From assembly GCF_001882345.1 (NCBI RefSeq), contig NZ_MINL01000001.1, positions 3,481,852-3,545,851 of the forward strand: DNA of 64,000 nt, read 5' to 3'. Both the position numbers and the translations under genes were made by a program. The stretch's first letter is position 1. Each line of letters opens with the position of its first letter. The stretch comes from Halomonas sp. QHL1 (GTDB lineage: Bacteria; Pseudomonadota; Gammaproteobacteria; Pseudomonadales; Halomonadaceae). The notes beneath the pieces were generated by a model, which saw nothing but the letters and a program-made list of their open reading frames with translations, did no database searches and was not told where the DNA came from. Shown one piece after another: positions 1-64,000 of this stretch.

Positions 1-1152
1 TATCGCAATAAAGGTGCTTATCTGGTGGGGCGGGTTATCGGCGGCGGTCAGCAGGTGCCGCTGGTGCTGCCGGTACTCCACGGCGAGGGCTTTGGTGAGC
101 AGGCAGGCGGCGATCCCAGCCTGCACCTGGATACGGTATTGATCGAAACTGACGAGGTGTCGATTATCTTTTCCTTCACCCGCGCTTACTTTCAGGTCGA
201 GGTAGCGGTGCCCAGGGAGTTTGTCGATTACCTTCAGCAGTTGATGCCGCATAAGCCAGAAGGTGAACTCTATGCTGCCATCGGCTTTTTCAAACATGGT
301 AAAACCGAGTTTTTCAGGGCCCTGAATCGTCAGGTGGCGAAGCGCGAAGATCAGTTTATTATCGCCCCAGGCGTGCGTGGCATGGTGATGGCGGTGTTTG
401 TGCTGCCCAGTTTTCGCACCGTATTTAAGATCATTAAAGATAAATTCGACCCGGCCAAAGACGTGACCCACGCCGTAGTACGCGAGAAGTATCGGCTAGT
501 GAAGCGCCACGACAGGGTAGGGCGCATGGCGGACACCCAGGAGTTCTCTAATTTTATCGTCCGCCAGGATCACTTCTCTGCCGAGTGTTTAACCCATCTG
601 CTAGAGGTAGCACCCTCGACGGTGGTGCTTAGAGACGACAAAGTTATCATCAAACACTGCTACACCGAGCGCATGATGACGCCGCTGAATATCTACCTGG
701 AGAAGTGCAGCGACGAAGAGACGCTCATGGTGCTGAAAGATTATGGCAATGCCATTAAACAGATGGCCGCGGCAAATATTTTTCCTGGCGATATGCTACT
801 GAAAAACTTTGGCGTGACGCGCCATGGCCGGGTGGTCTTCTATGACTACGATGAAGTCTGTTACCTCACCGAATGCCGTTTCCGGCATATTCCTAAATCC
901 TATGGCAACGACTTCCAGGGGGGCGATACGTTATCCATTGGCCCTAACGATATTTTTCCGGAGGAGTTCGGGCCCTTTATGTTCGCTAACCCTGCGCTAC
1001 GTCGCATCTTTGTGGAGCAGCACCCAGAGCTATTTGACCCGGATTACTGGTTGGAACTGCAGCAGGCAATCATCGATGGCCGCGTCATTGATGTTTATCC
1101 TTACCGTAACAAACAGCGTTTTGCGGGCAGTATCGGCCAACTAGTATATTAG
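1..1152 (+). CDS. aceK: Isocitrate dehydrogenase kinase/phosphatase, 5'-truncated by window edge
   Basis: The reading frame is open from base 1, so the start lies outside the window and the last 383 residues are present (family about 580 residues). The visible part holds the AceK kinase fold, including stretches such as [20 protein letters not shown] and, near the C-terminus, [12 protein letters not shown]. AceK phosphorylates and dephosphorylates isocitrate dehydrogenase and so sets flux between the TCA cycle and the glyoxylate shunt in the cytoplasm. In enterics it follows aceBA; here the upstream neighbour is not visible. The next gene in the same direction is a sirtuin, 43 bases on, and I see no terminator between them. 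Family assignment is from recognisable sequence; the missing N-terminus cannot be assessed. Confidence 0.93.
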
Positions 1153-1195
1153 GCCTCTATTTAAGGTGCGGTGGAACATAAACGACGAGGTGAAT

Positions 1196-1909
1196 ATGGC
1201 AGCAAGCCCGCATTTGGTGGTATTTACCGGCTCGGGAATTAGCGCCGAGAGCGGGATCAAAACCTTTCGCGCCAGCGACGGCCTGTGGGAGAACCACCCG
1301 GTTGAAGATGTCGCCACCCCTCAGGCCTGGCGGCGCAACCCGCAGCAGGTATTGGATTTTTATAATCAGCGCCGTGAACAGATCCGTCGTGCCAAGCCCA
1401 ATGCTGCCCATAAAGCGCTGGCTGCTCTTGAACAAGGTGGGTTTAACGTCAGCATCATTACTCAGAATATCGATGACCTCCACGAGCGTGCAGGCTCCCG
1501 CCAGGTGCTGCACCTGCACGGTGAGATTTTAAAAGCGCGCTCCTCCATCGATGAGCGTATGCGCTACCCGCTGCCCAAGGGCGGAATTGAACTGGGGCAT
1601 GTCTGCGATAAAGGCAGCCAGCTGCGTCCCGATGTGGTCTGGTTTGGCGAGTCGGTACCGCTGTTTGCCGAGGCCTGTGAACTCGTCAGTCAGGCGGACT
1701 TTCTGCTGGTCGTCGGCACATCGCTGGCAGTCATGCCCGCCGCTTCGCTACTCTCGCACATTGACTACGACACGCCCTGCGCATTGGTCGACCCAGAGGC
1801 GGATATGCTTAGCCCGCCGGGTGTGCTGGCAATTAACACCACCGCCGGTGAAGGCGTTCCGGCACTGGTCAATCGCTGGAAGCAGCAGGGTAATCTTTTG
1901 CTGTCATAG
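1196..1909 (+). CDS. cobB: Sir2-family NAD-dependent protein deacylase, variant lacking the zinc cysteines
   Basis: A 237-residue sirtuin. The NAD-binding motif GSGISAESGIKTFR (residues 12-25), TQNIDDLHERAG (89-100) and the catalytic H108 (HLHGE) are all present. Y56 and R59 form the YxxR pair that marks CobB/SIRT5-type enzymes able to remove succinyl groups. The usual four zinc-binding cysteines are absent: between HLHGE and RPDVVWFGE only C137 remains, in ELGHVCDKGSQLRP. Similar zinc-less bacterial sirtuins are known to me as a sequence variant, so the gene need not be dead. The ATG at 1196 is chosen over an in-frame GTG at 1166 because GAGG lies five bases before it. It likely regulates metabolic enzymes by lysine deacylation; the substrate is unknown. 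Confidence 0.88.
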   Translation: MAASPHLVVFTGSGISAESGIKTFRASDGLWENHPVEDVATPQAWRRNPQQVLDFYNQRREQIRRAKPNAAHKALAALEQGGFNVSIITQNIDDLHERAGSRQVLHLHGEILKARSSIDERMRYPLPKGGIELGHVCDKGSQLRPDVVWFGESVPLFAEACELVSQADFLLVVGTSLAVMPAASLLSHIDYDTPCALVDPEADMLSPPGVLAINTTAGEGVPALVNRWKQQGNLLLS

Positions 1910-1917
1910 CCCTGGCT

Positions 1918-3189
1918 TTAGCTGCGGTTAAACCACGCCTTCATTACGTCGGTTATCTGGGTGATTCCCGCTTTAGAGGTGATATAGGCGGGCATGGTGT
2001 AGAGCCAACGGCCAATGGGGCGCAGCCATACGCCTCGCTCGCGGGCGAAGTCACCTACGCCTTTTAACGCTTCAGTGGAGTGCGCTTCGATCACGGCGGT
2101 GGCGCCAAGGACTCGAACGTCGGCCACGGCCGGATGTGCATTCAGCGCTTGGTCTTCAAGTAGCTCACGCTGCAGCTGCTGGCTGAGCTTGGCAATTTTG
2201 CCGAGGTAATTCTCTTCCTCGAAGACGCGCAGGCTTTCCAGCGCCACGCGGCAGGCCAACGGGTTGCCCATAAAGGTAGGCCCGTGCATAAAGGCGTGCT
2301 GGGGAGTGTCGCCGATAAAGGCGCCGTGGACACGATCTGTGGCGAGCGTTGCGGCGTGGCCCAAATAGCCGCCGGTCAAGCCTTTGGAGAGCACCATAAT
2401 ATCTGGAGTAACGCCCGCGTGGTCAGCGGCAAACAGCTTGCCGGTGCGGCCAAAGCCGGTAGCGACTTCGTCAAAAATTAGCAGCACCCCAAACTCATCG
2501 CACAGTTCGCGGGCGCCAGTAACATAGTCCGGTGAGGTCATATTAAGCCCGCCAGCAGCTTGTAAAAGCGGCTCCATTAGCAGGGCGGCGATCTCCTCAT
2601 GGTGGCTCTCAAATACGCTACGCAGGGCGCTAAGGTCGTGTTCGACCTGACCAGTGGTGGCATCAAAAGGGGCCGTGGGCGCCGGGGCGAAATGGTGCTG
2701 GGGGAGTAGGCTGGCAAACAGACTGTGCATGCCCTCTTCCGGGTCGCACACTGCCATGCAGCCGGTGGTGTCACCGTGGTACGCCTTCATCAACGAGAGC
2801 ATCTTTCGCTTGCCGGGGTTGCCGGTGAGCACCTGGTACTGGAGGGCCATTTTCATCGCCACTTCCATGCCTACCGAGCCGCTGTCCGAATAGAAAACGT
2901 GGTTCAGGCCGGCGGGGGTAATGCGCACCAGCTCACGCGCTAATTGATCGGCCGGGTCGTGGGTTAAGCCGCCAAGCATCACATGGCACAGCTCGCCTGC
3001 CTGCTCGCGAATGGCCGCGACAAGGCGCGGGTGGCCATAGCCGTGGATCATGCACCACCAGGAGCAGGTGGCATCCAGCAGGCGCTCGCCGTTCTCAAGC
3101 ACAAAGTGAGTACCGTCACCGCCAACCACCTTGGGCGCGGGCGTCTGGGTTTTTAAGTGGGCATAAGGATGCCAAACCGGCGTGTTCAT
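1918..3189 (-). CDS. bioA: Adenosylmethionine-8-amino-7-oxononanoate aminotransferase
   Basis: A 423-residue class III PLP aminotransferase that converts KAPA to DAPA with S-adenosylmethionine as amino donor, the antepenultimate step of biotin synthesis. The N-terminus HPYAHLKTQTP, the substrate-pocket CSWWCMIHGYGHP, FDEVATGFGRTG and the PLP-lysine segment LSKGLTGGYLG are typical of BioA. It is the last gene of the leftward bio operon and its start overlaps the bioD stop by four bases, which suggests translational coupling. In many pseudomonads bioA lies apart from bioBFHCD; here the pathway is together. It converges on the sirtuin gene with only eight bases between them and no visible hairpin. 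Confidence 0.96.
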   Translation of the reverse strand: MNTPVWHPYAHLKTQTPAPKVVGGDGTHFVLENGERLLDATCSWWCMIHGYGHPRLVAAIREQAGELCHVMLGGLTHDPADQLARELVRITPAGLNHVFYSDSGSVGMEVAMKMALQYQVLTGNPGKRKMLSLMKAYHGDTTGCMAVCDPEEGMHSLFASLLPQHHFAPAPTAPFDATTGQVEHDLSALRSVFESHHEEIAALLMEPLLQAAGGLNMTSPDYVTGARELCDEFGVLLIFDEVATGFGRTGKLFAADHAGVTPDIMVLSKGLTGGYLGHAATLATDRVHGAFIGDTPQHAFMHGPTFMGNPLACRVALESLRVFEEENYLGKIAKLSQQLQRELLEDQALNAHPAVADVRVLGATAVIEAHSTEALKGVGDFARERGVWLRPIGRWLYTMPAYITSKAGITQITDVMKAWFNRS

Positions 3190-3875
3190 AACGGCTCCAG
3201 GGAGAGATAGGGGGCGGCAGTCGCGGCGTCGGGGGCATCAAGATGGGGAATAATACCTAAACAGGGGGCCGCGAGTTGGGCGTTCAAATGGGCAATATTG
3301 GCCTCAAAGCGGGCTGTGTCAGCCGCAAAAGCGGGATCAACTACGCTACCCGCCCATCCTGCTACTACCAAGCCGTCGGCGCGAATGGCTTCTGCCGTTA
3401 AGCGGGCATGATTCAAGCAGCCCAGCTTTAGGCCAACCACCAGAATCACTGGCAGCTCAAGCGCTATCGCCAGGTCGGCGAAATCTTCCTGCTCGTTTAA
3501 CGGTACCCGCCAGCCACCGGCGCCTTCAATAAGGGTGATGTCTCTAGATGTTTGGGCAAGTGTTTCGCGCAGCAAGCTAACGATGGCGCTAATCTCAAGC
3601 GGCTTGCCCGCCTCTAACGCTGCAAGATGAGGCGCGATGGCGGGGGCAAAGGCGATGGGATTAACCGTGGCGTAGTCGACCGGGGGCACGCTTTGATGCT
3701 GAAGGGCGAGGGCATCGCTATTTTGCAGGCCTTCAGACGTCGCTTGGCTACCCGAAGCGATAGGTTTTAAGCCTAGAGTGCTCAACTGCTGTTGGCGGGC
3801 GGCAAAGAGCAATCCGCTTGTCACCAGGGTTTTACCCGCATCGGTATCGGTGCCAGTCACAAACCAGACGTTCAT
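3186..3875 (-). CDS. bioD: Dethiobiotin synthetase
   Basis: A 229-residue P-loop ATPase that carboxylates DAPA and closes the ureido ring to give dethiobiotin, using ATP and CO2. The N-terminal motif VTGTDTDAGKT (residues 6-16) is the BioD Walker A, and VEGAGGWRVPL-like sequence (here IEGAGGWRVPLNEQ) is the conserved second motif. Length is normal. It overlaps bioC by four bases upstream and bioA by four bases downstream, so expression is probably coupled along the operon. Confidence 0.96.
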   Translation of the reverse strand: MNVWFVTGTDTDAGKTLVTSGLLFAARQQQLSTLGLKPIASGSQATSEGLQNSDALALQHQSVPPVDYATVNPIAFAPAIAPHLAALEAGKPLEISAIVSLLRETLAQTSRDITLIEGAGGWRVPLNEQEDFADLAIALELPVILVVGLKLGCLNHARLTAEAIRADGLVVAGWAGSVVDPAFAADTARFEANIAHLNAQLAAPCLGIIPHLDAPDAATAAPYLSLEPL

Positions 3876-4654
3876 AGCGATTTTTCCAAGTGCAGCGTTA
3901 AGCAGTGGTAGCTCACGGGTAGGCCTTCCGGCTGGCGCAGCTGTTCGAAACGCGCTTGTGCGGCGGCGATGTCATTTCGGCTAAGGCTGGCTTGTGGCCG
4001 AGCAATCTGGGCGCCGACACCTTTGATAGATGCCATCACCGCCTTCAAATCAGGGTAATAGAAGCGCTCAACGGTGGCCGCCTGGCGGGCAATGGTTAAG
4101 CTGCTTTCACCGATGGCCCTCTCGACGCTGGCGCGATCAGGTGTTTGCAGCAGCGCCTCCGGGCGCTGCCAGGCAAAGGCGATCTCCTCTAGAGTGCCGG
4201 GCAGTAGCGTGGTGATATGTGCCTGCCCACCGGGCGTGAGTACCCGGTAAAGCTCATCCATCACCGCGCCAATATCGCGACACCACTGAACCGCCAAATT
4301 GGAAAACACTAGATCAAAGGCATGCTTACCAAACGGCAGTGCCGCAGCGTCACCCGGTTGCCAGTGGATACTTTCACCATAGCGTTGGCGAGCCTGTTCC
4401 AGCATGCCGGGGGCTAAATCTAACCCCGTTATACGAGCATTCGGGTAACGTTCAGCCAACCGTTGTGTCCAGTAACCAGTGCCGCACCCCATATCCAACA
4501 CGTTAAAAGCGCGTGGAGGTAACGAATCCCAAAGCATCTCGCCTATGTGGCGCTGGGCAGTAGCGAGCACATCATAGCGGGGCGCAGCCCGGGAAAAGGC
4601 GTGGGCGACCCGTGCTTGCCAGTTAACCTCGCTGTTCAGCATTAGGTCGCTCAT
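3872..4654 (-). CDS. bioC: Malonyl-ACP O-methyltransferase
   Basis: A 260-residue class I SAM-dependent methyltransferase. The SAM-binding motif VLDMGCGTGYWTQRLAE sits at about residues 52-68, followed by acidic motif II (ITGLDLAPGML). BioC methylates the free carboxyl of malonyl-ACP so that fatty acid enzymes can build the pimeloyl chain; BioH later removes the methyl group. Position between bioH and bioD, with four-base overlaps on both sides, supports the specific assignment over a general methyltransferase. Confidence 0.94.
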   Translation of the reverse strand: MSDLMLNSEVNWQARVAHAFSRAAPRYDVLATAQRHIGEMLWDSLPPRAFNVLDMGCGTGYWTQRLAERYPNARITGLDLAPGMLEQARQRYGESIHWQPGDAAALPFGKHAFDLVFSNLAVQWCRDIGAVMDELYRVLTPGGQAHITTLLPGTLEEIAFAWQRPEALLQTPDRASVERAIGESSLTIARQAATVERFYYPDLKAVMASIKGVGAQIARPQASLSRNDIAAAQARFEQLRQPEGLPVSYHCLTLHLEKSL

Positions 4655-5391
4655 AAAACCGCCGTGCTGACGTTAGTCATCTGGGTGGCATGACTGACAA
4701 TCGCGGCGGCGAGCACCTGGGGCTGCGAGAGCATCGGGCAGTGGCCGACACCACTTAGGGTCTCACTAATGCGGCGCTGGGCAGGGCTGATGAATGGATC
4801 ATGGTCGCCTATGAGGCGCACCAACGGGCAAGGGGGCGCTGCTAGCCTTGGGCGATTATCAATCGACGCCAGCCACTGCAGGCCGGCAGCTAAGGTGGTG
4901 ATATCGGCGGGCGGTGTATCGCCCAGCAAGTCCTGTAGCTGCCGGTAAGCGCGTCTGGGACTGGGCTCCCCTTGGGTCTGCCAGCGCAAAAAGTGTTGCC
5001 AGGTTGCGGTGGGGTCGCGCTTAAAGGCGCGCTGAAAAGCCTTTAGCTCGGCGGTGGTAACGCCATCATCGGCGCAGAAAGTTGCGCCCGCGCCTAATAA
5101 TATAAGCCCCTTCGGGGCTGGGAGGTGGTCGAGCAGGGCGGTCGCCAGTAGGCCGCCCAGGGACCAGCCTACCCACACTGTATCGTGGGGTAATGACGTG
5201 GCCATCGACTCCGCTAACTGCGCAATGGTCGCATTAGCGGGTAGCGCGGGGGTATCGCCATCACCTTCACTATACCCCGGCCAATCGTGAGACTGAGCTT
5301 CAGTCTCACGCGGCCAGTAGGCTTCAAGTGACTGCCAAATACGACGGTCAATGCCCCAGCCAGAGAGCAGCATTAGGCGTGGGTAAGACAC
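4651..5391 (-). CDS. bioH: Pimeloyl-ACP methyl ester carboxylesterase
   Basis: A 246-residue alpha/beta hydrolase. The nucleophile elbow is GWSLGG with S77; D198 (GDHDPFI) and H217 (GVGHCPM) complete the likely catalytic triad. BioH cleaves pimeloyl-ACP methyl ester to end chain elongation and commit pimeloyl-ACP to biotin. Overall similarity is of the BioH kind (opening with a Gly-Trp-Gly oxyanion motif LLSGWGIDRRIW), and the gene lies between bioF and bioC. It overlaps bioF by 19 bases. Other gatekeeper esterases (BioG, BioK) are less like it. Confidence 0.93.
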   Translation of the reverse strand: MSYPRLMLLSGWGIDRRIWQSLEAYWPRETEAQSHDWPGYSEGDGDTPALPANATIAQLAESMATSLPHDTVWVGWSLGGLLATALLDHLPAPKGLILLGAGATFCADDGVTTAELKAFQRAFKRDPTATWQHFLRWQTQGEPSPRRAYRQLQDLLGDTPPADITTLAAGLQWLASIDNRPRLAAPPCPLVRLIGDHDPFISPAQRRISETLSGVGHCPMLSQPQVLAAAIVSHATQMTNVSTAVL

Positions 5392-6530
5392 ATGGCCTCC
5401 TCACGCTGACACGTTGTTAGCGCTGCTAATAACTGATCGATATGGTCACGGGTATGAACTGCGCTTAGCGTAATACGCAAGCGTGCTTCACCGCTGGGTA
5501 CCGTAGGTGGGCGAATCGCTCCTACGTGTATGCCCCGCTGTTGTAGTTGCGCTGCCCAGCTTAGGGTGCGCGCTTCATCACCCAAAATCAGTGGCTGAAT
5601 AGGGGTGGCCGAATCGCTGAGCGGGAGCCCCAAGAGAAGCGCTTCGCGGCGAAAATAAGCGATAGTGGCGTTTAGCTGGGCGCGGCGTTCCGGTTCACTC
5701 TGAACGATCTCCAGCGCTTTTAAAGTCGCGGCGGCAATCGCCGGGGGCTGGGCGGTGGTATAGATATAGCTGCGTGAAAACTGAATCAGGTGGTCGATTA
5801 GCTCGGCATCTCCGGCTACAAAAGCCCCGGCGGTACCTAATGCTTTACCCAGGGTTCCGACCAAAATCGGCACCTCGGCACTGTTCCAAGTGCTGCCCAC
5901 GCAGCCGCTGCCATTGTCGCCTAACACGCCCACGCCGTGGGCGTCGTCGATCATCAGCCAAGCGCTATGGCGTTGGCAGGTGGCGACTAAGCTGGCGATG
6001 TCAGCCACATCGCCATCCATACTGAAAACACCATCGCTGACCACGAGTTTGTGCACGCACTCACTGCGCGCCAGCAGGCTTGCCAGGTCAATGGCATCGC
6101 GGTGATGAAAGCGCCGAGAGCGGGCACCGCTTAATGCGGCGCCATCGATTAGCGATGCATGGTTGAGTCGGTCTTGGAAAAGTGCGGTATGGCGCTCTGC
6201 CAGCGCTTGCAGCACGCCGACATTGGCCATATAGCCGGTAGAAAACAGCAGCGTACGTTCGCGGCCTGTCCAGCGTGCTAACGCTTCTTCCAGGGCGTCG
6301 TGAATCTCCAGATGACCGCTGACCAAATGCGAAGCGCCTGCACCTGCACCGTAACGGCGGGCGCCCGCTGCCTGGGCTTCACAAACGCGCGGGTCTTGGG
6401 CAAGACCCAGGTAGTCGTTACCGGCAAAGTCCAAAGTGCTATTTTCCACTACCTGTCGAGTTCGCCAACGATTTGCCTGCTGGCGATCAGCGCGGGCGTC
6501 GGCCAGGCGCTGTTGCCACGCTTTAGACAC
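5373..6530 (-). CDS. bioF: 8-amino-7-oxononanoate synthase
   Basis: A 385-residue alpha-oxoamine synthase that condenses pimeloyl-ACP with alanine to form [21 protein letters not shown] near residue 34, [12 protein letters not shown] near 193 and the PLP-binding K229 in [11 protein letters not shown] are diagnostic. It overlaps bioB by eight bases and bioH by 19, the tight spacing of a co-translated operon. Confidence 0.96.
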
Positions 6531-7617
6531 TGGCGTCTACCGCCAGCTCGGCAACGCGTTCGGCGTGCATCTGCTGCTGTGCCTGTTGGGCAAGGCGTGC
6601 CGCTTGGGTAGCTTCGCTTTCGCAGGTTTCGCGCTTTTCAGGGTGCAGGCCCAGCTTGGCAAACAGCGCACGGTCGCGATCCACTTGGGGGTTTCCGGTG
6701 GTCAGTAGCTTGTCGCCGTAGAAGATCGAGTTGGCGCCTGCCAAAAACGCCAGCGCCTGGGTCGATTCGTTCATCTGCTCACGGCCAGCGGAGAGCCGCA
6801 CATGGCTTTGCGGCATCATGATGCGGGCGACCGCAATAGCGCGGATAAACTCGATGGGGTCTAAATCTTCGACATTTTCCAGCGGTGTGCCGGGCACTTT
6901 TACCAGCATATTAATCGGCACGGATTCAGGGTGCGGGGAGAGCTTGGCCAGCTGTTGCAGCAGGGCGCTACGATCTTTGGCATCTTCGCCCATGCCGAGA
7001 ATGCCACCGGAGCACACTTTCATGCCTGCATCGCGCACGTTGGAGAGTGTTTCCAGCCGGTCGGAATAGGTGCGGGTGGTGATGATTTCGCCGTAGAACT
7101 CCGGCGAGGTATCCAAGTTGTGGTTGTAGTAATCGAGCCCCGCCGTGGCCAGTCGGCTAGCTTGCTCGCCGTCGACCATCCCCAGGGTCATACAGGTTTC
7201 AAGGTCCACGGCTTTCACCTGACGAACCATCTCTTCGACCAGCAGTAGATCTTTATCGCGAGGGCTGCGCCACGCCGCGCCCATGCAAAACCGGCTGGCG
7301 CCTGCCTCTTTCGCGGCCTTGGCTTGTTCGACGACCTTTTCGATTTCCAGCAGCTTCTCTTTCTCCAGCTGGGTGTTGTAGTGGCCGGACTGGGGGCAGT
7401 ATTTGCAGTCTTCCGGGCAGGCGCCGGTTTTAATCGACAGCAGGGTAGAGACCTGCACCGCGTTAGCATCGAAGTGAGCACGGTGAACCTGCTGGGCTTG
7501 AAACAGCAGATCATTGAACGGCAGCGCAAAAAGCGCGTTGATCTCATCCAGCGTCCAGTCGTGACGTTGTTCATGAAAGAAATGTTCATGAAGAAGCTGT
7601 TCGTGATGCACGGTCAT
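6523..7617 (-). CDS. bioB: Biotin synthase (radical SAM)
   Basis: A 364-residue radical SAM enzyme that inserts sulfur into dethiobiotin. The CxxxCxxC cluster ligands are C67, C71 and C74 in [15 protein letters not shown]; further conserved cysteines and the C-terminal [16 protein letters not shown] segment fit the [2Fe-2S] half of the enzyme. It is the first gene of the bio operon, and a promoter is visible just upstream. AAGG lies about eight bases before the ATG. Confidence 0.97.
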
Positions 7618-7619
7618 GG

Positions 7620-7704
7620 TGTAAACCTTTTTACCTTTAATAGTTGACGAGACTTTAGCGGCGTTGCGCTTTGGGTGTCAACGTTGGTGGTTTTTTAGGT
7701 TTAC
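7620..7704. promoter_or_regulatory. Widely spaced inverted half-sites resembling a BirA operator
   Basis: TGTAAACC at 7620-7627, two bases from the bioB start codon, and GGTTTAC at 7698-7704 form an inverted pair on either side of the bioB promoter. Each half resembles a half of the enterobacterial BirA operator (TTGTAAACC/GGTTTACAA), but the 70-base gap is far larger than the usual 14-16. They could bind BirA separately, bind another factor, or be chance. Confidence 0.3.
7652..7681 (-). promoter_or_regulatory. Predicted sigma70 promoter of the bio operon
   Basis: On the minus strand TTGACA (7676-7681) and TAAAGT (7652-7657) are separated by 18 bases, about 35 bases before the bioB start codon. 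It matches the -35 consensus fully and the -10 at four of six positions. No experimental support. Confidence 0.6.
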
Positions 7705-7721
7705 GGTGGTGGTGGAAACAT

Positions 7722-7751
7722 TCGTCAAAAGACGGCGTGCTCATTTATACT
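7722..7751 (+). promoter_or_regulatory. Possible promoter of tapT
   Basis: TATACT at 7746-7751 is a good -10 box 31 bases before the tapT start. A weak -35 (TCGTCA, 7722-7727) lies 18 bases further upstream. It is divergent from the bio promoter. Confidence 0.4.
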
Positions 7752-7782
7752 CGGCGCCCTTTTTCCACATTCTGGAGCGCGG

Positions 7783-8583
7783 ATGTCTGATTTTGATAGC
7801 TCTGTTGTAGATGGCTTAGTTAATCATGATTCAGCCACCGAGCATCCGCGTCCGCCGCGGCGTGAGTTTAAAGCGCGGGGCAGTTTTGTAACGCGCTGCG
7901 ATAACTGTCAGCTACCCGTGCTGAACTGCCTGTGCCCCTATCAGGTGAAGGCAGAGAGTCATGCTCAGGTCTGGCTATTAACGCATCCGATAGAGCACTT
8001 TAAGCCGACCAATACCGGGCGCTTGATTCGCGATGTGATCACGACGACCCAGGTGTTTACCTGGTATCGCACGGCGCCGGATGCTCAGTTAGCTGGGTTG
8101 CTAAAAGACCCGCGTTACGCGCCTTTTGTGATCTTTCCGGATGATCAGCCCGATTACGCGGATCGCGTGGTGGGTATACAGGCTGTTCACGCAGCGAAAG
8201 AGCAGGCGCGCATACCGGTGTTTATCATTCTGGATGGCACTTGGCGGCAGGCGCGCCGCATGTTCCGTAAAAGCGCCTATCTGGAGGCTTTGCCCGTGCT
8301 GCCATTGAGAACCGAGCGCGAGACGCGCTACCGGCTGCGCAAGCCAGCGTCGAAAGCGCACCTTTGCACTGCGGAAGTGGCTATCGAGCTGCTGCGTCAG
8401 GGTGGGGATACGGTTGCTGCGGACGTGCTGGATGACTACTTTGAGGTGTTTAACGATAGCTACGCGGCGAGCCGATTGCATCACAAAATCGACCCGCCGA
8501 CTGCAGCGATGCGGCGCCTAGCCGCCAAACAGAGCACCAGCGATTCGGAATCCGGCCACCCAGGTGCCCACCGCGGAGCCTAG
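7783..8583 (+). CDS. tapT: DTW-domain tRNA-uridine aminocarboxypropyltransferase
   Basis: A 266-residue DTW-domain protein. In E. coli TapT (YfiP) this family transfers the 3-amino-3-carboxypropyl group of SAM to uridine 47 of tRNA (acp3U). Cysteines C39, C42, C49 and C51 (RCDNCQ, CLCP) form a likely metal site, and the family signature DGTWRQARRMF begins at D151. ATG at 7783 follows GGAG at a normal distance. The C-terminal 22 residues are encoded in DNA that also encodes the end of the convergent TraB-family gene. Confidence 0.85.
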   Translation: MSDFDSSVVDGLVNHDSATEHPRPPRREFKARGSFVTRCDNCQLPVLNCLCPYQVKAESHAQVWLLTHPIEHFKPTNTGRLIRDVITTTQVFTWYRTAPDAQLAGLLKDPRYAPFVIFPDDQPDYADRVVGIQAVHAAKEQARIPVFIILDGTWRQARRMFRKSAYLEALPVLPLRTERETRYRLRKPASKAHLCTAEVAIELLRQGGDTVAADVLDDYFEVFNDSYAASRLHHKIDPPTAAMRRLAAKQSTSDSESGHPGAHRGA

Positions 8584-9792
8584 CGTGGCGAGAATAAACA
8601 CCAGCAGGGTGCGCGATACGCGGTTTTTCCACCAGCCTTTCAACTGCGTGACATCGTGGCGCAGCGATGAAAAATCGCGCACTTTGGGTTTGCGCATAAA
8701 AAGCTCAACCCCAGCGGCCACAAAGCCAGCGCCAATGGTGGGGTTGAGCGAGGTGAGCGGCGCGGCAAAGAAGGTAGCAATCACGGTCACCGGGTGGGCC
8801 ATGGCGATAATTGTTGCACCGCCAGAGAGAATGCCGTTAATCAAGAACCACTCAAGCACCAGTTGCCAGCCAAGGTCGGTGTTGCGCGAAAAACCAATGG
8901 CAAAGCCGGTAAGTACCAAGGCGGTAATCAGCCACGGCAGCGCTTTCCAAAGCTTGGACGGCGGCGGGGTGGCTTCCAGTGATTCACGCTCCACTTTGGG
9001 GGCGGCGGGCAGCGGTGCTTCCAAGTGTTCGCCTGTGCCTTTTAAGTGGCCTGCGCCGATGACTACTAGCACGTGCTTGTAGCGCCCCGGCGGTGCCTCT
9101 TCTGCCAAGCGAAGCGCCATATAGCGGTCGCGCTCGCGAATCAGCGGCGTATACAGCGCTTCGGATTCGGCCGCAAACTCGCTGAAGGTGGCTTCCAGCA
9201 TATCGCCCTCTTTGAGCTTTTCGATATCCTCTTTAGAGACATCCTGCCGAGAGAGCACGCTGCCGATAAGACCTGAAAACAGCGAAAAGCGCTGCCACCA
9301 GGGCACGTTGCGGTAGATGCGCTTTAGCGTTACGCCCACATCGCGGTCGACCAGCAACAGCGGTAGTTCTAATCGGCTGGCTTCTTCAACGGCAGCGCGC
9401 ATTTCGGCGCCCGGCTGGATGCCAGACTGGTCGGCAATCCGCTGCTGAAAGGCACCCAGCGCCAGGCTTGCGGCAACCATGCCCGCTTTGCCTTCTTTAA
9501 ATACTTGAAACAGATCCTGCTCGCCCATGGCATCCGGGTTGGACATGCTGTGGTGGCGAGCGTCGCAGAGCTCAATCGCCACCGCATCAAAGGCGTCGCT
9601 GCCCATCAGCCTGCGCACGTCGTCGGCACTTTCCGCCGACACATGGGCTGTGCCCAGCAGCGTGTAGCGGGTTTCACCGATAGTGAACGTTTTTAACGGC
9701 CCGCTGGTGGTCGGCAGGGAAGTCGGTGTTTCGGCCAGCGACCCCGCTTCTGCGTTGGGCGTTTCTTCGTGAGATGTATCTTCGTGGTTCAT
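8518..9792 (-). CDS. TraB/GumN-family membrane protein
   Basis: A 424-residue protein of the TraB/PrgY family. The N-terminal catalytic-like domain has TLLGTAHVSAES (about residue 44) and VIGAGHLKGTGEHL (about 243). The last third holds several hydrophobic helices (for example LPWLITALVLTGFAIGF and GILSGGATIIAMAHPVTVIA), so it should sit in the inner membrane. In enterococci TraB shuts down pheromone activity; related folds include heme-binding TIKI/EreA-type hydrolases, but the function in proteobacteria is not established. Its 3' end overlaps tapT by 66 bases in the opposite direction. Confidence 0.8.
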   Translation of the reverse strand: MNHEDTSHEETPNAEAGSLAETPTSLPTTSGPLKTFTIGETRYTLLGTAHVSAESADDVRRLMGSDAFDAVAIELCDARHHSMSNPDAMGEQDLFQVFKEGKAGMVAASLALGAFQQRIADQSGIQPGAEMRAAVEEASRLELPLLLVDRDVGVTLKRIYRNVPWWQRFSLFSGLIGSVLSRQDVSKEDIEKLKEGDMLEATFSEFAAESEALYTPLIRERDRYMALRLAEEAPPGRYKHVLVVIGAGHLKGTGEHLEAPLPAAPKVERESLEATPPPSKLWKALPWLITALVLTGFAIGFSRNTDLGWQLVLEWFLINGILSGGATIIAMAHPVTVIATFFAAPLTSLNPTIGAGFVAAGVELFMRKPKVRDFSSLRHDVTQLKGWWKNRVSRTLLVFILATLGSAVGTWVAGFRIAGALFGG

Positions 9793-9836
9793 TAACAGCT
9801 CTCAAATCGGTCAATAAAGGGGCAGGCGTGAAGTGC

Positions 9837-11285
9837 TTAACGTCGCCAGAACGCGGGGGTAAACAGCACCAGTACCGTAAAAATTTCCAGGCGACCAAGC
9901 AGCATGGCTATCACCAGTATCCATTTCGCCAAGCTGGGCATGTCGCCATAGTTAGTGCTGGCATCGCCTAGCGCAGGGCCAAGGTTGTTGAGCGCAGATC
10001 CCACTGTCGACCAAGCGGTTACCTGATCAACCCCGGTGGCCATGACGCCCACCAGCATTAAAAAGAACAGCATCACATAGACCGAAAAGAACCCCCATAC
10101 CGCCTGGGCAATGCTGTCGGGAACGCTGACTTTGCCCACTTTGACCGCAATCACCGCATTGGGGTGGATCAGCCGCATGATTTCGCGCATGCCCTGTTTG
10201 ATGATCAAAATAATCCGTATCACCTTCATACCGCCAGCGGTAGAGCCGGAGCAGCCGCCAACGAAGGCCGCTACAAACAGCAGAAAGGGCAGCGCGCCGG
10301 GCCACATGGAGAAGTCGGCGACACTAAAGCCCGCGGTGGTGGCCACCGAAACGACTTGGAAGACCCCGTGGCGCAGGCCGCGTAGCGTGTCGTAGGTGTC
10401 TGTTAACCACAGGGAGAGCACGGTGACCACGGCCAGGGCGAGCAGAAATAGCATTAAAAAGCGCGCTTCGGGGTCGTGAAAGTAGTGCATCAGGCTTTTT
10501 TCGCGCCAGGCGATAAAGTGCAGGCTAAAGCTGAACGCCGAAATCAGCATAAAGCCTACGCATATCATCTCGATGGTGGCGCTATCGAAATAGCCGATAC
10601 TGGCGTCGTAAGTGGAGAAACCACCAATAGCGACGGTTGAAAAGCTATGGCTCAAAGCATCGAACCAGCTCATGCCCGCTAACATATAGGCGATCATGCA
10701 GGCGAGGGTGAGCGTAGCGTAGATGTACCACAGCGCCTTGGCGGTTTCGGTAATGCGAGGGGTGAGCTTGGAGTCTTTCAGCGGCCCCGGAATCTCGGTG
10801 CGATAGAGCGCCATACCGCCGACGCCTAGGGTGGGCAAAATGGCGACGGCCAAAACGACGATCCCCATGCCGCCCAGCCACTGGAGCTGCTGACGATAGT
10901 AGAGAATCGACTCAGGTAAAAAATCGATGCCGGTAATCACCGTGGCGCCGGTGGTGGTCAAACCGGAGAACGACTCGAATACCGCATCGGTGATGCCCAG
11001 CGAGCCTTCGCCGAATAGCATCAGCGGCAGCGAGCCGAACAGCGCCAGCACCGTCCAGAACATCGCAGCAATAATAAAGCCGTCACGAATACGCAGCTCT
11101 TTTTGCGAGCGCCTATTGGGAAGATAAAGCAGTAACCCCGTCGCCACCGAAATCGCAATGCCGCTAATAAAGGCACTCCACACGCCGTCGCGAAACCAGA
11201 GTGAGATTAGCGTTGGGGGGAGCATGGTCAGGCTGAAGAGCATCAGCAGCAGCCCCAAAATGCGCAAAATAACCCGCAGACTCAT
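9837..11285 (-). CDS. trkH: Trk-type potassium uptake membrane subunit
   Basis: A 482-residue multi-spanning TrkH/TrkI channel subunit. Four degenerate selectivity-filter loops are visible: TTTGATVI (from residue 110), AIGGFSTYD, TTAGFSVAD and NNLGPALGD. It moves K+ across the inner membrane with TrkA as the cytoplasmic regulatory subunit, encoded immediately upstream. High-capacity K+ uptake is the first response to salt shock in halophiles. Halomonas carries two paralogues, TrkH and TrkI; which one this is cannot be settled here. Confidence 0.93.
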   Translation of the reverse strand: MSLRVILRILGLLLMLFSLTMLPPTLISLWFRDGVWSAFISGIAISVATGLLLYLPNRRSQKELRIRDGFIIAAMFWTVLALFGSLPLMLFGEGSLGITDAVFESFSGLTTTGATVITGIDFLPESILYYRQQLQWLGGMGIVVLAVAILPTLGVGGMALYRTEIPGPLKDSKLTPRITETAKALWYIYATLTLACMIAYMLAGMSWFDALSHSFSTVAIGGFSTYDASIGYFDSATIEMICVGFMLISAFSFSLHFIAWREKSLMHYFHDPEARFLMLFLLALAVVTVLSLWLTDTYDTLRGLRHGVFQVVSVATTAGFSVADFSMWPGALPFLLFVAAFVGGCSGSTAGGMKVIRIILIIKQGMREIMRLIHPNAVIAVKVGKVSVPDSIAQAVWGFFSVYVMLFFLMLVGVMATGVDQVTAWSTVGSALNNLGPALGDASTNYGDMPSLAKWILVIAMLLGRLEIFTVLVLFTPAFWRR

Positions 11286-11337
11286 GGTTGTTGCATGCTC
11301 CTGTTATTAGCAGCCAGTGGCCGTGGTTCGAGGGTTA

Positions 11338-12711
11338 TCAAAAGAACGTTAAACCGACTTGGAACAGGCGCTCCACATCGCGAATGCGGCGCTTATCGAT
11401 GACAAACAGAATCACGTGGTCGCCGCTCTCCACCATCACATCGCCGTGGGCGATGATGACTTCCTTGCCGCGCACAATCGCACCGATGGTGGTGCCGTCG
11501 GGCAGGTCGATCTCGCGGATCGTGCGGCCGACCACCTTAGATGACTGCTTATCACCGTGGGCGATGGCTTCAATGGCTTCGGCAGCACCCCGACGCAGCG
11601 AGTGAACGTTGACGATGTCGCCGCGGCGCACGTGGGTCAGCAGGCTGCCGATGGTCGCCTGCTGGGGTGAAATAGCGATATCGATCTCGCCCCCCTGCAC
11701 CAAATCCACGTAAGCGGCGTTGTTAATCAGCGTCAGCACCTTCTTCGCCCCTAAGCGCTTAGCGAGCAGCGACGACATGATATTGACCTCGTCGTCGTTG
11801 GTCAGCGCGCAGAAGATATCGCACTCTTCGATATTCTCCTCTTCCAGCAAGCGCTTGCTGGTGGCACTGCCGTGGAGCACCACGGTGCGATCCAGCCGCT
11901 CTGAGAGGGTGGTGCAGCGTTCCAGGCTGTGCTCAATGATCTTTACCTGGTGGCTATGCTCCAAATGCTCCGCCAGCCGCTCGCCGATATTGCCACCCCC
12001 GGCGATCACCACCCGCCGGAAATCCCGCTCGACCCGGCGCAGCTCACTCATTACCGCGCGAATATCGCGACGAGCGGCGAGGAAGAAGACCTCGTCATCA
12101 GCCTCGATGACCGTATCGCCGCGGGGAATAATCGGCCGGTTGCGCCGGTAGATCGCCGCCACGCGGGTATCCACATTGGGCATATGGCGGCGCAGAAAAG
12201 CCAAATCCTGACCCACCAGCGGGCCGCCGTAGAAGGCTTTCACCGCCACCAGTTGCACCAAGCCACCGGCAAACTCCAGCACCTGTAAGGCACCGGGGTG
12301 CTCGATCAGGCGGCGCACGTGGTCGGTGACCACCTGCTCGGGGCTGATCAGTACGTCGATGGGGATCGCTTCGTGGGCGAACAGCCCTTTACGGGTTAAG
12401 TACGCCGTGGCGCGCACTCGGGCGATTTTGGTTGGGGTGCGAAACAGCGTATGGGCGACCTGGCAGGCGATCATATTGATCTCGTCGCTGTTGGTGACGG
12501 CGATCAACATATCGGCGTCTTCGCAGCCTGCCTGGCGCAACACAATGGGGTAGGAGCCCGCCCCGGTGACGGTGCGGATATCGAGTTTGGTGTGCAGGTC
12601 GCGCAGTTTTTTGGCGTCGGTGTCAACGACAGTGATGTCGTTCTCCTCGCGGGCGAGGTGTTCTGCCAGTGTGCCGCCGACCTGGCCGGCGCCGAGAATG
12701 ATGATTTTCAT
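11338..12711 (-). CDS. trkA: Trk system potassium regulatory subunit
   Basis: A 457-residue peripheral protein with two RCK halves. Each has a Rossmann dinucleotide-binding motif, GAGQVGG at residues 7-13 and GGGNIGE at 238-244, followed by an RCK-C domain. It binds NAD(H) or ATP and gates TrkH/TrkI. It lies downstream of rsmB in the order typical of gammaproteobacteria, but here a dodecin gene intervenes, and trkH follows 52 bases on. Confidence 0.96.
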
Positions 12712-12745
12712 TGCTGAGCATCGGTTCCATTAAAAGCGCCAGCGC

Positions 12746-12790
12746 GCGATGTCGTTAAGACCATTCCGTTAAGGCATGCCGTTAAAACCA
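12746..12790. repeat. Degenerate short tandem repeat in the dodecin-trkA gap
   Basis: The word CGTTAA recurs at 12753, 12767 and 12780, with related flanks, giving a 13-14 base period. It is one of several such repeats in gaps of this window. Confidence 0.45.
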
Positions 12791-12819
12791 GGCAACGGTC
12801 TATCATGCGCTGCAATAAA

Positions 12820-12849
12820 GACGGCGGCCAGTGTAAACCAGCCGCCGTC
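12820..12849 (-). terminator. Likely terminator of the dodecin gene
   Basis: GACGGCGGC and GCCGCCGTC (12820-12828, 12841-12849) form a nine-pair stem with a 12-base loop, 16 bases after the dodecin stop. In the direction of transcription it is followed by TTTATT, a modest U-tract, so it may leak into trkA. Confidence 0.5.
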
Positions 12850-12865
12850 GAAAAGCAGGTGAGGA

Positions 12866-13072
12866 TTACTCTAGCGTAAAGCCGACTTTAACCGTGACCT
12901 GCCAGTGGGCCACCTGGCCGTCTTCAATATGGCCACGGGTATCGACTACTTCCAGCCAGCGCATGTGCTTAATAGTCTCTGACGCCTTGGCCAGAGCGTT
13001 CTGTACCGCTTCCTCAATACCCTTTTCGGAAGAGCCGGTCAGTTCCACGTGCTTATAAGTATGATGACTCAT
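12866..13072 (-). CDS. Dodecin family flavin-binding protein
   Basis: A 68-residue protein with the dodecin pattern: [21 protein letters not shown], then [18 protein letters not shown], then [11 protein letters not shown]. Bacterial dodecins form hollow dodecamers that store or buffer flavins (FMN, riboflavin). AAGGAG lies just before the ATG. It sits between rsmB and trkA, which are neighbours in most relatives, so it is an insertion into a conserved block. No flavin gene is nearby. Confidence 0.88.
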
Positions 13073-13122
13073 AATATCTCCTTCCTTGTCATGAAATCAC
13101 TGCCTCCCGCATCAGCGAGCGC

Positions 13123-14457
13123 TTAGACAGTGCGCTTCTCTAGTCTGGCATAAAAAAAGCCATCGTGACTGCTCTGGGCCGGAAACAGCTGGCGACCCGC
13201 GCCACTGGAAATACCCCAGGCAACGTCGTTAGGCGTGGTGACATGAGCGTCGGGCGTGCGGGCGAGAAACGCCTCAATCTGCTCACTGTTCTCTTCCGGC
13301 AGTACGGAGCAAGTTGCGTAAAGCAGTGTGCCGCCTTCGCGTAGCATTGGCCAAAGGTTATCTAACAGCTGGCGTTGAAGCTTGGCCAGCGGCCGGATAT
13401 CGTCTTTGCGGCGCAGCTTTTTAATATCCGGGTGGCGACGGATAACGCCGGTGCCCGAGCAAGGGGCATCGAGCAGAATGGCATCAAAAGGCGTGCCGCT
13501 CCACCAGTCGCGCTCGGTGGCATCGGCGTGTTCGAGCACTGCCTCAACACCGAGACGGCTGAGGGTGTCCTCCACCCGCGCCAGGCGCTGGTTGTCGCTA
13601 TCGATAGCCGTTAGAGCAATATCAAACTGTTCGAGCAAGTGAGCCGTTTTGCCGCCTGGGGCGCAGCAGGCATCGAGTACACGGGCACCGGGACGCGGTG
13701 CCAGCGCGGGGCCTAGTAGTGCGGCAGAAAGCTGGGCGGCCTCATCCTGAACGCTAACGTGGCCCTCTTCAAAGCCGGGCAGCGCGGTCACATCGCAGGG
13801 CGTTTCCAGAGTAATGGCGTCAGGAGCATGGGGGCATAAATGGCCATTCAACCCCTGCTCGGTGAGCATACCCAAATAGGCTTCACGGTCGTTGTAGCGC
13901 TGATTCACCCTTAACGTCATCGGGCCCGAGTGGTTATTGGCTTCAACAATATCGCGCCACTGCTCTGGCCATGCTTGACGCAAGGCATTAAGTAGCCAGG
14001 GCGGATGTTCTAGCGCGACACTCTCATCCTGGTCTACCTGGGCCTGGAGCGCTTCGGATTCGCGCTGTAGCCGCCGCAAGCAACCATTTAAAACGCGGGT
14101 GGCCCACTCCTTATTCAGTAAGCGCGCAGCGCCCGCGGTTTCACCTACTGCCGCGTGGGCAGGAATGCGCATGTACAGCAGCTGGTAAATGCCCAGCAGC
14201 AGCAGCGCCTGAACATCGCTGTCGCGCTTTTTGAACGGTTGCTTAAGTAATGCGCCTGCCAAGGCTTCTAGGCGCGGTAAGCGCCGGCAGGTGCCGAAGC
14301 AGAGCTCTTTTAGCAACCCGCGGTCGCGGGCCACTACGCTGTGCTCATCGAGCCCCGCCAGTGAGCCTTGGTCGCTGAGCACCGGGGCCAGCGCGCGGGC
14401 CGCAGCAGCGCGGACTTCCTGGCCACTGCCGCCTTGGGGGGAGCGCTTTTGGCTCAT
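13123..14457 (-). CDS. rsmB: 16S rRNA (cytosine967-C5)-methyltransferase
   Basis: A 444-residue RsmB/Sun enzyme. The N-terminal NusB-like RNA-binding domain covers about residues 10-150. The SAM domain has CCAPGGKTAHLLE, LLDAPCSGTGVIRRHPD (with a catalytic cysteine) and YATCSVLPEEN (with the second). It methylates C967 of 16S rRNA. Its start overlaps the fmt stop by four bases. Confidence 0.96.
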   Translation of the reverse strand: MSQKRSPQGGSGQEVRAAAARALAPVLSDQGSLAGLDEHSVVARDRGLLKELCFGTCRRLPRLEALAGALLKQPFKKRDSDVQALLLLGIYQLLYMRIPAHAAVGETAGAARLLNKEWATRVLNGCLRRLQRESEALQAQVDQDESVALEHPPWLLNALRQAWPEQWRDIVEANNHSGPMTLRVNQRYNDREAYLGMLTEQGLNGHLCPHAPDAITLETPCDVTALPGFEEGHVSVQDEAAQLSAALLGPALAPRPGARVLDACCAPGGKTAHLLEQFDIALTAIDSDNQRLARVEDTLSRLGVEAVLEHADATERDWWSGTPFDAILLDAPCSGTGVIRRHPDIKKLRRKDDIRPLAKLQRQLLDNLWPMLREGGTLLYATCSVLPEENSEQIEAFLARTPDAHVTTPNDVAWGISSGAGRQLFPAQSSHDGFFYARLEKRTV

Positions 14458-15458
14458 GGTGTTTCTCCTTCGCTGGCTTGTGCCGCAGAATTTCCAAGAC
14501 GTCTGCCGAGGCGGGTGCCGGTAGCAAGGCGCGCGTGGCGCGCATTCAGTAAGTCACGCACGGCCATGGCTTTGCCGCCGGGCAGCTGTGCGCTGCTCAC
14601 GCACAGTACCTCGCGGCCATCGATACCGCAGGCAATGCGCAGATGATCGTCGCCATGCTCAAGCAGGGCGCCGGGGGGGCAAGGGGGATGCTGGCCTTCT
14701 TCTACTCTCGCCATTAGCAACCGTAGGCGATCGTCGCCGAGCGCGCACCAGGCCACCGGCCAGGGGTTAAAGGCGCGAATCTTGCTGGCTAGCTGATGCG
14801 CTGGCTGGCCAAAGTCGAGCTCAGCTTCCGCTTTGCTCAGTTTGGCGGCATAGGTAACACCCTCTTCGGGCTGAGGCGTCGCATGCGCGGTGCCGGTGGC
14901 CAGGGCATCCAACGTGTTGATCAGCGCATTGGCACCTTGAATGGCTAGGCGGTCGTGCAAATCGCCGCCGGTGGTGCGTGGGGTAATCGGCGTGCGCACT
15001 TCCGTAAGCATTGCGCCGGTGTCCAGGCCAGCGTCCATCTGCATAATGGTTACACCCGATACGCTATCGCCCGCTTCAATCGCCCGTTGGATGGGGGCAG
15101 CGCCGCGCCAACGGGGCAGCAGCGAGGCGTGAACGTTAACGCAGCCTAGACGCGGTATGTCCAACACGGCCTGGGGAAGCAGTAGCCCATAGGCCACAAC
15201 GACCATAATGTCGGCATTGAGCGCGGCTAGCTCGGCTTGAGCCTCGGGTTGCTTCAACGTCTGAGGCTGATAGACAGGTAGGCTGTGTTCCAGAGCCAGC
15301 TGTTTGACCGGGCTGGGCGTTAGCTTACGGCCGCGACCAGCGGGGCGGTCGGGTTGGGTATACACCGCTACCACCTCGTGCTGGCTTTCCAGCAGCGCGG
15401 CAAGGCTAGAGGCGGCGAATTCAGGCGTGCCAGCAAAAACAACGCGCAATCTTGACAT
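14454..15458 (-). CDS. fmt: Methionyl-tRNA formyltransferase
   Basis: A 334-residue enzyme that formylates initiator Met-tRNA with 10-formyl-THF. VVFAGTPEFAASSL at the N-terminus, the HASLLPRWRGAAPIQRAI motif with the formyl-folate site near residues 110-127, and the C-terminal OB-like tRNA domain from about residue 210 are present. It follows def by 47 bases and overlaps rsmB. Confidence 0.97.
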   Translation of the reverse strand: MSRLRVVFAGTPEFAASSLAALLESQHEVVAVYTQPDRPAGRGRKLTPSPVKQLALEHSLPVYQPQTLKQPEAQAELAALNADIMVVVAYGLLLPQAVLDIPRLGCVNVHASLLPRWRGAAPIQRAIEAGDSVSGVTIMQMDAGLDTGAMLTEVRTPITPRTTGGDLHDRLAIQGANALINTLDALATGTAHATPQPEEGVTYAAKLSKAEAELDFGQPAHQLASKIRAFNPWPVAWCALGDDRLRLLMARVEEGQHPPCPPGALLEHGDDHLRIACGIDGREVLCVSSAQLPGGKAMAVRDLLNARHARLATGTRLGRRLGNSAAQASEGETP

Positions 15459-15505
15459 AGAGAGAGGGCTACCTAGCGTATCTGATGTGTAAGTAGGAAA
15501 AAGGA

Positions 15506-16018
15506 TTAGGCGTCCTGCATCTGCTTATGGCGTTTCTGCATTTTCTTGCGGATACGGTCACGCTTTAGCGGCGACAGGTAGTCAACAAACAGTACGCCCT
15601 CAAGGTGGTCGTACTCATGCTGAATACAGTGTGCCAGCAGACCCTCTGCCTCTAACTCATAGGCCTCGCCATTACGATCCAGTGCGTTGAGCTGCACCTT
15701 AAGGTAGCGCGGCACTTCGGCGTAGTGCTCAGGAATCGATAGGCAGCCTTCCGAAAGCAGATCTTTCTCGTCGTCAATCGGGGTATAGCGCGGGTTGATA
15801 AGTACCAGCGGCTGGGAGTTATCGTCGCTGACATCCATGACGACAACACGGCGATGGACATCGATCTGGGTCGCGGCTAGACCGATACCACGGGCGTCAT
15901 ACATGGTCTCCAGCATATCGTCGACGAGCTGGCGTACCTCATCGTCGACGGTTTCCACCGCAGCGGCCTTGGTGCGTAGGCGCTCATCGGGGAATTCAAG
16001 AATAGGAAGTTTGGCCAT
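15506..16018 (-). CDS. def: Peptide deformylase
   Basis: A 170-residue metallo-hydrolase that removes the formyl group from nascent proteins. All three motifs are intact: GIGLAATQ (44-51), EGCLSIP with metal ligand C92, and HEYDH with ligands H134 and H138 and catalytic E135. It is the first gene of the leftward def-fmt-rsmB block. The 223-base gap to the next, divergent gene must hold both promoters; I could not pick clear boxes there. Confidence 0.97.
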
Positions 16019-16241
16019 GGCGTTACAATCACCGTTATGCTGAGTCTAAATTAAGTCAAGCTAGGCAGTGACGAGCGTCTTCTAACCTAGGTACTTTATG
16101 ATGGGTCACTATATCATGCTGTCAACGTTTCTGGGCATGGGCGCCTGATACGCTCTGGGTTTCAGCAGCAACATAATGACTGCGCTTATGCAGCGTTTCG
16201 ACATGTAATTAAGAGTGACGCATTTTATTGGGGAGAGCAGG

Positions 16242-17087
16242 ATGGCGGCAAAACAACACGCCTATCGGGGGGCATTAAGTGGTTTGCTGCTGAGTGCAGT
16301 GATGCTGTTGAGTATCGATGCCGCCGCTTGGGAGCGTGATCAGGAAGTGATTAAACTCTCGCCGCAGGTGCGTACCTTACCCCACCGTGAAGCGATCGAG
16401 CCCATCGCCTTGGAGGAAGCGCGGGCCTTTCTGCGCGAACACCGTGTGGTCGATGATGCCGAGGCGTTGCAGGAGCTGGCTTACGTAGTGGCGGGAGATG
16501 ATCGCCGCTTGATCAGCGGCGCGGGAGACCGGTTATACGTGCGTGGAGATGTGCCACGCCATGGTCAACTGGGTATCTATCGGCAGTCGGAGCCCTACCT
16601 GGCGATGGATGGCACGCTACTTGGTTTAGAGTTGATCAGCGTCGGTGTCGCTCGGCCTATCAGCAGTGAAGGTGAGATTGCGCAGCTCGAAGTCGTTAGC
16701 TCCCATCAGGAAGTGCGGGTTAACGATATTGTGTTGCCCTTGGAGGAGCGCGAGCTGAACCATGAGTTTATGCCCCGCGCGCCGCTCAATGACGTCGCAG
16801 GTCATGTTATTGCCGTGCCAGGTGGCGTGCGCTTTATTGGCCGTTTTCAGATCGTTGCGCTGGATCTTGGCACCCTGGATGGTTTGCAGGCGGGTCATAT
16901 GCTGCGAGTCAATCAGCAGGGTGAGCTGATCAACGACCCACGTACCCAGGAGCTAGTGCAACTGCCCAGTACAGAGGCGGGCAGTGTGATGGTATTCAAG
17001 CCCTATGATCGCGTCAGCTACGCCCTGGTGATGCAGGCATCGCGGGTGCTGGAAGTGGGCGATGAGGTTGGGTCAGCGACGAACTAA
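16242..17087 (+). CDS. Exported PA0020-like protein of the def-dprA locus
   Basis: A 281-residue protein with an N-terminal signal peptide (hydrophobic core GLLLSAVMLLSI, likely cleavage after DAAA). In many gammaproteobacteria the gene between def and dprA encodes a LysM-domain exported protein (PA0020 in Pseudomonas); this one occupies that position and has the C-terminal region with RVGDEV-like ending (RVLEVGDEVG). I do not see a clear LysM repeat; residues 65-110 (GAGDRLYVRGD) may be a remnant. The ATG at 16242 is chosen over GTG 16215 because GGGGAGAG precedes it. Function is probably peptidoglycan-related but unproven. Confidence 0.7.
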   Translation: MAAKQHAYRGALSGLLLSAVMLLSIDAAAWERDQEVIKLSPQVRTLPHREAIEPIALEEARAFLREHRVVDDAEALQELAYVVAGDDRRLISGAGDRLYVRGDVPRHGQLGIYRQSEPYLAMDGTLLGLELISVGVARPISSEGEIAQLEVVSSHQEVRVNDIVLPLEERELNHEFMPRAPLNDVAGHVIAVPGGVRFIGRFQIVALDLGTLDGLQAGHMLRVNQQGELINDPRTQELVQLPSTEAGSVMVFKPYDRVSYALVMQASRVLEVGDEVGSATN

Positions 17088-17122
17088 CGGGCGGCACACA
17101 AAGACGTTTAAAAGGAGGAAGT

Positions 17123-18259
17123 ATGGACGCCCAGGCGTGGCTGGTGGTCAATGCGTTGCCGAGTATGGGCGCTCTGCGAATCGCGCAATTAATAGCCCGT
17201 CAGCCGCAGTGGCCGGAGGGGTGGTTGGCAGCACTTCCGAGCCGTGCCTCCAGCGAGCTGCGCCTGTGGCTTGAACATCCTGATCGCAGCCCGTTGCAAA
17301 AAGTAATTGATGAAACCGAGGCGTGGCAGCAAAGCGGCCCAAGTCGTCACGTGCTGCATCGCGACCACCCCGCCTGGCCTGCACTGTTAAATGAGTTGCC
17401 CGACCCGCCCGTTGTGCTCTGGGCCCAGGGTGACCTTAGCGCCCTGGAGGGCCCCAAGCTTGCCATGGTAGGCACTCGTCGCCCCACCGGCGAAGGCACC
17501 CATAACGCCCAAACCTTCGCTCGCGATCTAGCCCGCCGCGGCTGGTGCGTGGTCAGCGGTATGGCCTTGGGAGTTGACGGCGTGGCCCAGCGGGCAGCGC
17601 TAAATGCCGGTGGACGCACGATCGCTGTACTCGGCTGCGGTGTGGATGTGATCTATCCTGCCTCCCACCGTGACCTTCACGAGCAGCTTAGTTCTCTACC
17701 CGGTGGCCTGCTGCTATCAGAACATCCACCTGGTACACTGGCCCGCCCGGCATTTTTCCCGCGGCGCAACCGCATCGTTACCGGCCTCTCTCTCGGCACC
17801 CTGGTGGTCGAAGCCACCGAAAAAAGCGGTTCGCTGGTCAGTGCCCGGCTCACCTTAGAGCAAAATCGCGAGCTGTTTGTGCTGCCCGGTTCGCTGCATA
17901 ACTTTCAGGCCCGCGGCTGCTTGGCATTACTGCGTCAGGGCAGCGCCCACCTGGCCTGTAGCGTCGACGATATCATCGCCGATCTTGGCCACTGGGCGGA
18001 GGCGTTTATCCCGCCCGAAGACACCATGCAGCAACCCTTACCGACGACGGCAGACAAACCACCCGCGCAAGAGCCGCTGCCTGATAGCTTGCCCGATTCA
18101 TTATTAGCGTCTTTATCCGCTACGCCAACGCCAATTGATCTCTTGGTACACGACACCGGTGTAACGGTCAGCGACTGCCAGCAGCGCCTGCTGATGCTGG
18201 AGTTAGAAGGCTGGGTCGCCCAGCAGGCGGGAGGCTGGGTGCGGCTGCCGCGGCCATGA
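17123..18259 (+). CDS. dprA: DNA-processing protein A
   Basis: A 378-residue DprA/Smf protein. The central Rossmann-like domain runs from about residue 110 to 300, with VGTRRPTGEG, VSGMALGVDGVAQRAAL, AVLGCGVDVIYPASH and FPRRNRIVTGLSLGTLVVEA. The C-terminal winged-helix DML1-like domain follows a proline-rich linker. DprA loads RecA on incoming single-stranded DNA during natural transformation; in many bacteria it is present without proven competence. AAGGAGG stands just before the ATG, and the exported protein gene is 35 bases upstream. Confidence 0.95.
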   Translation: MDAQAWLVVNALPSMGALRIAQLIARQPQWPEGWLAALPSRASSELRLWLEHPDRSPLQKVIDETEAWQQSGPSRHVLHRDHPAWPALLNELPDPPVVLWAQGDLSALEGPKLAMVGTRRPTGEGTHNAQTFARDLARRGWCVVSGMALGVDGVAQRAALNAGGRTIAVLGCGVDVIYPASHRDLHEQLSSLPGGLLLSEHPPGTLARPAFFPRRNRIVTGLSLGTLVVEATEKSGSLVSARLTLEQNRELFVLPGSLHNFQARGCLALLRQGSAHLACSVDDIIADLGHWAEAFIPPEDTMQQPLPTTADKPPAQEPLPDSLPDSLLASLSATPTPIDLLVHDTGVTVSDCQQRLLMLELEGWVAQQAGGWVRLPRP

Positions 18260-18302
18260 TAGGATAAAACCCTTAAAGGCCTGTTAGCCGTGAGGAGAGA
18301 GC

Positions 18303-20688
<2,386 letters not shown>

Positions 20689-20710
20689 CCGCAACCAGCC
20701 AACGCTGCTA

Positions 20711-20749
20711 AAAAAGCGGGGGCGGATACATTATCCGCCCCCGCTTTTT
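20711..20749. terminator. Strong bidirectional terminator
   Basis: A 13-pair perfect stem (20716-20728 with 20732-20744) and three-base loop, flanked by AAAAA on the left and TTTTT on the right. It ends aroE transcription on the plus strand and can end transcription of the 86-residue protein gene on the minus strand. Confidence 0.93.
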
Positions 20750-20770
20750 AGTTGTGCCGCTAATAACGCT

Positions 20771-21031
20771 TTACCTAGCGCGCTTGACGTACAAACCCAC
20801 CATGCAGATCACCAGCCCCACCACCGAGAGTAGCATGCCGCCATTGACTAACAGCGGCGAGCGCTCCAGCCAGGAGACAAATGGCTGGGGGACGTCTCTA
20901 CAGGCACTCTCGATATAGTCCCAATGGCCGCCATCAAGCTGACACGCGCGTACATCATTGAGCTCCCAGAAATACACGCCCATCAGCACAAACAGCGGCA
21001 GCACTAGCAACAGTAATCCCAGCTTGATCAT
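20771..21031 (-). CDS. Small two-helix membrane protein, unknown function
   Basis: An 86-residue protein with a hydrophobic N-terminal segment (residues 3-24) and a second near the C-terminus (60-82) ending in positive VKRAR. The intervening 35 residues carry two cysteines (RACQLDGG and ESACRD) that could pair in the periplasm. It lies 17 bases after the M48 peptidase gene in the same direction and is probably co-transcribed with it. I do not recognise the family. Confidence 0.7.
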   Translation of the reverse strand: MIKLGLLLLVLPLFVLMGVYFWELNDVRACQLDGGHWDYIESACRDVPQPFVSWLERSPLLVNGGMLLSVVGLVICMVGLYVKRAR

Positions 21032-21048
21032 TTAAACCTCAATAGCCG

Positions 21049-21852
21049 TTAAGGACGCGGGCAGTTGGGTGTACGACCATTGCTGCGAGCCTGCTCATAG
21101 ACAGCCAGGGCTTGATCCATATTACCTTTCAAGCCTTGAATTCGCTGGCCTTGGCCAGGGTGAGTGGACATCCACTCCGGGGGCGAGCCACCACCGGACA
21201 CCGCCTGCATGTTTTCCCACAGAGTAACGCTCTCACGTGGGTCGAAACCTGCTTGCGCCATTAGCTCCAGGCCAATCACATCAGCCTCACTCTCATGAGC
21301 CCGGGAGAACGGCAGGACGATGCCGTACTGCGCGCCCATGCCGAGTACGCCCATCAACTGCTGGCCACCAGCGGACTGCATGCCGGAAGTGCTGGAAATA
21401 ACCGACAGGCCTAACGAGGTAGCGCTCTCGGTTGAGGCGCGCTCATTGGCATGGTTGGCCAACACGTGACCAATTTCGTGACCAATCACGGAGGCAAGTT
21501 GGTCTTGGCTAGTGGCAATATCCAGCATGCCGGTATTCACCCCCATATAGCCGCCGGGCAGCGCGAAGGCGTTGGGCTGCTCGGATTCAAACACGCGGAT
21601 TTGCCAGTCTAACTGTTGCTGCTGTGCGGGGAGTTCCGCCACGATGGCATCGGCAATACACTGCACATAGCGCTGACTGGCTTGACCAGCGCTGGGTAGC
21701 TCCTGCTGATATTGAGAAAATGCCTGACGGCCCATCTCATTGAGTTCACCATCAGAGAGCAGCAGGAGCTGCGAGCGCCCGGTCGGCGAGGTGGTACAAG
21801 CGGTGATAGACGCACATAAAGCGGTTATAGCGAGAGGGCGAAGCCAGCGCAT
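21049..21852 (-). CDS. M48-family metallopeptidase lipoprotein (LoiP/YcaL-like)
   Basis: A 267-residue zinc peptidase. A lipoprotein signal ends in ITAC with C19 as the lipidated residue, so it should be anchored in the envelope. The zinc motif HEIGH spans H125-H129, and ESEAD near residue 185 supplies the third ligand. ALPGGYMGVNTGML is typical of the Oma1/LoiP/BepA group. These enzymes degrade misfolded outer-membrane proteins. It lacks the TPR domain of BepA, so LoiP or YcaL is the closer comparison. Confidence 0.88.
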   Translation of the reverse strand: MRWLRPLAITALCASITACTTSPTGRSQLLLLSDGELNEMGRQAFSQYQQELPSAGQASQRYVQCIADAIVAELPAQQQQLDWQIRVFESEQPNAFALPGGYMGVNTGMLDIATSQDQLASVIGHEIGHVLANHANERASTESATSLGLSVISSTSGMQSAGGQQLMGVLGMGAQYGIVLPFSRAHESEADVIGLELMAQAGFDPRESVTLWENMQAVSGGGSPPEWMSTHPGQGQRIQGLKGNMDQALAVYEQARSNGRTPNCPRP

Positions 21853-22028
21853 GAGTCGGTTTCCTTATAGACGAAAGAATTTCTTGCACACAAGATAACC
21901 GCTGATAGCAGTAAATCAATCCCCCATCATAACCCACCTTGAGGATGAGTATGGATGCTGAATTGACCACCCCTCTGAACCAAGGCTAGGCCGCAGAGGA
22001 TTGGCTGTAAGCTTCCAGACACAAACCC

Positions 22029-22643
22029 TCAGCGCTGGGGTACTAACTGCCCATCGGCACCTACATTTAGGCGAATGGTGGGCGTCAACAAACCTGCAGG
22101 TAACCGCATGCCTAAACCGCGTAGATCGCCAGGCGTGATGGCCAGCTGACTGCCGGGCGGTAGCTCGCCTTGAGTCGCCAACTGGCTGGCAAGCTCCAGC
22201 ATGGGGGCCATGCGCTGGGTGTCGGTGGCGAGGACATCAAAGGCAACCGGTAGGCGTAAATTTGCATCGTCGCCAGAAGTAAGCGTGACGTCCTGCTCAT
22301 AGTTGCCCTGTACAGGATCAACGCCAGGCATATCCAGCGCCCAGCGAAAGCCCGACATCTCCACCGGTGGCATGCCCGCGGGCAAGCCCAGCCCCATGGC
22401 AATGGTGGCTTGTATAGGCAGGCTACCGGCGCCAAGGCTGGAAGCAATCAGGCTGGTTAAATCGCTGGTGTCTAGCCCTGCATTAATGCTGTAAGGACCG
22501 ATACGAACATCCTCGACCCCCAGGGAGGTCACCGCCAAACGAAACGCAAACAGGCCGGTTTGGGGTAGGGCGAGACAGCCCGTGAGCAGGCTGGCAACGC
22601 CAAATAGGGTAAGCCATCGCCAGTAGCGAGCAATATGAAGCAT
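22029..22643 (-). CDS. Putative lipoprotein of unknown function
   Basis: A 204-residue protein. A signal peptide with lipobox LLTGC predicts lipidation at C23. The mature part is rich in beta-like, glycine- and leucine-containing stretches (SLGVEDVRIGPYSI, LPAGMPPVEMSGFRW, GMRLPAGLLTPTIRLNV). The layout is reminiscent of LEA14/WHy or DUF1439-type lipoproteins, but I cannot confirm either. It stands alone between the M48 gene and der, with gaps of 176 and 222 bases. The gap upstream carries repeated TAAGTAG words. Confidence 0.6.
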   Translation of the reverse strand: MLHIARYWRWLTLFGVASLLTGCLALPQTGLFAFRLAVTSLGVEDVRIGPYSINAGLDTSDLTSLIASSLGAGSLPIQATIAMGLGLPAGMPPVEMSGFRWALDMPGVDPVQGNYEQDVTLTSGDDANLRLPVAFDVLATDTQRMAPMLELASQLATQGELPPGSQLAITPGDLRGLGMRLPAGLLTPTIRLNVGADGQLVPQR

Positions 22644-22810
22644 AGGACTCCCCTTAAGTAGGGCGTAAGTAGTGGGGTAATAGCGCCAATAGTAAGGTGC
22701 TGATGCGAACTTACTAGGTTTGGGCTAATAAGCGCGGCTATTTGAGGGCTGAAGCCATTTTCTGTCAAGACAATTTGCGTGTTCAGGCGCCTATTTAAGG
22801 CTAGAGGCAA

Positions 22811-22840
22811 AAACGCCCGCTTGTCGGTGCAAACGGGCGA
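22811..22840 (-). terminator. Terminator of the der operon
   Basis: On the minus strand CGCCCGTTTG and CAAGCGGGCG pair (one G-U) around a short loop, followed directly by TTTTT. It lies about 25 bases past the der stop codon and ends the long leftward housekeeping block. Confidence 0.85.
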
Positions 22841-22865
22841 AATCAAATAGCAGTTACTAAAGCGA

Positions 22866-24269
22866 TTAGCGACGGCTTTTGCGCGCCTCTTTGGTGCGGT
22901 TAAGCTCGCGCTTTTTAGCTTTTTCTTTATCGCTGGCGCCTGCCATGTCATCAAACGGGTTACTGCCCGAGCGGAACTCAAAGCGAATCGGCGTGCCGCG
23001 CACCTTGAGCACCTTGCGGAAGGTGTTGGTCAAATAGCGACGGTAGGCTTCGGGTAGCGACTCGGTTTGGTTGCCGTGGACGACGATAATCGGCGGGTTG
23101 CTGCCGCCCTGATGAGCCATCCGCAGTTTAATGCGACGACCGTGCACCATCGGCGGCGGGTTTTGGCTTACCGCGTCCTGGAGCAGGGTGGTGAGACGGT
23201 TAGTCGACCAGTGGGCGTTAGCGGCGTCAAAGGCGCGATCAATCGAGGGGTAGAGATCCCCCACCGCCGTACCGTGTAGAGCAGAGATAAAGTGCAGCTC
23301 GGCGTAATCCGCAAAGCCCAGGCGGCGCTTCACTTCAGTGCGCATTTTATCCTTGGCTTCGGTCTCCAGGCCGTCCCACTTGTTGACTGCCAGCACCAGG
23401 GCGCGCCCGGTGGTCAACACATAGTCAAGCAGGTGCAAATCCTGCTCCACCAATCCGCTGGAGCCATCCAGTACCATGATCACTACATGGGACTCTTTGA
23501 TCGCATCCAGGGTCTTGATGATGGAGAATTTCTCGGCGATTTCGCGCACGTTCTTGCGCCGCCGAATACCCGCGGTATCAATCAGTACATAGGGCTTGCC
23601 GCGGCGCTCGAAGGGGATCTCGATGGCATCGCGGGTGGTGCCCGCCTCATCAAACACGACGACTCGATCTTCACCCAGTAGACGATTGACCAGGGTCGAT
23701 TTGCCCACGTTGGGGCGGCCAATCACGCCGATGCGAACGCCTTTGCTGCCGGTGTCCGCGGGAATGCTGGCATCGCGCTCGGGAAACGGCTCAAGTACCA
23801 CGTCAATCAGGGTAGAAACGTTGCGCCCGTGGGCGGCAGCAATCGGCCAGGGGTCGCCTAGGCCGAGCGACCAAAAGTCGCCCATTGCCGAATGCTCTTC
23901 CAGCCCATCGGTTTTATTCACCACCAGCCAGGTTTTTTTCTGGTTGACCCGCAGGTGGTTGGCAATCGCCTGGTCAGCGGCGATAAGGCCGGCGCGAGCG
24001 TCGACCATAAACAGCACAATATCGGCTTCATCAATTGCGGCGAGTGACTGCTCCGCCATTGCGGCGTCAATACCCTCTTCGTCACCGCTGATACCGCCAG
24101 TGTCGATAACCGTATAGACCTTATCGCCCAGCATGCCATTGCCGTACTTGCGGTCGCGGGTGAGGCCAGGAAAGTCGGCCACCAGTGCATCACGCGAACG
24201 CGTTAGGCGGTTAAACAACGTCGATTTGCCCACATTGGGGCGACCGACTAAAGCAATGACGGGTGTCAT
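22866..24269 (-). CDS. der: Ribosome biogenesis GTPase Der
   Basis: A 467-residue double GTPase. Two G1 motifs GRPNVGKS are at residues 9-16 and 184-191; NKTD and NKWD are the G4 motifs, and a C-terminal KH-like domain follows from about 360. Der is essential for 50S assembly. The C-terminus is lysine/arginine rich, as in other proteobacteria. Its start overlaps bamB by four bases. Confidence 0.98.
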
Positions 24270-25435
24270 GGAGTTACTTCCAGGGTTTCCAGGCGACCAT
24301 TGTTGGCCTGGACATGAATTGTGCTGCCTTCAGTGACCGGGCGTACGCTGATGCCCGAGCTGTGCACGCGAGTGCGACCCACGATATCGCCTTCGCGAGC
24401 GTCGATCAGGTGAACATAACCTTCAAAATCGCCGAACACTAAACGGCCATCGGCGAAGGCCGGGGCGGTCAACCAACGATCTTCTAAATCGTCGTTGCGC
24501 CAAACTTCGCGACCGCTGTTAGCGTCGAGGGCGACCACCTGGCTGTCATCGGTGACCACAAACAGGAAGTCGCCGACCAGAATAGGCGTATGACGGCTGG
24601 AGAGATCCGCTTCCCAAAGCACGTTGCCTTGGGTCGCTTCCAGCGCTACTACACGGCCGTTATAGCTGGTCACAAACAGGCGGCCATCGGGGCTGATGAT
24701 CGGCTGGCCGGAAAGGTCGACCAAGCGATCCACTTCGCTACGCCCTTGGGGGGCGGCAATCTGCATATCCCATAGCGGCTGGCCGCTACGGTTATCCAGC
24801 GTTGCCAGACGGCCGTTGGCTAAGCCCACAAAGCTGACCGGATCAATCACCATCGGCGTGCCGGTGCCGCGCAGGGTGAGCGATGGCTGCGAGCTGGTGT
24901 ATACCCAGCGCTCTTCGCCGCTGGCGCGATCCAAGGCCGTCACGCGGCCATCGACACTTTGCACGACCAGCAGCTGTTGGTTGGCCTGGGGCGCGGCCAG
25001 CACTTCGCTGGATACCCGCGAGCGCCAGTTTTCGCTGCCATCGCGCTGATCCAGAGAGATGACTTCGCCGTTACCGGTGGCCAGATAAACCTGACCTGCA
25101 ATCGCCGTTAATGCGCTGGAAACAGTGGTATCAAGGTCGATTTCCCACTCGATGTTGCCGTTATTGGCATTCATCGCCATGACCACACCTTCGACATCTG
25201 CCGCGAACACGGTGTCGCCTTCACGGGAAGGTGCGATGGGGTAACGAGCATGGCCCAGGCCGTCGCCCACTTTGCGATCCCATTGGGTCTCTAGCGAGGA
25301 GGTTTCGTCGAAACTGCGCAGCTCTTTGGGGGTATAGGCAGGTTCACCCTTACTCGCGCAACCGACCAGTAGTGCCAGCGACAGCGCGCCCAAGCTTGCG
25401 CGTACTAGCTGTTTCGTTGGGATACCAAAAGTCAT
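24266..25435 (-). CDS. bamB: Outer membrane assembly lipoprotein BamB
   Basis: A 389-residue lipoprotein with lipobox LVGC (C26) and a beta-propeller built of repeated WD/PQQ-like blades, for example [32 protein letters not shown] and [11 protein letters not shown]. BamB is part of the BAM complex that inserts outer-membrane proteins. It sits between yfgM and der, with four-base overlaps on both sides, the usual arrangement. Confidence 0.96.
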
Positions 25436-26088
25436 TGTGTCGCCTCCTCAGCGCCGAGATCGTCAAGCTTGAACTGCACGCCGTAAAGCGGCTGGTCTTG
25501 AGTTTGTGCCAGTTCCAGAGCGGTTTCCCATGCATCGCGGGCCGCCGGAGTGTCGCCTTGGGCAGCGAATGCATCGCCGCGTACGTTGGCGCGCTGTGCC
25601 GCTAGCGCATCGCTAATCGGCTCGTCGAGCAGGGCCAGTGCCTGTTCAGGATTGCCGTCGGCAAGCTCGACACGGGCCAGGCGCAGCCACGCAAGGCTCT
25701 GCACATAGCGGCGCGAGGAGTCGGCTGCGCTTTCCAGTGCGGTTCGCGCGCCCTCCAAATTGCCTTGCTGAACCGCCAAGCGTGCGTCGAGCAGCAGGGC
25801 GAGTTCGGCGTAGAGCGTATCGCCATGCTCGTCGGTCAGTTCGCTGACCATTTCCCGCGCACTTGCCAACTGCTCTTCGTCAAGCTCGTTGCCAGCGGTC
25901 ATGTTAACCAGCTGTTGATAGCGCATGGAGGCCGCTTCGGCTTGGCCTTGCTGATAGTTCTGCCAGGCATTCCAGCCGAATACCCCAGCCGCCGCCAGGA
26001 CAGCGCCTGCGATCAACGACATGCCGTTCTCTTTCCACCAGCGCTTAACGGCGTCTAGCTGTTCTTCTTCGCTTCTCAGCTCCACCAC
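25432..26088 (-). CDS. yfgM: YfgM-family tetratricopeptide membrane protein
   Basis: A 218-residue protein with one N-terminal membrane helix (about residues 24-42, SLIAGAVLAAAGVFGWNAW) and a periplasmic TPR domain. YfgM associates with SecYEG and PpiD and takes part in periplasmic chaperoning. I choose GTG at 26088, giving MVELRSEEEQLDAVKRWW, because AAAGGAG lies seven bases before it and the product then matches the family N-terminus; an ATG at 26133 would add 15 untypical residues. The start codon call is inference. Confidence 0.9.
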   Translation of the reverse strand: MVELRSEEEQLDAVKRWWKENGMSLIAGAVLAAAGVFGWNAWQNYQQGQAEAASMRYQQLVNMTAGNELDEEQLASAREMVSELTDEHGDTLYAELALLLDARLAVQQGNLEGARTALESAADSSRRYVQSLAWLRLARVELADGNPEQALALLDEPISDALAAQRANVRGDAFAAQGDTPAARDAWETALELAQTQDQPLYGVQFKLDDLGAEEATQ

Positions 26089-26155
26089 GGGCGGGCTCCT
26101 TTCTTCTAAAGTCGTATGTTTAGACCGTCGCATGCAAGCAGGCAGCCTGCAGGGC

Positions 26156-27457
26156 TTATGCGTTAGCCGTTAATAGCTCGCCCAGCGTGCGGCCTAATGC
26201 GGCTTGAGGAACGCTTTGCTGTTCGCGGCCATCGCGCAAAAATTTGACCGTCGCCGACTGCGTCGCGATTTCATCTTCACCGATCAGTATGGCGATCGAA
26301 GCAGCACTCTTGTCAGCTTTTTTGATTCGGCTTTTAAAGCTGCCGCCGCCGCAATGAAGCTGAAGACGCAGTTCCGGCAGTTCGCCACGCAGCTGCTCGG
26401 CCAGGGTGATCGCTGCCGTGGTGGCGCTATCATCCATGGGCAGCAAATAGACATCGCAGCCGCCAAGGGCATCTTCAGGAATCAGCTCAAGAGTTTCGAG
26501 AAGCAGAATCAGCCGCTCAATACCCATGGCAAAGCCCACTGCTGGGGTAGGCTTGCCACCCAGCTGTTCGACCAAGCCGTCGTAGCGCCCGCCAGCACAC
26601 ACGGTGCCCTGGCTGCCCAGCGCAGTCGTCGTCCACTCGAACACGGTGCGGCAGTAGTAGTCGAGCCCGCGCACTAAGCGCGGGTTGATGACATAGGCAA
26701 TGCCTGCCGCTTCAAGCATCTTAGTGAGCTGCTCAAAATGCTCCTGGGACTCGGCATCCAGGTGATCCATCAACTGCGGTGCGCCGTCGAGCATCTCCGC
26801 CATGGCCGGATTTTTGGAGTCGAGAATACGCAGCGGGTTACTGGTCAAGCGGCGCTTGGAGTCTTCATCGAGAGCGTCTAGGTGCTGCTCAAAGTAGGCC
26901 ACCAGCGTATCGCGGTAAGCCGCCCGCGCCTCAGACGAACCCAGCGAGTTTAGCTCCAGGGTGACGTGTTCCATCAAGCCGAGTTCTTGCCACAGGCGCG
27001 CCGAAAGCAGGATCACCTCGGCGTCGATATCCGGGCCATCAAAGCCAAAGGTCTCAACGCCAATCTGGTGAAACTGGCGGTAGCGGCCTTTTTGTGGGCG
27101 CTCATAGCGAAACATCGGCCCCTGGTACCACAGCCGCTGGGTTTGGTTATACAGCAAGCCGTGTTCCATGGCCGCGCGCACGCAGCTGGCGGTGCCTTCG
27201 GGGCGTAGGGTCAAACTCTCGCTGTTGCGATCATCGAAGGTATACATCTCTTTTTCGACGATATCGGTGACTTCACCGATAGAGCGCGCAAACAGCGCGG
27301 TTTGCTCAACGATCGGCGTGCGAATTTCATTAAAGCCGTAACGCAGCATTAGCTGACGTACTTTTGCTTCAAAAAACTGCCAGCGCGGGCTATCGCTGGG
27401 CAGTAGGTCGTTCATACCACGAATGGCTTGAATCTTTTTAACGGCGGACTTGCTCAA
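26156..27457 (-). CDS. hisS: Histidyl-tRNA synthetase
   Basis: A 433-residue class II synthetase. Motif 1 region GMNDLLPSD, motif 2 [13 protein letters not shown] near residue 83, the histidine-specific [15 protein letters not shown] near 265 and motif 3 GFAMGIERL near 318 are present, with the anticodon-binding domain after 340. Its position between ispG and yfgM is the standard gammaproteobacterial order. Confidence 0.98.
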
Positions 27458-27518
27458 AGAAAACTCCTTATTCTGCCATCAGGCGTGGCTCACCCAGGCT
27501 GGCAGCCAGCCCCAGCGG

Positions 27519-28646
27519 TTAAACGCTGCGGGCAATCATATCGTCTTGCTGCTGCTGTTTTTCACGCACTTTATCGCGAATCAACTTTTCAAGATCGTCG
27601 ACCAAGTGGTCATTGCGCAGCTTGCTGGCGGGCTTGCCGTCGATATACACCAGGTTGGCGGGACTACCGCCGGTCAGGCCGATATCGGTCTCTTTGGCTT
27701 CGCCGGGGCCATTGACCACGCAGCCGATCACCGAGACGTTGAGCGGCGTCATTACGTCTTCCAGCCGCTCTTCGAGCTGGTTCATGGTGTCAATAACGTC
27801 GAAGTTCTGGCGCGAGCAGCTGGGGCAGGCAATAAAGTTGATGCCTTTAGAGCGCAGCTTGAGGCTGCGCAGCATGTCAAAGCCGACCTTGATCTCTTCC
27901 ACCGGGTCTGCCGCCAACGAGACGCGGATCGTGTCGCCGATGCCATCCATCAGTAGCATACCCAGACCAATCGATGACTTGACCGTACCCGAGCGCAGGC
28001 CGCCTGCTTCGGTAATCCCTAAGTGCAGCGGCTGTTCGATGCGCGCGGCAAGGTCGCGATAGGCGGCCACGGCCATAAACACATCCGAGGCTTTGACGCT
28101 GACTTTGAATTCTTGAAAGTCGAGGCGATCCAGGTAGTCGATATGGCGCATAGCAGATTCCACCAGCGCCGCAGGCGTGGGTTCGCCATACTTTTTCTGC
28201 AGGTCTTTTTCCAACGAACCCGCGTTAACGCCAATGCGAATCGGAATGCCATGGTCACGGGCTGCACTGACAACGGCGCGCACGCGGTCTTCACGGCCGA
28301 TATTGCCGGGGTTGATGCGCAGGCAGTCAACGCCGAGTTCGGCAACGCGCAGGGCAATTTTGTAATCAAAATGAATGTCGGCAACGAGCGGTACATTGAC
28401 GAGCTTTTTGATTTGACCAAAGGTTTCGGCGGCGTCCATATCGGGTACTGAAACGCGTACGATATCCGCACCGGCTTTTTCCAATTGCTGGATCTGGGCC
28501 ACGGTCGCGGCGACATCCAGCGTGTTGGTGTTGGTCATGCTTTGAACGGAAATGGGCGCATCACCGCCCACGGCAACATTTCCGACCTGAATTTGGCGGG
28601 AAACACGGCGTTTTATCGGAGAAGGGGCGTGCATAGGACGGGTCAC
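27519..28646 (-). CDS. ispG: 4-hydroxy-3-methylbut-2-en-1-yl diphosphate synthase
   Basis: A 375-residue [4Fe-4S] enzyme (GcpE) of the MEP isoprenoid pathway. The cluster cysteines are in [12 protein letters not shown] and [20 protein letters not shown] near residues 272-330. The N-terminal TIM barrel contains [15 protein letters not shown]. The start overlaps the rodZ stop by four bases. Confidence 0.97.
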
Positions 28647-29710
28647 TCTCCCAGGGTAAATCGGGCAACATTATTGGCGCCTGCGCGAGCGGGAAGATCA
28701 ACTTCCTCGCCTTGGTAGCGCAGCTCAACGCCGGTGGCATTGCCTACGGTTAAGCGAAATGGTGGCTCGCCTTCGACGGTCGTCGAGGTGCCGGGCGTTT
28801 GCAGACCAACGAAGACGCGCTGGTTGGTGGCATCAAAAATTTCAGTCCAAGACTGCTCGTTAAACGTCAGCTCAAGCAGATTGGCATTGGCGTTTTGGGC
28901 GGCGGCAGCGGTTTGCTCGCTATCAGCGCCGTTCTGCTCATTAGCACTTTCTTCACTAGCGCTTTCTTCACTACTCGTCTCTTCGCTATCAGTTTCTGCA
29001 GTAGTGCTGAGCTCATCATTTTCATTGGCTGCGCTATTGTCGCTATCCTGTAGTGGCTCATCTAGCCCAGCAATGGCGTCAGCGTCATCTTGCGCGCTGG
29101 GAGCCTGGTCTTGTGAAACTGTAGGTGTAACGCGAGCAGCATCACTTTGCAGCGACGCGCTTTCATCGCCACTGGTAAAGCTTGAGTCAGGGCTCTCTTC
29201 TGCGTCAGCTGGTTCACCTGCTGGCTCTGCAGAGGCGGGAGCGGTCTCTTCTGTGGAAGTGGAGCCAAAGCCCGGCGGCTCATTGCCGCCCCGGCTCTGC
29301 CACCACATAACGGTCACGGCGATAAGCGCCACAATCACCAGCAGGGTAACCAGCTTAAACAGCCAGGCGCCAATCCGGGAGGGCGGCCTGGCGGTGGAGA
29401 CCGGGGTGACTTTGCGTTCGGTGTCGGTACCACCGCTGCGGGCTTGATAAGCCTCCAGCACCAGCCGGTCATCCATGCCCAGGTATTTTGCGTAAGAGCG
29501 CAGATAGCCGCGGCGATAAGCGGCGACGGGAATCTCTTGATAGTTATCCTGCTCAAGCCCGCCCACCACGGCGGGGCGCAGGTTTAACGCCCGGGCTGCA
29601 TCGGCGAGCGGAATACCAAGCTGCTCGCGCTGGCGAGCAAGAAGTTCGCCAGGAGAGGCGCTAGTGTTCGAGCTATCAATGACGTTTTCTTGTGACTGTG
29701 TATCGCTCAT
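28643..29710 (-). CDS. rodZ: Cytoskeleton protein RodZ
   Basis: A 355-residue bitopic membrane protein. A cytoplasmic helix-turn-helix domain (about 20-95) contacts MreB; a single membrane helix lies at about 115-137. The periplasmic part has an unusually long Ser/Glu/Asp-rich spacer (about 145-275) followed by a compact beta domain (about 278-355). RodZ links MreB to cell-wall elongation. The acidic spacer fits adaptation of exported proteins to salt. Confidence 0.93.
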
Positions 29711-29761
29711 GGCTGAGCATCCTTGATTAAATAAGCGGTGATCAGGGCGTCTGTCTATTAG

Positions 29762-30496
29762 TCAGTCGTTGCCAAGCAGGCGCTGATATTCGGCGGCGGC
29801 GCTATGCTCGCCGCGTGAATGAGCGATATCAACCGCCATTCTTAGCGCTGCTTGGTCGGGGTCGGCGAGCTGTAAATAAGTTTGCAGCGGTGCCCAGGCC
29901 TGAGAGTAATTGCCCTGCGAATATTCGAGTTCAGCTAACATTAAATAGCCGCGTGAATTACGCGGATCAATACTTTGCGCGCGCTCCAACCGAGCGCGCG
30001 CTTTATCAAAATCTTCCAGCGCCAGGTAACACTGCCCTAAATTGGTAAATAGCTGGGCTCGGTTGGCGTACTGGGCATCTTCTGATGCGGTTTCTAACTG
30101 CTCACAGGCAGCGTCAAACTGGCCCTGACCATACAAGAACGCCGCATAGTTGTTGCGGGCGCGGGTGTAGTCAGGTTCGGCGTTGACCGACTGTTGAAAA
30201 TAGTCGTCGGCAAGCGCGTTTTCGCCCTGGCGTTGGTAGACCAGTGCCAGTGCTTGCAGCGCTTCTGCATGGCGTGGGGCAATTTCCAGCGCCCGATCCA
30301 GTGCGTTGAGTGCGCGGGGAAGGTTGTTGCGTTCCAGATAGGCGACGCCAAGCTGGGTATAAGCGTCTGCCGCCGCGGGGTTGGCTTGCGGTGTAAGGTT
30401 GTTGGACGAGGCACAGCCGGCTAGCCACAAGCTACCGATAAGCACGGTGAGCATGGGCACCCGCGATGGGTGTTGGCGCCTGCGGTGAGCGATCAT
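29762..30496 (-). CDS. pilW: Type IV pilus biogenesis/stability lipoprotein PilW (PilF)
   Basis: A 244-residue TPR lipoprotein. The lipobox is WLAGC with C28, and about six TPR units follow from residue 45 (YTQLGVAYLERNNLPRALN, and so on). In Pseudomonas PilF is the pilotin for the PilQ secretin. The ATG at 30496 is chosen over an upstream TTG because GAGG precedes it. No other pil gene is in the window, so its pilus role rests on family and position between rlmN and rodZ. Confidence 0.9.
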   Translation of the reverse strand: MIAHRRRQHPSRVPMLTVLIGSLWLAGCASSNNLTPQANPAAADAYTQLGVAYLERNNLPRALNALDRALEIAPRHAEALQALALVYQRQGENALADDYFQQSVNAEPDYTRARNNYAAFLYGQGQFDAACEQLETASEDAQYANRAQLFTNLGQCYLALEDFDKARARLERAQSIDPRNSRGYLMLAELEYSQGNYSQAWAPLQTYLQLADPDQAALRMAVDIAHSRGEHSAAAEYQRLLGND

Positions 30497-30636
30497 GTAA
30501 ATCCTCGTGTGGTGAACGTCCAACTGCTAGTAAGGCAATACAGACAAACAGTAGTGCTAATCTAAATAAAAACCGTGACCATCAAAGCGCCGTGCCAAGC
30601 GGAAGTCAAGATAAGCCCGGTTTTCTACACTCCACC

Positions 30637-31836
30637 TTAGTCCGCATCGAGCTGTACTGACTGGATATAGCGCGCGCTGCGTTTGGTGCGGTCTTTCACG
30701 CGACCAACGAGCTGGCCGCAGGCGGCATCAATATCTTCACCTCGGGTTGTTCTCACCGTGGCGTTATAGCCTAAATCATACAGCCACTGCTGGAAGCGCA
30801 TCACCTGGTTACGCGACGGTTTTTCGTAACCCGAGTTGGGGAACGGGTTAAACGGTATCAGGTTGATCTTACACGGCAGCTCTTTCAGCAGCGCGGCAAG
30901 CTGCTCGGCGTGCTCCTGCTGATCGTTGATGTCCTTGATCAGCGTGTACTCAATAGTGACCTGACGATTATCCGGGCACTTGGAAAGGTAGCGGTGGCAA
31001 GCATCCAGTAGCGCGCGAATATTGTACTTACGGTTGATGGGCACCAGCTCATTGCGCAATTCGTCCGTAGACGCATGCAGCGAAATCGCCAAGCTAACGT
31101 CCATTTCATCGCCAAGCTTGTCGATCATCGGCACCACGCCAGAGGTCGACAGCGTCACGCGGCGCTTGGAGAGGCCATAGCCGTTGTCATCAAGCATCAG
31201 CTTCATGGCGGGCACAACGTTGTCGAAGTTGAGCAACGGTTCGCCCATGCCCATCATCACCACGTTGGTCACCGGACGGTTCGCCGTATCACGGCGCGGG
31301 CCAACGCTGCGCTGGGCGACCCATACCTGGCCGATAATTTCAGCAGCGGTTAAGTTGCGCTGAAACCCCTGCTTGCCGGTGGAGCAGAAGCTGCAGTCCA
31401 GCGAGCAGCCGACCTGGGAGGAGACGCATAGCGTGCGGCGTTTACCGTTCTCCGCCGGGATCAGCACCGTTTCTACATAGCTGCCGTCCTCCACTTCCAG
31501 CACCCACTTACGGGTGCCGTCGCTGGAAGTACCCTCATAAATCACCCCTGGGCCACGAATTTCTGCCAGCCGGGCCAGTTTTTCACGCAGCGGTTTGGAG
31601 AGATTCGTCATGGCAGCAAAGTCATCGCTACCTTCCTGGTGAATCCACTTCATCAGCTGCGTAGCACGGAACTTCTTTTCGCCGATCGACAAAAAGAAGG
31701 CTTCCATCTGCTCGCGGGACATGCCAAGCAGGTTTTGACGCTCAGGCGTCGCTTTTGCAGCAGGCGTGCGGGCGGCGTCTGAGCTCTCGGCGTCAGTGCG
31801 TGGGGCGGGCGTATGTTGGGCTACATTGGTGGTCAT
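30637..31836 (-). CDS. rlmN: Dual-specificity 23S rRNA/tRNA adenine-C2 methyltransferase RlmN
   Basis: A 399-residue radical SAM enzyme that methylates A2503 of 23S rRNA and A37 of some tRNAs. The cluster motif CSLDCSFC gives C144, C148 and C151; [13 protein letters not shown] and the C-terminal DAACGQL cysteine are conserved. The first 32 residues (Thr/Ala/Pro rich) extend beyond the usual start, so initiation could instead be internal, although no better start was evident. Confidence 0.96.
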
Positions 31837-31859
31837 GGCGGTCAGCGTTATAGAAAGGG

Positions 31860-31878
31860 GCGGGGGACTAGCCCCCGC
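31860..31878 (-). terminator. Stem-loop between ndk and rlmN
   Basis: GCGGGGG and CCCCCGC form a seven-pair stem with a five-base loop, 48 bases past the ndk stop and 24 bases before the rlmN start. The tail on the minus strand is only CCCTTTCTAT, so it is more likely a partial terminator or mRNA end-protector. Confidence 0.45.
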
Positions 31879-31925
31879 AAAATGGCCGGCAACGAAAGTT
31901 GAGACGGCAGCGCTACCTGACTGGC

Positions 31926-32351
31926 TTAGCGCGGGCAGATTTCGTCGTTGCCAAAGAAGTAGCTAATTTCGCGCTCAGCGCTTTCCGGAGAATCAGAACC
32001 ATGGACAGCGTTAGCGTCGATTGTTTCCGCAAAGTCGGCGCGAATAGTGCCGGGTGCCGCTTCTTTCGGGTTAGTCGCACCCATCAGATCACGGTTTTTA
32101 GCGATAGCGCCTTCACCTTCCAGCACTTGAACAACGACCGGGCCAGAGGTCATGAAACCGACCAGATCTTTAAAGAAGGGACGCTCTTTGTGCTCTGCGT
32201 AGAAACCGCCAGCCTTCTCTTCAGAGAGCTGAACCATCTTCGCGGCAACGACTTTTAGGCCAGCTTTTTCGAAGCGGGCGATGATGTCACCGATCGCATT
32301 TTTAGCAACGGCATCAGGCTTGATAATAGAAAGAGTGCGTTCAGTAGCCAT
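31926..32351 (-). CDS. ndk: Nucleoside diphosphate kinase
   Basis: A 141-residue Ndk that balances NTP pools. [17 protein letters not shown] opens the protein and H117 in NAVHGSDS is the phosphorylated histidine. I use the ATG at 32351, which gives the usual family start and has GGAG nine bases upstream, over the ATG at 32366. Confidence 0.97.
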
Positions 32352-32387
32352 GTTAATGGTCTCCATAAATGGGGGCTAAGCAAAATT

Positions 32388-32411
32388 GCCGCCCCAGAAA
32401 GCCGGGGCGGC
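32388..32411 (-). terminator. Stem-loop after the iscRSA genes
   Basis: GCCGCCCC and GGGGCGGC (32388-32395, 32404-32411) form a perfect eight-pair stem with an eight-base loop, followed on the minus strand by AATTTTGC. It probably ends iscRSA transcripts, although it lies 150 bases beyond iscA and close to the ndk start. A second inverted repeat (32456-32463 with 32479-32486) lies between. Confidence 0.55.
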
Positions 32412-32561
32412 CCAGAAAATAATTCGGCTAATAGCGTTTAAGCAGCTAGCGTTTTAACAAGCGTCGAGAGTTACCCGGCGCTTGTTGTTGGGTATCTAGG
32501 GGCGCGATTATAACCCTTAAGCCAGGGGATGAATACCGGTGATGAAACCTGACCGAAAAGG

Positions 32562-32888
32562 CTAAACGGTAAAGCTTTCGCCGCAGCCGCACTCATCTTT
32601 GACGTTGGGGTTGTTGAAGCGGAAAAAGCGGTTCAGCCCTTCGCTGACGTAATCCACTTCGCTGCCGTTAAGCATCTCCACTGCATCGGGGGCGACATAG
32701 ACGCTGGCACCGTGGGCTTCAAAATGGACTTCTTCGTCGCTAACCGAGTCGGCAAAATCGAGCACGTAGCTATAGCCAGAGCAGCCGCTTGGCTTGACCG
32801 AAACGCGCAGGCCGAGGCCTTGACCACGCTCATCAAGCACGTGGCGAATCTGTTGTGCGGCAGCCGGGGTAATATTGAGTGTTGCCAT
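32562..32888 (-). CDS. iscA: A-type iron-sulfur carrier IscA
   Basis: A 108-residue A-type carrier with the three conserved cysteines C36 (PSGCSGYSYVLDF), C100 and C102 (DECGCGESF). IscA delivers clusters or iron to [4Fe-4S] apoproteins. The ending NPNVKDECGCGESF is of the IscA rather than ErpA type. It follows iscS by 26 bases. The scaffold gene iscU that normally lies between them is absent. Confidence 0.9.
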   Translation of the reverse strand: MATLNITPAAAQQIRHVLDERGQGLGLRVSVKPSGCSGYSYVLDFADSVSDEEVHFEAHGASVYVAPDAVEMLNGSEVDYVSEGLNRFFRFNNPNVKDECGCGESFTV

Positions 32889-32914
32889 GAGGCGTCCTCC
32901 TTGAAAATAGTCAG

Positions 32915-34105
32915 CTAGTCAGCCGCTTGACGGGGCGGTGTACGTAAACCGCTCACCGCATGGCGTATGAGCGTTAGCGCATGATCAATGTCGGCTTCGG
33001 TGGTAAAGCGCCCGAAGCTAAAACGCAGCGATGAGAGGGCCAGTGAGCGCGGCGTGCCGATGCCGAGCAGCACGTAGGACGGGTCGACGCTGGCCGAATT
33101 GCACGCCGAACCTGTAGAAACCGCCACATCGCGGAGCGCCATCAGCAGCGATTCACCGTCGACGCCTTCAAACGCCAAGTTGAGAATGTTGGGTACGGAG
33201 CGCGGCTCTTTGTGACCCAATGGCGTATTGGAAAACACACCCTCGACGCCTTCAAGGCCGCGCAGAAAGCGCTGCTGCAAGCGCGTAATATGTGCATTGT
33301 CTTCGTTGTACTGCTGCTGCATCAGCGCAAAGGCTTCACCCATGCCCGCAATTTGGTGTGTTGGCAGGGTGCCGGAACGCATGCCGCGTTCATGGCCACC
33401 GCCATGGATCAGCGCCTCAACGCGAATATCCGGGTGGCGCTTTACATACAGCGCCCCGACGCCTTTAGGGCCGTAGGTTTTATGGCCAGACAGCGACATT
33501 AGATCAATTTGCTGGGCCACTACGTCTAAGGGAATACGCCCCACCGCCTGGGCGGCATCGGTATGAAAAGCTGCGCCAAACTCATGAGCAACCGCCGCCA
33601 GAGCAGCGATATCGTTGACGCTGCCAAGCTCGTTGTTAACCGCCATCAGTGAGACCAGCGCTGTGTCGTCGCGCATGGCGTCGCGCAGTTGTTCAGGCTG
33701 GATACAGCCATCCCGTCCCGGCGTTAGCCAGGTGACCTCAAAGCCCTCTTTCTCTAGCGCATGGGCAGTGTCAACGATGGCTTTGTGCTCAATCGTCGAG
33801 GTCACCAAGTGTAGGCCGCGTTCGCGGTTAGCGCGCATAAAACCAATCAGCGCTAGGTTGTCTGCTTCGGTGGCGCCGCTGGTCCAGACGATCTCTCTGG
33901 GATCGGCGCCAATCGCGTCGGCTACCTGACGCCGCGCCTGCTCAATCACCTGCTCTGCCTGCCAGCCCAGCATATGGCTGCGCGAAGCTGGGTTGGCAAA
34001 TAGCTGGTCAACCGTCAGGTAGCGTTGCATAACCTCAACCACGCGGGCATCCGCCGGCGCGGTGGCGGCGTAATCCAGGTAAATGGGTAGCGTGGGTGTG
34101 GTCAT
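32915..34105 (-). CDS. iscS: Cysteine desulfurase, IscS type
   Basis: A 396-residue class V PLP enzyme. The PLP lysine is K209 (LSGHKTYGPKG) and the persulfide cysteine is C335 (STGSACNSASVDPSYVL). It takes sulfur from cysteine for Fe-S clusters and tRNA thiolation. The chain ends ...RHAVSGLRTPPRQAAD and lacks the C-terminal tail that binds IscU in classical IscS, which fits the absence of iscU next door. It lies 52 bases after iscR. Confidence 0.92.
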   Translation of the reverse strand: MTTPTLPIYLDYAATAPADARVVEVMQRYLTVDQLFANPASRSHMLGWQAEQVIEQARRQVADAIGADPREIVWTSGATEADNLALIGFMRANRERGLHLVTSTIEHKAIVDTAHALEKEGFEVTWLTPGRDGCIQPEQLRDAMRDDTALVSLMAVNNELGSVNDIAALAAVAHEFGAAFHTDAAQAVGRIPLDVVAQQIDLMSLSGHKTYGPKGVGALYVKRHPDIRVEALIHGGGHERGMRSGTLPTHQIAGMGEAFALMQQQYNEDNAHITRLQQRFLRGLEGVEGVFSNTPLGHKEPRSVPNILNLAFEGVDGESLLMALRDVAVSTGSACNSASVDPSYVLLGIGTPRSLALSSLRFSFGRFTTEADIDHALTLIRHAVSGLRTPPRQAAD

Positions 34106-34157
34106 CGTTACGTTCCAGCGGTTAAGCGGTCAGGGTAATCGGGTTTATGTCGTAGGG

Positions 34158-34625
34158 TCAGGGTGAAGAGGCGAGAATGCCTGCCTCGACACGCTGCTTC
34201 TGTCGCGACGCAATACGTATGACATCAGGACGCAGCATCAGTTGTGCCAGAGTCATATCGTCAAGGAAGTGGCGGATCTGCACTGAGAGCTCGCACCACA
34301 AATGGTGGGTCAAGCAGGTGTCTCCCTGCTGGCAATCGGAAAGCCCCTGGCAGCGGGTGGCATCAACGCTTTCGTCCACCGCGTCAATCACCTTTGAAAC
34401 GCTAATCTCGTCTGCAGGCTGCGAAAGCAGGTAGCCGCCGCCTGGGCCGCGCACGCTGTTGACCAAGCCTGCACGGCGCAGGCGAGCAAAAAGCTGCTCT
34501 AAATAAGACAGCGATATCTCTTGGCGCTGGGAGATATCGCTTAGGCTGGTCGGGCCGTTGTGGGCATGCAAAGCTAAATCGAGCATGGCGGTAACGGCGT
34601 AACGGCCTTTGGTGGTCAAGCGCAT
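34158..34625 (-). CDS. iscR: Rrf2-family [2Fe-2S] regulator IscR
   Basis: A 155-residue winged-helix repressor. The ligands C92, C98, C104 and H107 ([14 protein letters not shown]) match E. coli IscR in number and spacing, so it should carry a [2Fe-2S] cluster. Holo-IscR represses its own promoter at type 1 sites; a good match lies just upstream (34687-34711). The gene precedes iscS and follows cysE, as in Pseudomonas. Confidence 0.96.
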
Positions 34626-34677
34626 GGCAAGCCTCTCGACGCTGAACGCTCAGCGCACTAACGGCAAATGTGCTGCC

Positions 34678-34707
34678 ATTATGGGAAAGCCTGAGTGCTT
34701 TGGTCAA
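34678..34707 (-). promoter_or_regulatory. Predicted iscR promoter
   Basis: TTGACC (34702-34707) and CATAAT (34678-34683) on the minus strand are 18 bases apart, about 50 bases before the iscR ATG. The -35 box overlaps the end of cysE and the predicted IscR site. Confidence 0.65.
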
Positions 34708-34711
34708 CCAT
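34687..34711 (-). promoter_or_regulatory. Predicted type 1 IscR binding site
   Basis: The 25 bases on the minus strand match the published type 1 IscR consensus (ATASYYGACTRwwwYAGTCRRSTAT, recalled) at about 20 positions, and cover the -35 box of the predicted iscR promoter. This is the classical place for autorepression. Confidence 0.6.
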
Positions 34712-35591
34712 TACGCGGCGGCAGTGTTTCTTGCTCGGTCTCATGCCCCGCCTCTTGCTTAGCTGATGGCGGTGTGGCCGAGCGTTTGCCAACGCCGGGG
34801 CAGCCGGTATCGTGCTCATCCAGTATGTCGGCAAAGTCTTCATCGCGCAGCGCCGGTAATTGGCCGTCGCGGTAGTTATCATCTAGCTTGCGCAGGGTCG
34901 AGCACATGCGCTCGATACGCTCATCCACGGCGTGCATATGGTCGAGCATGGCCTGCATCGAGCGGGCTACCGGGTCGGGCATGTCCTGGCTGACGCCGTA
35001 GGCATCAAAGCCAAATTTTTGGCAGATGGCTTCGCGGCGGGCGGGGTCGACGTCCAGTGCCTCTTCCACATCCGGGTCGGCGCGTTTGACTATTTTGCCG
35101 GGAATGCCCACTACCGTGGCGCCCGGCGGTACCTCTTTGGTGACCACGGCATTAGAGCCAATTTTCGCTCCGGCACCAACGGTGAACGGGCCTAATATCT
35201 TAGCACCTGCACCGACAATGACCCCATCGCCCAAAGTAGGGTGGCGCTTGCCTTTGCTCCAGCTGGTGCCGCCCAGGGTGACACCTTGATAGAGCGTCAC
35301 GTTATCGCCGACCAGCGCCGTTTCGCCAATGACCACACCCATGCCGTGGTCAATAAAAAACCGCCGACCAATCGTGGCGCCCGGATGAATTTCAATGCCG
35401 GTGAGCCAGCGTGAAAACGTCGAGAGCGTGCGCGCCAGCCACTTGAGGTTTTTTTTCCACAGCCAGTGGCCGCAGCGGTGTAGCAGTAGGGCGTGCAGGC
35501 CGGGGTAGTTGGTCAGCACCTCAAGAAAGTTACGTGCGGCCGGGTCGCGGTCAAATACGCTGTTGATATCTTCACGTAGACGTTGAAACAT
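34704..35591 (-). CDS. cysE: Serine O-acetyltransferase
   Basis: A 295-residue enzyme that makes O-acetylserine for cysteine synthesis. The hexapeptide-repeat domain runs from about residue 65 to 170 ([42 protein letters not shown]). Residues 1-170 resemble the short EpsC/CysE form, and a C-terminal extension of about 100 residues, partly acidic and Gln/Glu rich, follows. It supplies cysteine to the desulfurase encoded downstream. The extension is of unknown role. Confidence 0.94.
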
Positions 35592-35737
35592 GAGGTGTTC
35601 CTTGGCGTTAAAGGGCGGCGTCTAGCTATCGAAATACCCATAGTCGGTCAAATATCGATAGTGGAATCACGTTAGCAGAATAGCGAAGTTGGGGCGCGCA
35701 GCATCAACTTCAAGTTTAGCGTTTCCAGCCTAATAAG

Positions 35738-36490
35738 TTACGGCTTGGGTGGCTTGGTGTTCGCAGCCTTTTCAGTGGCCGACAGAATCCCGCGCAAAAT
35801 ATTCATTTCCATACGCTCAGGGCGGGCGCGCAGGTACAAGCGGCGCAGTCTCGCCATTAGCTGCCGCGGCTGATCAGGGTCGTGGAAATCTATACCAATC
35901 AGCGTGCGCTCTAAATGCTCGAAGTAGCGCTCAAGTTCGGCATGCGTTGCCAGCTCATCGTCATCACTCGCTACGACTGCGGGCGCATCAGCTTGGCTTA
36001 GCCATGCCATGCGACACTCATAGGCAAGCACCTGAACTGCTGCGGCCAAATTGAGCGAGCTAAAATCAGCATTGGTGGGGATATGCACGTGGGCGTGGCA
36101 GCGCTGCAGCTCGGCATTCGTCAAGCCGCTGTCTTCGCGGCCAAACACCAGCGCCACGCGGGCGCCTTCGGGTTGGCACTCGGTGGGTAGGCGATCAGCT
36201 AATTCCCTGGGCGAAAGCATCGGCCATGGCAGAGTACGCGAGCGCGCACTGGCGCCCACGGCCAGGGTGCAATCAGCCACCGCCTCTTCCAGTGTGGCAT
36301 GCACACTGGCTTGATGAAGGAGGTGGTCAGCGCCGGACGCGCGGGAAATGCTGTCCTGGGCAATCACTTCACAGCGGGGGGCAACGAGGGCTAAATCTGC
36401 CAGGCCCATATTGTGCATGGCGCGTGCCACGCCGCCGATATTGCCGGGATGGCTGGTGCCGATAAGAACAATGCGAATGCGCTCAAGCAT
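35738..36490 (-). CDS. trmJ: tRNA (cytidine/uridine-32-2'-O)-methyltransferase TrmJ
   Basis: A 250-residue SPOUT-class methyltransferase. IRIVLIGTSHPGNIGGVARAMHNMGL opens the fold, VALVFGREDSGLTNAEL and PTNADFSSLNLAAAVQVLAYE form the trefoil knot with the SAM site. The ATG at 36490 is used because it gives the conserved start MLERIRIVLIG; upstream in-frame codons to 36595 have no family match. Its divergent neighbour suhB is the same as in Pseudomonas. Confidence 0.94.
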   Translation of the reverse strand: MLERIRIVLIGTSHPGNIGGVARAMHNMGLADLALVAPRCEVIAQDSISRASGADHLLHQASVHATLEEAVADCTLAVGASARSRTLPWPMLSPRELADRLPTECQPEGARVALVFGREDSGLTNAELQRCHAHVHIPTNADFSSLNLAAAVQVLAYECRMAWLSQADAPAVVASDDDELATHAELERYFEHLERTLIGIDFHDPDQPRQLMARLRRLYLRARPERMEMNILRGILSATEKAANTKPPKP

Positions 36491-36659
36491 GATAAGGCTC
36501 GGTGAATAATGAAGGTGATTATTATCGCGTAAAGCGCGCAGTCTAGCATGAGTCGATGGCATGCCCGAGAGCGGTCTGCTAGAATTACGCGCCACTGGCG
36601 GCTAATTGCGCCCATTTATTATTACCCGTTCTTTAACATCACTGTGACAAGGCCCAACC

Positions 36660-37454
36660 ATGAATCCGATGGTCCAATTTACGCTGCGCGCTGCGCGTGG
36701 CGCCGTTGAACACTTCCTGCGCGTACGCGAACGTATTGAAAACGCACACGATGAATTTAACCTTGACCGCCTGCTCGATGAGACAGCGCGCAAGGCAGAA
36801 GCGACGATTGTTCAGCAGTTGGAACGCGGTTACCCCCAGCATGGAGTTACCGGCCGCTTTACCCCGCACCGTGCGGGTGAAGGCGAAGGCGCGGATATCG
36901 TCTGGAAAATTGAACCGATGCATGGCTACTCCAATTTAGCCGTTGCCGGTAAGGGCTTTGCACTCTCAGTGGTGTGTCTCATCAAAGGTCGTCCCGAACA
37001 CGCAGTGATTATCTGTCCGTTCGCCGACGATGAATATATCGCCAGCCGCGGCCGCGGCGCCCAGCACAACGACAAGCGCATGCGCGTTAGCAAGCCTACC
37101 GCCATCAGCGGCACGCGTATGGCCATGAGCCTGCCGGAAGTTTGGCTGCGCCCGCGCAATTTACCTGCCTATTTGACCGTTTCACAGCAGCTTGCCCCGC
37201 AGGTCGAAAACCTGCTGGCCACGGGCTGTGGGCTGCTGGATTTGTGTGAGTTGGCCACTGGGCGCGTGGATAGCGCTTTTGTACTCGGCCTGGAAGAGCA
37301 GGATATGCAGGTAGGCACGCTGTTCCTGAAAGAGGCGGGCGCCTTGATGGGAACGCCGGACGGCCAGCCCACGGTGAAAGTAGAAGGGCAGTTAATGGCA
37401 GCCGGGCCGCGTCTCTATAAAGCGCTGATCAAGCAGCTAACGCCGCACTTCTAA
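36660..37454 (+). CDS. suhB: Inositol-1-monophosphatase family protein SuhB
   Basis: A 264-residue Mg-dependent phosphatase fold. The usual motifs are recognisable but some have drifted: IVWKIEPMHGYSNLA in place of WIIDPIDGTTNF, and LDLCELATGRVDSAFVLGLEEQDMQVG in place of the second metal motif WDxAAG. GGxxL is not obvious. In E. coli SuhB also joins the rRNA antitermination complex. The altered metal motifs suggest weak or no phosphatase activity and a mainly structural role. A strong terminator follows the gene. Confidence 0.85.
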   Translation: MNPMVQFTLRAARGAVEHFLRVRERIENAHDEFNLDRLLDETARKAEATIVQQLERGYPQHGVTGRFTPHRAGEGEGADIVWKIEPMHGYSNLAVAGKGFALSVVCLIKGRPEHAVIICPFADDEYIASRGRGAQHNDKRMRVSKPTAISGTRMAMSLPEVWLRPRNLPAYLTVSQQLAPQVENLLATGCGLLDLCELATGRVDSAFVLGLEEQDMQVGTLFLKEAGALMGTPDGQPTVKVEGQLMAAGPRLYKALIKQLTPHF

Positions 37455-37495
37455 GCAGCGCTGCTGAATCTTTCAAGACATAAGTTTTAAAGACG

Positions 37496-37534
37496 AAAAA
37501 AGGCCCCTGCTGGGTTCCCAGCAGGGGCCTTTTT
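37496..37534. terminator. Strong bidirectional terminator between suhB and secF
   Basis: A 14-pair perfect stem (37501-37514 with 37517-37530), two-base loop, flanked by A- and T-runs. It serves the convergent suhB and secF transcripts. Confidence 0.95.
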
Positions 37535-37568
37535 GTAGGCTAAATAAGAGGAGTAAAGAGATGCGCCG

Positions 37569-38495
37569 TTAAGGCAGCTCTTCCTCTTCTTCGTCGAGCT
37601 CTTTCTTGGTGGGAATCAAATCTTCTCGCGACAGCTTCAGCGGTAGCAGCAGCGCCGCGGCAATATAGATAGACGAGAATGTGCCCACAACGATACCGAC
37701 CAGCAGCGCAATGGCGAAGTTCTCAATCATATCGCCGCCAAGCAGTAGCAGCGCGAGCAGTACCAGTATAGTTGTGCCCGAGGTTGCCAGGGTGCGCGAG
37801 AGCGTGGCGTTAATCGCTTCGTTGAATATCTGCGGCATATCGTCGATACGCGAGGTGCGGATGGCTTCGCGGACGCGATCATAAACCACAATGGTATCGT
37901 TCAACGAGTAGCCGATAACTGCTAGGATCGCCGCCAATACGGTAAGGTCGAAATCGAGCTGAAACAGCGCAAAAACGCCCACCACAATCAGTACATCGTG
38001 CATCAGTGCCAGCAGTGCGCCAATCGCAAACTTGTACTGGAAGCGAAAGGCAACGTAGATCATGACTACGCCGAGTGCTACCAGCAGGCCTAGGCCGCTT
38101 TGATCACGCAGTTGGTCACCAACTTGGGAGCCCACAAACTCAGAGCGAACAAGGTCAACGCTATCGCCACTCGCGCGCAGCAGGTTAACGACCTCAGCGC
38201 CCACATCGGCATCAAACGCCTGCTGAAGGCGGATCAATACTTCGGTTGATGCCCCAAATGTCTGTACGGAGACATCCTGAAAGCCGCTCTCTTCAAGCAG
38301 CACACGGATAGCGTCCAGAGAGGGCGCAGCGCCATAGCGCACCTCTACGAGTGTGCCGCCAGTAAAGTCCAACCCTAGGTTGAGCTGCTGGAGCAGGATG
38401 GCACCAATCGACACGATAAGTAGCACGGCGGAGACGACAAACGCGATGTTGCGTCGTCCCATAAAGTCGATTTGCAGGTGTGATATGGGTTTCAT
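37569..38495 (-). CDS. secF: Protein translocase subunit SecF
   Basis: A 308-residue RND-type membrane protein with six helices; GLDFTGGTLVEVRYG lies in the first periplasmic domain and GYSLNDTIVVYDRVRE is the family signature. SecDF uses proton (or sodium) motive force to pull proteins out of SecYEG. The ATG at 38495 has GAGG five bases upstream and is preferred over GTG 38501. It is the last gene of tgt-yajC-secD-secF. Confidence 0.96.
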   Translation of the reverse strand: MKPISHLQIDFMGRRNIAFVVSAVLLIVSIGAILLQQLNLGLDFTGGTLVEVRYGAAPSLDAIRVLLEESGFQDVSVQTFGASTEVLIRLQQAFDADVGAEVVNLLRASGDSVDLVRSEFVGSQVGDQLRDQSGLGLLVALGVVMIYVAFRFQYKFAIGALLALMHDVLIVVGVFALFQLDFDLTVLAAILAVIGYSLNDTIVVYDRVREAIRTSRIDDMPQIFNEAINATLSRTLATSGTTILVLLALLLLGGDMIENFAIALLVGIVVGTFSSIYIAAALLLPLKLSREDLIPTKKELDEEEEELP

Positions 38496-38529
38496 TACCA
38501 CCTCTTAAGTTCTGGGCTAAGCACGTGGA

Positions 38530-40383
38530 TTAAATCCACAGCTTTTTGACGGGTTTGCTGCCATAGGCCAAGTTGACCATGGCGCGAGTCACCATCAGAG
38601 CGGTGAACAGCGACGTCAAAATGCCGATAGAGAGTGTGACGGCGAAACCTTTCACCGGGCCGGAGCCAATCGAGAACAGGATAACGGCCACCAGTAGCGT
38701 GGTGATGTTGGCGTCGACGATGGAGGTGAAGGCGCGCTCATAACCGGCTTGGATCGCCTGCTGAACCGACATTCCATTGCGCAGCTCTTCGCGTATTCGC
38801 TCGAAAATAAGCACGTTGGCGTCCACCGCCATACCCAGCGTCAGTACGATGCCAGCAATACCCGGCAGCGTCAGCGTGGCGCCCAACATCGACATCACCG
38901 CGACCAGCAGCGTTAAGTTAAGCGCCAGGGCGATATTGGCAAACACGCCAAACACCTTGTAGCGCACCAGCATAAACAGCACGACCAGCAGCAGGCCGAT
39001 CTGTACCGAAAGCAGGCCCCGCTCGATGTTTTCAGCGCCCAAGCTTGGCCCGATCGTGCGCTCTTGCACAAAGTAGATGGGCGCGGCAAGGGAGCCAGAA
39101 CGCAGCAGCAGCGCCAGTTCAGCGGCTTCCGTTGGCGAGTCTAGGCCGGTGATCCGAAAGCTGTTGCCCAGAGCGCTTTGAATCGTTGCCAGACTGATCA
39201 GGCCGCGCTCAACGTAAGGCTCGCGTTCAATGGTCTCTTCACCCGTTTCCGGGTCGGTCACCACGGTATCTTCGCTCTTATGCTCAATGAACAGCACCGC
39301 CATGTTGCGGCCGATATTGGTGCGCGTGGCGCGGTTCATCAACGTACCGCCGGTGCCGTCCAAATCAATGTTGACCTGCGGGCGGCCATTCTCATCAAAA
39401 CTGTTGCTGGCGCTGGAAACGCTATCGCCGGTAATGATCACATCGCGCATTAGCTCGGCAGAGCGCGAAGGTTCATTTCGGAAGGTAAGGGTTTCCGTTT
39501 CGTTATCCGGGGTGTCGTTGCGCGCTTCCAGGCGAAATTCCAGGTTAGCCGTTGCGCCAACAATGCGCTTAGCTGCCACGGTGTCCTGGATGCCGGGCAG
39601 TTCCACGACGATCTGGTTGGGGCCTTGGCGCTGCACCATAGGCTCAGCCACACCCAGTTCGTTGACCCGGTTGCGTAAGGTGGTCAAGTTCTGGTTGATC
39701 GCGTAATCCTGAATTTCGCTGACCGACTGGTCGCTAAGCGTCATTACTAGCGAGGAAGCACGGCCATCACCTTCGCTACTATATTCAAACTCAGGGAAGT
39801 CGCGGCTGATCAGGCTACGTGCCGTATCGCGATCTTCGGCGCTGGCGAAATCGATCGACAGCGTGCGCTCTTCGACTTCAGTGTTGCGGTAGCGGAGACG
39901 CTCACTGCGCAGCAGTTCACGCATAGCGCTGGCGTTGACTTCCAGACGCTGGGTTAGCGCAGCGTCCATATCCACTTCGAGCAGGAAGTGAACGCCACCG
40001 CGCAGATCAAGGCCCAGCGTCATGGGCGAGGCGGAAAACGCCTGCAGCCACTCGGGCGTTGCTTCGGCGAGGTTCAGCGCTACCGTTGCCTCATCGCCTA
40101 AAAGGTCGGTGGCAATGTCGCGTGCGGGGAGTTGATCGTCGTCATGGCGTAAACGAATGAGCCACTGCCCGTTCTCTTCTTCGAGCGCTTTGACCTCAAT
40201 ATCGTTTTCGCTGAGAGCGGTTTCGACGCGGTCTATTTGACGCTCATCCAACGAATCGCCTTGGGCGCTGCTGATTTGGATGGCGGGGTCTTCGGGGAAT
40301 AGATTGGGAAGCGAGTAGATAAGGCCAACCACCAGGACGACCAGTATCAGTAGATACTTCCACAGGGGGTAACGGTTGAGCAT
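38530..40383 (-). CDS. secD: Protein translocase subunit SecD
   Basis: A 617-residue SecD. The first helix is at about residues 10-28; the large periplasmic domain with LGLDLRGGVHFLLEVD follows, then five helices from about 455 with GMAVDANVLIFERIREEL. The start is set at 40383 (MLNRYPLWKYLLIL), the family start; upstream in-frame ATGs fall inside a hairpin-bearing spacer. An acidic periplasmic stretch, ETGEETIEREPYVERG, lies near residue 400. Confidence 0.96.
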   Translation of the reverse strand: MLNRYPLWKYLLILVVLVVGLIYSLPNLFPEDPAIQISSAQGDSLDERQIDRVETALSENDIEVKALEEENGQWLIRLRHDDDQLPARDIATDLLGDEATVALNLAEATPEWLQAFSASPMTLGLDLRGGVHFLLEVDMDAALTQRLEVNASAMRELLRSERLRYRNTEVEERTLSIDFASAEDRDTARSLISRDFPEFEYSSEGDGRASSLVMTLSDQSVSEIQDYAINQNLTTLRNRVNELGVAEPMVQRQGPNQIVVELPGIQDTVAAKRIVGATANLEFRLEARNDTPDNETETLTFRNEPSRSAELMRDVIITGDSVSSASNSFDENGRPQVNIDLDGTGGTLMNRATRTNIGRNMAVLFIEHKSEDTVVTDPETGEETIEREPYVERGLISLATIQSALGNSFRITGLDSPTEAAELALLLRSGSLAAPIYFVQERTIGPSLGAENIERGLLSVQIGLLLVVLFMLVRYKVFGVFANIALALNLTLLVAVMSMLGATLTLPGIAGIVLTLGMAVDANVLIFERIREELRNGMSVQQAIQAGYERAFTSIVDANITTLLVAVILFSIGSGPVKGFAVTLSIGILTSLFTALMVTRAMVNLAYGSKPVKKLWI

Positions 40384-40468
40384 GCAAGCCCTGCCTTCAA
40401 TTACAAACGGAATGCTGTGCAAGGACATGCCGTGCACAGCAAAGTTCACCATCATTCATACCATGTCA

Positions 40469-40504
40469 CCCCTGCCGGGGTGGCTGGCACTGGCTCGGCA
40501 GGGG
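40469..40504 (-). other. Stem-loop in the yajC-secD spacer
   Basis: CCCCTGCCG and CGGCAGGGG pair perfectly (nine pairs) around an 18-base loop, 12 bases after the yajC stop. No U-tract follows, so an mRNA-stability or translation role is likelier than termination. Confidence 0.5.
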
Positions 40505-40515
40505 GATTACAGGGT

Positions 40516-40842
40516 TTAGATGGACTTGATGGTGCCTTTAGGCAGTACGGCGGCAACGGCGTTCTTCTGCACGTTAACTTCGGTGCCTTCAGAGATCTCG
40601 ATGGTCAGGAATTCGTCGCTCACCTTCGTGATACGACCCACCAAACCACCGCCAATGACGATCTCATCACCTTTGTCCAGGTTGCTGACCAGTTGCTTGT
40701 GCTGCTTAGCGCGCTTGGCCTGCGGGCGCCACAACAGGAAGTAGAAAATCAGCACGAAGCCGACCAGCATGACGATTTGCGCAATACCACCGCCAGCGGC
40801 GGCTTCTTGGGCATGGGCTGGTGAGATGAAGAAATCCAGCAT
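40516..40842 (-). CDS. yajC: Sec translocon accessory subunit YajC
   Basis: A 108-residue inner-membrane protein with one helix (about 20-40, IVMLVGFVLIFYFLLWRPQ) followed by the conserved RPQAKRAKQHKQLVSNLDKGDEIVIGGGLVG. It copurifies with SecDF. It lies between tgt and secD as usual. Confidence 0.96.
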   Translation of the reverse strand: MLDFFISPAHAQEAAAGGGIAQIVMLVGFVLIFYFLLWRPQAKRAKQHKQLVSNLDKGDEIVIGGGLVGRITKVSDEFLTIEISEGTEVNVQKNAVAAVLPKGTIKSI

Positions 40843-40858
40843 TACAGAGAACTCCTGA

Positions 40859-40930
40859 GTTAGAAAACGTCTGGGTTAGAAAAGCTTAGGTTTAATAAAG
40901 CTTAAAAAGCATGGTTTTTAAAAGCATAGC
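40859..40930. repeat. Degenerate 15-16 base tandem repeat upstream of yajC
   Basis: GTTAGAAAA recurs at 40859 and 40875, AAAGCTTA at 40881 and 40897, and AAAAGCAT at 40905 and 40920, so the whole stretch is about four to five decayed units of 15-16 bases. Confidence 0.6.
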
Positions 40931-40943
40931 CAAGCAGTTTAAA

Positions 40944-40963
40944 CCACGCGCCAAGGCGCGTGG
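40944..40963 (-). terminator. Stem-loop directly after tgt
   Basis: CCACGCGCC and GGCGCGTGG form a nine-pair stem with a two-base AA/TT loop, three bases past the tgt stop. The minus-strand tail is TTTAAACT, so termination is probably partial. Confidence 0.5.
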
Positions 40964-40966
40964 CGA

Positions 40967-43191
<2,225 letters not shown>

Positions 43192-43228
43192 GGCGTATAA
43201 CTCTTAGCGTTGTTCAAACAGGCGGCAT

Positions 43229-43257
43229 AGGATAGCGCTTTGGCTGGATAAAGTCAG
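43229..43257 (-). promoter_or_regulatory. Possible queA promoter
   Basis: CTGACT (43252-43257) and TATCCT (43229-43234) on the minus strand are 17 bases apart, about 38 bases before the queA ATG. Each box matches consensus at four of six. Confidence 0.4.
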
Positions 43258-43266
43258 TTAATGTGA

Positions 43267-43294
43267 TTGACCTAACTAGAAATTTACGTATACT
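43267..43294 (+). promoter_or_regulatory. tRNA-Leu promoter
   Basis: TTGACC (43267-43272) and TATACT (43289-43294), 16 bases apart, end 11 bases before the tRNA. The following GC-rich stretch could act as a discriminator. Confidence 0.7.
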
Positions 43295-43305
43295 ACGCAC
43301 GCATT

Positions 43306-43392
43306 GCCGGTATGGCGGAATTGGTAGACGCAGCGGATTCAAAATCCGCCGCCTTTACGGGTGTGCCAGTTCGAGTCTGGCTACCGGCACCA
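43306..43392 (+). tRNA. tRNA-Leu (anticodon CAA)
   Basis: An 87-base class II tRNA. The acceptor arms GCCGGTA and TACCGGC (43306-43312, 43382-43388) pair fully; the anticodon loop TTCAAAA reads CAA; a long variable arm (CGCCTTTACGGGTG) and a T arm with GTTCGAGTC follow. CCA is encoded (43390-43392). It reads UUG codons. Confidence 0.97.
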
Positions 43393-43405
43393 AACATTAA
43401 AAATC

Positions 43406-43426
43406 AGGCGCTTAGGCGCCTTTTTT
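43406..43426 (+). terminator. Terminator of tRNA-Leu
   Basis: AGGCGC and GCGCCT form a short stem with a four-base loop, followed by TTTTTT, 14 bases beyond the tRNA CCA. Confidence 0.88.
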
Positions 43427-43491
43427 GTGCCTGCGATTTGTGTTTTCCCTTCCTAAATGTGTCCACAAAGTACCAGCGGAGATTTTGAGGC

Positions 43492-44862
43492 TTACTTCAC
43501 TGTCTTCTCAAAACCCTTGGCCGTGAGGGTTCTAAAGAAACTAACCAGTTCTGCGCTCTTAGCATCTTCGTGCCAACTGGCGGCGTAGGTTTGGGCGCGC
43601 TCGGCGAGCTGTTGGCGCAGGGTGTTATCGCTTAGCAGGCGATTGACCTTGGTGGCAAAGTCGTCATGATTATCTTCGGCGATCAGGCAGCCTTCGCCCT
43701 CTTTTAACACATCAAGTGTGCCCATCGCGGCGGTGGAAACTACCGGCGTGCCGAGTGCCATTGCCTCCAGCAGTACCAGCCCTTGGGTTTCTGTACGTGA
43801 TGCAAACACAAAAACGTCGGCGGCGCGGTAGGCCGCCTGCAGCGGGCCGCTGCGATCAAGGTAACCGAGAAAGAGCACCGACTCTGCCACGCCAACTTCC
43901 TGGGCGCGACGTACAAGCGAGTCATGAGCCGGGCCTTCGCCGGTAATAATGAGCCGGGTGGTGGGGTATTCGGCTAACACCTTGGGCAGCGTATCGATCA
44001 GAAAATCGATGTTCTTCTCAAAGGCGGCGCGACCTACATAGAGCAGCAGTCGCGCTTCTTGAGGCAGGTCGTAGTGGGATCGGAAGTCGCTATCATCCTG
44101 GGCTCCTTGAGGGTGGCAGAACGACTCAAGCGACAAGCCGGTGGGAATGACCGTGGTGGGCGTGGTCACGCCGTAGCGGATAAGTGCTTTCTGCATTGCT
44201 TGAGAGGGTGCCACCAAGGCGTCGAGTTGCTGGCACTGGTGCACTGAAACTCGGCGAGCGGCAAGTTGCAGCCAGCGTCGTGGAAGCCAGCGGATATAGT
44301 GATGAACATACTCCTCAAACAAGGTGTGATAGGTGGCCACCACTGGCAGTCCGAGCCGACGTCCCAGCGCCACGCCGGCATAGTGGGCGGTAAACGGCGT
44401 ATGGACATGAATGAGATCGAAGTCCTGGTCGGCAAGCTGTGGTGCCAGGGCGATCAAGTCCCGGTAGCGCATCATGCGATCCTCCGGGTCGCCGGGTACC
44501 TGGCGCGAACGGATGCGCAGTACGCCCGGCTCGTCCACCTGACCGACTGGATAATCGGGGCAGATCAGCGTAACCGAGTGGCCCAGGCGTTCAAGGGCCC
44601 CTCGAAAACTGGCGATGGAGGTGGAAACGCCATTAACGCGTGGGAAGTAGACATCCGAAATCATCAGTATCTTCATACCGCTCAGCGGCGTCTTGGCCGT
44701 AGACGCCGTTGAGTGGAACAGCGTCAAAGCTGACGCCAGCCGCGCTTTGCGGTCAGCTTCACGTTGCTGGTGTAGGGCATTGCCGTTGGCTAAGTGAGTT
44801 AAGGCCGCGACTTCCTGGTCGCTGAGAGGAGAGCTAAGAGAGGGGCGTCGGCGCTGTGGCAT
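43492..44862 (-). CDS. Family 4 glycosyltransferase
   Basis: A 456-residue GT-B enzyme. The catalytic core begins at M63 (MKILMISDVYFPRVNGVSTSI); LIHVHTPFTAHYAG, LYVGRAAFEKNIDFLID and the EX7E motif in ETQGLVLLEAMALG are typical of GT4. Relatives transfer glucose or mannose to diacylglycerol or other lipids, but the acceptor here is unknown. Residues 1-62 form an extension that starts with MPQRRRPS and looks soluble and helical. Starts at 44862 and at 44676 (giving the core only) are both possible; neither has a strong ribosome-binding site. Confidence 0.82.
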   Translation of the reverse strand: MPQRRRPSLSSPLSDQEVAALTHLANGNALHQQREADRKARLASALTLFHSTASTAKTPLSGMKILMISDVYFPRVNGVSTSIASFRGALERLGHSVTLICPDYPVGQVDEPGVLRIRSRQVPGDPEDRMMRYRDLIALAPQLADQDFDLIHVHTPFTAHYAGVALGRRLGLPVVATYHTLFEEYVHHYIRWLPRRWLQLAARRVSVHQCQQLDALVAPSQAMQKALIRYGVTTPTTVIPTGLSLESFCHPQGAQDDSDFRSHYDLPQEARLLLYVGRAAFEKNIDFLIDTLPKVLAEYPTTRLIITGEGPAHDSLVRRAQEVGVAESVLFLGYLDRSGPLQAAYRAADVFVFASRTETQGLVLLEAMALGTPVVSTAAMGTLDVLKEGEGCLIAEDNHDDFATKVNRLLSDNTLRQQLAERAQTYAASWHEDAKSAELVSFFRTLTAKGFEKTVK

Positions 44863-45049
44863 TTTGTTTGGACTCTTTTGGCAGCTTATTGCCACGCTAA
44901 CCCGAGTCCATGACTGACGGATGACAGCCAGCACCCAGCTTGCGCCCATCGAGCTGAGCGTTTGCGAACAGTTGGCGGTTCCCTCGCTTTTTATTGTCTA
45001 GCCGTTTTATAGTGCTTCAATAGCACTCGACGAAAGACGGTAATCCACC

Positions 45050-45817
45050 ATGGCCCTTTTTGAGCTGCATAGCCGCAACTTAGCCCAAGAACAGGTGGCC
45101 CATACCCACGACTTCCATCAGCTTATTCTGGCCACTTGTGGTGTTACGGAGCTTTCGATGGAGGGGCAAGGGGAAAGGGTGACCGCACGCCGTGGCTGTC
45201 TGATTCCTTCCTCGCGCCATCACGAATACCAGGGCGATGGCAACAACCGTACCCTAGTGTTGGATATTCCCGTTGCCCAGTTGGCGTCGCTTGAGAAAGG
45301 CAGCGAGATTGAGCGCCTGTTCGATAAGCCGCGCTTTTTCAGCGTGCCTCCCGCGTTAAACCAGCTCACCCATGCCCTGGCGAATCAGCTTGAACAATGT
45401 CCCGCGCTGCAGAATGAAATCGCGATTCTACTGCTGCGCGCGCTGACCATGTATCTGCATGACGCCACTCCCACAGCGGTCGGGCAGTTGGGCCAGCACT
45501 GTATTAGCGAACGCCTCGACCTTGCTCGTTTGGATGTCTGGCTGGATCAGCACCTAGCTGATGAGATCCGCGTTGATCAGTTAGCTTCCCTATGTGCCTT
45601 GAGCCCAGGACACTTCCACAGCTGTTTTCGTGAGCTGACTGGCGTAACGCCGTTGGCCTATGTCCAGCGCAGGCGTTTAGAGCACGCGCGCACGCTAGTT
45701 CGCCATAGCACGCTTAGCCTGGGATATATCGCTATGCTGGTCGGCTTTTGCGATCAAGGGAGTTTTTCCCGCGCCTATAGGCGCTATTTTGAAGTCTCTC
45801 CTTCGTCCGATAGATAG
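45050..45817 (+). CDS. AraC-family transcriptional regulator
   Basis: A 255-residue regulator. An N-terminal cupin-like sensor (HTHDFHQLILATCG, RRGCLIPSSRHHEYQ) covers about 1-130, and the two-HTH AraC domain about 160-255 (LASLCALSPGHFHSCFRELTGVTPLAYVQRRRLEHAR, then IAMLVGFCDQGSFSRAYRRYF). It lies 184 bases before ridA in the same direction, so it is the natural candidate to control the RidA-OCD genes and perhaps the TRAP operon. Inducer unknown. Confidence 0.88.
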   Translation: MALFELHSRNLAQEQVAHTHDFHQLILATCGVTELSMEGQGERVTARRGCLIPSSRHHEYQGDGNNRTLVLDIPVAQLASLEKGSEIERLFDKPRFFSVPPALNQLTHALANQLEQCPALQNEIAILLLRALTMYLHDATPTAVGQLGQHCISERLDLARLDVWLDQHLADEIRVDQLASLCALSPGHFHSCFRELTGVTPLAYVQRRRLEHARTLVRHSTLSLGYIAMLVGFCDQGSFSRAYRRYFEVSPSSDR

Positions 45818-45856
45818 ACCCTCTCTTAGATAGCCACACCTCTCTAGATAGCCGCT
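45811..45856. repeat. Stop-bearing degenerate repeat at the end of the araC-type gene
   Basis: TAGATAG occurs three times (from 45811, 45827 and 45845) with CTCTCT or similar between. The TAG codons at 45815, 45827 and 45845 are all in the gene's own frame. It resembles, in weaker form, the repeat after dctP. Confidence 0.5.
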
Positions 45857-46001
45857 TTCTGTAAATGGCTCCTTCCTGAAAACTGCCTGCATGACTTCCG
45901 GGCAAATCTACCGCAGTGTCGGGCAAGTAATTTGTCGGCGAGCGCACTAGTCTCTGATGATCCCTTTTAAATCAACACAACCTCTTTCAAGGAAAAACAC
46001 C

Positions 46002-46358
46002 ATGGGCGTTACCTATCAAGACAGCAATGCACGTATGAGCCAAGTGGCGATTCACAACGGCACCGTTTACCTCGCAGGCCAGGTTCCCCCTGATGCCACG
46101 GCGGATATGCGTGGCCAAACCGAGCAGGTGCTGGCGCGCATTGATCAACTGCTGGCCCAGGCGGGTACCTCGAAAGAGCACCTGATCTCGGCGCAAATTT
46201 GGGTCACCAGCATGGCGGAGTTCGACCAAATGAACGCTGCTTGGGATGCCTGGGTCGTGCCCGGTCGCCCGCCAGTGCGTGCGGCGCTGGAAGCCCAGCT
46301 CGCCAAGCCCGAGTGGAAAGTTGAGATTATGGTGGTAGCCGCGCTGCCAGAGGCCTGA
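46002..46358 (+). CDS. RidA-family protein
   Basis: A 118-residue trimeric-fold protein. The conserved arginine lies in PPVRAALEAQLA and the acidic residue in KVEIMVVAA; VYLAGQVPPD opens the chain. RidA enzymes hydrolyse reactive enamine/imine intermediates. The ATG at 46002 follows AAGGA at eight bases and is preferred over ATG 45957, which has no family match. The next gene starts two bases after the stop, and it encodes an imine-handling enzyme, so the pair fits one pathway. Confidence 0.88.
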   Translation: MGVTYQDSNARMSQVAIHNGTVYLAGQVPPDATADMRGQTEQVLARIDQLLAQAGTSKEHLISAQIWVTSMAEFDQMNAAWDAWVVPGRPPVRAALEAQLAKPEWKVEIMVVAALPEA

Positions 46359-46359
46359 T

Positions 46360-47301
46360 ATGCGGGTTGTTTCTGCCGAAGAGGTTTCTCGCCACCTGAC
46401 GTGGGGTGGCTTGATCAAGCGGCTACACACGACGTTCGTGAACGGCGTGGAGTCGCCTCCCCGCCACCACCATGCGATGCACCGGCCAGATGGTGAAGCC
46501 ACCATGCTGCTAATGCCCGCTTGGGAAGCGGCGGGCTATATCGGCGTCAAAATGGTCAACGTGTTTCCACAAAACGCCGACCACGGCATCCCAGCGATCT
46601 CTGGGCTTTACTTGCTCAGCGAGGGCAAACATGGCCAGCCGCTGGCCTGTATCGATGGCAGCGAGCTAACCCGACGTCGCACGGCGGCGGCTTCCTCGCT
46701 GGCCGCCCAAGCCTTGGCGATTGATAACGCAGAAACGCTACTGGTGGTGGGCACAGGCAAGTTGGCGCCCATGGTGATCGAGGCCCACGCCAGCGTCCGT
46801 CCCATCAAGCGGGTGCTGATCTGGGGCCGCAACCCCAGCAAATCGGCTGCGATTGCCGATGAGTACGCTGAGCGCTTTGAAACCCACGTGGTGGAAGAGC
46901 TGGCGGATGCCGCGGCAGAGGCGGACATTATTAGCTGCGTAACGCTCTCCAACCAGCCGCTGATTAAAGGTGAGTGGCTAACACCTGGCACCCACTTGGA
47001 TTTGATCGGCGCGTTTCGACCGCAGATGCGCGAAACCGATGCGCTGTGTCTGCGTCGCTCAGAGGTATTTGTGGATACCTACGCCGGAGCCAAGGGCGAG
47101 GCAGGCGACATCCTGCAAGCCATTGAAGAGGGCGAGTTCCAGTTCGACCAGATTCAGGCCGAGCTTGCTGAAGTGCTGGCTGGGACTAAGTCGGGGCGCT
47201 CTGCACCGGAAGCCATCACGCTCTTCAAATCGGTAGGCGCTTCCCTGGAAGATTTAGCGGCTGCGATAGAAGTATGGGAGTCGCTACCCGAACAGCCATG
47301 A
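46360..47301 (+). CDS. Ornithine cyclodeaminase/mu-crystallin family protein
   Basis: A 313-residue NAD(P)-dependent enzyme of the OCD/mu-crystallin family. The dinucleotide motif is VVGTGKLAPMVIEAH (about 129-143), and DGSELTRRRTAAASSLAA (about 97-114) is the substrate-contact region. Members include ornithine cyclodeaminase, alanine dehydrogenase, ketimine reductases (delta1-piperideine- and pyrroline-2-carboxylate) and EutC. Which reaction applies here cannot be read, but the adjacent RidA gene favours an imine substrate. Confidence 0.85.
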   Translation: MRVVSAEEVSRHLTWGGLIKRLHTTFVNGVESPPRHHHAMHRPDGEATMLLMPAWEAAGYIGVKMVNVFPQNADHGIPAISGLYLLSEGKHGQPLACIDGSELTRRRTAAASSLAAQALAIDNAETLLVVGTGKLAPMVIEAHASVRPIKRVLIWGRNPSKSAAIADEYAERFETHVVEELADAAAEADIISCVTLSNQPLIKGEWLTPGTHLDLIGAFRPQMRETDALCLRRSEVFVDTYAGAKGEAGDILQAIEEGEFQFDQIQAELAEVLAGTKSGRSAPEAITLFKSVGASLEDLAAAIEVWESLPEQP

Positions 47302-47323
47302 TTTTTTCAACAGATATGGTTTT

Positions 47324-47329
47324 TATAAT
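47324..47329 (+). promoter_or_regulatory. Possible -10 box of the TRAP operon
   Basis: A perfect TATAAT sits 87 bases before dctP within AT-rich sequence, but no good -35 is found at 16-18 bases. It may need an activator such as the AraC-family protein. Confidence 0.35.
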
Positions 47330-47415
47330 AACAATAGCAACAACGACATCGTCGCCGATCATGTGGCATCGCCAGTCATAACGAAGACCCACTAATAACC
47401 AAAACGAGGTATGTT

Positions 47416-48489
47416 ATGAACGCTAAAAAATCAGTATTTTTCGCCGCCATGGCGGCACTGCCTTTGGCTATCGCCAGCGCCAATGCCCAGGCGCAATCCT
47501 ATGAAATGGTGATCGCTACGCAGTTGCCCGAGGATATGAGTAATAACGAAATCTATCCGGCGCTGGTGCACTTTAAGAACCTGGTGGAGGCTCGAACCGA
47601 CGGGGACCTTGAGGTCACTATCTTCGGCGGCGGTCAGCTGGGCTCCGAGGTAGAAAACGGCTCGGAAGTGCAGGGTGGGCGCACGCTGCAATCAACGATT
47701 ATGTCAGCCGGGGCGATGTCATCGTTTTACCAGGATTATCAGGTCGTCACGGCGCCGTTCCTGTTTACCAATTGGCGTCAGGCGTGGAGTTTCTTTGATA
47801 GTGAATGGTTCGCCGACTTTATGTCCGGCACCGTCGAAGCCGCTGATATGCGTTATTTGGGCACCTTCGACGATGGCGGTGGCTTCGTCGCCTTCACTAA
47901 CAACGTGCGCTTGATCGAGACCGTCGAAGATTTAGAAGGCCTCAATATCCGTACCGAAGAAAACCCCGCCCACGTGGCGATAATGCAATCGTTAGGCGCC
48001 TCTGCCACACCGCTGCCCTGGGGCGAGCTCATCACCGCGCTGGAAACCGGCCTTGCCGATGGCCAGTTCAATGCGCCGGTGCTCAACACCACCTTCAATT
48101 TTGATGCAGTGACCGACTACACCACGCTCACCGGGCATGTGTATAACAGCGCCCCCTGGGTGGTCAGCGAGTCGTGGTACCAATCGTTACCCGAAGAGCA
48201 TCAGCAGGCGCTGGTAAGCTCCGCGCGGGAAGCGATTCAACTGAGCCACGGTATGTCGGGCGCTTTGGCTACCGCAAGTTGGGTGGAGTCCTGTGAACGC
48301 TTTGAAGAGTGCTACCTGATGCCCGACGCCGAGCGTGAGCGGATGGCGGAAATTGCCCGTCCCGCTTGGCAGGAGTGGATCGTCGATGACTTCGGCATGG
48401 ACGAAGCCCGCGTACAGGGGCTGCTTGACGAAGTTGAACGTGTCGGCCAGCAGTTGGCAGAAGACGATTACCGCACTTATGGTCAATAA
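47416..48489 (+). CDS. TRAP transporter substrate-binding protein (DctP family)
   Basis: A 357-residue periplasmic protein with a signal peptide (core VFFAAMAALPLAIASA, likely cleavage after AQA). GGGQLGSEVENGSEVQGGRTLQ and NIRTEENPAHVAIMQSLGASATPLPWGELITALETGLADGQ are DctP signatures; the arginine of the carboxylate-binding site lies in LNIRTEE. TRAP systems usually import carboxylate-bearing solutes with Na+. Its stop is the first of five in-frame TAA codons. dctQ and dctM follow. Confidence 0.93.
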   Translation: MNAKKSVFFAAMAALPLAIASANAQAQSYEMVIATQLPEDMSNNEIYPALVHFKNLVEARTDGDLEVTIFGGGQLGSEVENGSEVQGGRTLQSTIMSAGAMSSFYQDYQVVTAPFLFTNWRQAWSFFDSEWFADFMSGTVEAADMRYLGTFDDGGGFVAFTNNVRLIETVEDLEGLNIRTEENPAHVAIMQSLGASATPLPWGELITALETGLADGQFNAPVLNTTFNFDAVTDYTTLTGHVYNSAPWVVSESWYQSLPEEHQQALVSSAREAIQLSHGMSGALATASWVESCERFEECYLMPDAERERMAEIARPAWQEWIVDDFGMDEARVQGLLDEVERVGQQLAEDDYRTYGQ

Positions 48490-48549
48490 AAGCAGGGCCA
48501 ATAAATGCAGGGCCAATAAAGCCAGGGTCAGTAAAACCGGGGCCAATAA
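48477..48549 (+). repeat. 15-base tandem repeat carrying five in-frame stop codons
   Basis: The end of dctP, GGT CAA TAA, is repeated four more times at exact 15-base steps; TAA codons stand at 48487, 48502, 48517, 48532 and 48547, all in the dctP frame. Four of the copies have Gln and stop as CAA TAA and one as CAG TAA, and third-base changes (GGT/GGC) are largely synonymous. Confidence 0.85.
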
Positions 48550-48566
48550 CGGTTAGCGAACGATAA

Positions 48567-48594
48567 ACGCTGGGGCGATGTGAGGCCCCAGCGT
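48567..48594 (+). other. Stem-loop between dctP and dctQ
   Basis: ACGCTGGGGC and GCCCCAGCGT make a perfect ten-pair stem with an eight-base loop, ending 11 bases before the dctQ ATG and just before its GAGGAA ribosome-binding site. There is no U-tract. Such hairpins often stabilise the binding-protein mRNA and lower expression of the membrane subunits. Confidence 0.7.
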
Positions 48595-48605
48595 GAGGAA
48601 AAACC

Positions 48606-49151
48606 ATGGGCGTTTTAACTCCTTTGCGCCGCGTGAGCGACCTCGTCAATCAGGTGGCCATCGTGGTGTGTGTGGGCTGTATTCTGGCGATGCTGGGCAT
48701 CTCGTTCACTGCGTTTCTCTACAAGCTGATCACCGGTAGCACGCTTAGCTGGACCTACTCACTGGCGCGGCTGTTTCTGCCTTGGATCGGCTTTCTCTCC
48801 ATGACGATTTCGCTGCGCTATGGCGAACATGTCGCCATGACACTGTTGGTTCGCAGCTTGCCCCGCGTGATGGTGCAAGTCGCTGCCGGGCTCTGCCTGG
48901 CGGTGATTGGTCTGTTTGCACTGATGCTGACGTGGTACGGCTGGGATTACTTCGCCAGTGCCACCCAGGTCTACATGGTCTCCGATCAAATCCGCATTCC
49001 CAGCAAGGTGACCGCTATCGTTGTGCCTCTCAGTGGCGTCCTCATGCTGCTGCACCTGGTGCATGGCTTTGCCCTGCTGGAGCATTTCATCGCTGATCAG
49101 GACGTGATTGGCGAACTCATCGACACCAGTGACGGGGAGCACCGCTCATGA
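48606..49151 (+). CDS. TRAP transporter small membrane subunit (DctQ)
   Basis: A 181-residue protein with four hydrophobic segments (from about residues 15, 49, 85 and 130). YSLARLFLPWIGFLSMTISLRYGEHVAMTLLV matches the DctQ pattern. It partners the large DctM subunit, whose start overlaps its stop by four bases. Confidence 0.9.
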   Translation: MGVLTPLRRVSDLVNQVAIVVCVGCILAMLGISFTAFLYKLITGSTLSWTYSLARLFLPWIGFLSMTISLRYGEHVAMTLLVRSLPRVMVQVAAGLCLAVIGLFALMLTWYGWDYFASATQVYMVSDQIRIPSKVTAIVVPLSGVLMLLHLVHGFALLEHFIADQDVIGELIDTSDGEHRS

Positions 49152-50422
49152 CCCCTGCAATTATTGCGTTTGTCGTGCTGCTGTTTATCGGTGCACCGGT
49201 GGCGGTGGTGATGGCCATGTCCGGGTTGGCGGGTGGCTTTGCCATCGGCGGCGAGCGCATGCTCGGCATCATTGCCGATCGCATGTTCTCCGGCGTCTCC
49301 GGCTTTCTACTGATTGCCGTGCCCTACTTTATTTTCACCGCAGAGCTGATGAACCAGGGCGGGCTGACCCATAAATTGATCGCGTTCAACAATGCACTGT
49401 TCGGTCGGGTGCGCGGGTCACTCTCCCATGTGAATATCTCGGTCTCGGTGTTCTTTGCGGGTCTCACCGGCGCGGCGGTCACCGATACCGTCGCCATCGG
49501 CAAAATCATGATTCCCGAGATGAAAAAGCAGGGCTACGATGCCGAATACGCCGCTGCGGTTACCGCCTGTTCTTCCATTATCGGGCCGATTATTCCCCCA
49601 AGCGTGGTGATGGTGGTGTATGCCACGCTGCTGCGGGATATTTCGGTGATTGACCTGTTTGCCGGTGGCATTATTCCCGGCCTGTTGATGGCGCTGGCGC
49701 TACTGGGCGTCAGCTTCTTCCTGGCCTGGAAGCGCAACTACCCTAAACAGGCACCTACACCCTTTAAGGCGGCCATCATCGCACTGTTAGTCGCGCTGCC
49801 TGCGATGGTGGTGCCGCTGATTATCCTCGGGGGGATTCTCTCGGGGCTCACCACGATTACCGAAGCCTCGGGCTTTGCGGCGGTTTACGCCATTGTGATT
49901 GGTGTGGTCTTCTACCGTAATCTTACCTGGCGCAAAATCTGGGATTCACTGGTGACCACGGTGCGCTTCTCCGGGGTAGTATTTTTTCTGCTGGCGACAT
50001 CGGCGGTACTGGGCTGGTTCGTCACTCGCTCGGGCATCGCCAGGGATGCGGCCAGTATGATCACCACCTTTAGCGATGTGGCCTTTGTGCAATTGATGCT
50101 GGTGTGTCTGCTACTCTTGGTGATTGGCACGGTGATGGACGTGCTGCCTGCACTGGTGGTCATTGCGCCGGTTCTGGTGCCAGCGATGATCCAGCTGGGC
50201 TTTGATCCGCTGCACTTCGCCATTTTGATGATCGTGGTGCTCAATATCTCCAACGTGACACCGCCAGTGGGTATGACGCTGATGACCGCCGCGCGAATAG
50301 CCGAGGTGCCCTACGAACGAGCGATCGTGGCCTCGCTGCCGTTTTACGTGTCGTTTTTAGTAGTGATTGTGCTCCTGGCTGCGTTCCCAGCACTCTCCAC
50401 CTGGATTCCGTCACTGCTGTAA
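49148..50422 (+). CDS. TRAP transporter large membrane subunit (DctM)
   Basis: A 424-residue permease with about 12 helices. GRVRGSLSHVNISVSVFFAGLTGAAVTDT and SSIIGPIIPPSVVMVVYATL are the family motifs. It forms the Na+-coupled transport path with DctP and DctQ. Halomonas ectoine carrier TeaABC is of this class, but here no TeaD-type stress protein follows, and the neighbours are catabolic. Confidence 0.94.
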   Translation: MTPAIIAFVVLLFIGAPVAVVMAMSGLAGGFAIGGERMLGIIADRMFSGVSGFLLIAVPYFIFTAELMNQGGLTHKLIAFNNALFGRVRGSLSHVNISVSVFFAGLTGAAVTDTVAIGKIMIPEMKKQGYDAEYAAAVTACSSIIGPIIPPSVVMVVYATLLRDISVIDLFAGGIIPGLLMALALLGVSFFLAWKRNYPKQAPTPFKAAIIALLVALPAMVVPLIILGGILSGLTTITEASGFAAVYAIVIGVVFYRNLTWRKIWDSLVTTVRFSGVVFFLLATSAVLGWFVTRSGIARDAASMITTFSDVAFVQLMLVCLLLLVIGTVMDVLPALVVIAPVLVPAMIQLGFDPLHFAILMIVVLNISNVTPPVGMTLMTAARIAEVPYERAIVASLPFYVSFLVVIVLLAAFPALSTWIPSLL

Positions 50423-50443
50423 TTTAGCTAAGGACTGCGACCC

Positions 50444-51475
50444 ATGAAGTGTTTTTATCACCCTGACCAGACGTTGCATGCGCCGCCGACCTTCCTGCTG
50501 CGCGGCCAGCCTGTGCCTTCGCCAGAAGGTCCGGTACGCGCCGAGCTGCTTACCCAGGGGCTGGCAACGGCGGGGCTGACCCTGACCGCGCCTACTGAGG
50601 CGGATTCGCCAACGCTGCGCAAGCGCTTAGAGCAGATTCATACGCCGCGCTACCTAACGTTCCTGGACACCATTTACGCCCGCTGGCAGGCGCTGCCCAA
50701 TGCGGCGGAATTTGTTGCACCCAATATTCACCCTTGCGGTGGTGGTTACCACTACCCGCGCCACCCGATTGGGCAAGCGGGCTGGCATTTGCACGATATG
50801 GCCTGCCCGCTAAGTGCTACCAGCTTTCAAGGCGCGCTGGCCTCAGCCGCTAGCGCTGAAGCGGCGGCAGAAGAGGTGCTTAATGGCGCGCCAACGGCCT
50901 ACGCGCTGTGCCGCCCGCCGGGTCACCATGCCGGGCCGGAGCGTGCCGGGGGCTTTTGCCTGCTGAACAATTCCGCGCTGGCCGCCACGGTGCTGCGCGA
51001 ACGCTTTGCTAAGGTGGCGATCATCGATGTGGATCTGCACCACGGCAACGGCACCCAGGATATTTTCTATCACCGCAGCGATGTCTGGACGGGCTCGCTG
51101 CACGCCGACCCTAGTGATTTCTATCCGTTTTTTTGGGGCGGCGCTGATGAAGAGGGCGACGAAGAGGGCGTAGGTGCTAACGTTAATCTGCCCTTGCCGG
51201 TAGGCAGCGACGGGGAGGTCTATCTGGACGCCCTGGCAGTGTTAATTGATCACCTGCAGCGCTACGAGCCCGATGCCGTGGTGGTGGCGCTAGGCTTAGA
51301 CGCCCACAAAGATGACCCGCTCGCGGGGCTTACGGTGGAAACCGAGGCGTTTATCGAGGTGGGTAAACGCCTGGCGGCGCTTGCGCTACCTATGGTGATT
51401 GTTCAAGAGGGCGGCTACCCCACAGAGCACCTAAGCGCCAACCTGACCGCGTTTATGCACGGTTTTACGGCATGA
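50444..51475 (+). CDS. HDAC-like amidohydrolase, acetylpolyamine-deacetylase type (first of three)
   Basis: A 343-residue arginase-fold deacetylase. Active-site residues are intact: H161 and H162 (RPPGHHAG), zinc ligands D197 and H199 (DVDLHHGNGT) and D286 (LGLDAHKDDP), and Y325 (QEGGYP). Bacterial relatives remove acetyl groups from polyamines or other amines. It begins 21 bases after dctM and its stop overlaps the next deacetylase start, so it belongs to the TRAP operon. The third paralogue at 62135 has the same residue numbering and length. Confidence 0.9.
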   Translation: MKCFYHPDQTLHAPPTFLLRGQPVPSPEGPVRAELLTQGLATAGLTLTAPTEADSPTLRKRLEQIHTPRYLTFLDTIYARWQALPNAAEFVAPNIHPCGGGYHYPRHPIGQAGWHLHDMACPLSATSFQGALASAASAEAAAEEVLNGAPTAYALCRPPGHHAGPERAGGFCLLNNSALAATVLRERFAKVAIIDVDLHHGNGTQDIFYHRSDVWTGSLHADPSDFYPFFWGGADEEGDEEGVGANVNLPLPVGSDGEVYLDALAVLIDHLQRYEPDAVVVALGLDAHKDDPLAGLTVETEAFIEVGKRLAALALPMVIVQEGGYPTEHLSANLTAFMHGFTA

Positions 51476-52578
51476 GCAGAACCGGTTTTTACTGGCACGA
51501 GCGCTGCTTTTGGCATGATTTAGGCACGATTGGGGTATTTTCCGCGCCGGGTGAGTTTTTACAGCCCCAGGCCGCCTCGGAAAGCCCGGAGAGCAAGCGA
51601 CGCCTGAAAAACATTCTTGAAGTCAGTGGGCTGGTTGACGAGCTGAACGTGGTGAAGCCACCTGCCGCGTCGCTAGATGACCTGCTGCGTTTTCACACCC
51701 CTCGTTACCTGGACGAACTGCAGGCAGGGGATAAAACGCGGGGCGGCAACGGTGGCGACTGCGCACCTTACATGCCTGGCAGTTGGGCGGCAGCCACGCA
51801 GTCCGCAGGGCTGGCCATTGCCGCCGTTGAAGCCGTGGCGCTGGGCGAGGTGAGCAATGCCTACGCCCTATGCCGCCCGCCGGGCCACCATGCTGAAACC
51901 GATCAAGGCCGTGGGTTCTGCCTGCTGGGCAATATCCCCGTGGCGGTGATGCGCGCCCGGGCCTTGGGGCAGGTGAACCGGGTGGCGATACTCGATTGGG
52001 ATGTCCACCACGGCAACGGTCAGCAGGCGGCGTTTTATGACGAGCCCAATGTATTGACCGTCTCACTCCATCAGGCGGCTAACTACCCGCTGGAAACCGG
52101 CAGTTTTGACGAACAGGGCGAAGGCGTAGGGCTGGGTGCCAATCTCAACCTACCGCTGCCCCCTGGCTGTGGCCTTGGTGCCTACGCGTACGCCATGGAA
52201 AAACTGGTGCTGCCCGCGCTGGAGGCCTTTAACCCCGAGCTAATCGTGGTGGCCTGTGGTTACGACGCCTGCGCTAAGGATCCCTTAGGAAAAATGCTGC
52301 TCAATAGCCAAGCCTTCGCCACCATGACCGCCCAGCTTAAAGCACTGGCCGAGCGCTGCTGCGATGGCAAACTGGTGTTCATTCACGAAGGCGGCTATTC
52401 GGAAGGTTATGTGCCGTTATGCGGCCACGCGGTGATCCAAACCCTGGCGGGCAGTGCCATTGCCGTGCCCGACCCGCAAAACGATGAAATTGCCGCTTGG
52501 GGCTATCAGGCCCTGCAACCGCACCAGGAGCTGTTAATCGACGACTGGTGCCAACAGTGGGAGCAACGCAAACAATGA
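51472..52578 (+). CDS. Class II HDAC-like amidohydrolase (second of three)
   Basis: A 368-residue protein similar to bacterial HDAH enzymes. H139 and H140 (RPPGHHAE), D177 and H179 (DWDVHHGNGQ), D265 (CGYDACAKDP) and Y309 (HEGGYS) complete the Zn active site. It is distinct from the other two, with a longer N-terminus (RCFWHDLGTIGVF) and an extra C-terminal segment after residue 330. Natural substrate unknown. It overlaps its neighbours by four bases on both sides, which argues for coupled expression and partly different specificity from the first enzyme. Confidence 0.9.
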   Translation: MSRTGFYWHERCFWHDLGTIGVFSAPGEFLQPQAASESPESKRRLKNILEVSGLVDELNVVKPPAASLDDLLRFHTPRYLDELQAGDKTRGGNGGDCAPYMPGSWAAATQSAGLAIAAVEAVALGEVSNAYALCRPPGHHAETDQGRGFCLLGNIPVAVMRARALGQVNRVAILDWDVHHGNGQQAAFYDEPNVLTVSLHQAANYPLETGSFDEQGEGVGLGANLNLPLPPGCGLGAYAYAMEKLVLPALEAFNPELIVVACGYDACAKDPLGKMLLNSQAFATMTAQLKALAERCCDGKLVFIHEGGYSEGYVPLCGHAVIQTLAGSAIAVPDPQNDEIAAWGYQALQPHQELLIDDWCQQWEQRKQ

Positions 52579-53531
52579 CACCGCTTTATGACCGCGATGG
52601 CTGGATTTGGCACGACGGTGAATGGCTGGAGTGGCGCGAGGCCAAGGTGCATGTCTTCACCCATACGCTGCATTACGGCATGGGCTGTTTTGAGGGAGTG
52701 CGCGCCTACGCTGGCCCCAGCGGCACGCATCTGTTTCGTGCTGCTGAACATACCCGCCGCTTGGCAGAAAGCGCCCATTCGCTGGATATGCCGCTGCCGT
52801 TTAGTGAAGCGGAGTTGATCAATGCCCAGCGCGAGTGTCTGACCAAAAACGGCCTGAGCAATGCCTATCTGAAACCTACCGTGTTTTTTGGTGCAGAAGG
52901 CTTAGGGCTACGCGCCCAGGGGCTAACGACCCATGTGATGGTCGCCGCCTGGGATTTAGGCCCCTACATTTCACCCCAGGCCGCGACCCACGGCTTGCGC
53001 GCGCTGACGTCGTCTTGGGCGCGCCACCACGTTAATATCAGCCTGTGTCGGGCGAAAACTAACGGCCACTACGTCAACTCGATACTGGCGCTGAATACGG
53101 CGATCAAAGCCGGGTTCGATGAAACTATCATGCTCGACCCGGAAGGCTATGTAGCCGAGGCCTCGGCGGCCAACGTCTTTTTGCTCCGTGATGGCGTGCT
53201 GCACACCCCGGAAGTAACCTCGTGTTTGCAAGGCATCACCCGGGATAGCGTGATTCAGCTGGCGCAAAAAGTGCTGGGCATAGAAGTGCGCGAGCGGCGT
53301 ATAACCCGCGACGAGTTATACACCGCCGATGAGGCTTTCTTAACCGGCACCGCCGCCGAAATACTCCCGCTTCGCGAGCTGGATGGTCGCCGCATTGGTG
53401 GGCGTGCTGGCGCACCTCCGGTCAACGAGGCGATCAAAGCTGATAGCGTCACGGCTCAACTGCAGAGACTATATCGTCAGGCGGCGCGGGGAGAGTTGGA
53501 TGATTTTCACCACTGGTTAACCCCGGCTTAA
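52575..53531 (+). CDS. Class IV aminotransferase, branched-chain type
   Basis: A 318-residue PLP enzyme of the BCAT/D-alanine transaminase fold. K161 (CRAKTNGHYVNS) is the likely PLP lysine; GMGCFEGVRAY and YVAEASAANVFLL are BCAT-like. The start is at 52575, overlapping the preceding stop by four bases. IlvE is the textbook relative, but as the last gene of a transport-deacetylase operon this copy more likely transaminates a deacylated product. Confidence 0.88.
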   Translation: MTPLYDRDGWIWHDGEWLEWREAKVHVFTHTLHYGMGCFEGVRAYAGPSGTHLFRAAEHTRRLAESAHSLDMPLPFSEAELINAQRECLTKNGLSNAYLKPTVFFGAEGLGLRAQGLTTHVMVAAWDLGPYISPQAATHGLRALTSSWARHHVNISLCRAKTNGHYVNSILALNTAIKAGFDETIMLDPEGYVAEASAANVFLLRDGVLHTPEVTSCLQGITRDSVIQLAQKVLGIEVRERRITRDELYTADEAFLTGTAAEILPLRELDGRRIGGRAGAPPVNEAIKADSVTAQLQRLYRQAARGELDDFHHWLTPA

Positions 53532-54646
53532 GCGCTAATCGCCTTCTCTAACGCGGCCAATCTTCCCGGCTCCAGCGCTGCTTGCACAGCCGTAATACGG
53601 ATCACATTGGCAAGCTCTGGGTGTGTCAGGCGAGTGACTAATACGCCTTCGGCGAGCAGTTGCTTGTGTACCTCGGCGGCGAGTTCCTCGCTGGGCAGGC
53701 GAATGCCGATAAAGTTAGTAGCGCTGGGAAGCACGTCGGCACCGAGTGAGCGAAAGTGCTCAGCCAACTGCTCACGGCGTGCTTTTACATCGGTGACGTG
53801 TTGATGAACCTCGTCAGGATGGTCGAGCACGACTTCTGCAGCGGCCAGGGTCAGTGACGACACCGCGTAGTGGATACGCACCTTCATCATTATCGCCAGC
53901 ACTTCAGGGTCGGCGATGGCGTAGCCAATGCGCAGGCCCGCCAGGCCGTGAGCCTTGGAAAGCGTGCGCAGGCGAATTACCCCCGGTATTGCTTTGGCAG
54001 CGAACTCGCTACCCGCGTCATCGCGGAAGTCCCCATAGGCCTCATCCAGCAACAGCCAGCAGGTGTCGGGCAGCGCTTCGCGCAGCTCGAGAATCGCCCT
54101 GTCGCTATGTAAGTGGCCGCTGGGGTTGTCGGGGTTGGCCAGATATACCAGCCGTGCGTTTTCCTGATGCGCCGCTGCTACAAGAGCTTCCAGATCGGGG
54201 GCCAGCACGCCCGGTGCTTCAAGGTAACTGGGTTCAATCAGGCGGCAGCCTTGGCCTTTGGCAAAATAGCCCAAGGTGGGGTAGGTGCCTGCAGTGCTCA
54301 CCACGGTTTCCCCCGGCTCGCAGGTGGTGCGTAGGGCCAGGGCAATCAAGCTGTCAGCACCGGCATCTACCAGCATGGTTTCCAGAGCAATACCTTGCTG
54401 AGCACTCAAGCGTTGACGCACACCCAGAGCCTCGGCATCGCCGTAGCAGTAAACGTGTTCGGCCAGGGCATTGCCAAAGTGCTCGCGCAGGGCGCGGTGG
54501 GGCATATCCAGGCCTTCGTTAGAGCCCAGCCGGTGGGGGATCTCCTTTCCAATGCGGCGCTCTAATACTTTGATACCTGGGAAGGGGTTATGCGGGCCTT
54601 CGCCAGTTAAGTGCTCGGGATAACGGGGCGTACTTTGGCTAGGCAT
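53528..54646 (-). CDS. HisC-like class I/II aminotransferase
   Basis: A 372-residue PLP aminotransferase. K231 (LSKAHGLAGLRIGY) is the PLP lysine; LANPDNPSGHLH and DEAYGDF are fold type I motifs. It resembles histidinol-phosphate aminotransferase, but no other his gene is near. It closes the ABC-transporter operon, 31 bases after the FAD oxidoreductase gene. Its stop codon and that of the convergent class IV aminotransferase overlap by four bases. Confidence 0.88.
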   Translation of the reverse strand: MPSQSTPRYPEHLTGEGPHNPFPGIKVLERRIGKEIPHRLGSNEGLDMPHRALREHFGNALAEHVYCYGDAEALGVRQRLSAQQGIALETMLVDAGADSLIALALRTTCEPGETVVSTAGTYPTLGYFAKGQGCRLIEPSYLEAPGVLAPDLEALVAAAHQENARLVYLANPDNPSGHLHSDRAILELREALPDTCWLLLDEAYGDFRDDAGSEFAAKAIPGVIRLRTLSKAHGLAGLRIGYAIADPEVLAIMMKVRIHYAVSSLTLAAAEVVLDHPDEVHQHVTDVKARREQLAEHFRSLGADVLPSATNFIGIRLPSEELAAEVHKQLLAEGVLVTRLTHPELANVIRITAVQAALEPGRLAALEKAISA

Positions 54647-54677
54647 GGTAAGTCCTAAAACAGTGTTAATGAGTAAC

Positions 54678-56069
54678 TTAAAACGCTTCTTGAAGCACTT
54701 TACCGCGGTTCAATAGATTGAGTGGGTCTAGCGCTTGCTTGAGCGTATGCATCAGTTCGACTTCAGCGCTGGAGCGGCAGGTATAGAGCCAGGGCCGCTT
54801 CTCCAGGCCAATGCCGTGTTCGGCGGAAACCGAGCCGCCAAGTGCCGCCAGCGGCTGATAGACCATGGCTTCCACTTCACGGCGCACCTCGACATCGGCG
54901 CTCCCCGCGTTGACGGAAATATGCAGGTTGCCATCGCCCAGGTGACCAAAGACCACCAGGCGAGCCTCGGGCCAGCGCTGCTTCAGTTGTGCTTCCAGGG
55001 CATCGGTGTAGCGCTGCATATCGGCAATCGGCAGGCTGACATCAAAAGTGAACAGCGGTGCCAAGCCTTTGATTAACCCTTCGATATCTTCACGTATCGC
55101 CCACAGTCCATCGCGCTGGGTAGTCGACTGCGCAATCACCGCATCCACAATCAGCTCGCTCTCTAACGCGCTTTCTAACGCCTCGCTGAACTGAGTGGCA
55201 TTGCGCTCGGCGTCGCTGCCCAGGGAGTCAATGATCACATAAAACGGATGCTCGGTGGCAATCGGCGGGGTGTGGCGGCCCAGGGCTTCAGTGAGCAACC
55301 GGTAGTGGTTTTGCCACATCACCTCAAAAGCACCCAGGCCTCCCCCGAGCGCTTTGCCCATATGACTGAGCAGCCCGGTTAACGCCTCAAACGAAGGGCA
55401 GGCCACCATCGCGGTTTGCTCGCTGGGGGTAGGTGGCTGCAGGCGCAGCACTGCGCGGGTCACAATCCCCAGGGTGCCTTCGCTGCCGATAAACAGCTGC
55501 TTTAAATCGAAACCGGCGTTGTTTTTCAACATGCGGTTCATGGAGCTGACTACCCGGCCATCGGCCATTACCGCTTCCAGGCCAAGCACCTGCTGGCGCA
55601 TCATGCCGTAGCGGATGACTCGAACACCGCCGGCGTTGGTGGCGATATTGCCGCCAATGGTGCAACTGCCTCGCGCGCCCAGATCTAGCGGAAACTGCAG
55701 CCCAACCTCTTTAGCCGCCTCCTGAACCTGCTGCAGTGGTGTCCCGGCCTGCACGGAGAGTGTGCCGCCCACTTGATCAATCTCTTCGATCGCGCTCATG
55801 CGTTCCAGGGAAATCACCAACTCATCCGGGCTAGCTTCTGCACCGTGCACCAACCCGGTTAGCCCACCGTGGGTGACCACCGGCTGCTGCACCTGATGAC
55901 AAGCCTGCATGACCGCAGCGACTTGCTCGGTATCCGCCGGGCGCACAATTGCCCCGGCTTGGCAGGGGGCGCCGGTCATCCAATCCACGCGTCGGCTGTG
56001 CACATCGTCGCCGGTCAATACATGGGCCGGGCCCACAATAGCGCGCAGCGCCTCCAGGGTTATCTGCAT
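54678..56069 (-). CDS. FAD-linked D-2-hydroxyacid dehydrogenase (GlcD/D2HGDH type)
   Basis: A 463-residue flavoprotein. The PCMH FAD-binding domain spans about 35-215 (VTHGGLTGLVHGAEASPDELVISLERM, GGNIATNAGGVRVIRYG); the C-terminal domain holds HLGDGNLHISV and SAEHGIGLEKR, where metal and substrate carboxylate bind. It oxidises a D-2-hydroxy acid to the 2-oxo acid. The ATG at 56069 follows AAAGGA by six bases and is preferred over 56090. It lies 29 bases after the ABC ATPase gene, so it joins import to oxidation. Confidence 0.9.
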   Translation of the reverse strand: MQITLEALRAIVGPAHVLTGDDVHSRRVDWMTGAPCQAGAIVRPADTEQVAAVMQACHQVQQPVVTHGGLTGLVHGAEASPDELVISLERMSAIEEIDQVGGTLSVQAGTPLQQVQEAAKEVGLQFPLDLGARGSCTIGGNIATNAGGVRVIRYGMMRQQVLGLEAVMADGRVVSSMNRMLKNNAGFDLKQLFIGSEGTLGIVTRAVLRLQPPTPSEQTAMVACPSFEALTGLLSHMGKALGGGLGAFEVMWQNHYRLLTEALGRHTPPIATEHPFYVIIDSLGSDAERNATQFSEALESALESELIVDAVIAQSTTQRDGLWAIREDIEGLIKGLAPLFTFDVSLPIADMQRYTDALEAQLKQRWPEARLVVFGHLGDGNLHISVNAGSADVEVRREVEAMVYQPLAALGGSVSAEHGIGLEKRPWLYTCRSSAEVELMHTLKQALDPLNLLNRGKVLQEAF

Positions 56070-56098
56070 TGGGTATCCTTTTTTTACCATTAAATAAT

Positions 56099-57739
56099 TT
56101 ACGCAGTGGCCGCTACGGGCGCCTCGCGGCCCGGAATCGCCTTAAGCAGCGCTTGGGTGTACGCCTCTTTTGGGGCGAGGAAAATCTGCTCGGCGCTGCC
56201 TTGCTCGACGATGCGGCCATACTGCATCACCACGATGCGGTCGCAAATCTGCGCAGCGACGCGTAAGTCGTGGGTGATAAACAGCAGTGAAAGCGAGAGG
56301 CGCTGCTTTAACTCCTCGAGCAGTTCCAGTACCTGGGCTTGAATCGAAACATCCAGGGCCGACACGGCTTCGTCCGCCACGATAAGCTCGGGGTTAAGCG
56401 CTAGCGCTCGGGCAATGCCTATGCGCTGACGCTGGCCGCCGGAAAATTCGTGGGGGAAGCGCTCCACGGCGCTGGCGCCCAAGCCCACCATGTCTAATAG
56501 CTCCCCCGCCTGTTTAAGCGCCGCGGCTTTGGGTGTACCGTTGGCAATCGGCCCTTGAGCAATCGCCATGCCCACTTTGGTACGTGGGTTGAGCGATGCG
56601 TAGGGGTCTTGGAATATCATCTGCACTCGGTGGCGTTCACGGCGTAGCGCATCGCCTTTGAGCTGGGAAAGGTTGACGCCATCAAGCAGCAACTCGCCGC
56701 TATCGGGGTGCTCTAAACGCACCACACAGCGACCGAGGGTGGATTTGCCCGAACCGGACTCACCTACGATCCCCACCGTTTCACCCCGCGCCAAGGTGAG
56801 CGATACATCCTCTAGGGCACGCACTTCGCGGGAAGGTTTAAGGAACCCGCCCCGGGAGCGAAAGACTTTATTGAGCTGCTTGATTTCCAGCAGCGGGGCG
56901 ACTTGGCTGGTCTCCCGGTGGGGCGGCACCGCATTGCTGGGAATTGCTGCAATCAACGCTTGGGTATAGGCGTCTTGAGGGTTCTCAAGCACCGGTTTGG
57001 CGTCTCCCAGCTCGACGATTTTGCCGTGTCGCATGACGCAAACGCGGTTGGCAATTTCGGCCACCACGCCAAAGTCGTGGGTGATAAACATCACCGACAT
57101 GCCGCGCCGCTGCTGAAGGTCGCGAATCAGCTCAAGTATCTGCGCCTGGGTGGTCACATCCAGCGCGGTGGTGGGCTCATCGGCAATCAGCAAAATGGGC
57201 TCCAACGCCAGCGCCATAGCAATCATTACCCGCTGGCGCTGGCCGCCGGAAAGCTCGAACGGGTAGGCGCGAATGGCCTTCTCCGGCTGTGGAATTCCCA
57301 CTTCGATCAGCAGTTCCAGCGCACGGGCCTGGCGCTCCTTGGGAGTGAGCTGGCCGTGGGCCTCGAACACTTCGGCAATTTGCGCGCCTACCCGCATCAG
57401 CGGATTCAGTGCAGTCATTGGCTCCTGAAATATCATGCCAATTTTTAGCCCACGCAGGGCGCGGTGCTGCTTTTCCGTCAGGCCGAGCAGGTCTTGCCCT
57501 TCAAAGAGTATCTCGCCATGGGTGGCGTTCACGCCCTTGGGCAGTAGCCCCATCACGGCGTTGGCGGCCATCGATTTACCGGAGCCTGACTCGCCCACCA
57601 CGCACATGATTTCGCCGCGCTTCACCTCGTAGCTAACGTCCTCCACCGCCAAGGCGCGATCCGCCCCTTTAGGGAGCGCAATGTTGAGGTCGCGAATGCT
57701 GAGGACGGTGTCAGCCGATTGATTCTCTGTAATAGGCAT
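56099..57739 (-). CDS. Fused dipeptide/oligopeptide ABC transporter ATPase (DppD-DppF type)
   Basis: A 546-residue protein with two complete ABC domains. Walker A motifs GESGSGKS are near residues 49-56 and 333; each half has an LSGGQRQR-type signature ([28 protein letters not shown]) and a Walker B. The C-terminal extensions after each domain ([23 protein letters not shown]) are of the oligopeptide type. The single-chain form resembles GsiA. Confidence 0.95.
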
Positions 57740-57748
57740 ATAAAGTCC

Positions 57749-58582
57749 TTAGCGCTCGCGTGATAGTTTGGGGTTCAAAGCGTCGTCTAAACCTTCACCT
57801 ACCAGGTTTAACGCCAGTACGGTGAGCAGAATCGCCACCCCTGGGAAGAAACTCAGCCACCACGCCTGACGAATCACCGTGCGCGCTGCGCCGATCATAT
57901 AGCCCCAGGACATCACATTAGGGTCGCCCAGGCCGAGAAACGACAGCGCCGACTCCAGCAAAATCGCGGTGGCCACCATTAGCGATGCCAGCACGATAAT
58001 CGGCGACAGCGTATTGGGCAGAATCTGACGCAGAATGATCGTGCTGTTGGACTGACCAACCAAGCGCGCGGCTTCGACATACTCGCGGTTGCGCAGCGAC
58101 ATAAATTCAGCGCGCACTAAGCGGGCCACCGGCGGCCAGCTGACGATCGCAATCGCCAGCACAATCGAGGTGATGCTGGGCTGCATGATGGCCACCAGTA
58201 CAATCGCCAGCGCGAAGTTGGGGATGGTCTGGAAGAACTCGGTAAAGCGCATCAATACATCGTCTATGATTCCGCCGTAGTAGCCAGCAATGGCCCCCAA
58301 GGGAACGCCGATCAGCAGCGCCACGCTGGTGGATACCAGCCCGATCAACAGCGATACCCAGGCGCCGTGCATTAAGCCTGAGGCCACATTGCGGCCCATG
58401 GTGTCGGTGCCCAGGGGAAAGCCATCCTGCGAGAGCGGCGGCAAAAAGGGTCGCTGCACCATGCGCCAGGGCGATTCAGGAAACAGCAGTGGAGCGAGTA
58501 TCGCCATGGCGATAATCAGCAGCAGGATAATCAGCCCGACGAGGGCGCCACGGTTTTGCGCGAAGCGTGCGAAAAAGCTCAT
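57749..58582 (-). CDS. Dipeptide-type ABC transporter permease (DppC)
   Basis: A 277-residue permease with about six helices. FPLGTDTMGRNVASGLMHGAWVSLLIGLVSTSVALLIGVPLGAIAGYYGG is the family start, and EYVEAARLVGQSNSTIILRQILPN is the EAA coupling loop. Ends by overlapping dppB in tight series (four bases). Confidence 0.95.
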   Translation of the reverse strand: MSFFARFAQNRGALVGLIILLLIIAMAILAPLLFPESPWRMVQRPFLPPLSQDGFPLGTDTMGRNVASGLMHGAWVSLLIGLVSTSVALLIGVPLGAIAGYYGGIIDDVLMRFTEFFQTIPNFALAIVLVAIMQPSITSIVLAIAIVSWPPVARLVRAEFMSLRNREYVEAARLVGQSNSTIILRQILPNTLSPIIVLASLMVATAILLESALSFLGLGDPNVMSWGYMIGAARTVIRQAWWLSFFPGVAILLTVLALNLVGEGLDDALNPKLSRER

Positions 58583-59559
58583 GAGGCCCCCTTCTTGATG
58601 CGTGGATCAGCCAGGCTGTAAACCAAATCGGTGATGATATTGAAGACGATGACCAAGGCCGCCGAGAAGAAGAAAATGCCCAGCAGCAGGTTGTAGTCGC
58701 GCTGCTGCAGCGCTTCGAACATCAGCCGCCCGATGCCGGGCCAGGCAAACACGGTTTCGGTCAGGATCGCGCCGCCGACCATTTGCCCTGCCTGCAGGCC
58801 GGCCAAAGTGATAATCGGCAGCAGGGCGTTACGCAACACATGCCGGCGCTGGATAATGCTGGGCTTCAAGCCTTTGGCGCGGGCGGTTTTGACGTAATCC
58901 TGCTGAGCGGCATCTAGCATTGAAGTGCGCGTCATGCGGGTATAAATCGCCATAAAGAACAGCGCTAAGGTGGTCGCCGGTAGCACTAAGTGTTTGGCAA
59001 CGTCGAGCACCAGCGCAAACCCCGTATGGCCTGCCCCCACGGTGTAAAGCCCGTAGGCAGGCAGCCAGCCCAGGTAGACGGAAAACACCACCACCGACAT
59101 CAGCGCGACCCAGAACAGCGGGGTAGCGTAGAACACCAGCGCCAGCGCCATGATGATCGAGCCGGAAGGCTTTTTAACCCGTGCTGCAGCCATGGAGCCT
59201 GCCACGATGCCCAGCACCAGTGAGAGCACAAAGGCGGTGCCGGTGAGCAGTAGGGTGGCGGGCAGGCGCGCCATAATCAGATCAAAGACTGGGACGCCCA
59301 AACGGTAGGAGTAGCCGAAATCGAGCATGGCGATACCCGTCACGTAGCGCCACAGCTGCACATACATCGGCTGGTCGAGCCCAAAGCGCTCGCGCAGTTG
59401 GTCGAGAAACTCCTGATCCGCGGCACCCGCTTCGCCAGCCAGAATCGCGGCCGGGTCACCGGGGGCCAGCTGAATCAGCAAGAAGTTAAAAATAACGATT
59501 AAAAACAGCACAATCACGGCCTTGAACAGCCGCATTAGGATTAGGCGCGCGTAAACCAT
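58579..59559 (-). CDS. Dipeptide-type ABC transporter permease (DppB)
   Basis: A 326-residue permease with the LIQLAPGDPAAILAG N-terminal motif, six helices and the coupling loop DYVKTARAKGLKPSIIQRRHVLRNALLPI. The ATG at 59559 has AGGA eight bases before it; in-frame codons up to 59586 offer only TTG. It follows the binding-protein gene after a stem-loop. Confidence 0.95.
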   Translation of the reverse strand: MVYARLILMRLFKAVIVLFLIVIFNFLLIQLAPGDPAAILAGEAGAADQEFLDQLRERFGLDQPMYVQLWRYVTGIAMLDFGYSYRLGVPVFDLIMARLPATLLLTGTAFVLSLVLGIVAGSMAAARVKKPSGSIIMALALVFYATPLFWVALMSVVVFSVYLGWLPAYGLYTVGAGHTGFALVLDVAKHLVLPATTLALFFMAIYTRMTRTSMLDAAQQDYVKTARAKGLKPSIIQRRHVLRNALLPIITLAGLQAGQMVGGAILTETVFAWPGIGRLMFEALQQRDYNLLLGIFFFSAALVIVFNIITDLVYSLADPRIKKGAS

Positions 59560-59600
59560 AAGTAGTTTCCTGACTAATACCTTCAAGACATAGCTGGAAA

Positions 59601-59626
59601 ACCCAGGTAGCTCGCGCTACCTGGGT
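59601..59626 (-). other. Stem-loop between SBP and permease genes
   Basis: ACCCAGGTAGC and GCTACCTGGGT form an 11-pair perfect stem with a four-base loop, ten bases past the SBP stop; TTTTCC follows on the minus strand. It can act as a partial terminator, keeping permease expression below that of the SBP. Confidence 0.75.
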
Positions 59627-59635
59627 GGCTTGGGT

Positions 59636-61192
59636 TTAGCGGTCTAGCCAAGCATCTTTAAAGCCATCGTTAACACCCACGCCGGAAGTAACCAGGTTCT
59701 GCACATCGCAGCGATACAGCGTCGGGAAGCCCAGCTCCATCAGCCAGCCAACGGGCACATCTTCGTGCAGGATTTCCTGTACTTCACGGTAAAGCGCTTC
59801 ACGCTCTTCGTCGGGGAAAGCCGTGGCGGCTTCGTTAAACAGCTCGTCGACACGCTCGTTTTCGTAGCCTTCGACGTTATTCCAGGGCGAGCCTTTGGCG
59901 ATGTTGTCGGAAAGGTAGGTACGTGAAATACCCAGCGCCGGGTCGCCGTACTGGTATAGGTAGGTAAAGGCAAGGTCGTAATCCCAATCGCCCAGGCGCT
60001 GGTTCCAGCCGCCCACGTCGGTGGCCTGGGTTTCAACGTTAATACCCACTTCGCGCAGGTTCTGCTGCACGGCTTCGGCCCAGCGCGTCCAGGTTTCGCC
60101 GTAGGGCAGCGGCAGAATGGTGATCTCTTCGCCGTCGTAGCCCATTTCATCGAGCAGCTCACGGGCGCGTTCGGGGTTGTGATCGTAGGGTTCCAGGTCG
60201 TCGTTCTGGAAACGCGCATTGGAGCCAAAGGCGGAGAGCGGCACATTGCCCAGGCCGTTCCACAGGACATCTTTGGCGAACTCGCGATCCATGGCGTACA
60301 TCACCGCCTGACGGAAGCGCTTATCCGCCGTAGGGCCTTCACGGTTGTTCATCCACAGCATGGCAAAGGGGCTGAAGTACTCGTGGCCCTCTTCGGTCAT
60401 GCAGACGTTATCCATCTCGGCTAAGCGGGGAATATCGAAGTTCTCGACGGTACCGCTGGGCAGAACGTCAATGGTTTCATTTTCGAACGCCACCGCACGG
60501 GAGGCGCCGTCAGGAATAATGTGCCAATTAACGCCATCCAGGTAGGGCAGGCCCTCTTCGTAATACTCTTCGTTCTTGACCAGCTCAATCACCGTGCCGC
60601 GCTCCCAGTTGGAGAACTTGAACGGGCCGGTACCGATGGGGTGGTCATTGTGCTCGTTATCGCGGAAATCAGTATCTGCGTAGAGGTGCTCGGGCACCAT
60701 GGTGAAGGTGCCTGCTTCAAAGGAGATCAGGAATGGGCCGAAGGGTTGAGTCAGCGTAAACACGACGGTGTGGTCGTCGGTGGCTTCGATGCTCTCCACG
60801 TGCTGCAGGACAGCGCGGGCGCTGGGGTTCAGCTCGCGGTGGAAAACATCGGCGGAGAACACCACATCGTCAGCGGTAAATGCTTCGCCGTCGTGCCAGG
60901 TAACGCCTTCACGCAGATGGAAAGTATAGGTGCGGCCATCCTCGCTGACCTCCCAGGACTCCGCCAGTTGCGGCATGGGTTCAAGGTCGGTGGAGTAGCG
61001 CAGTAGGCCTTCGTAGATATTGCCCGATACGGTGCGTGTGGGGGCGTTTTGAATCATGCCCAGCACCAGTCCTGGCGGTTCGGGCTGGATAATGGTGTTA
61101 ACGACACCCCCTTCTTTAGGGTCATCGGCCAGAGCGGCGGTGGTGAAAGCGAGTGCTGCAGCGGAAATAGCCAAAGCTAAAGGTTTTTTCAT
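59636..61192 (-). CDS. Family 5 extracellular solute-binding protein
   Basis: A 518-residue periplasmic binding protein with a signal peptide (LALAISAAALAFTTAALA). YTFHLREGVTWHDGEAFTADDVVFS is the SBP family 5 signature and NAPTRTVSGNIYEGLLRYSTDLEPMPQLAESW is also typical. Family 5 proteins bind di- and oligopeptides, opines, nickel-histidine, glutathione and similar solutes; the ligand here is unknown. First gene of the leftward six-gene operon; GAGGAGCAGGAA lies just before its ATG. Confidence 0.94.
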   Translation of the reverse strand: MKKPLALAISAAALAFTTAALADDPKEGGVVNTIIQPEPPGLVLGMIQNAPTRTVSGNIYEGLLRYSTDLEPMPQLAESWEVSEDGRTYTFHLREGVTWHDGEAFTADDVVFSADVFHRELNPSARAVLQHVESIEATDDHTVVFTLTQPFGPFLISFEAGTFTMVPEHLYADTDFRDNEHNDHPIGTGPFKFSNWERGTVIELVKNEEYYEEGLPYLDGVNWHIIPDGASRAVAFENETIDVLPSGTVENFDIPRLAEMDNVCMTEEGHEYFSPFAMLWMNNREGPTADKRFRQAVMYAMDREFAKDVLWNGLGNVPLSAFGSNARFQNDDLEPYDHNPERARELLDEMGYDGEEITILPLPYGETWTRWAEAVQQNLREVGINVETQATDVGGWNQRLGDWDYDLAFTYLYQYGDPALGISRTYLSDNIAKGSPWNNVEGYENERVDELFNEAATAFPDEEREALYREVQEILHEDVPVGWLMELGFPTLYRCDVQNLVTSGVGVNDGFKDAWLDR

Positions 61193-61293
61193 GTTTCCTG
61201 CTCCTCGGTTATTAGCACGTAATCGGTTTACGTAGTCGTTAGGCGAGCGAGGCGTGTCAGACCCTGTTGTGATGTTTGTTGGGGGTCTGTTTT

Positions 61294-61353
61294 AAAACTA
61301 GCATTTTCAAAAGCTGGCACTTTGAAACCAGTCTCTTTGAAAGTAGCAGCACG
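61294..61353. repeat. Degenerate 15-base tandem repeat in the SBP-gntR gap
   Basis: Four exact 15-base steps, each unit close to RAAANNAGCNNNTTT (units start at 61294, 61309, 61324 and 61339). TTTGAAA occurs at 61321 and 61336. It lies between divergent genes, upstream of the likely gntR operator. Confidence 0.6.
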
Positions 61354-61360
61354 CGGTAAA

Positions 61361-61390
61361 ACTGTCGACAGTCGGCAATCGTTCGTCGAC
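61361..61390. promoter_or_regulatory. Paired GTCGAC palindromes, candidate GntR operator
   Basis: ACTGTCGACAGT at 61361-61372 is a perfect 12-base palindrome. A second GTCGAC at 61385-61390 lies exactly 21 bases, two helical turns, downstream. Both are within 60 bases of the gntR start and between the divergent genes. A further inverted repeat, ACGTAA/TTACGT, lies at 61217-61233 in the SBP leader. Confidence 0.5.
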
Positions 61391-61422
61391 AAGGAGGTAT
61401 TTTTCGTCATACTGGGAAGAAC

Positions 61423-62172
61423 ATGTTATACCCACGAGTGAATGCGATGGCCTTACCAACGGCGGCTCCCAGGCCCTTTATTCAGCAGCAAAATCTCGTT
61501 GAACAAGTGGCCGACTACTTAACCCAAGCGATTATTCAGCAACACTTTTTACCCGGCGAGCGGCTTTCTGAAGTGCAGCTCTCACGCGACTTGGGCGTTA
61601 GCCGCGCGCCGGTGCGTGAGGCCGCTCGTTTACTGGAAAGCCGCGGTTTATTAATCTCAAAACCCCGTCGGGGCTTCTTTGTAAGAGCGTTGAATGCCGT
61701 TGAACTCGAGGACGTATTTGATCTAAGGCTGTGCCTCGAGCGCCATGCTATCCACCGCCTTGTCGAGCGCTATACCCCCGATGCCCAGCGCGCGCTCAAG
61801 CAGCAGGTAGAGGTGCTATGTGAGGCGGCAGCCAGTAACGATGGCACCCGCCGCATTGAAGAGGATTTGCAGTTTCACCGGTTAATGCTGCACTACGCGG
61901 GTAACGAGCGGCTGTTGCGTGCCTTTGACGACCTGACCCATGAGCTGCGCCTCTGCATCACCCTCATTACCAAAACCCATGAAGCCCCCGACACGATCGC
62001 CACCAGCCACTTTAAGCTGCTTGACGCGCTGGATAGCGGCAGCCCTGATGCCTGCCGTGAGGCGATTGACTACCACATAGGCGTTGCACGCGATTTCGTG
62101 GTGAAGGGTGTGGGCGAAACCGGAGATAGTTCTGATGAAGATAGTGCCGATGAAGACGTTCTTCCACGCTGA
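61423..62172 (+). CDS. GntR-family regulator, FCD (FadR-like) subfamily
   Basis: A 249-residue regulator. The winged HTH covers about residues 22-92 (ERLSEVQLSRDLGVSRAPVREAARLLESRGLL), and the all-helical FCD sensor about 95-225, with metal-type histidines (EEDLQFHRLML, TSHFKLLDAL, DYHIGVARDFV). FCD proteins usually sense small carboxylates with a bound metal. It is divergent from the ABC operon and overlaps the third deacetylase gene, so it likely controls both. The C-terminus is a Ser/Asp/Glu-rich tail. Confidence 0.92.
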   Translation: MLYPRVNAMALPTAAPRPFIQQQNLVEQVADYLTQAIIQQHFLPGERLSEVQLSRDLGVSRAPVREAARLLESRGLLISKPRRGFFVRALNAVELEDVFDLRLCLERHAIHRLVERYTPDAQRALKQQVEVLCEAAASNDGTRRIEEDLQFHRLMLHYAGNERLLRAFDDLTHELRLCITLITKTHEAPDTIATSHFKLLDALDSGSPDACREAIDYHIGVARDFVVKGVGETGDSSDEDSADEDVLPR

Positions 62173-63172
62173 CCAACTGCTTCATCAGCCGCAAACCTAC
62201 TTCTCCCGGGGTAAAATGCGCACACCCCAGGAAGTGCCGGAGCGCGCGACTCAACTGCTGGCGGCGGCCAATCAGCTAGGGTTTGATACCCAAGCACCTG
62301 CGGATTATGGGGTAGCGCCGCTAAGAGCGGTGCATTCGCTGGCTTATCTGCGCTTTCTGGAAAGTGCCCATCGGCGCTGGCATGCCCTTGGGGAAGATTG
62401 GGGTGAAGAGGTTATCTCCAATATTTTCGTACGTTCGCCCAACGCCCTGCGCGGCATCTTGGCAGAAGCAGGGCGCTACCTGGCTGATGGTAGCGCGCCT
62501 GTGGGCCAGCACACATGGCAGGCCGCCTATTGGGCTGCGCAGAGTGCGGTCGCCGGAGCCGAGGCCTTATTAGCCGGTGATCGGTTCGCCTATGCACTAT
62601 CGCGCCCGCCGGGCCACCACGCAGGTATCGATTCCGCTGGTGGCTTCTGCTTTCTGAATAATGCCGCCATTGCCGCGCAGCATCTCACTTCGCGCTATCC
62701 GCGTATCGTGGTGCTCGACCCCGATATGCATCACGGGCAGGGCATTCAGGAAATTTTCTACCAGCGCGACGATGTCATGTATATCTCGATCCATGGCGAT
62801 ACCACCAACTTCTACCCCGCAGTAACCGGCTTTGAAGACGAGCGCGGGCAGGGCGCTGGGCTGGGCTATAACCTCAACCTGCCGATGCCCCATGGATCAG
62901 AGGAGTCGGTGTTCTTTGACCGCCTGGAGCAAGCCTGCCAGACCATTCGCCTGTTCGAGCCTGACGCCATCGTGCTGGCGCTGGGGTTTGATATCTATGA
63001 GCGCGACCCCCAGGCCAAGGTGGCTGTTTCCACGACGGGGTTTGGTGAACTGGGCCGCCGGGTCGCGGGCCTGAACGTACCCACGCTGGTGGTGCAGGAA
63101 GGCGGCTACTACTTGGAAGGGTTGGAGGCCAACGCGGTGAGTTTCTTTGAGGGACTGCTGGGTAAGACGTAA
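62135..63172 (+). CDS. HDAC-like amidohydrolase, acetylpolyamine-deacetylase type (third)
   Basis: A 345-residue paralogue of the first deacetylase. H161/H162 (RPPGHHAG), D197/H199 (DPDMHHGQGI), D286 (LGFDIYERDP) and Y325 (QEGGYYLE) are in the same positions, so the active site should work. The ATG at 62135 has GGAG nine bases upstream; ATG 62150 would remove five residues and cannot be excluded. The first 38 bases lie inside gntR. Pocket-lining residues after the histidines differ from the first enzyme (IDSAGGF against PERAGGF), which suggests another substrate range. Confidence 0.88.
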   Translation: MKIVPMKTFFHADQLLHQPQTYFSRGKMRTPQEVPERATQLLAAANQLGFDTQAPADYGVAPLRAVHSLAYLRFLESAHRRWHALGEDWGEEVISNIFVRSPNALRGILAEAGRYLADGSAPVGQHTWQAAYWAAQSAVAGAEALLAGDRFAYALSRPPGHHAGIDSAGGFCFLNNAAIAAQHLTSRYPRIVVLDPDMHHGQGIQEIFYQRDDVMYISIHGDTTNFYPAVTGFEDERGQGAGLGYNLNLPMPHGSEESVFFDRLEQACQTIRLFEPDAIVLALGFDIYERDPQAKVAVSTTGFGELGRRVAGLNVPTLVVQEGGYYLEGLEANAVSFFEGLLGKT

Positions 63173-63239
63173 TCAGTAAGACAAGCCATCAATGTGTCTG
63201 GCAAACTAGCCACTTTCAGCGATCAGCAAGACGATTCGG

Positions 63240-63263
63240 ATAGTCATTGAAATAGTCATTGAA
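63240..63263 (+). repeat. Exact 12-base tandem duplication before the SMC-like gene
   Basis: ATAGTCATTGAA is present twice in direct succession, ending at the AAGGA ribosome-binding site of the next gene. Confidence 0.75.
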
Positions 63264-63273
63264 AGGACACGGC

Positions 63274-64000
63274 ATGGCCCACCTGCTACGCATCGTGATG
63301 ATTCACGGCCACCTGGAAGGGGTGGTTGAACTGAGTGTGGACGGTCACACCAATATTTGCGGCACCAACGCCTCCGGTAAAACCACGCTACAGCGCCTGG
63401 TGCCGGTTTTTTACGGCGAATTACCCAACAAGGTCGTGCCCAAAACGCGCATGAAGTTCGATGCGTTCTACCTGCCCCACCGCAATAGCTACCTGGTGTA
63501 CGAATACCGCCGCGAAGCGGGCAATATCTGCCAGGCGGTGCTCACGCGTAAACAAGAAGGCGGGGTGGAGTATCGCTTTGTCGGCGCGCCCTACCAGCCG
63601 GAAGACTATCTGGTGGAGAGCGATGCAGGCGTGGCGGCGCTGGACTACACCCAGTGGGCCAGCGGCCTGCGGCGCAACGGCACGCCGGTGTCACCCAAGC
63701 TGGGTGCTACCTCTGAATTTCGCTCGGTGATCCAGAACGATTTTACCCAGCTGCACGGCAACAGCCGCGACGGTCTCAAACTGCGCCAGATCGCGGCGCA
63801 GTTTAGCCTGGTCAAACCCGAGCGGCGCATCCGACATATCGAAAAGCTGGTCTCGGCGGTGCATGCCAAAGAGGGCAAGATGGACACCCTCAAAACCATG
63901 CTGGCGGCGATTTTCGAAGAGGATGGCGTTGAACTGCCGGTGACCCGGATTCGCAACACCAAGGCGCGGGAGTGGATTGCCCAGATGCGCCAATCCATGC
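63274..64000 (+). CDS. SMC-like ATPase, N-terminal part only (cut by window edge)
   Basis: An open frame of 242 codons without a stop runs to the window end. The start ATG at 63274 has AAGGA six bases upstream. The protein opens with MAHLLRIVMIHGHLEGVVELSVDGHTNICG and a Walker A motif GTNASGKT at residues 30-37, followed by QRLVPVFYGELPNKVVPKTR and FYLPHRNSYLVYEY. This is the layout of SMC/MukB-like and DUF3584-type proteins of 900-1200 residues, in which a coiled coil and a C-terminal ATPase half follow. I recall the DUF3584 family but cannot verify membership here. Confidence 0.75.
   Translation, partial: MAHLLRIVMIHGHLEGVVELSVDGHTNICGTNASGKTTLQRLVPVFYGELPNKVVPKTRMKFDAFYLPHRNSYLVYEYRREAGNICQAVLTRKQEGGVEYRFVGAPYQPEDYLVESDAGVAALDYTQWASGLRRNGTPVSPKLGATSEFRSVIQNDFTQLHGNSRDGLKLRQIAAQFSLVKPERRIRHIEKLVSAVHAKEGKMDTLKTMLAAIFEEDGVELPVTRIRNTKAREWIAQMRQSM

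What the first reader, a model, noticed from the sequence alone, without database searches (positions are those of the whole stretch)
45050..63172. Two transport systems with three HDAC-like deacetylases: candidate uncharacterised acyl-amine catabolic system
Three arginase-fold deacetylases with complete Zn sites lie within 13 kb. Two share an operon with a TRAP transporter and a class IV aminotransferase; the third lies beside a GntR regulator that is divergent to a dipeptide-type ABC transporter, a FAD hydroxyacid dehydrogenase and a second aminotransferase. RidA and an OCD-like reductase handle imines. The parts fit import of N-acyl amines or amino acids, deacylation, transamination and oxidation. 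The family functions are established knowledge; the pathway is my inference. I know of no described system of this composition.
Basis: partly seen in the sequence, partly recalled or inferred. Interest (0 to 1): 0.72.

Follow-up and report, generated by a model that had tools for sequence, protein, structure and literature searches.

The report
Two adjacent acetyl-amino-acid catabolic gene modules
A salt-loving bacterium carries, side by side, two separately controlled sets of genes that appear to import acetylated amino-acid-like compounds, strip the acetyl group with relatives of histone deacetylases, and feed the rest into ordinary metabolism; the exact nutrients are not yet known.

Summary
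In detail: three HDAC-fold deacetylases lie within 12.7 kb, with a TRAP and a dipeptide-type ABC system. It looks like two modules, not one system. Module 1 (AraC, RidA, OCD, TRAP, H1, H2, class IV aminotransferase) recurs in Halomonadaceae: of 101 genomes 35 have H1 and OCD, 1 H1 only, 6 OCD only; in 34 of the 35 they lie within 4.1 kb. Module 2 (ABC, FAD dehydrogenase, HisC-like aminotransferase, GntR, H3) has its own operator: TGTCGACA stands at 22 of 30 GntR homologues and at 0 of 206 module-1 gene starts. In seven loci an ArgE/DapE deacylase stands beside GntR, where H3 stands here. H1 and H3 lack the PIS motif of characterised acetylpolyamine amidohydrolases. The OCD scores as piperideine-/pyrroline-2-carboxylate reductase; in three relatives it sits beside pipecolate oxidase and dehydrogenase. 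Best reading of module 1: an omega-N-acetylated basic amino acid (N6-acetyllysine or N5-acetylornithine) is deaminated and deacetylated, cyclises and is reduced to pipecolate or proline. The window genome lacks AmaA/AmaB hits but has two PutA. Substrates are inferred.

The parts
45050..45817 (+). AraC-family regulator, module 1
   Evidence: PF12833/PF00165; 57-97% homologues head most H1 clusters; a 55% homologue heads an NhaC/ArcD-DadA-like-OCD cluster in two genomes without H1
45957..46358 (+). RidA-family (imine/enamine deaminase family), module 1
   Evidence: PF01042, 90 bits; in 24 of 28 named H1 loci
46360..47301 (+). OCD-family reductase, delta1-pyrroline/piperideine-2-carboxylate reductase by score
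   Evidence: NF004793 411.5 bits, cut-off 322; only PF02423 match in the genome; orthologues beside AmaA/AmaB in three genomes without H1
47416..48489 (+). TRAP solute-binding protein DctP
   Evidence: PF03480 180 bits; Arg179 invariant in 14 aligned DctP
48606..49151 (+). TRAP small permease DctQ
   Evidence: PF04290
49148..50422 (+). TRAP large permease DctM
   Evidence: TIGR00786 363 bits, cut-off 268; 4-base overlap with DctQ
50444..51475 (+). H1: HDAC-fold amidohydrolase, ApaH-like, without the PIS motif (PLA)
   Evidence: PF00850 244 bits; PDB 3men 282 bits
51472..52578 (+). H2: HDAC-fold amidohydrolase of the bacterial HdaH kind
   Evidence: PF00850 284 bits; PDB 9glb 363 bits and P. 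aeruginosa-type HDAH 354 bits
52575..53531 (+). AT4: class IV aminotransferase, IlvE-like
   Evidence: NF005146 377 bits, cut-off 279; a separate ilvE type II gene lies elsewhere in the genome
53528..54646 (-). AT12: HisC-like class I/II aminotransferase, module 2
   Evidence: PF00155 153 bits; below every NCBIfam cut-off shown
54678..56090 (-). FAD-linked D-2-hydroxyacid dehydrogenase family (GlcD/D2HGDH-like)
   Evidence: PF02913 161 bits, PF01565 127 bits; PDB 3pm9 315 bits, human-type D2HGDH 6lpn 303 bits
56099..57739 (-). ABC ATPase, fused DppD-DppF type
   Evidence: NF008453 518 bits, cut-off 408
57749..58582 (-). ABC permease DppC type
   Evidence: PF00528, PF12911
58579..59586 (-). ABC permease DppB type
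   Evidence: PF00528, PF19300
59636..61192 (-). ABC solute-binding protein, SBP_bac_5
   Evidence: PF00496 307 bits; model pLDDT 79.5 matches peptide, nickel-chelate and opine binders
61363..61370 (.). predicted GntR operator TGTCGACA (in CTGTCGACAG 61362-61371)
   Evidence: only copy in the window; at 22 of 30 GntR homologues, 4 of 753 other gene starts
61423..62172 (+). GntR/FCD regulator, module 2
   Evidence: PF07729, PF00392
62150..63172 (+). H3: HDAC-fold amidohydrolase, ApaH-like, without the PIS motif (PQA)
   Evidence: PF00850 236 bits; PDB 3men 527 bits

Best explanation
Two neighbouring, separately regulated small-molecule catabolic modules share the use of HDAC-fold enzymes as N-deacetylases. 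Module 1: a TRAP transporter brings in an omega-N-acetylated basic amino acid, N6-acetyllysine or N5-acetylornithine. The class IV aminotransferase (helped or replaced in some relatives by a DadA-like dehydrogenase, with RidA clearing imines) makes the 2-oxo acid; H1, probably with H2, removes the acetyl group; the free omega-amino 2-oxo acid closes on itself to delta1-piperideine- or pyrroline-2-carboxylate; the OCD reductase makes L-pipecolate or L-proline. In the window's own genome proline burned by PutA is the better supported end, because AmaA/AmaB were not found. Module 2: a dipeptide-type ABC system brings in another N-acetylated compound, H3 deacetylates it, AT12 and the FAD dehydrogenase handle the resulting amino, oxo or hydroxy acid, under GntR. 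Shown by sequence: the genes, their linkage, the reductase assignment by score and by context, the separate operator, the deacylase swap. Inferred: every substrate, the order of the steps, the division of labour between H1 and H2.
For: Operon-like spacing on one strand from RidA to AT4, with overlaps DctQ/DctM, H1/H2, H2/AT4. H1 and OCD: 35 of 101 genomes have both, 34 of 35 within 4.1 kb, Fisher p = 9e-20 (positions copied). Of 28 named H1 loci: OCD 24, RidA 24, H2 23, AT4 22, AraC 17, TRAP 17; L011 adds one each to H2, AT4 and AraC, seen but lost to a filter for ambiguous bases. OCD above the curated cut-off for Pip2C/Pyr2C reductase. OCD orthologues without H1: beside AmaA (699 bits, cut-off 600) and AmaB (808, cut-off 730) in G085, G064, G025 and behind an NhaC/ArcD-type carrier and a DadA-like oxidase in G040, G021. 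AmaA over cut-off in 21 of 41 OCD+ and 6 of 60 OCD- genomes. DadA-like gene beside H2/AT4 in L021 and L027, same-size gene in L123. Genome has a second, housekeeping-type BCAT and two PutA. PIS absent from all 34 H1 and 7 H3-type rows, E106 replaced by V/I or L, and an Arg at lid position 20 in 34 of 34 and 7 of 7 against 0 of 3 characterised and 3 of 35 other PIS rows. RPPGHH and EGGY in all three, which PMC11532494 (sections 13 and 16 read) ties to acetyl rather than longer acyl groups. ArgE/DapE beside GntR in seven loci. D-lysine route with D-amino acid dehydrogenase, Pip2C reductase and downstream genes: PMC6034422, passages only.
Against: The window genome has no AmaA match at E <= 1e-60 and no AmaB match at E <= 1e-170. 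H1 stands without OCD in G011, L019, L023 and L026 and without H2, RidA and AT4 in L024; L024 has a PotABCD-like transporter, which would also suit acetylpolyamines. AmaA is only mildly enriched with H1 itself: 16 of 36 against 11 of 65, p = 0.0045, relatedness not corrected. Position 106 also varies among the three characterised enzymes (E, H, D) and 117 too, so the loss of acids there is weak evidence. AT4 scores as an ordinary branched-chain aminotransferase. TRAP is missing from 11 of 28 named loci. Why two unlike deacetylases are needed is unexplained. No enzyme was assayed.
Confidence: 0.5

Rival explanations
1. Acetylpolyamine catabolism: H1 and H3 are ordinary acetylpolyamine amidohydrolases, as their nearest named structures suggest, and the clusters import and deacetylate acetylated di- and polyamines.
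For: Nearest solved chains are named acetylpolyamine amidohydrolases; PotABCD-like transporters beside HDAC genes in L024 and Bosea L095; bacterial cluster 4 enzymes are polyamine deacetylases (PMC11532494 section 9).
Against: The three characterised enzymes and the PIS motif fall in one deep clade (28 PIS and 4 other rows), H1 and H3 in the other (52 non-PIS rows and 1 PIS row), split supported 99/97. Partner enzymes (OCD reductase, AT4) act on 2-amino or 2-oxo acids. The TRAP binding protein keeps the Arg that in this family usually holds a carboxylate (the rule is recalled). The genome has a further ApaH-like gene at 3086490.
Confidence: 0.17
2. One combined system, as first proposed: both transporters and all three deacetylases serve one pathway.
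For: FAD orthologues (65% or more) occur in 20 of 101 genomes, 19 of which have H1, and 11 lie within 16 kb of H1; AT12 can stay beside H1/AT4 or H3 without the ABC genes (L009, L017, L125, L155).
Against: Different regulators and no GntR operator at 206 module-1 gene starts; 8 of 19 genomes with both have them apart; module 2 travels with H3 and GhrA but without H1-OCD in other genera (L120, L121, L148, L149, L151, L153).
Confidence: 0.12
3. The deacetylases are regulators that deacetylate proteins, such as acetyl-CoA synthetase, and only sit beside transport genes.
For: H2 is close to HdaH enzymes that deacetylate lysine in peptides (PMC11532494 section 13).
Against: Fixed operons with catabolic enzymes and transporters; exchange of H3 for ArgE/DapE, a small-molecule deacylase family.
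Confidence: 0.07
4. Another amide class: acetylated diaminobutyrate from ectoine or hydroxyectoine, or a hydroxylysine-like compound for module 2.
For: Close relatives of the module-2 ABC and H3 stand with a second HDAC, an APH-type kinase and a class III phospholyase-like enzyme (L120, L121); one HDAC cluster lies next to eutB/eutC (L094). The hydroxylysine reading of kinase plus lyase is recalled.
Against: Neither kinase nor lyase is in the window; a diaminobutyrate oxo acid would not give the five- or six-ring imine that the OCD family reduces (established chemistry).
Confidence: 0.14

Closest known systems
D-lysine catabolism through delta1-piperideine-2-carboxylate and L-pipecolate (Pseudomonas putida)
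   Same: Pip2C/Pyr2C reductase step; D-amino acid dehydrogenase and AmaA/AmaB contexts of the OCD orthologues in relatives (PMC6034422 passages)
   Different: Here deacetylases and a class IV aminotransferase take the place of the D-lysine entry steps; reductase is of the OCD, not the MLD2, family; AmaA/AmaB not found in the window genome
Bacterial acetylpolyamine amidohydrolases (MrApaH, PsApaH, MsAPAH; cluster 4 of Graf et al. 2024)
   Same: Fold, Zn site, RPPGHH and EGGY motifs of H1 and H3
   Different: No PIS motif, aliphatic residue at 106, Arg at lid position 20, other deep clade
Bacterial HdaH amidohydrolases (P. aeruginosa HDAH, KpHdaH, dimethoate and propanil hydrolases)
   Same: H2 matches over its length, 354-363 bits
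   Different: H2 is encoded in a transport-catabolic operon; activity unknown
Acetyl-lysine degradation through 6-acetamido-2-oxohexanoate and 5-acetamidopentanoate (textbook map, recalled)
   Same: Transamination of N6-acetyllysine
   Different: Deacetylation before decarboxylation, giving the cyclic imine, is proposed here
GntR-ArgE/DapE-ABC clusters in Halomonadaceae and alphaproteobacteria
   Same: Same ABC family, GntR and operator as module 2
   Different: M20-type deacylase in place of, or next to, the HDAC-fold one; no function established for them in any call

Membership tests
Acetylpolyamine amidohydrolase (H1, H3) | Arginase-deacetylase family match with complete Zn site and catalytic His/Tyr | tested here: met
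   PF00850; residues
Acetylpolyamine amidohydrolase (H1, H3) | PIS motif at 290-292 shared by the characterised bacterial enzymes (PMC11532494 section 16) | tested here: not met
   PLA in 34 of 34 H1 rows; PQA or PQS in 7 of 7 H3-type rows
Acetylpolyamine amidohydrolase (H1, H3) | Groups with characterised enzymes in a tree | tested here: not met
   Opposite sides of a 99/97 branch, 85 rows kept of 116, midpoint root
Acetylpolyamine amidohydrolase (H1, H3) | Deacetylates acetylpolyamines | not testable with these tools
   No assay
HdaH of sub-cluster 1b (H2) | Full-length similarity, RPPGHH and EGGY | tested here: met
   sequence; the authors' own clustering was not repeated
Delta1-pyrroline/piperideine-2-carboxylate reductase, OCD family | Curated cut-off of the family model | tested here: met
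   NF004793 411.5 against 322 bits; LhpI model NF045512 145.7 against 400 is not met
Delta1-pyrroline/piperideine-2-carboxylate reductase, OCD family | Context with pipecolate or D-amino acid enzymes | tested here: met
   In relatives, not in the window: AmaA/AmaB in 3 and DadA-like in 2 of the 6 OCD-only genomes; G013 has a DAO-family gene beside it
Complete D-lysine/pipecolate pathway in the window genome | AmaA and AmaB present | tested here: not met
   No match at the limits used
Branched-chain aminotransferase (AT4) | Curated cut-offs of IlvE models | tested here: met
   377 against 279 and 349 against 246 bits; substrate in vivo unknown, second BCAT present
Dipeptide/oligopeptide ABC importer | SBP_bac_5, two permeases, fused ATPases | tested here: met
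   ligand not testable

The most novel reading that the evidence does not exclude
The non-PIS half of the ApaH-like family is a widespread set of small-molecule N-acetyl-amino-acid deacetylases, each placed by its operon at a different acetylated substrate: acetyl-lysine or acetyl-ornithine feeding the pipecolate or proline branch (H1), the ABC-imported compound of module 2 (H3), and N-acetylated intermediates of beta-lysine breakdown in rhizobia and relatives (transaminase, keto-acid cleavage enzyme, acetyltransferase, HDAC). This would make HDAC-fold enzymes a regular tool of amino-acid catabolism, and would give genes to deacetylase steps known only from old biochemistry.
Probability: 0.35. 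Interest if true: 0.7.

Novelty: new variant of a known kind. Interest (0 to 1): 0.55.

Why it matters
Bacterial HDAC-fold proteins are named for polyamines or histones, and most have no assigned role. Here linkage, motifs and a tree give one sub-group a testable metabolic job, with named substrates and products. If true it adds an entry to the lysine/ornithine pathways through acetylated forms, explains why halophiles keep several such enzymes, and warns that 'acetylpolyamine amidohydrolase' is the wrong name for many of them. The GntR operator makes the second module's regulon searchable.

Tried and rejected
An Arg near position 103 of H1 as a carboxylate anchor: rejected, it is R in 27 of 34 H1 rows only. 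N-(2-hydroxyacyl) amides (lactoyl, pantoyl) as the substrate of module 2, suggested by the recurring hydroxyacid dehydrogenases (FAD, GhrA, PanE): set aside, because RPPGHH/EGGY are tied to acetyl groups in PMC11532494, but not excluded. Ligand of the TRAP protein by structure: the model was poor (pLDDT 54) and was not searched. Ligand of SBP5 by structure: its top rows bind peptides, nickel chelates, glutathione and opines, so no ligand class follows. AmaA/AmaB as the end of the pathway in the window genome: not found.

Paper searches: (ten, the cap). None listed a paper on an HDAC-OCD-TRAP cluster; searches returned no paper. Most subscription journals are not in that library, so a description there is not excluded. 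PMC11532494: abstract, sections 6, 9, 13, 16 and found passages. PMC6034422, PMC4113996, PMC9007349, PMC3187862: found passages only. All others: listing only. Recalled, from no call: the beta-lysine biochemistry, the hydroxylysine kinase/phospholyase reading, the carboxylate-binding Arg of TRAP binding proteins, the organism of 3men, the acetyl-lysine map.

Limits: genome positions in the script were copied by hand. The H2 count in the 101 genomes (30 of 36 within 5 kb) comes from a capped list. Neighbour names come from a small database of window and plasmid proteins, so unlisted families were not seen. The motif TGTCGACA was found in part of the loci on which it was counted; the 30 comprise 24 like the window GntR (22 hits; misses L022, cut by the contig end, and L128, where the open frame begins far upstream and the motif is present) and 6 like the Chelatococcus GntR (0 hits). 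Fisher tests ignore relatedness.


Full report
Observation. The window is from a Halomonas/Vreelandella relative: the best named loci are 94-96% identical in H1. From 45957 to 53531 eight genes on the + strand (RidA, OCD, DctP, DctQ, DctM, H1, H2, AT4) follow each other with gaps of at most 116 bases and three overlaps, behind an AraC gene. From 61192 down to 53528 six genes on the - strand (SBP5, PermB, PermC, fused ATPase, FAD, AT12) form a second unit, divergent from GntR-H3. Six PF00850 proteins are in the genome, three of them here.

Conservation of module 1. In a sample of 101 Halomonadaceae genomes, H1 orthologues (69% identity or more; the next hits are 50% or less) occur in 36 and OCD orthologues (68% or more; next 54%) in 41. 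Thirty-five have both, one only H1 (G011), six only OCD, 59 neither; 34 of the 35 have them 0.9 to 4.1 kb apart, G051 on different contigs. An H2-type hit lies within 5 kb of H1 in 30 of the 36, from a capped list. Among 28 named loci with H1 at 60% or more, OCD is present in 24, RidA in 24, H2 in 23, AT4 in 22, AraC in 17 and a TRAP permease in 17; L011 adds one to H2, AT4 and AraC. L019 and L023 have H1 alone, L026 lacks OCD, L024 has only AraC, a PotABCD-like transporter, H1 and OCD. The TRAP can be another TRAP (27% DctP in L021, L127, L128) or absent (L012, L014, L041, L126). So the stable core is the deacetylase and the reductase, and the importer is exchangeable.

What the reductase does. 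The OCD protein passes the curated cut-off for bifunctional pyrroline-/piperideine-2-carboxylate reductase (411.5 against 322 bits). It is the only PF02423 protein in the genome. The six genomes with OCD but no H1 are informative. In G085, G064 and G025 it stands beside L-pipecolate oxidase AmaA and piperidine-6-carboxylate dehydrogenase AmaB, both over cut-off. In G040 and G021 an AraC 55% identical to the window's precedes an NhaC/ArcD-type carrier, a DadA-like oxidase and OCD. In G013 a DAO-family gene is adjacent. Over the sample, AmaA over cut-off is in 21 of 41 OCD+ and 6 of 60 OCD- genomes, and in 16 of 36 H1+ and 11 of 65 H1-. In Pseudomonas putida D-lysine goes through Pip2C and its reductase to L-pipecolate (PMC6034422, passages), and OCD-family Pyr2C reductases are established (PMC4113996, passages). 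This ties module 1 to the cyclic imine of lysine or ornithine. Against: the window genome itself has neither AmaA nor AmaB at the limits used. It has two PutA proteins over cut-off, so proline from Pyr2C is a usable end there.

What the deacetylases are. H2 matches HdaH enzymes. H1 and H3 match acetylpolyamine amidohydrolases, H3 at 527 bits to 3men. In an alignment of 116 sequences the three characterised enzymes have PIS at 290-292; H1 rows have PLA in 34 of 34, H3-type rows PQA or PQS in 7 of 7. An Arg at lid position 20 is in 34 of 34 and 7 of 7, in 13 of 37 other non-PIS, 3 of 35 other PIS and 0 of 3 characterised rows. Position 106 is V or I in H1 and L in H3, but it varies among the characterised enzymes too. 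In a tree of 85 of these rows the PIS side holds 28 PIS and 4 other (Chloroflexota) rows, the other side 52 non-PIS rows and 1 PIS row, with H1 and H3 in the second, support 99/97. RPPGHH and EGGY in H1-H3 suggest acetyl rather than longer acyl groups (PMC11532494). H1 and H3 are thus not shown to be, and by motif and tree do not look like, standard polyamine enzymes.

Module 2 is separate. SBP5-PermB-PermC-ATPase-FAD-AT12 with GntR recurs in other Halomonadaceae genera (L127, L128, L137-L142; L140 shows no AT12). The gene beside GntR is H3 in the window, L126 and L154, but an ArgE/DapE deacylase in L021, L127, L128, L139, L140, L141 and L142. In L120, L121, L148, L149, L151 and L153 the same ABC comes with GhrA and H3 and without FAD and AT12. 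Such swaps say that H3 is an amide hydrolase of a small molecule and that a 2-hydroxyacid/2-oxoacid step follows. The palindrome TGTCGACA lies between SBP5 and GntR at 61363, its only copy in the window. It is at 22 of 30 GntR homologues, 4 of 753 other gene starts and 0 of 206 module-1 gene starts. The FAD orthologue is in 20 of 101 genomes, 19 with H1, 11 of them within 16 kb. The modules are therefore often neighbours but not one regulon.

Wider family. On plasmids, relatives of H1/H3 stand with the same ABC type and ArgE/DapE or Zn-hydrolase genes, with class III aminotransferase, keto-acid cleavage enzyme and GNAT (without GNAT), and with an APH-type kinase and class III enzyme. Others have no such neighbours (for instance). 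H2-type relatives stand in mixed surroundings, once behind a branched-chain amino acid ABC, others without a clear theme.

Mechanism proposed and status. Import (TRAP), 2-oxo acid formation (AT4, RidA), deacetylation (H1, H2), spontaneous ring closure, reduction (OCD) to L-pipecolate or L-proline. Gene presence, linkage and reductase class are shown; substrates and order are inferred. The order could be reversed (deacetylation first). I put 0.5 on this reading of module 1 and keep polyamines, other acetylated diamino acids, a combined system and protein deacetylation as rivals.

Novelty. No paper on such a cluster appeared in ten searches of an open-access library. The parts are known; the combination is a new variant of the known lysine/ornithine-to-cyclic-imino-acid routes, with HDAC-fold enzymes as entry.

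Noticed in passing
L087:7192-11026 (Phyllobacterium plasmid NZ_CP017942.1); also L032, L034, L097: Class III aminotransferase, keto-acid cleavage enzyme (NF053538 533 bits, cut-off 430), GNAT and an HDAC 53% identical to H1 in one row (L087; the others have part of it). The set fits the old biochemistry of beta-lysine breakdown through N6-acetyl-beta-lysine and a 4-acetamidobutyryl-CoA deacetylase (recalled), whose genes I found in no search.
   Followed up: partly
L120, L121 (unnamed Halomonadaceae genomes); L094, L095, L099 (plasmids): HDAC beside an APH-type kinase and a class III aminotransferase-fold enzyme, which resembles hydroxylysine kinase plus phospholyase (recalled).
   Followed up: partly
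window 61363-61370 and the GntR loci: TGTCGACA as a likely operator of this GntR group, from Halomonadaceae to alphaproteobacteria; the Chelatococcus-like GntR group lacks it.
   Followed up: yes
G000:C1:1225850-1228993 and 1230845-1233856: Two PutA-type proteins close together in the own genome (1620 and 1405 bits).
   Followed up: no
G000:C1:2414052 and 2739186: Two HglS (PF07063) genes in the own genome although no AmaA or AmaB was found; the source of 2-oxoadipate is unclear.
   Followed up: no
window 63259-63999: Start of a DUF3584 (PF12128) ATPase-like gene, cut by the window end.
   Followed up: no
L090:8613-11032 (Paracoccus plasmid NZ_CP040764.1): FAD-binding oxidoreductase overlapping an HDAC gene by four bases, a second FAD-HDAC pair; whether it is close to the window's FAD protein was not tested.
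   Followed up: no
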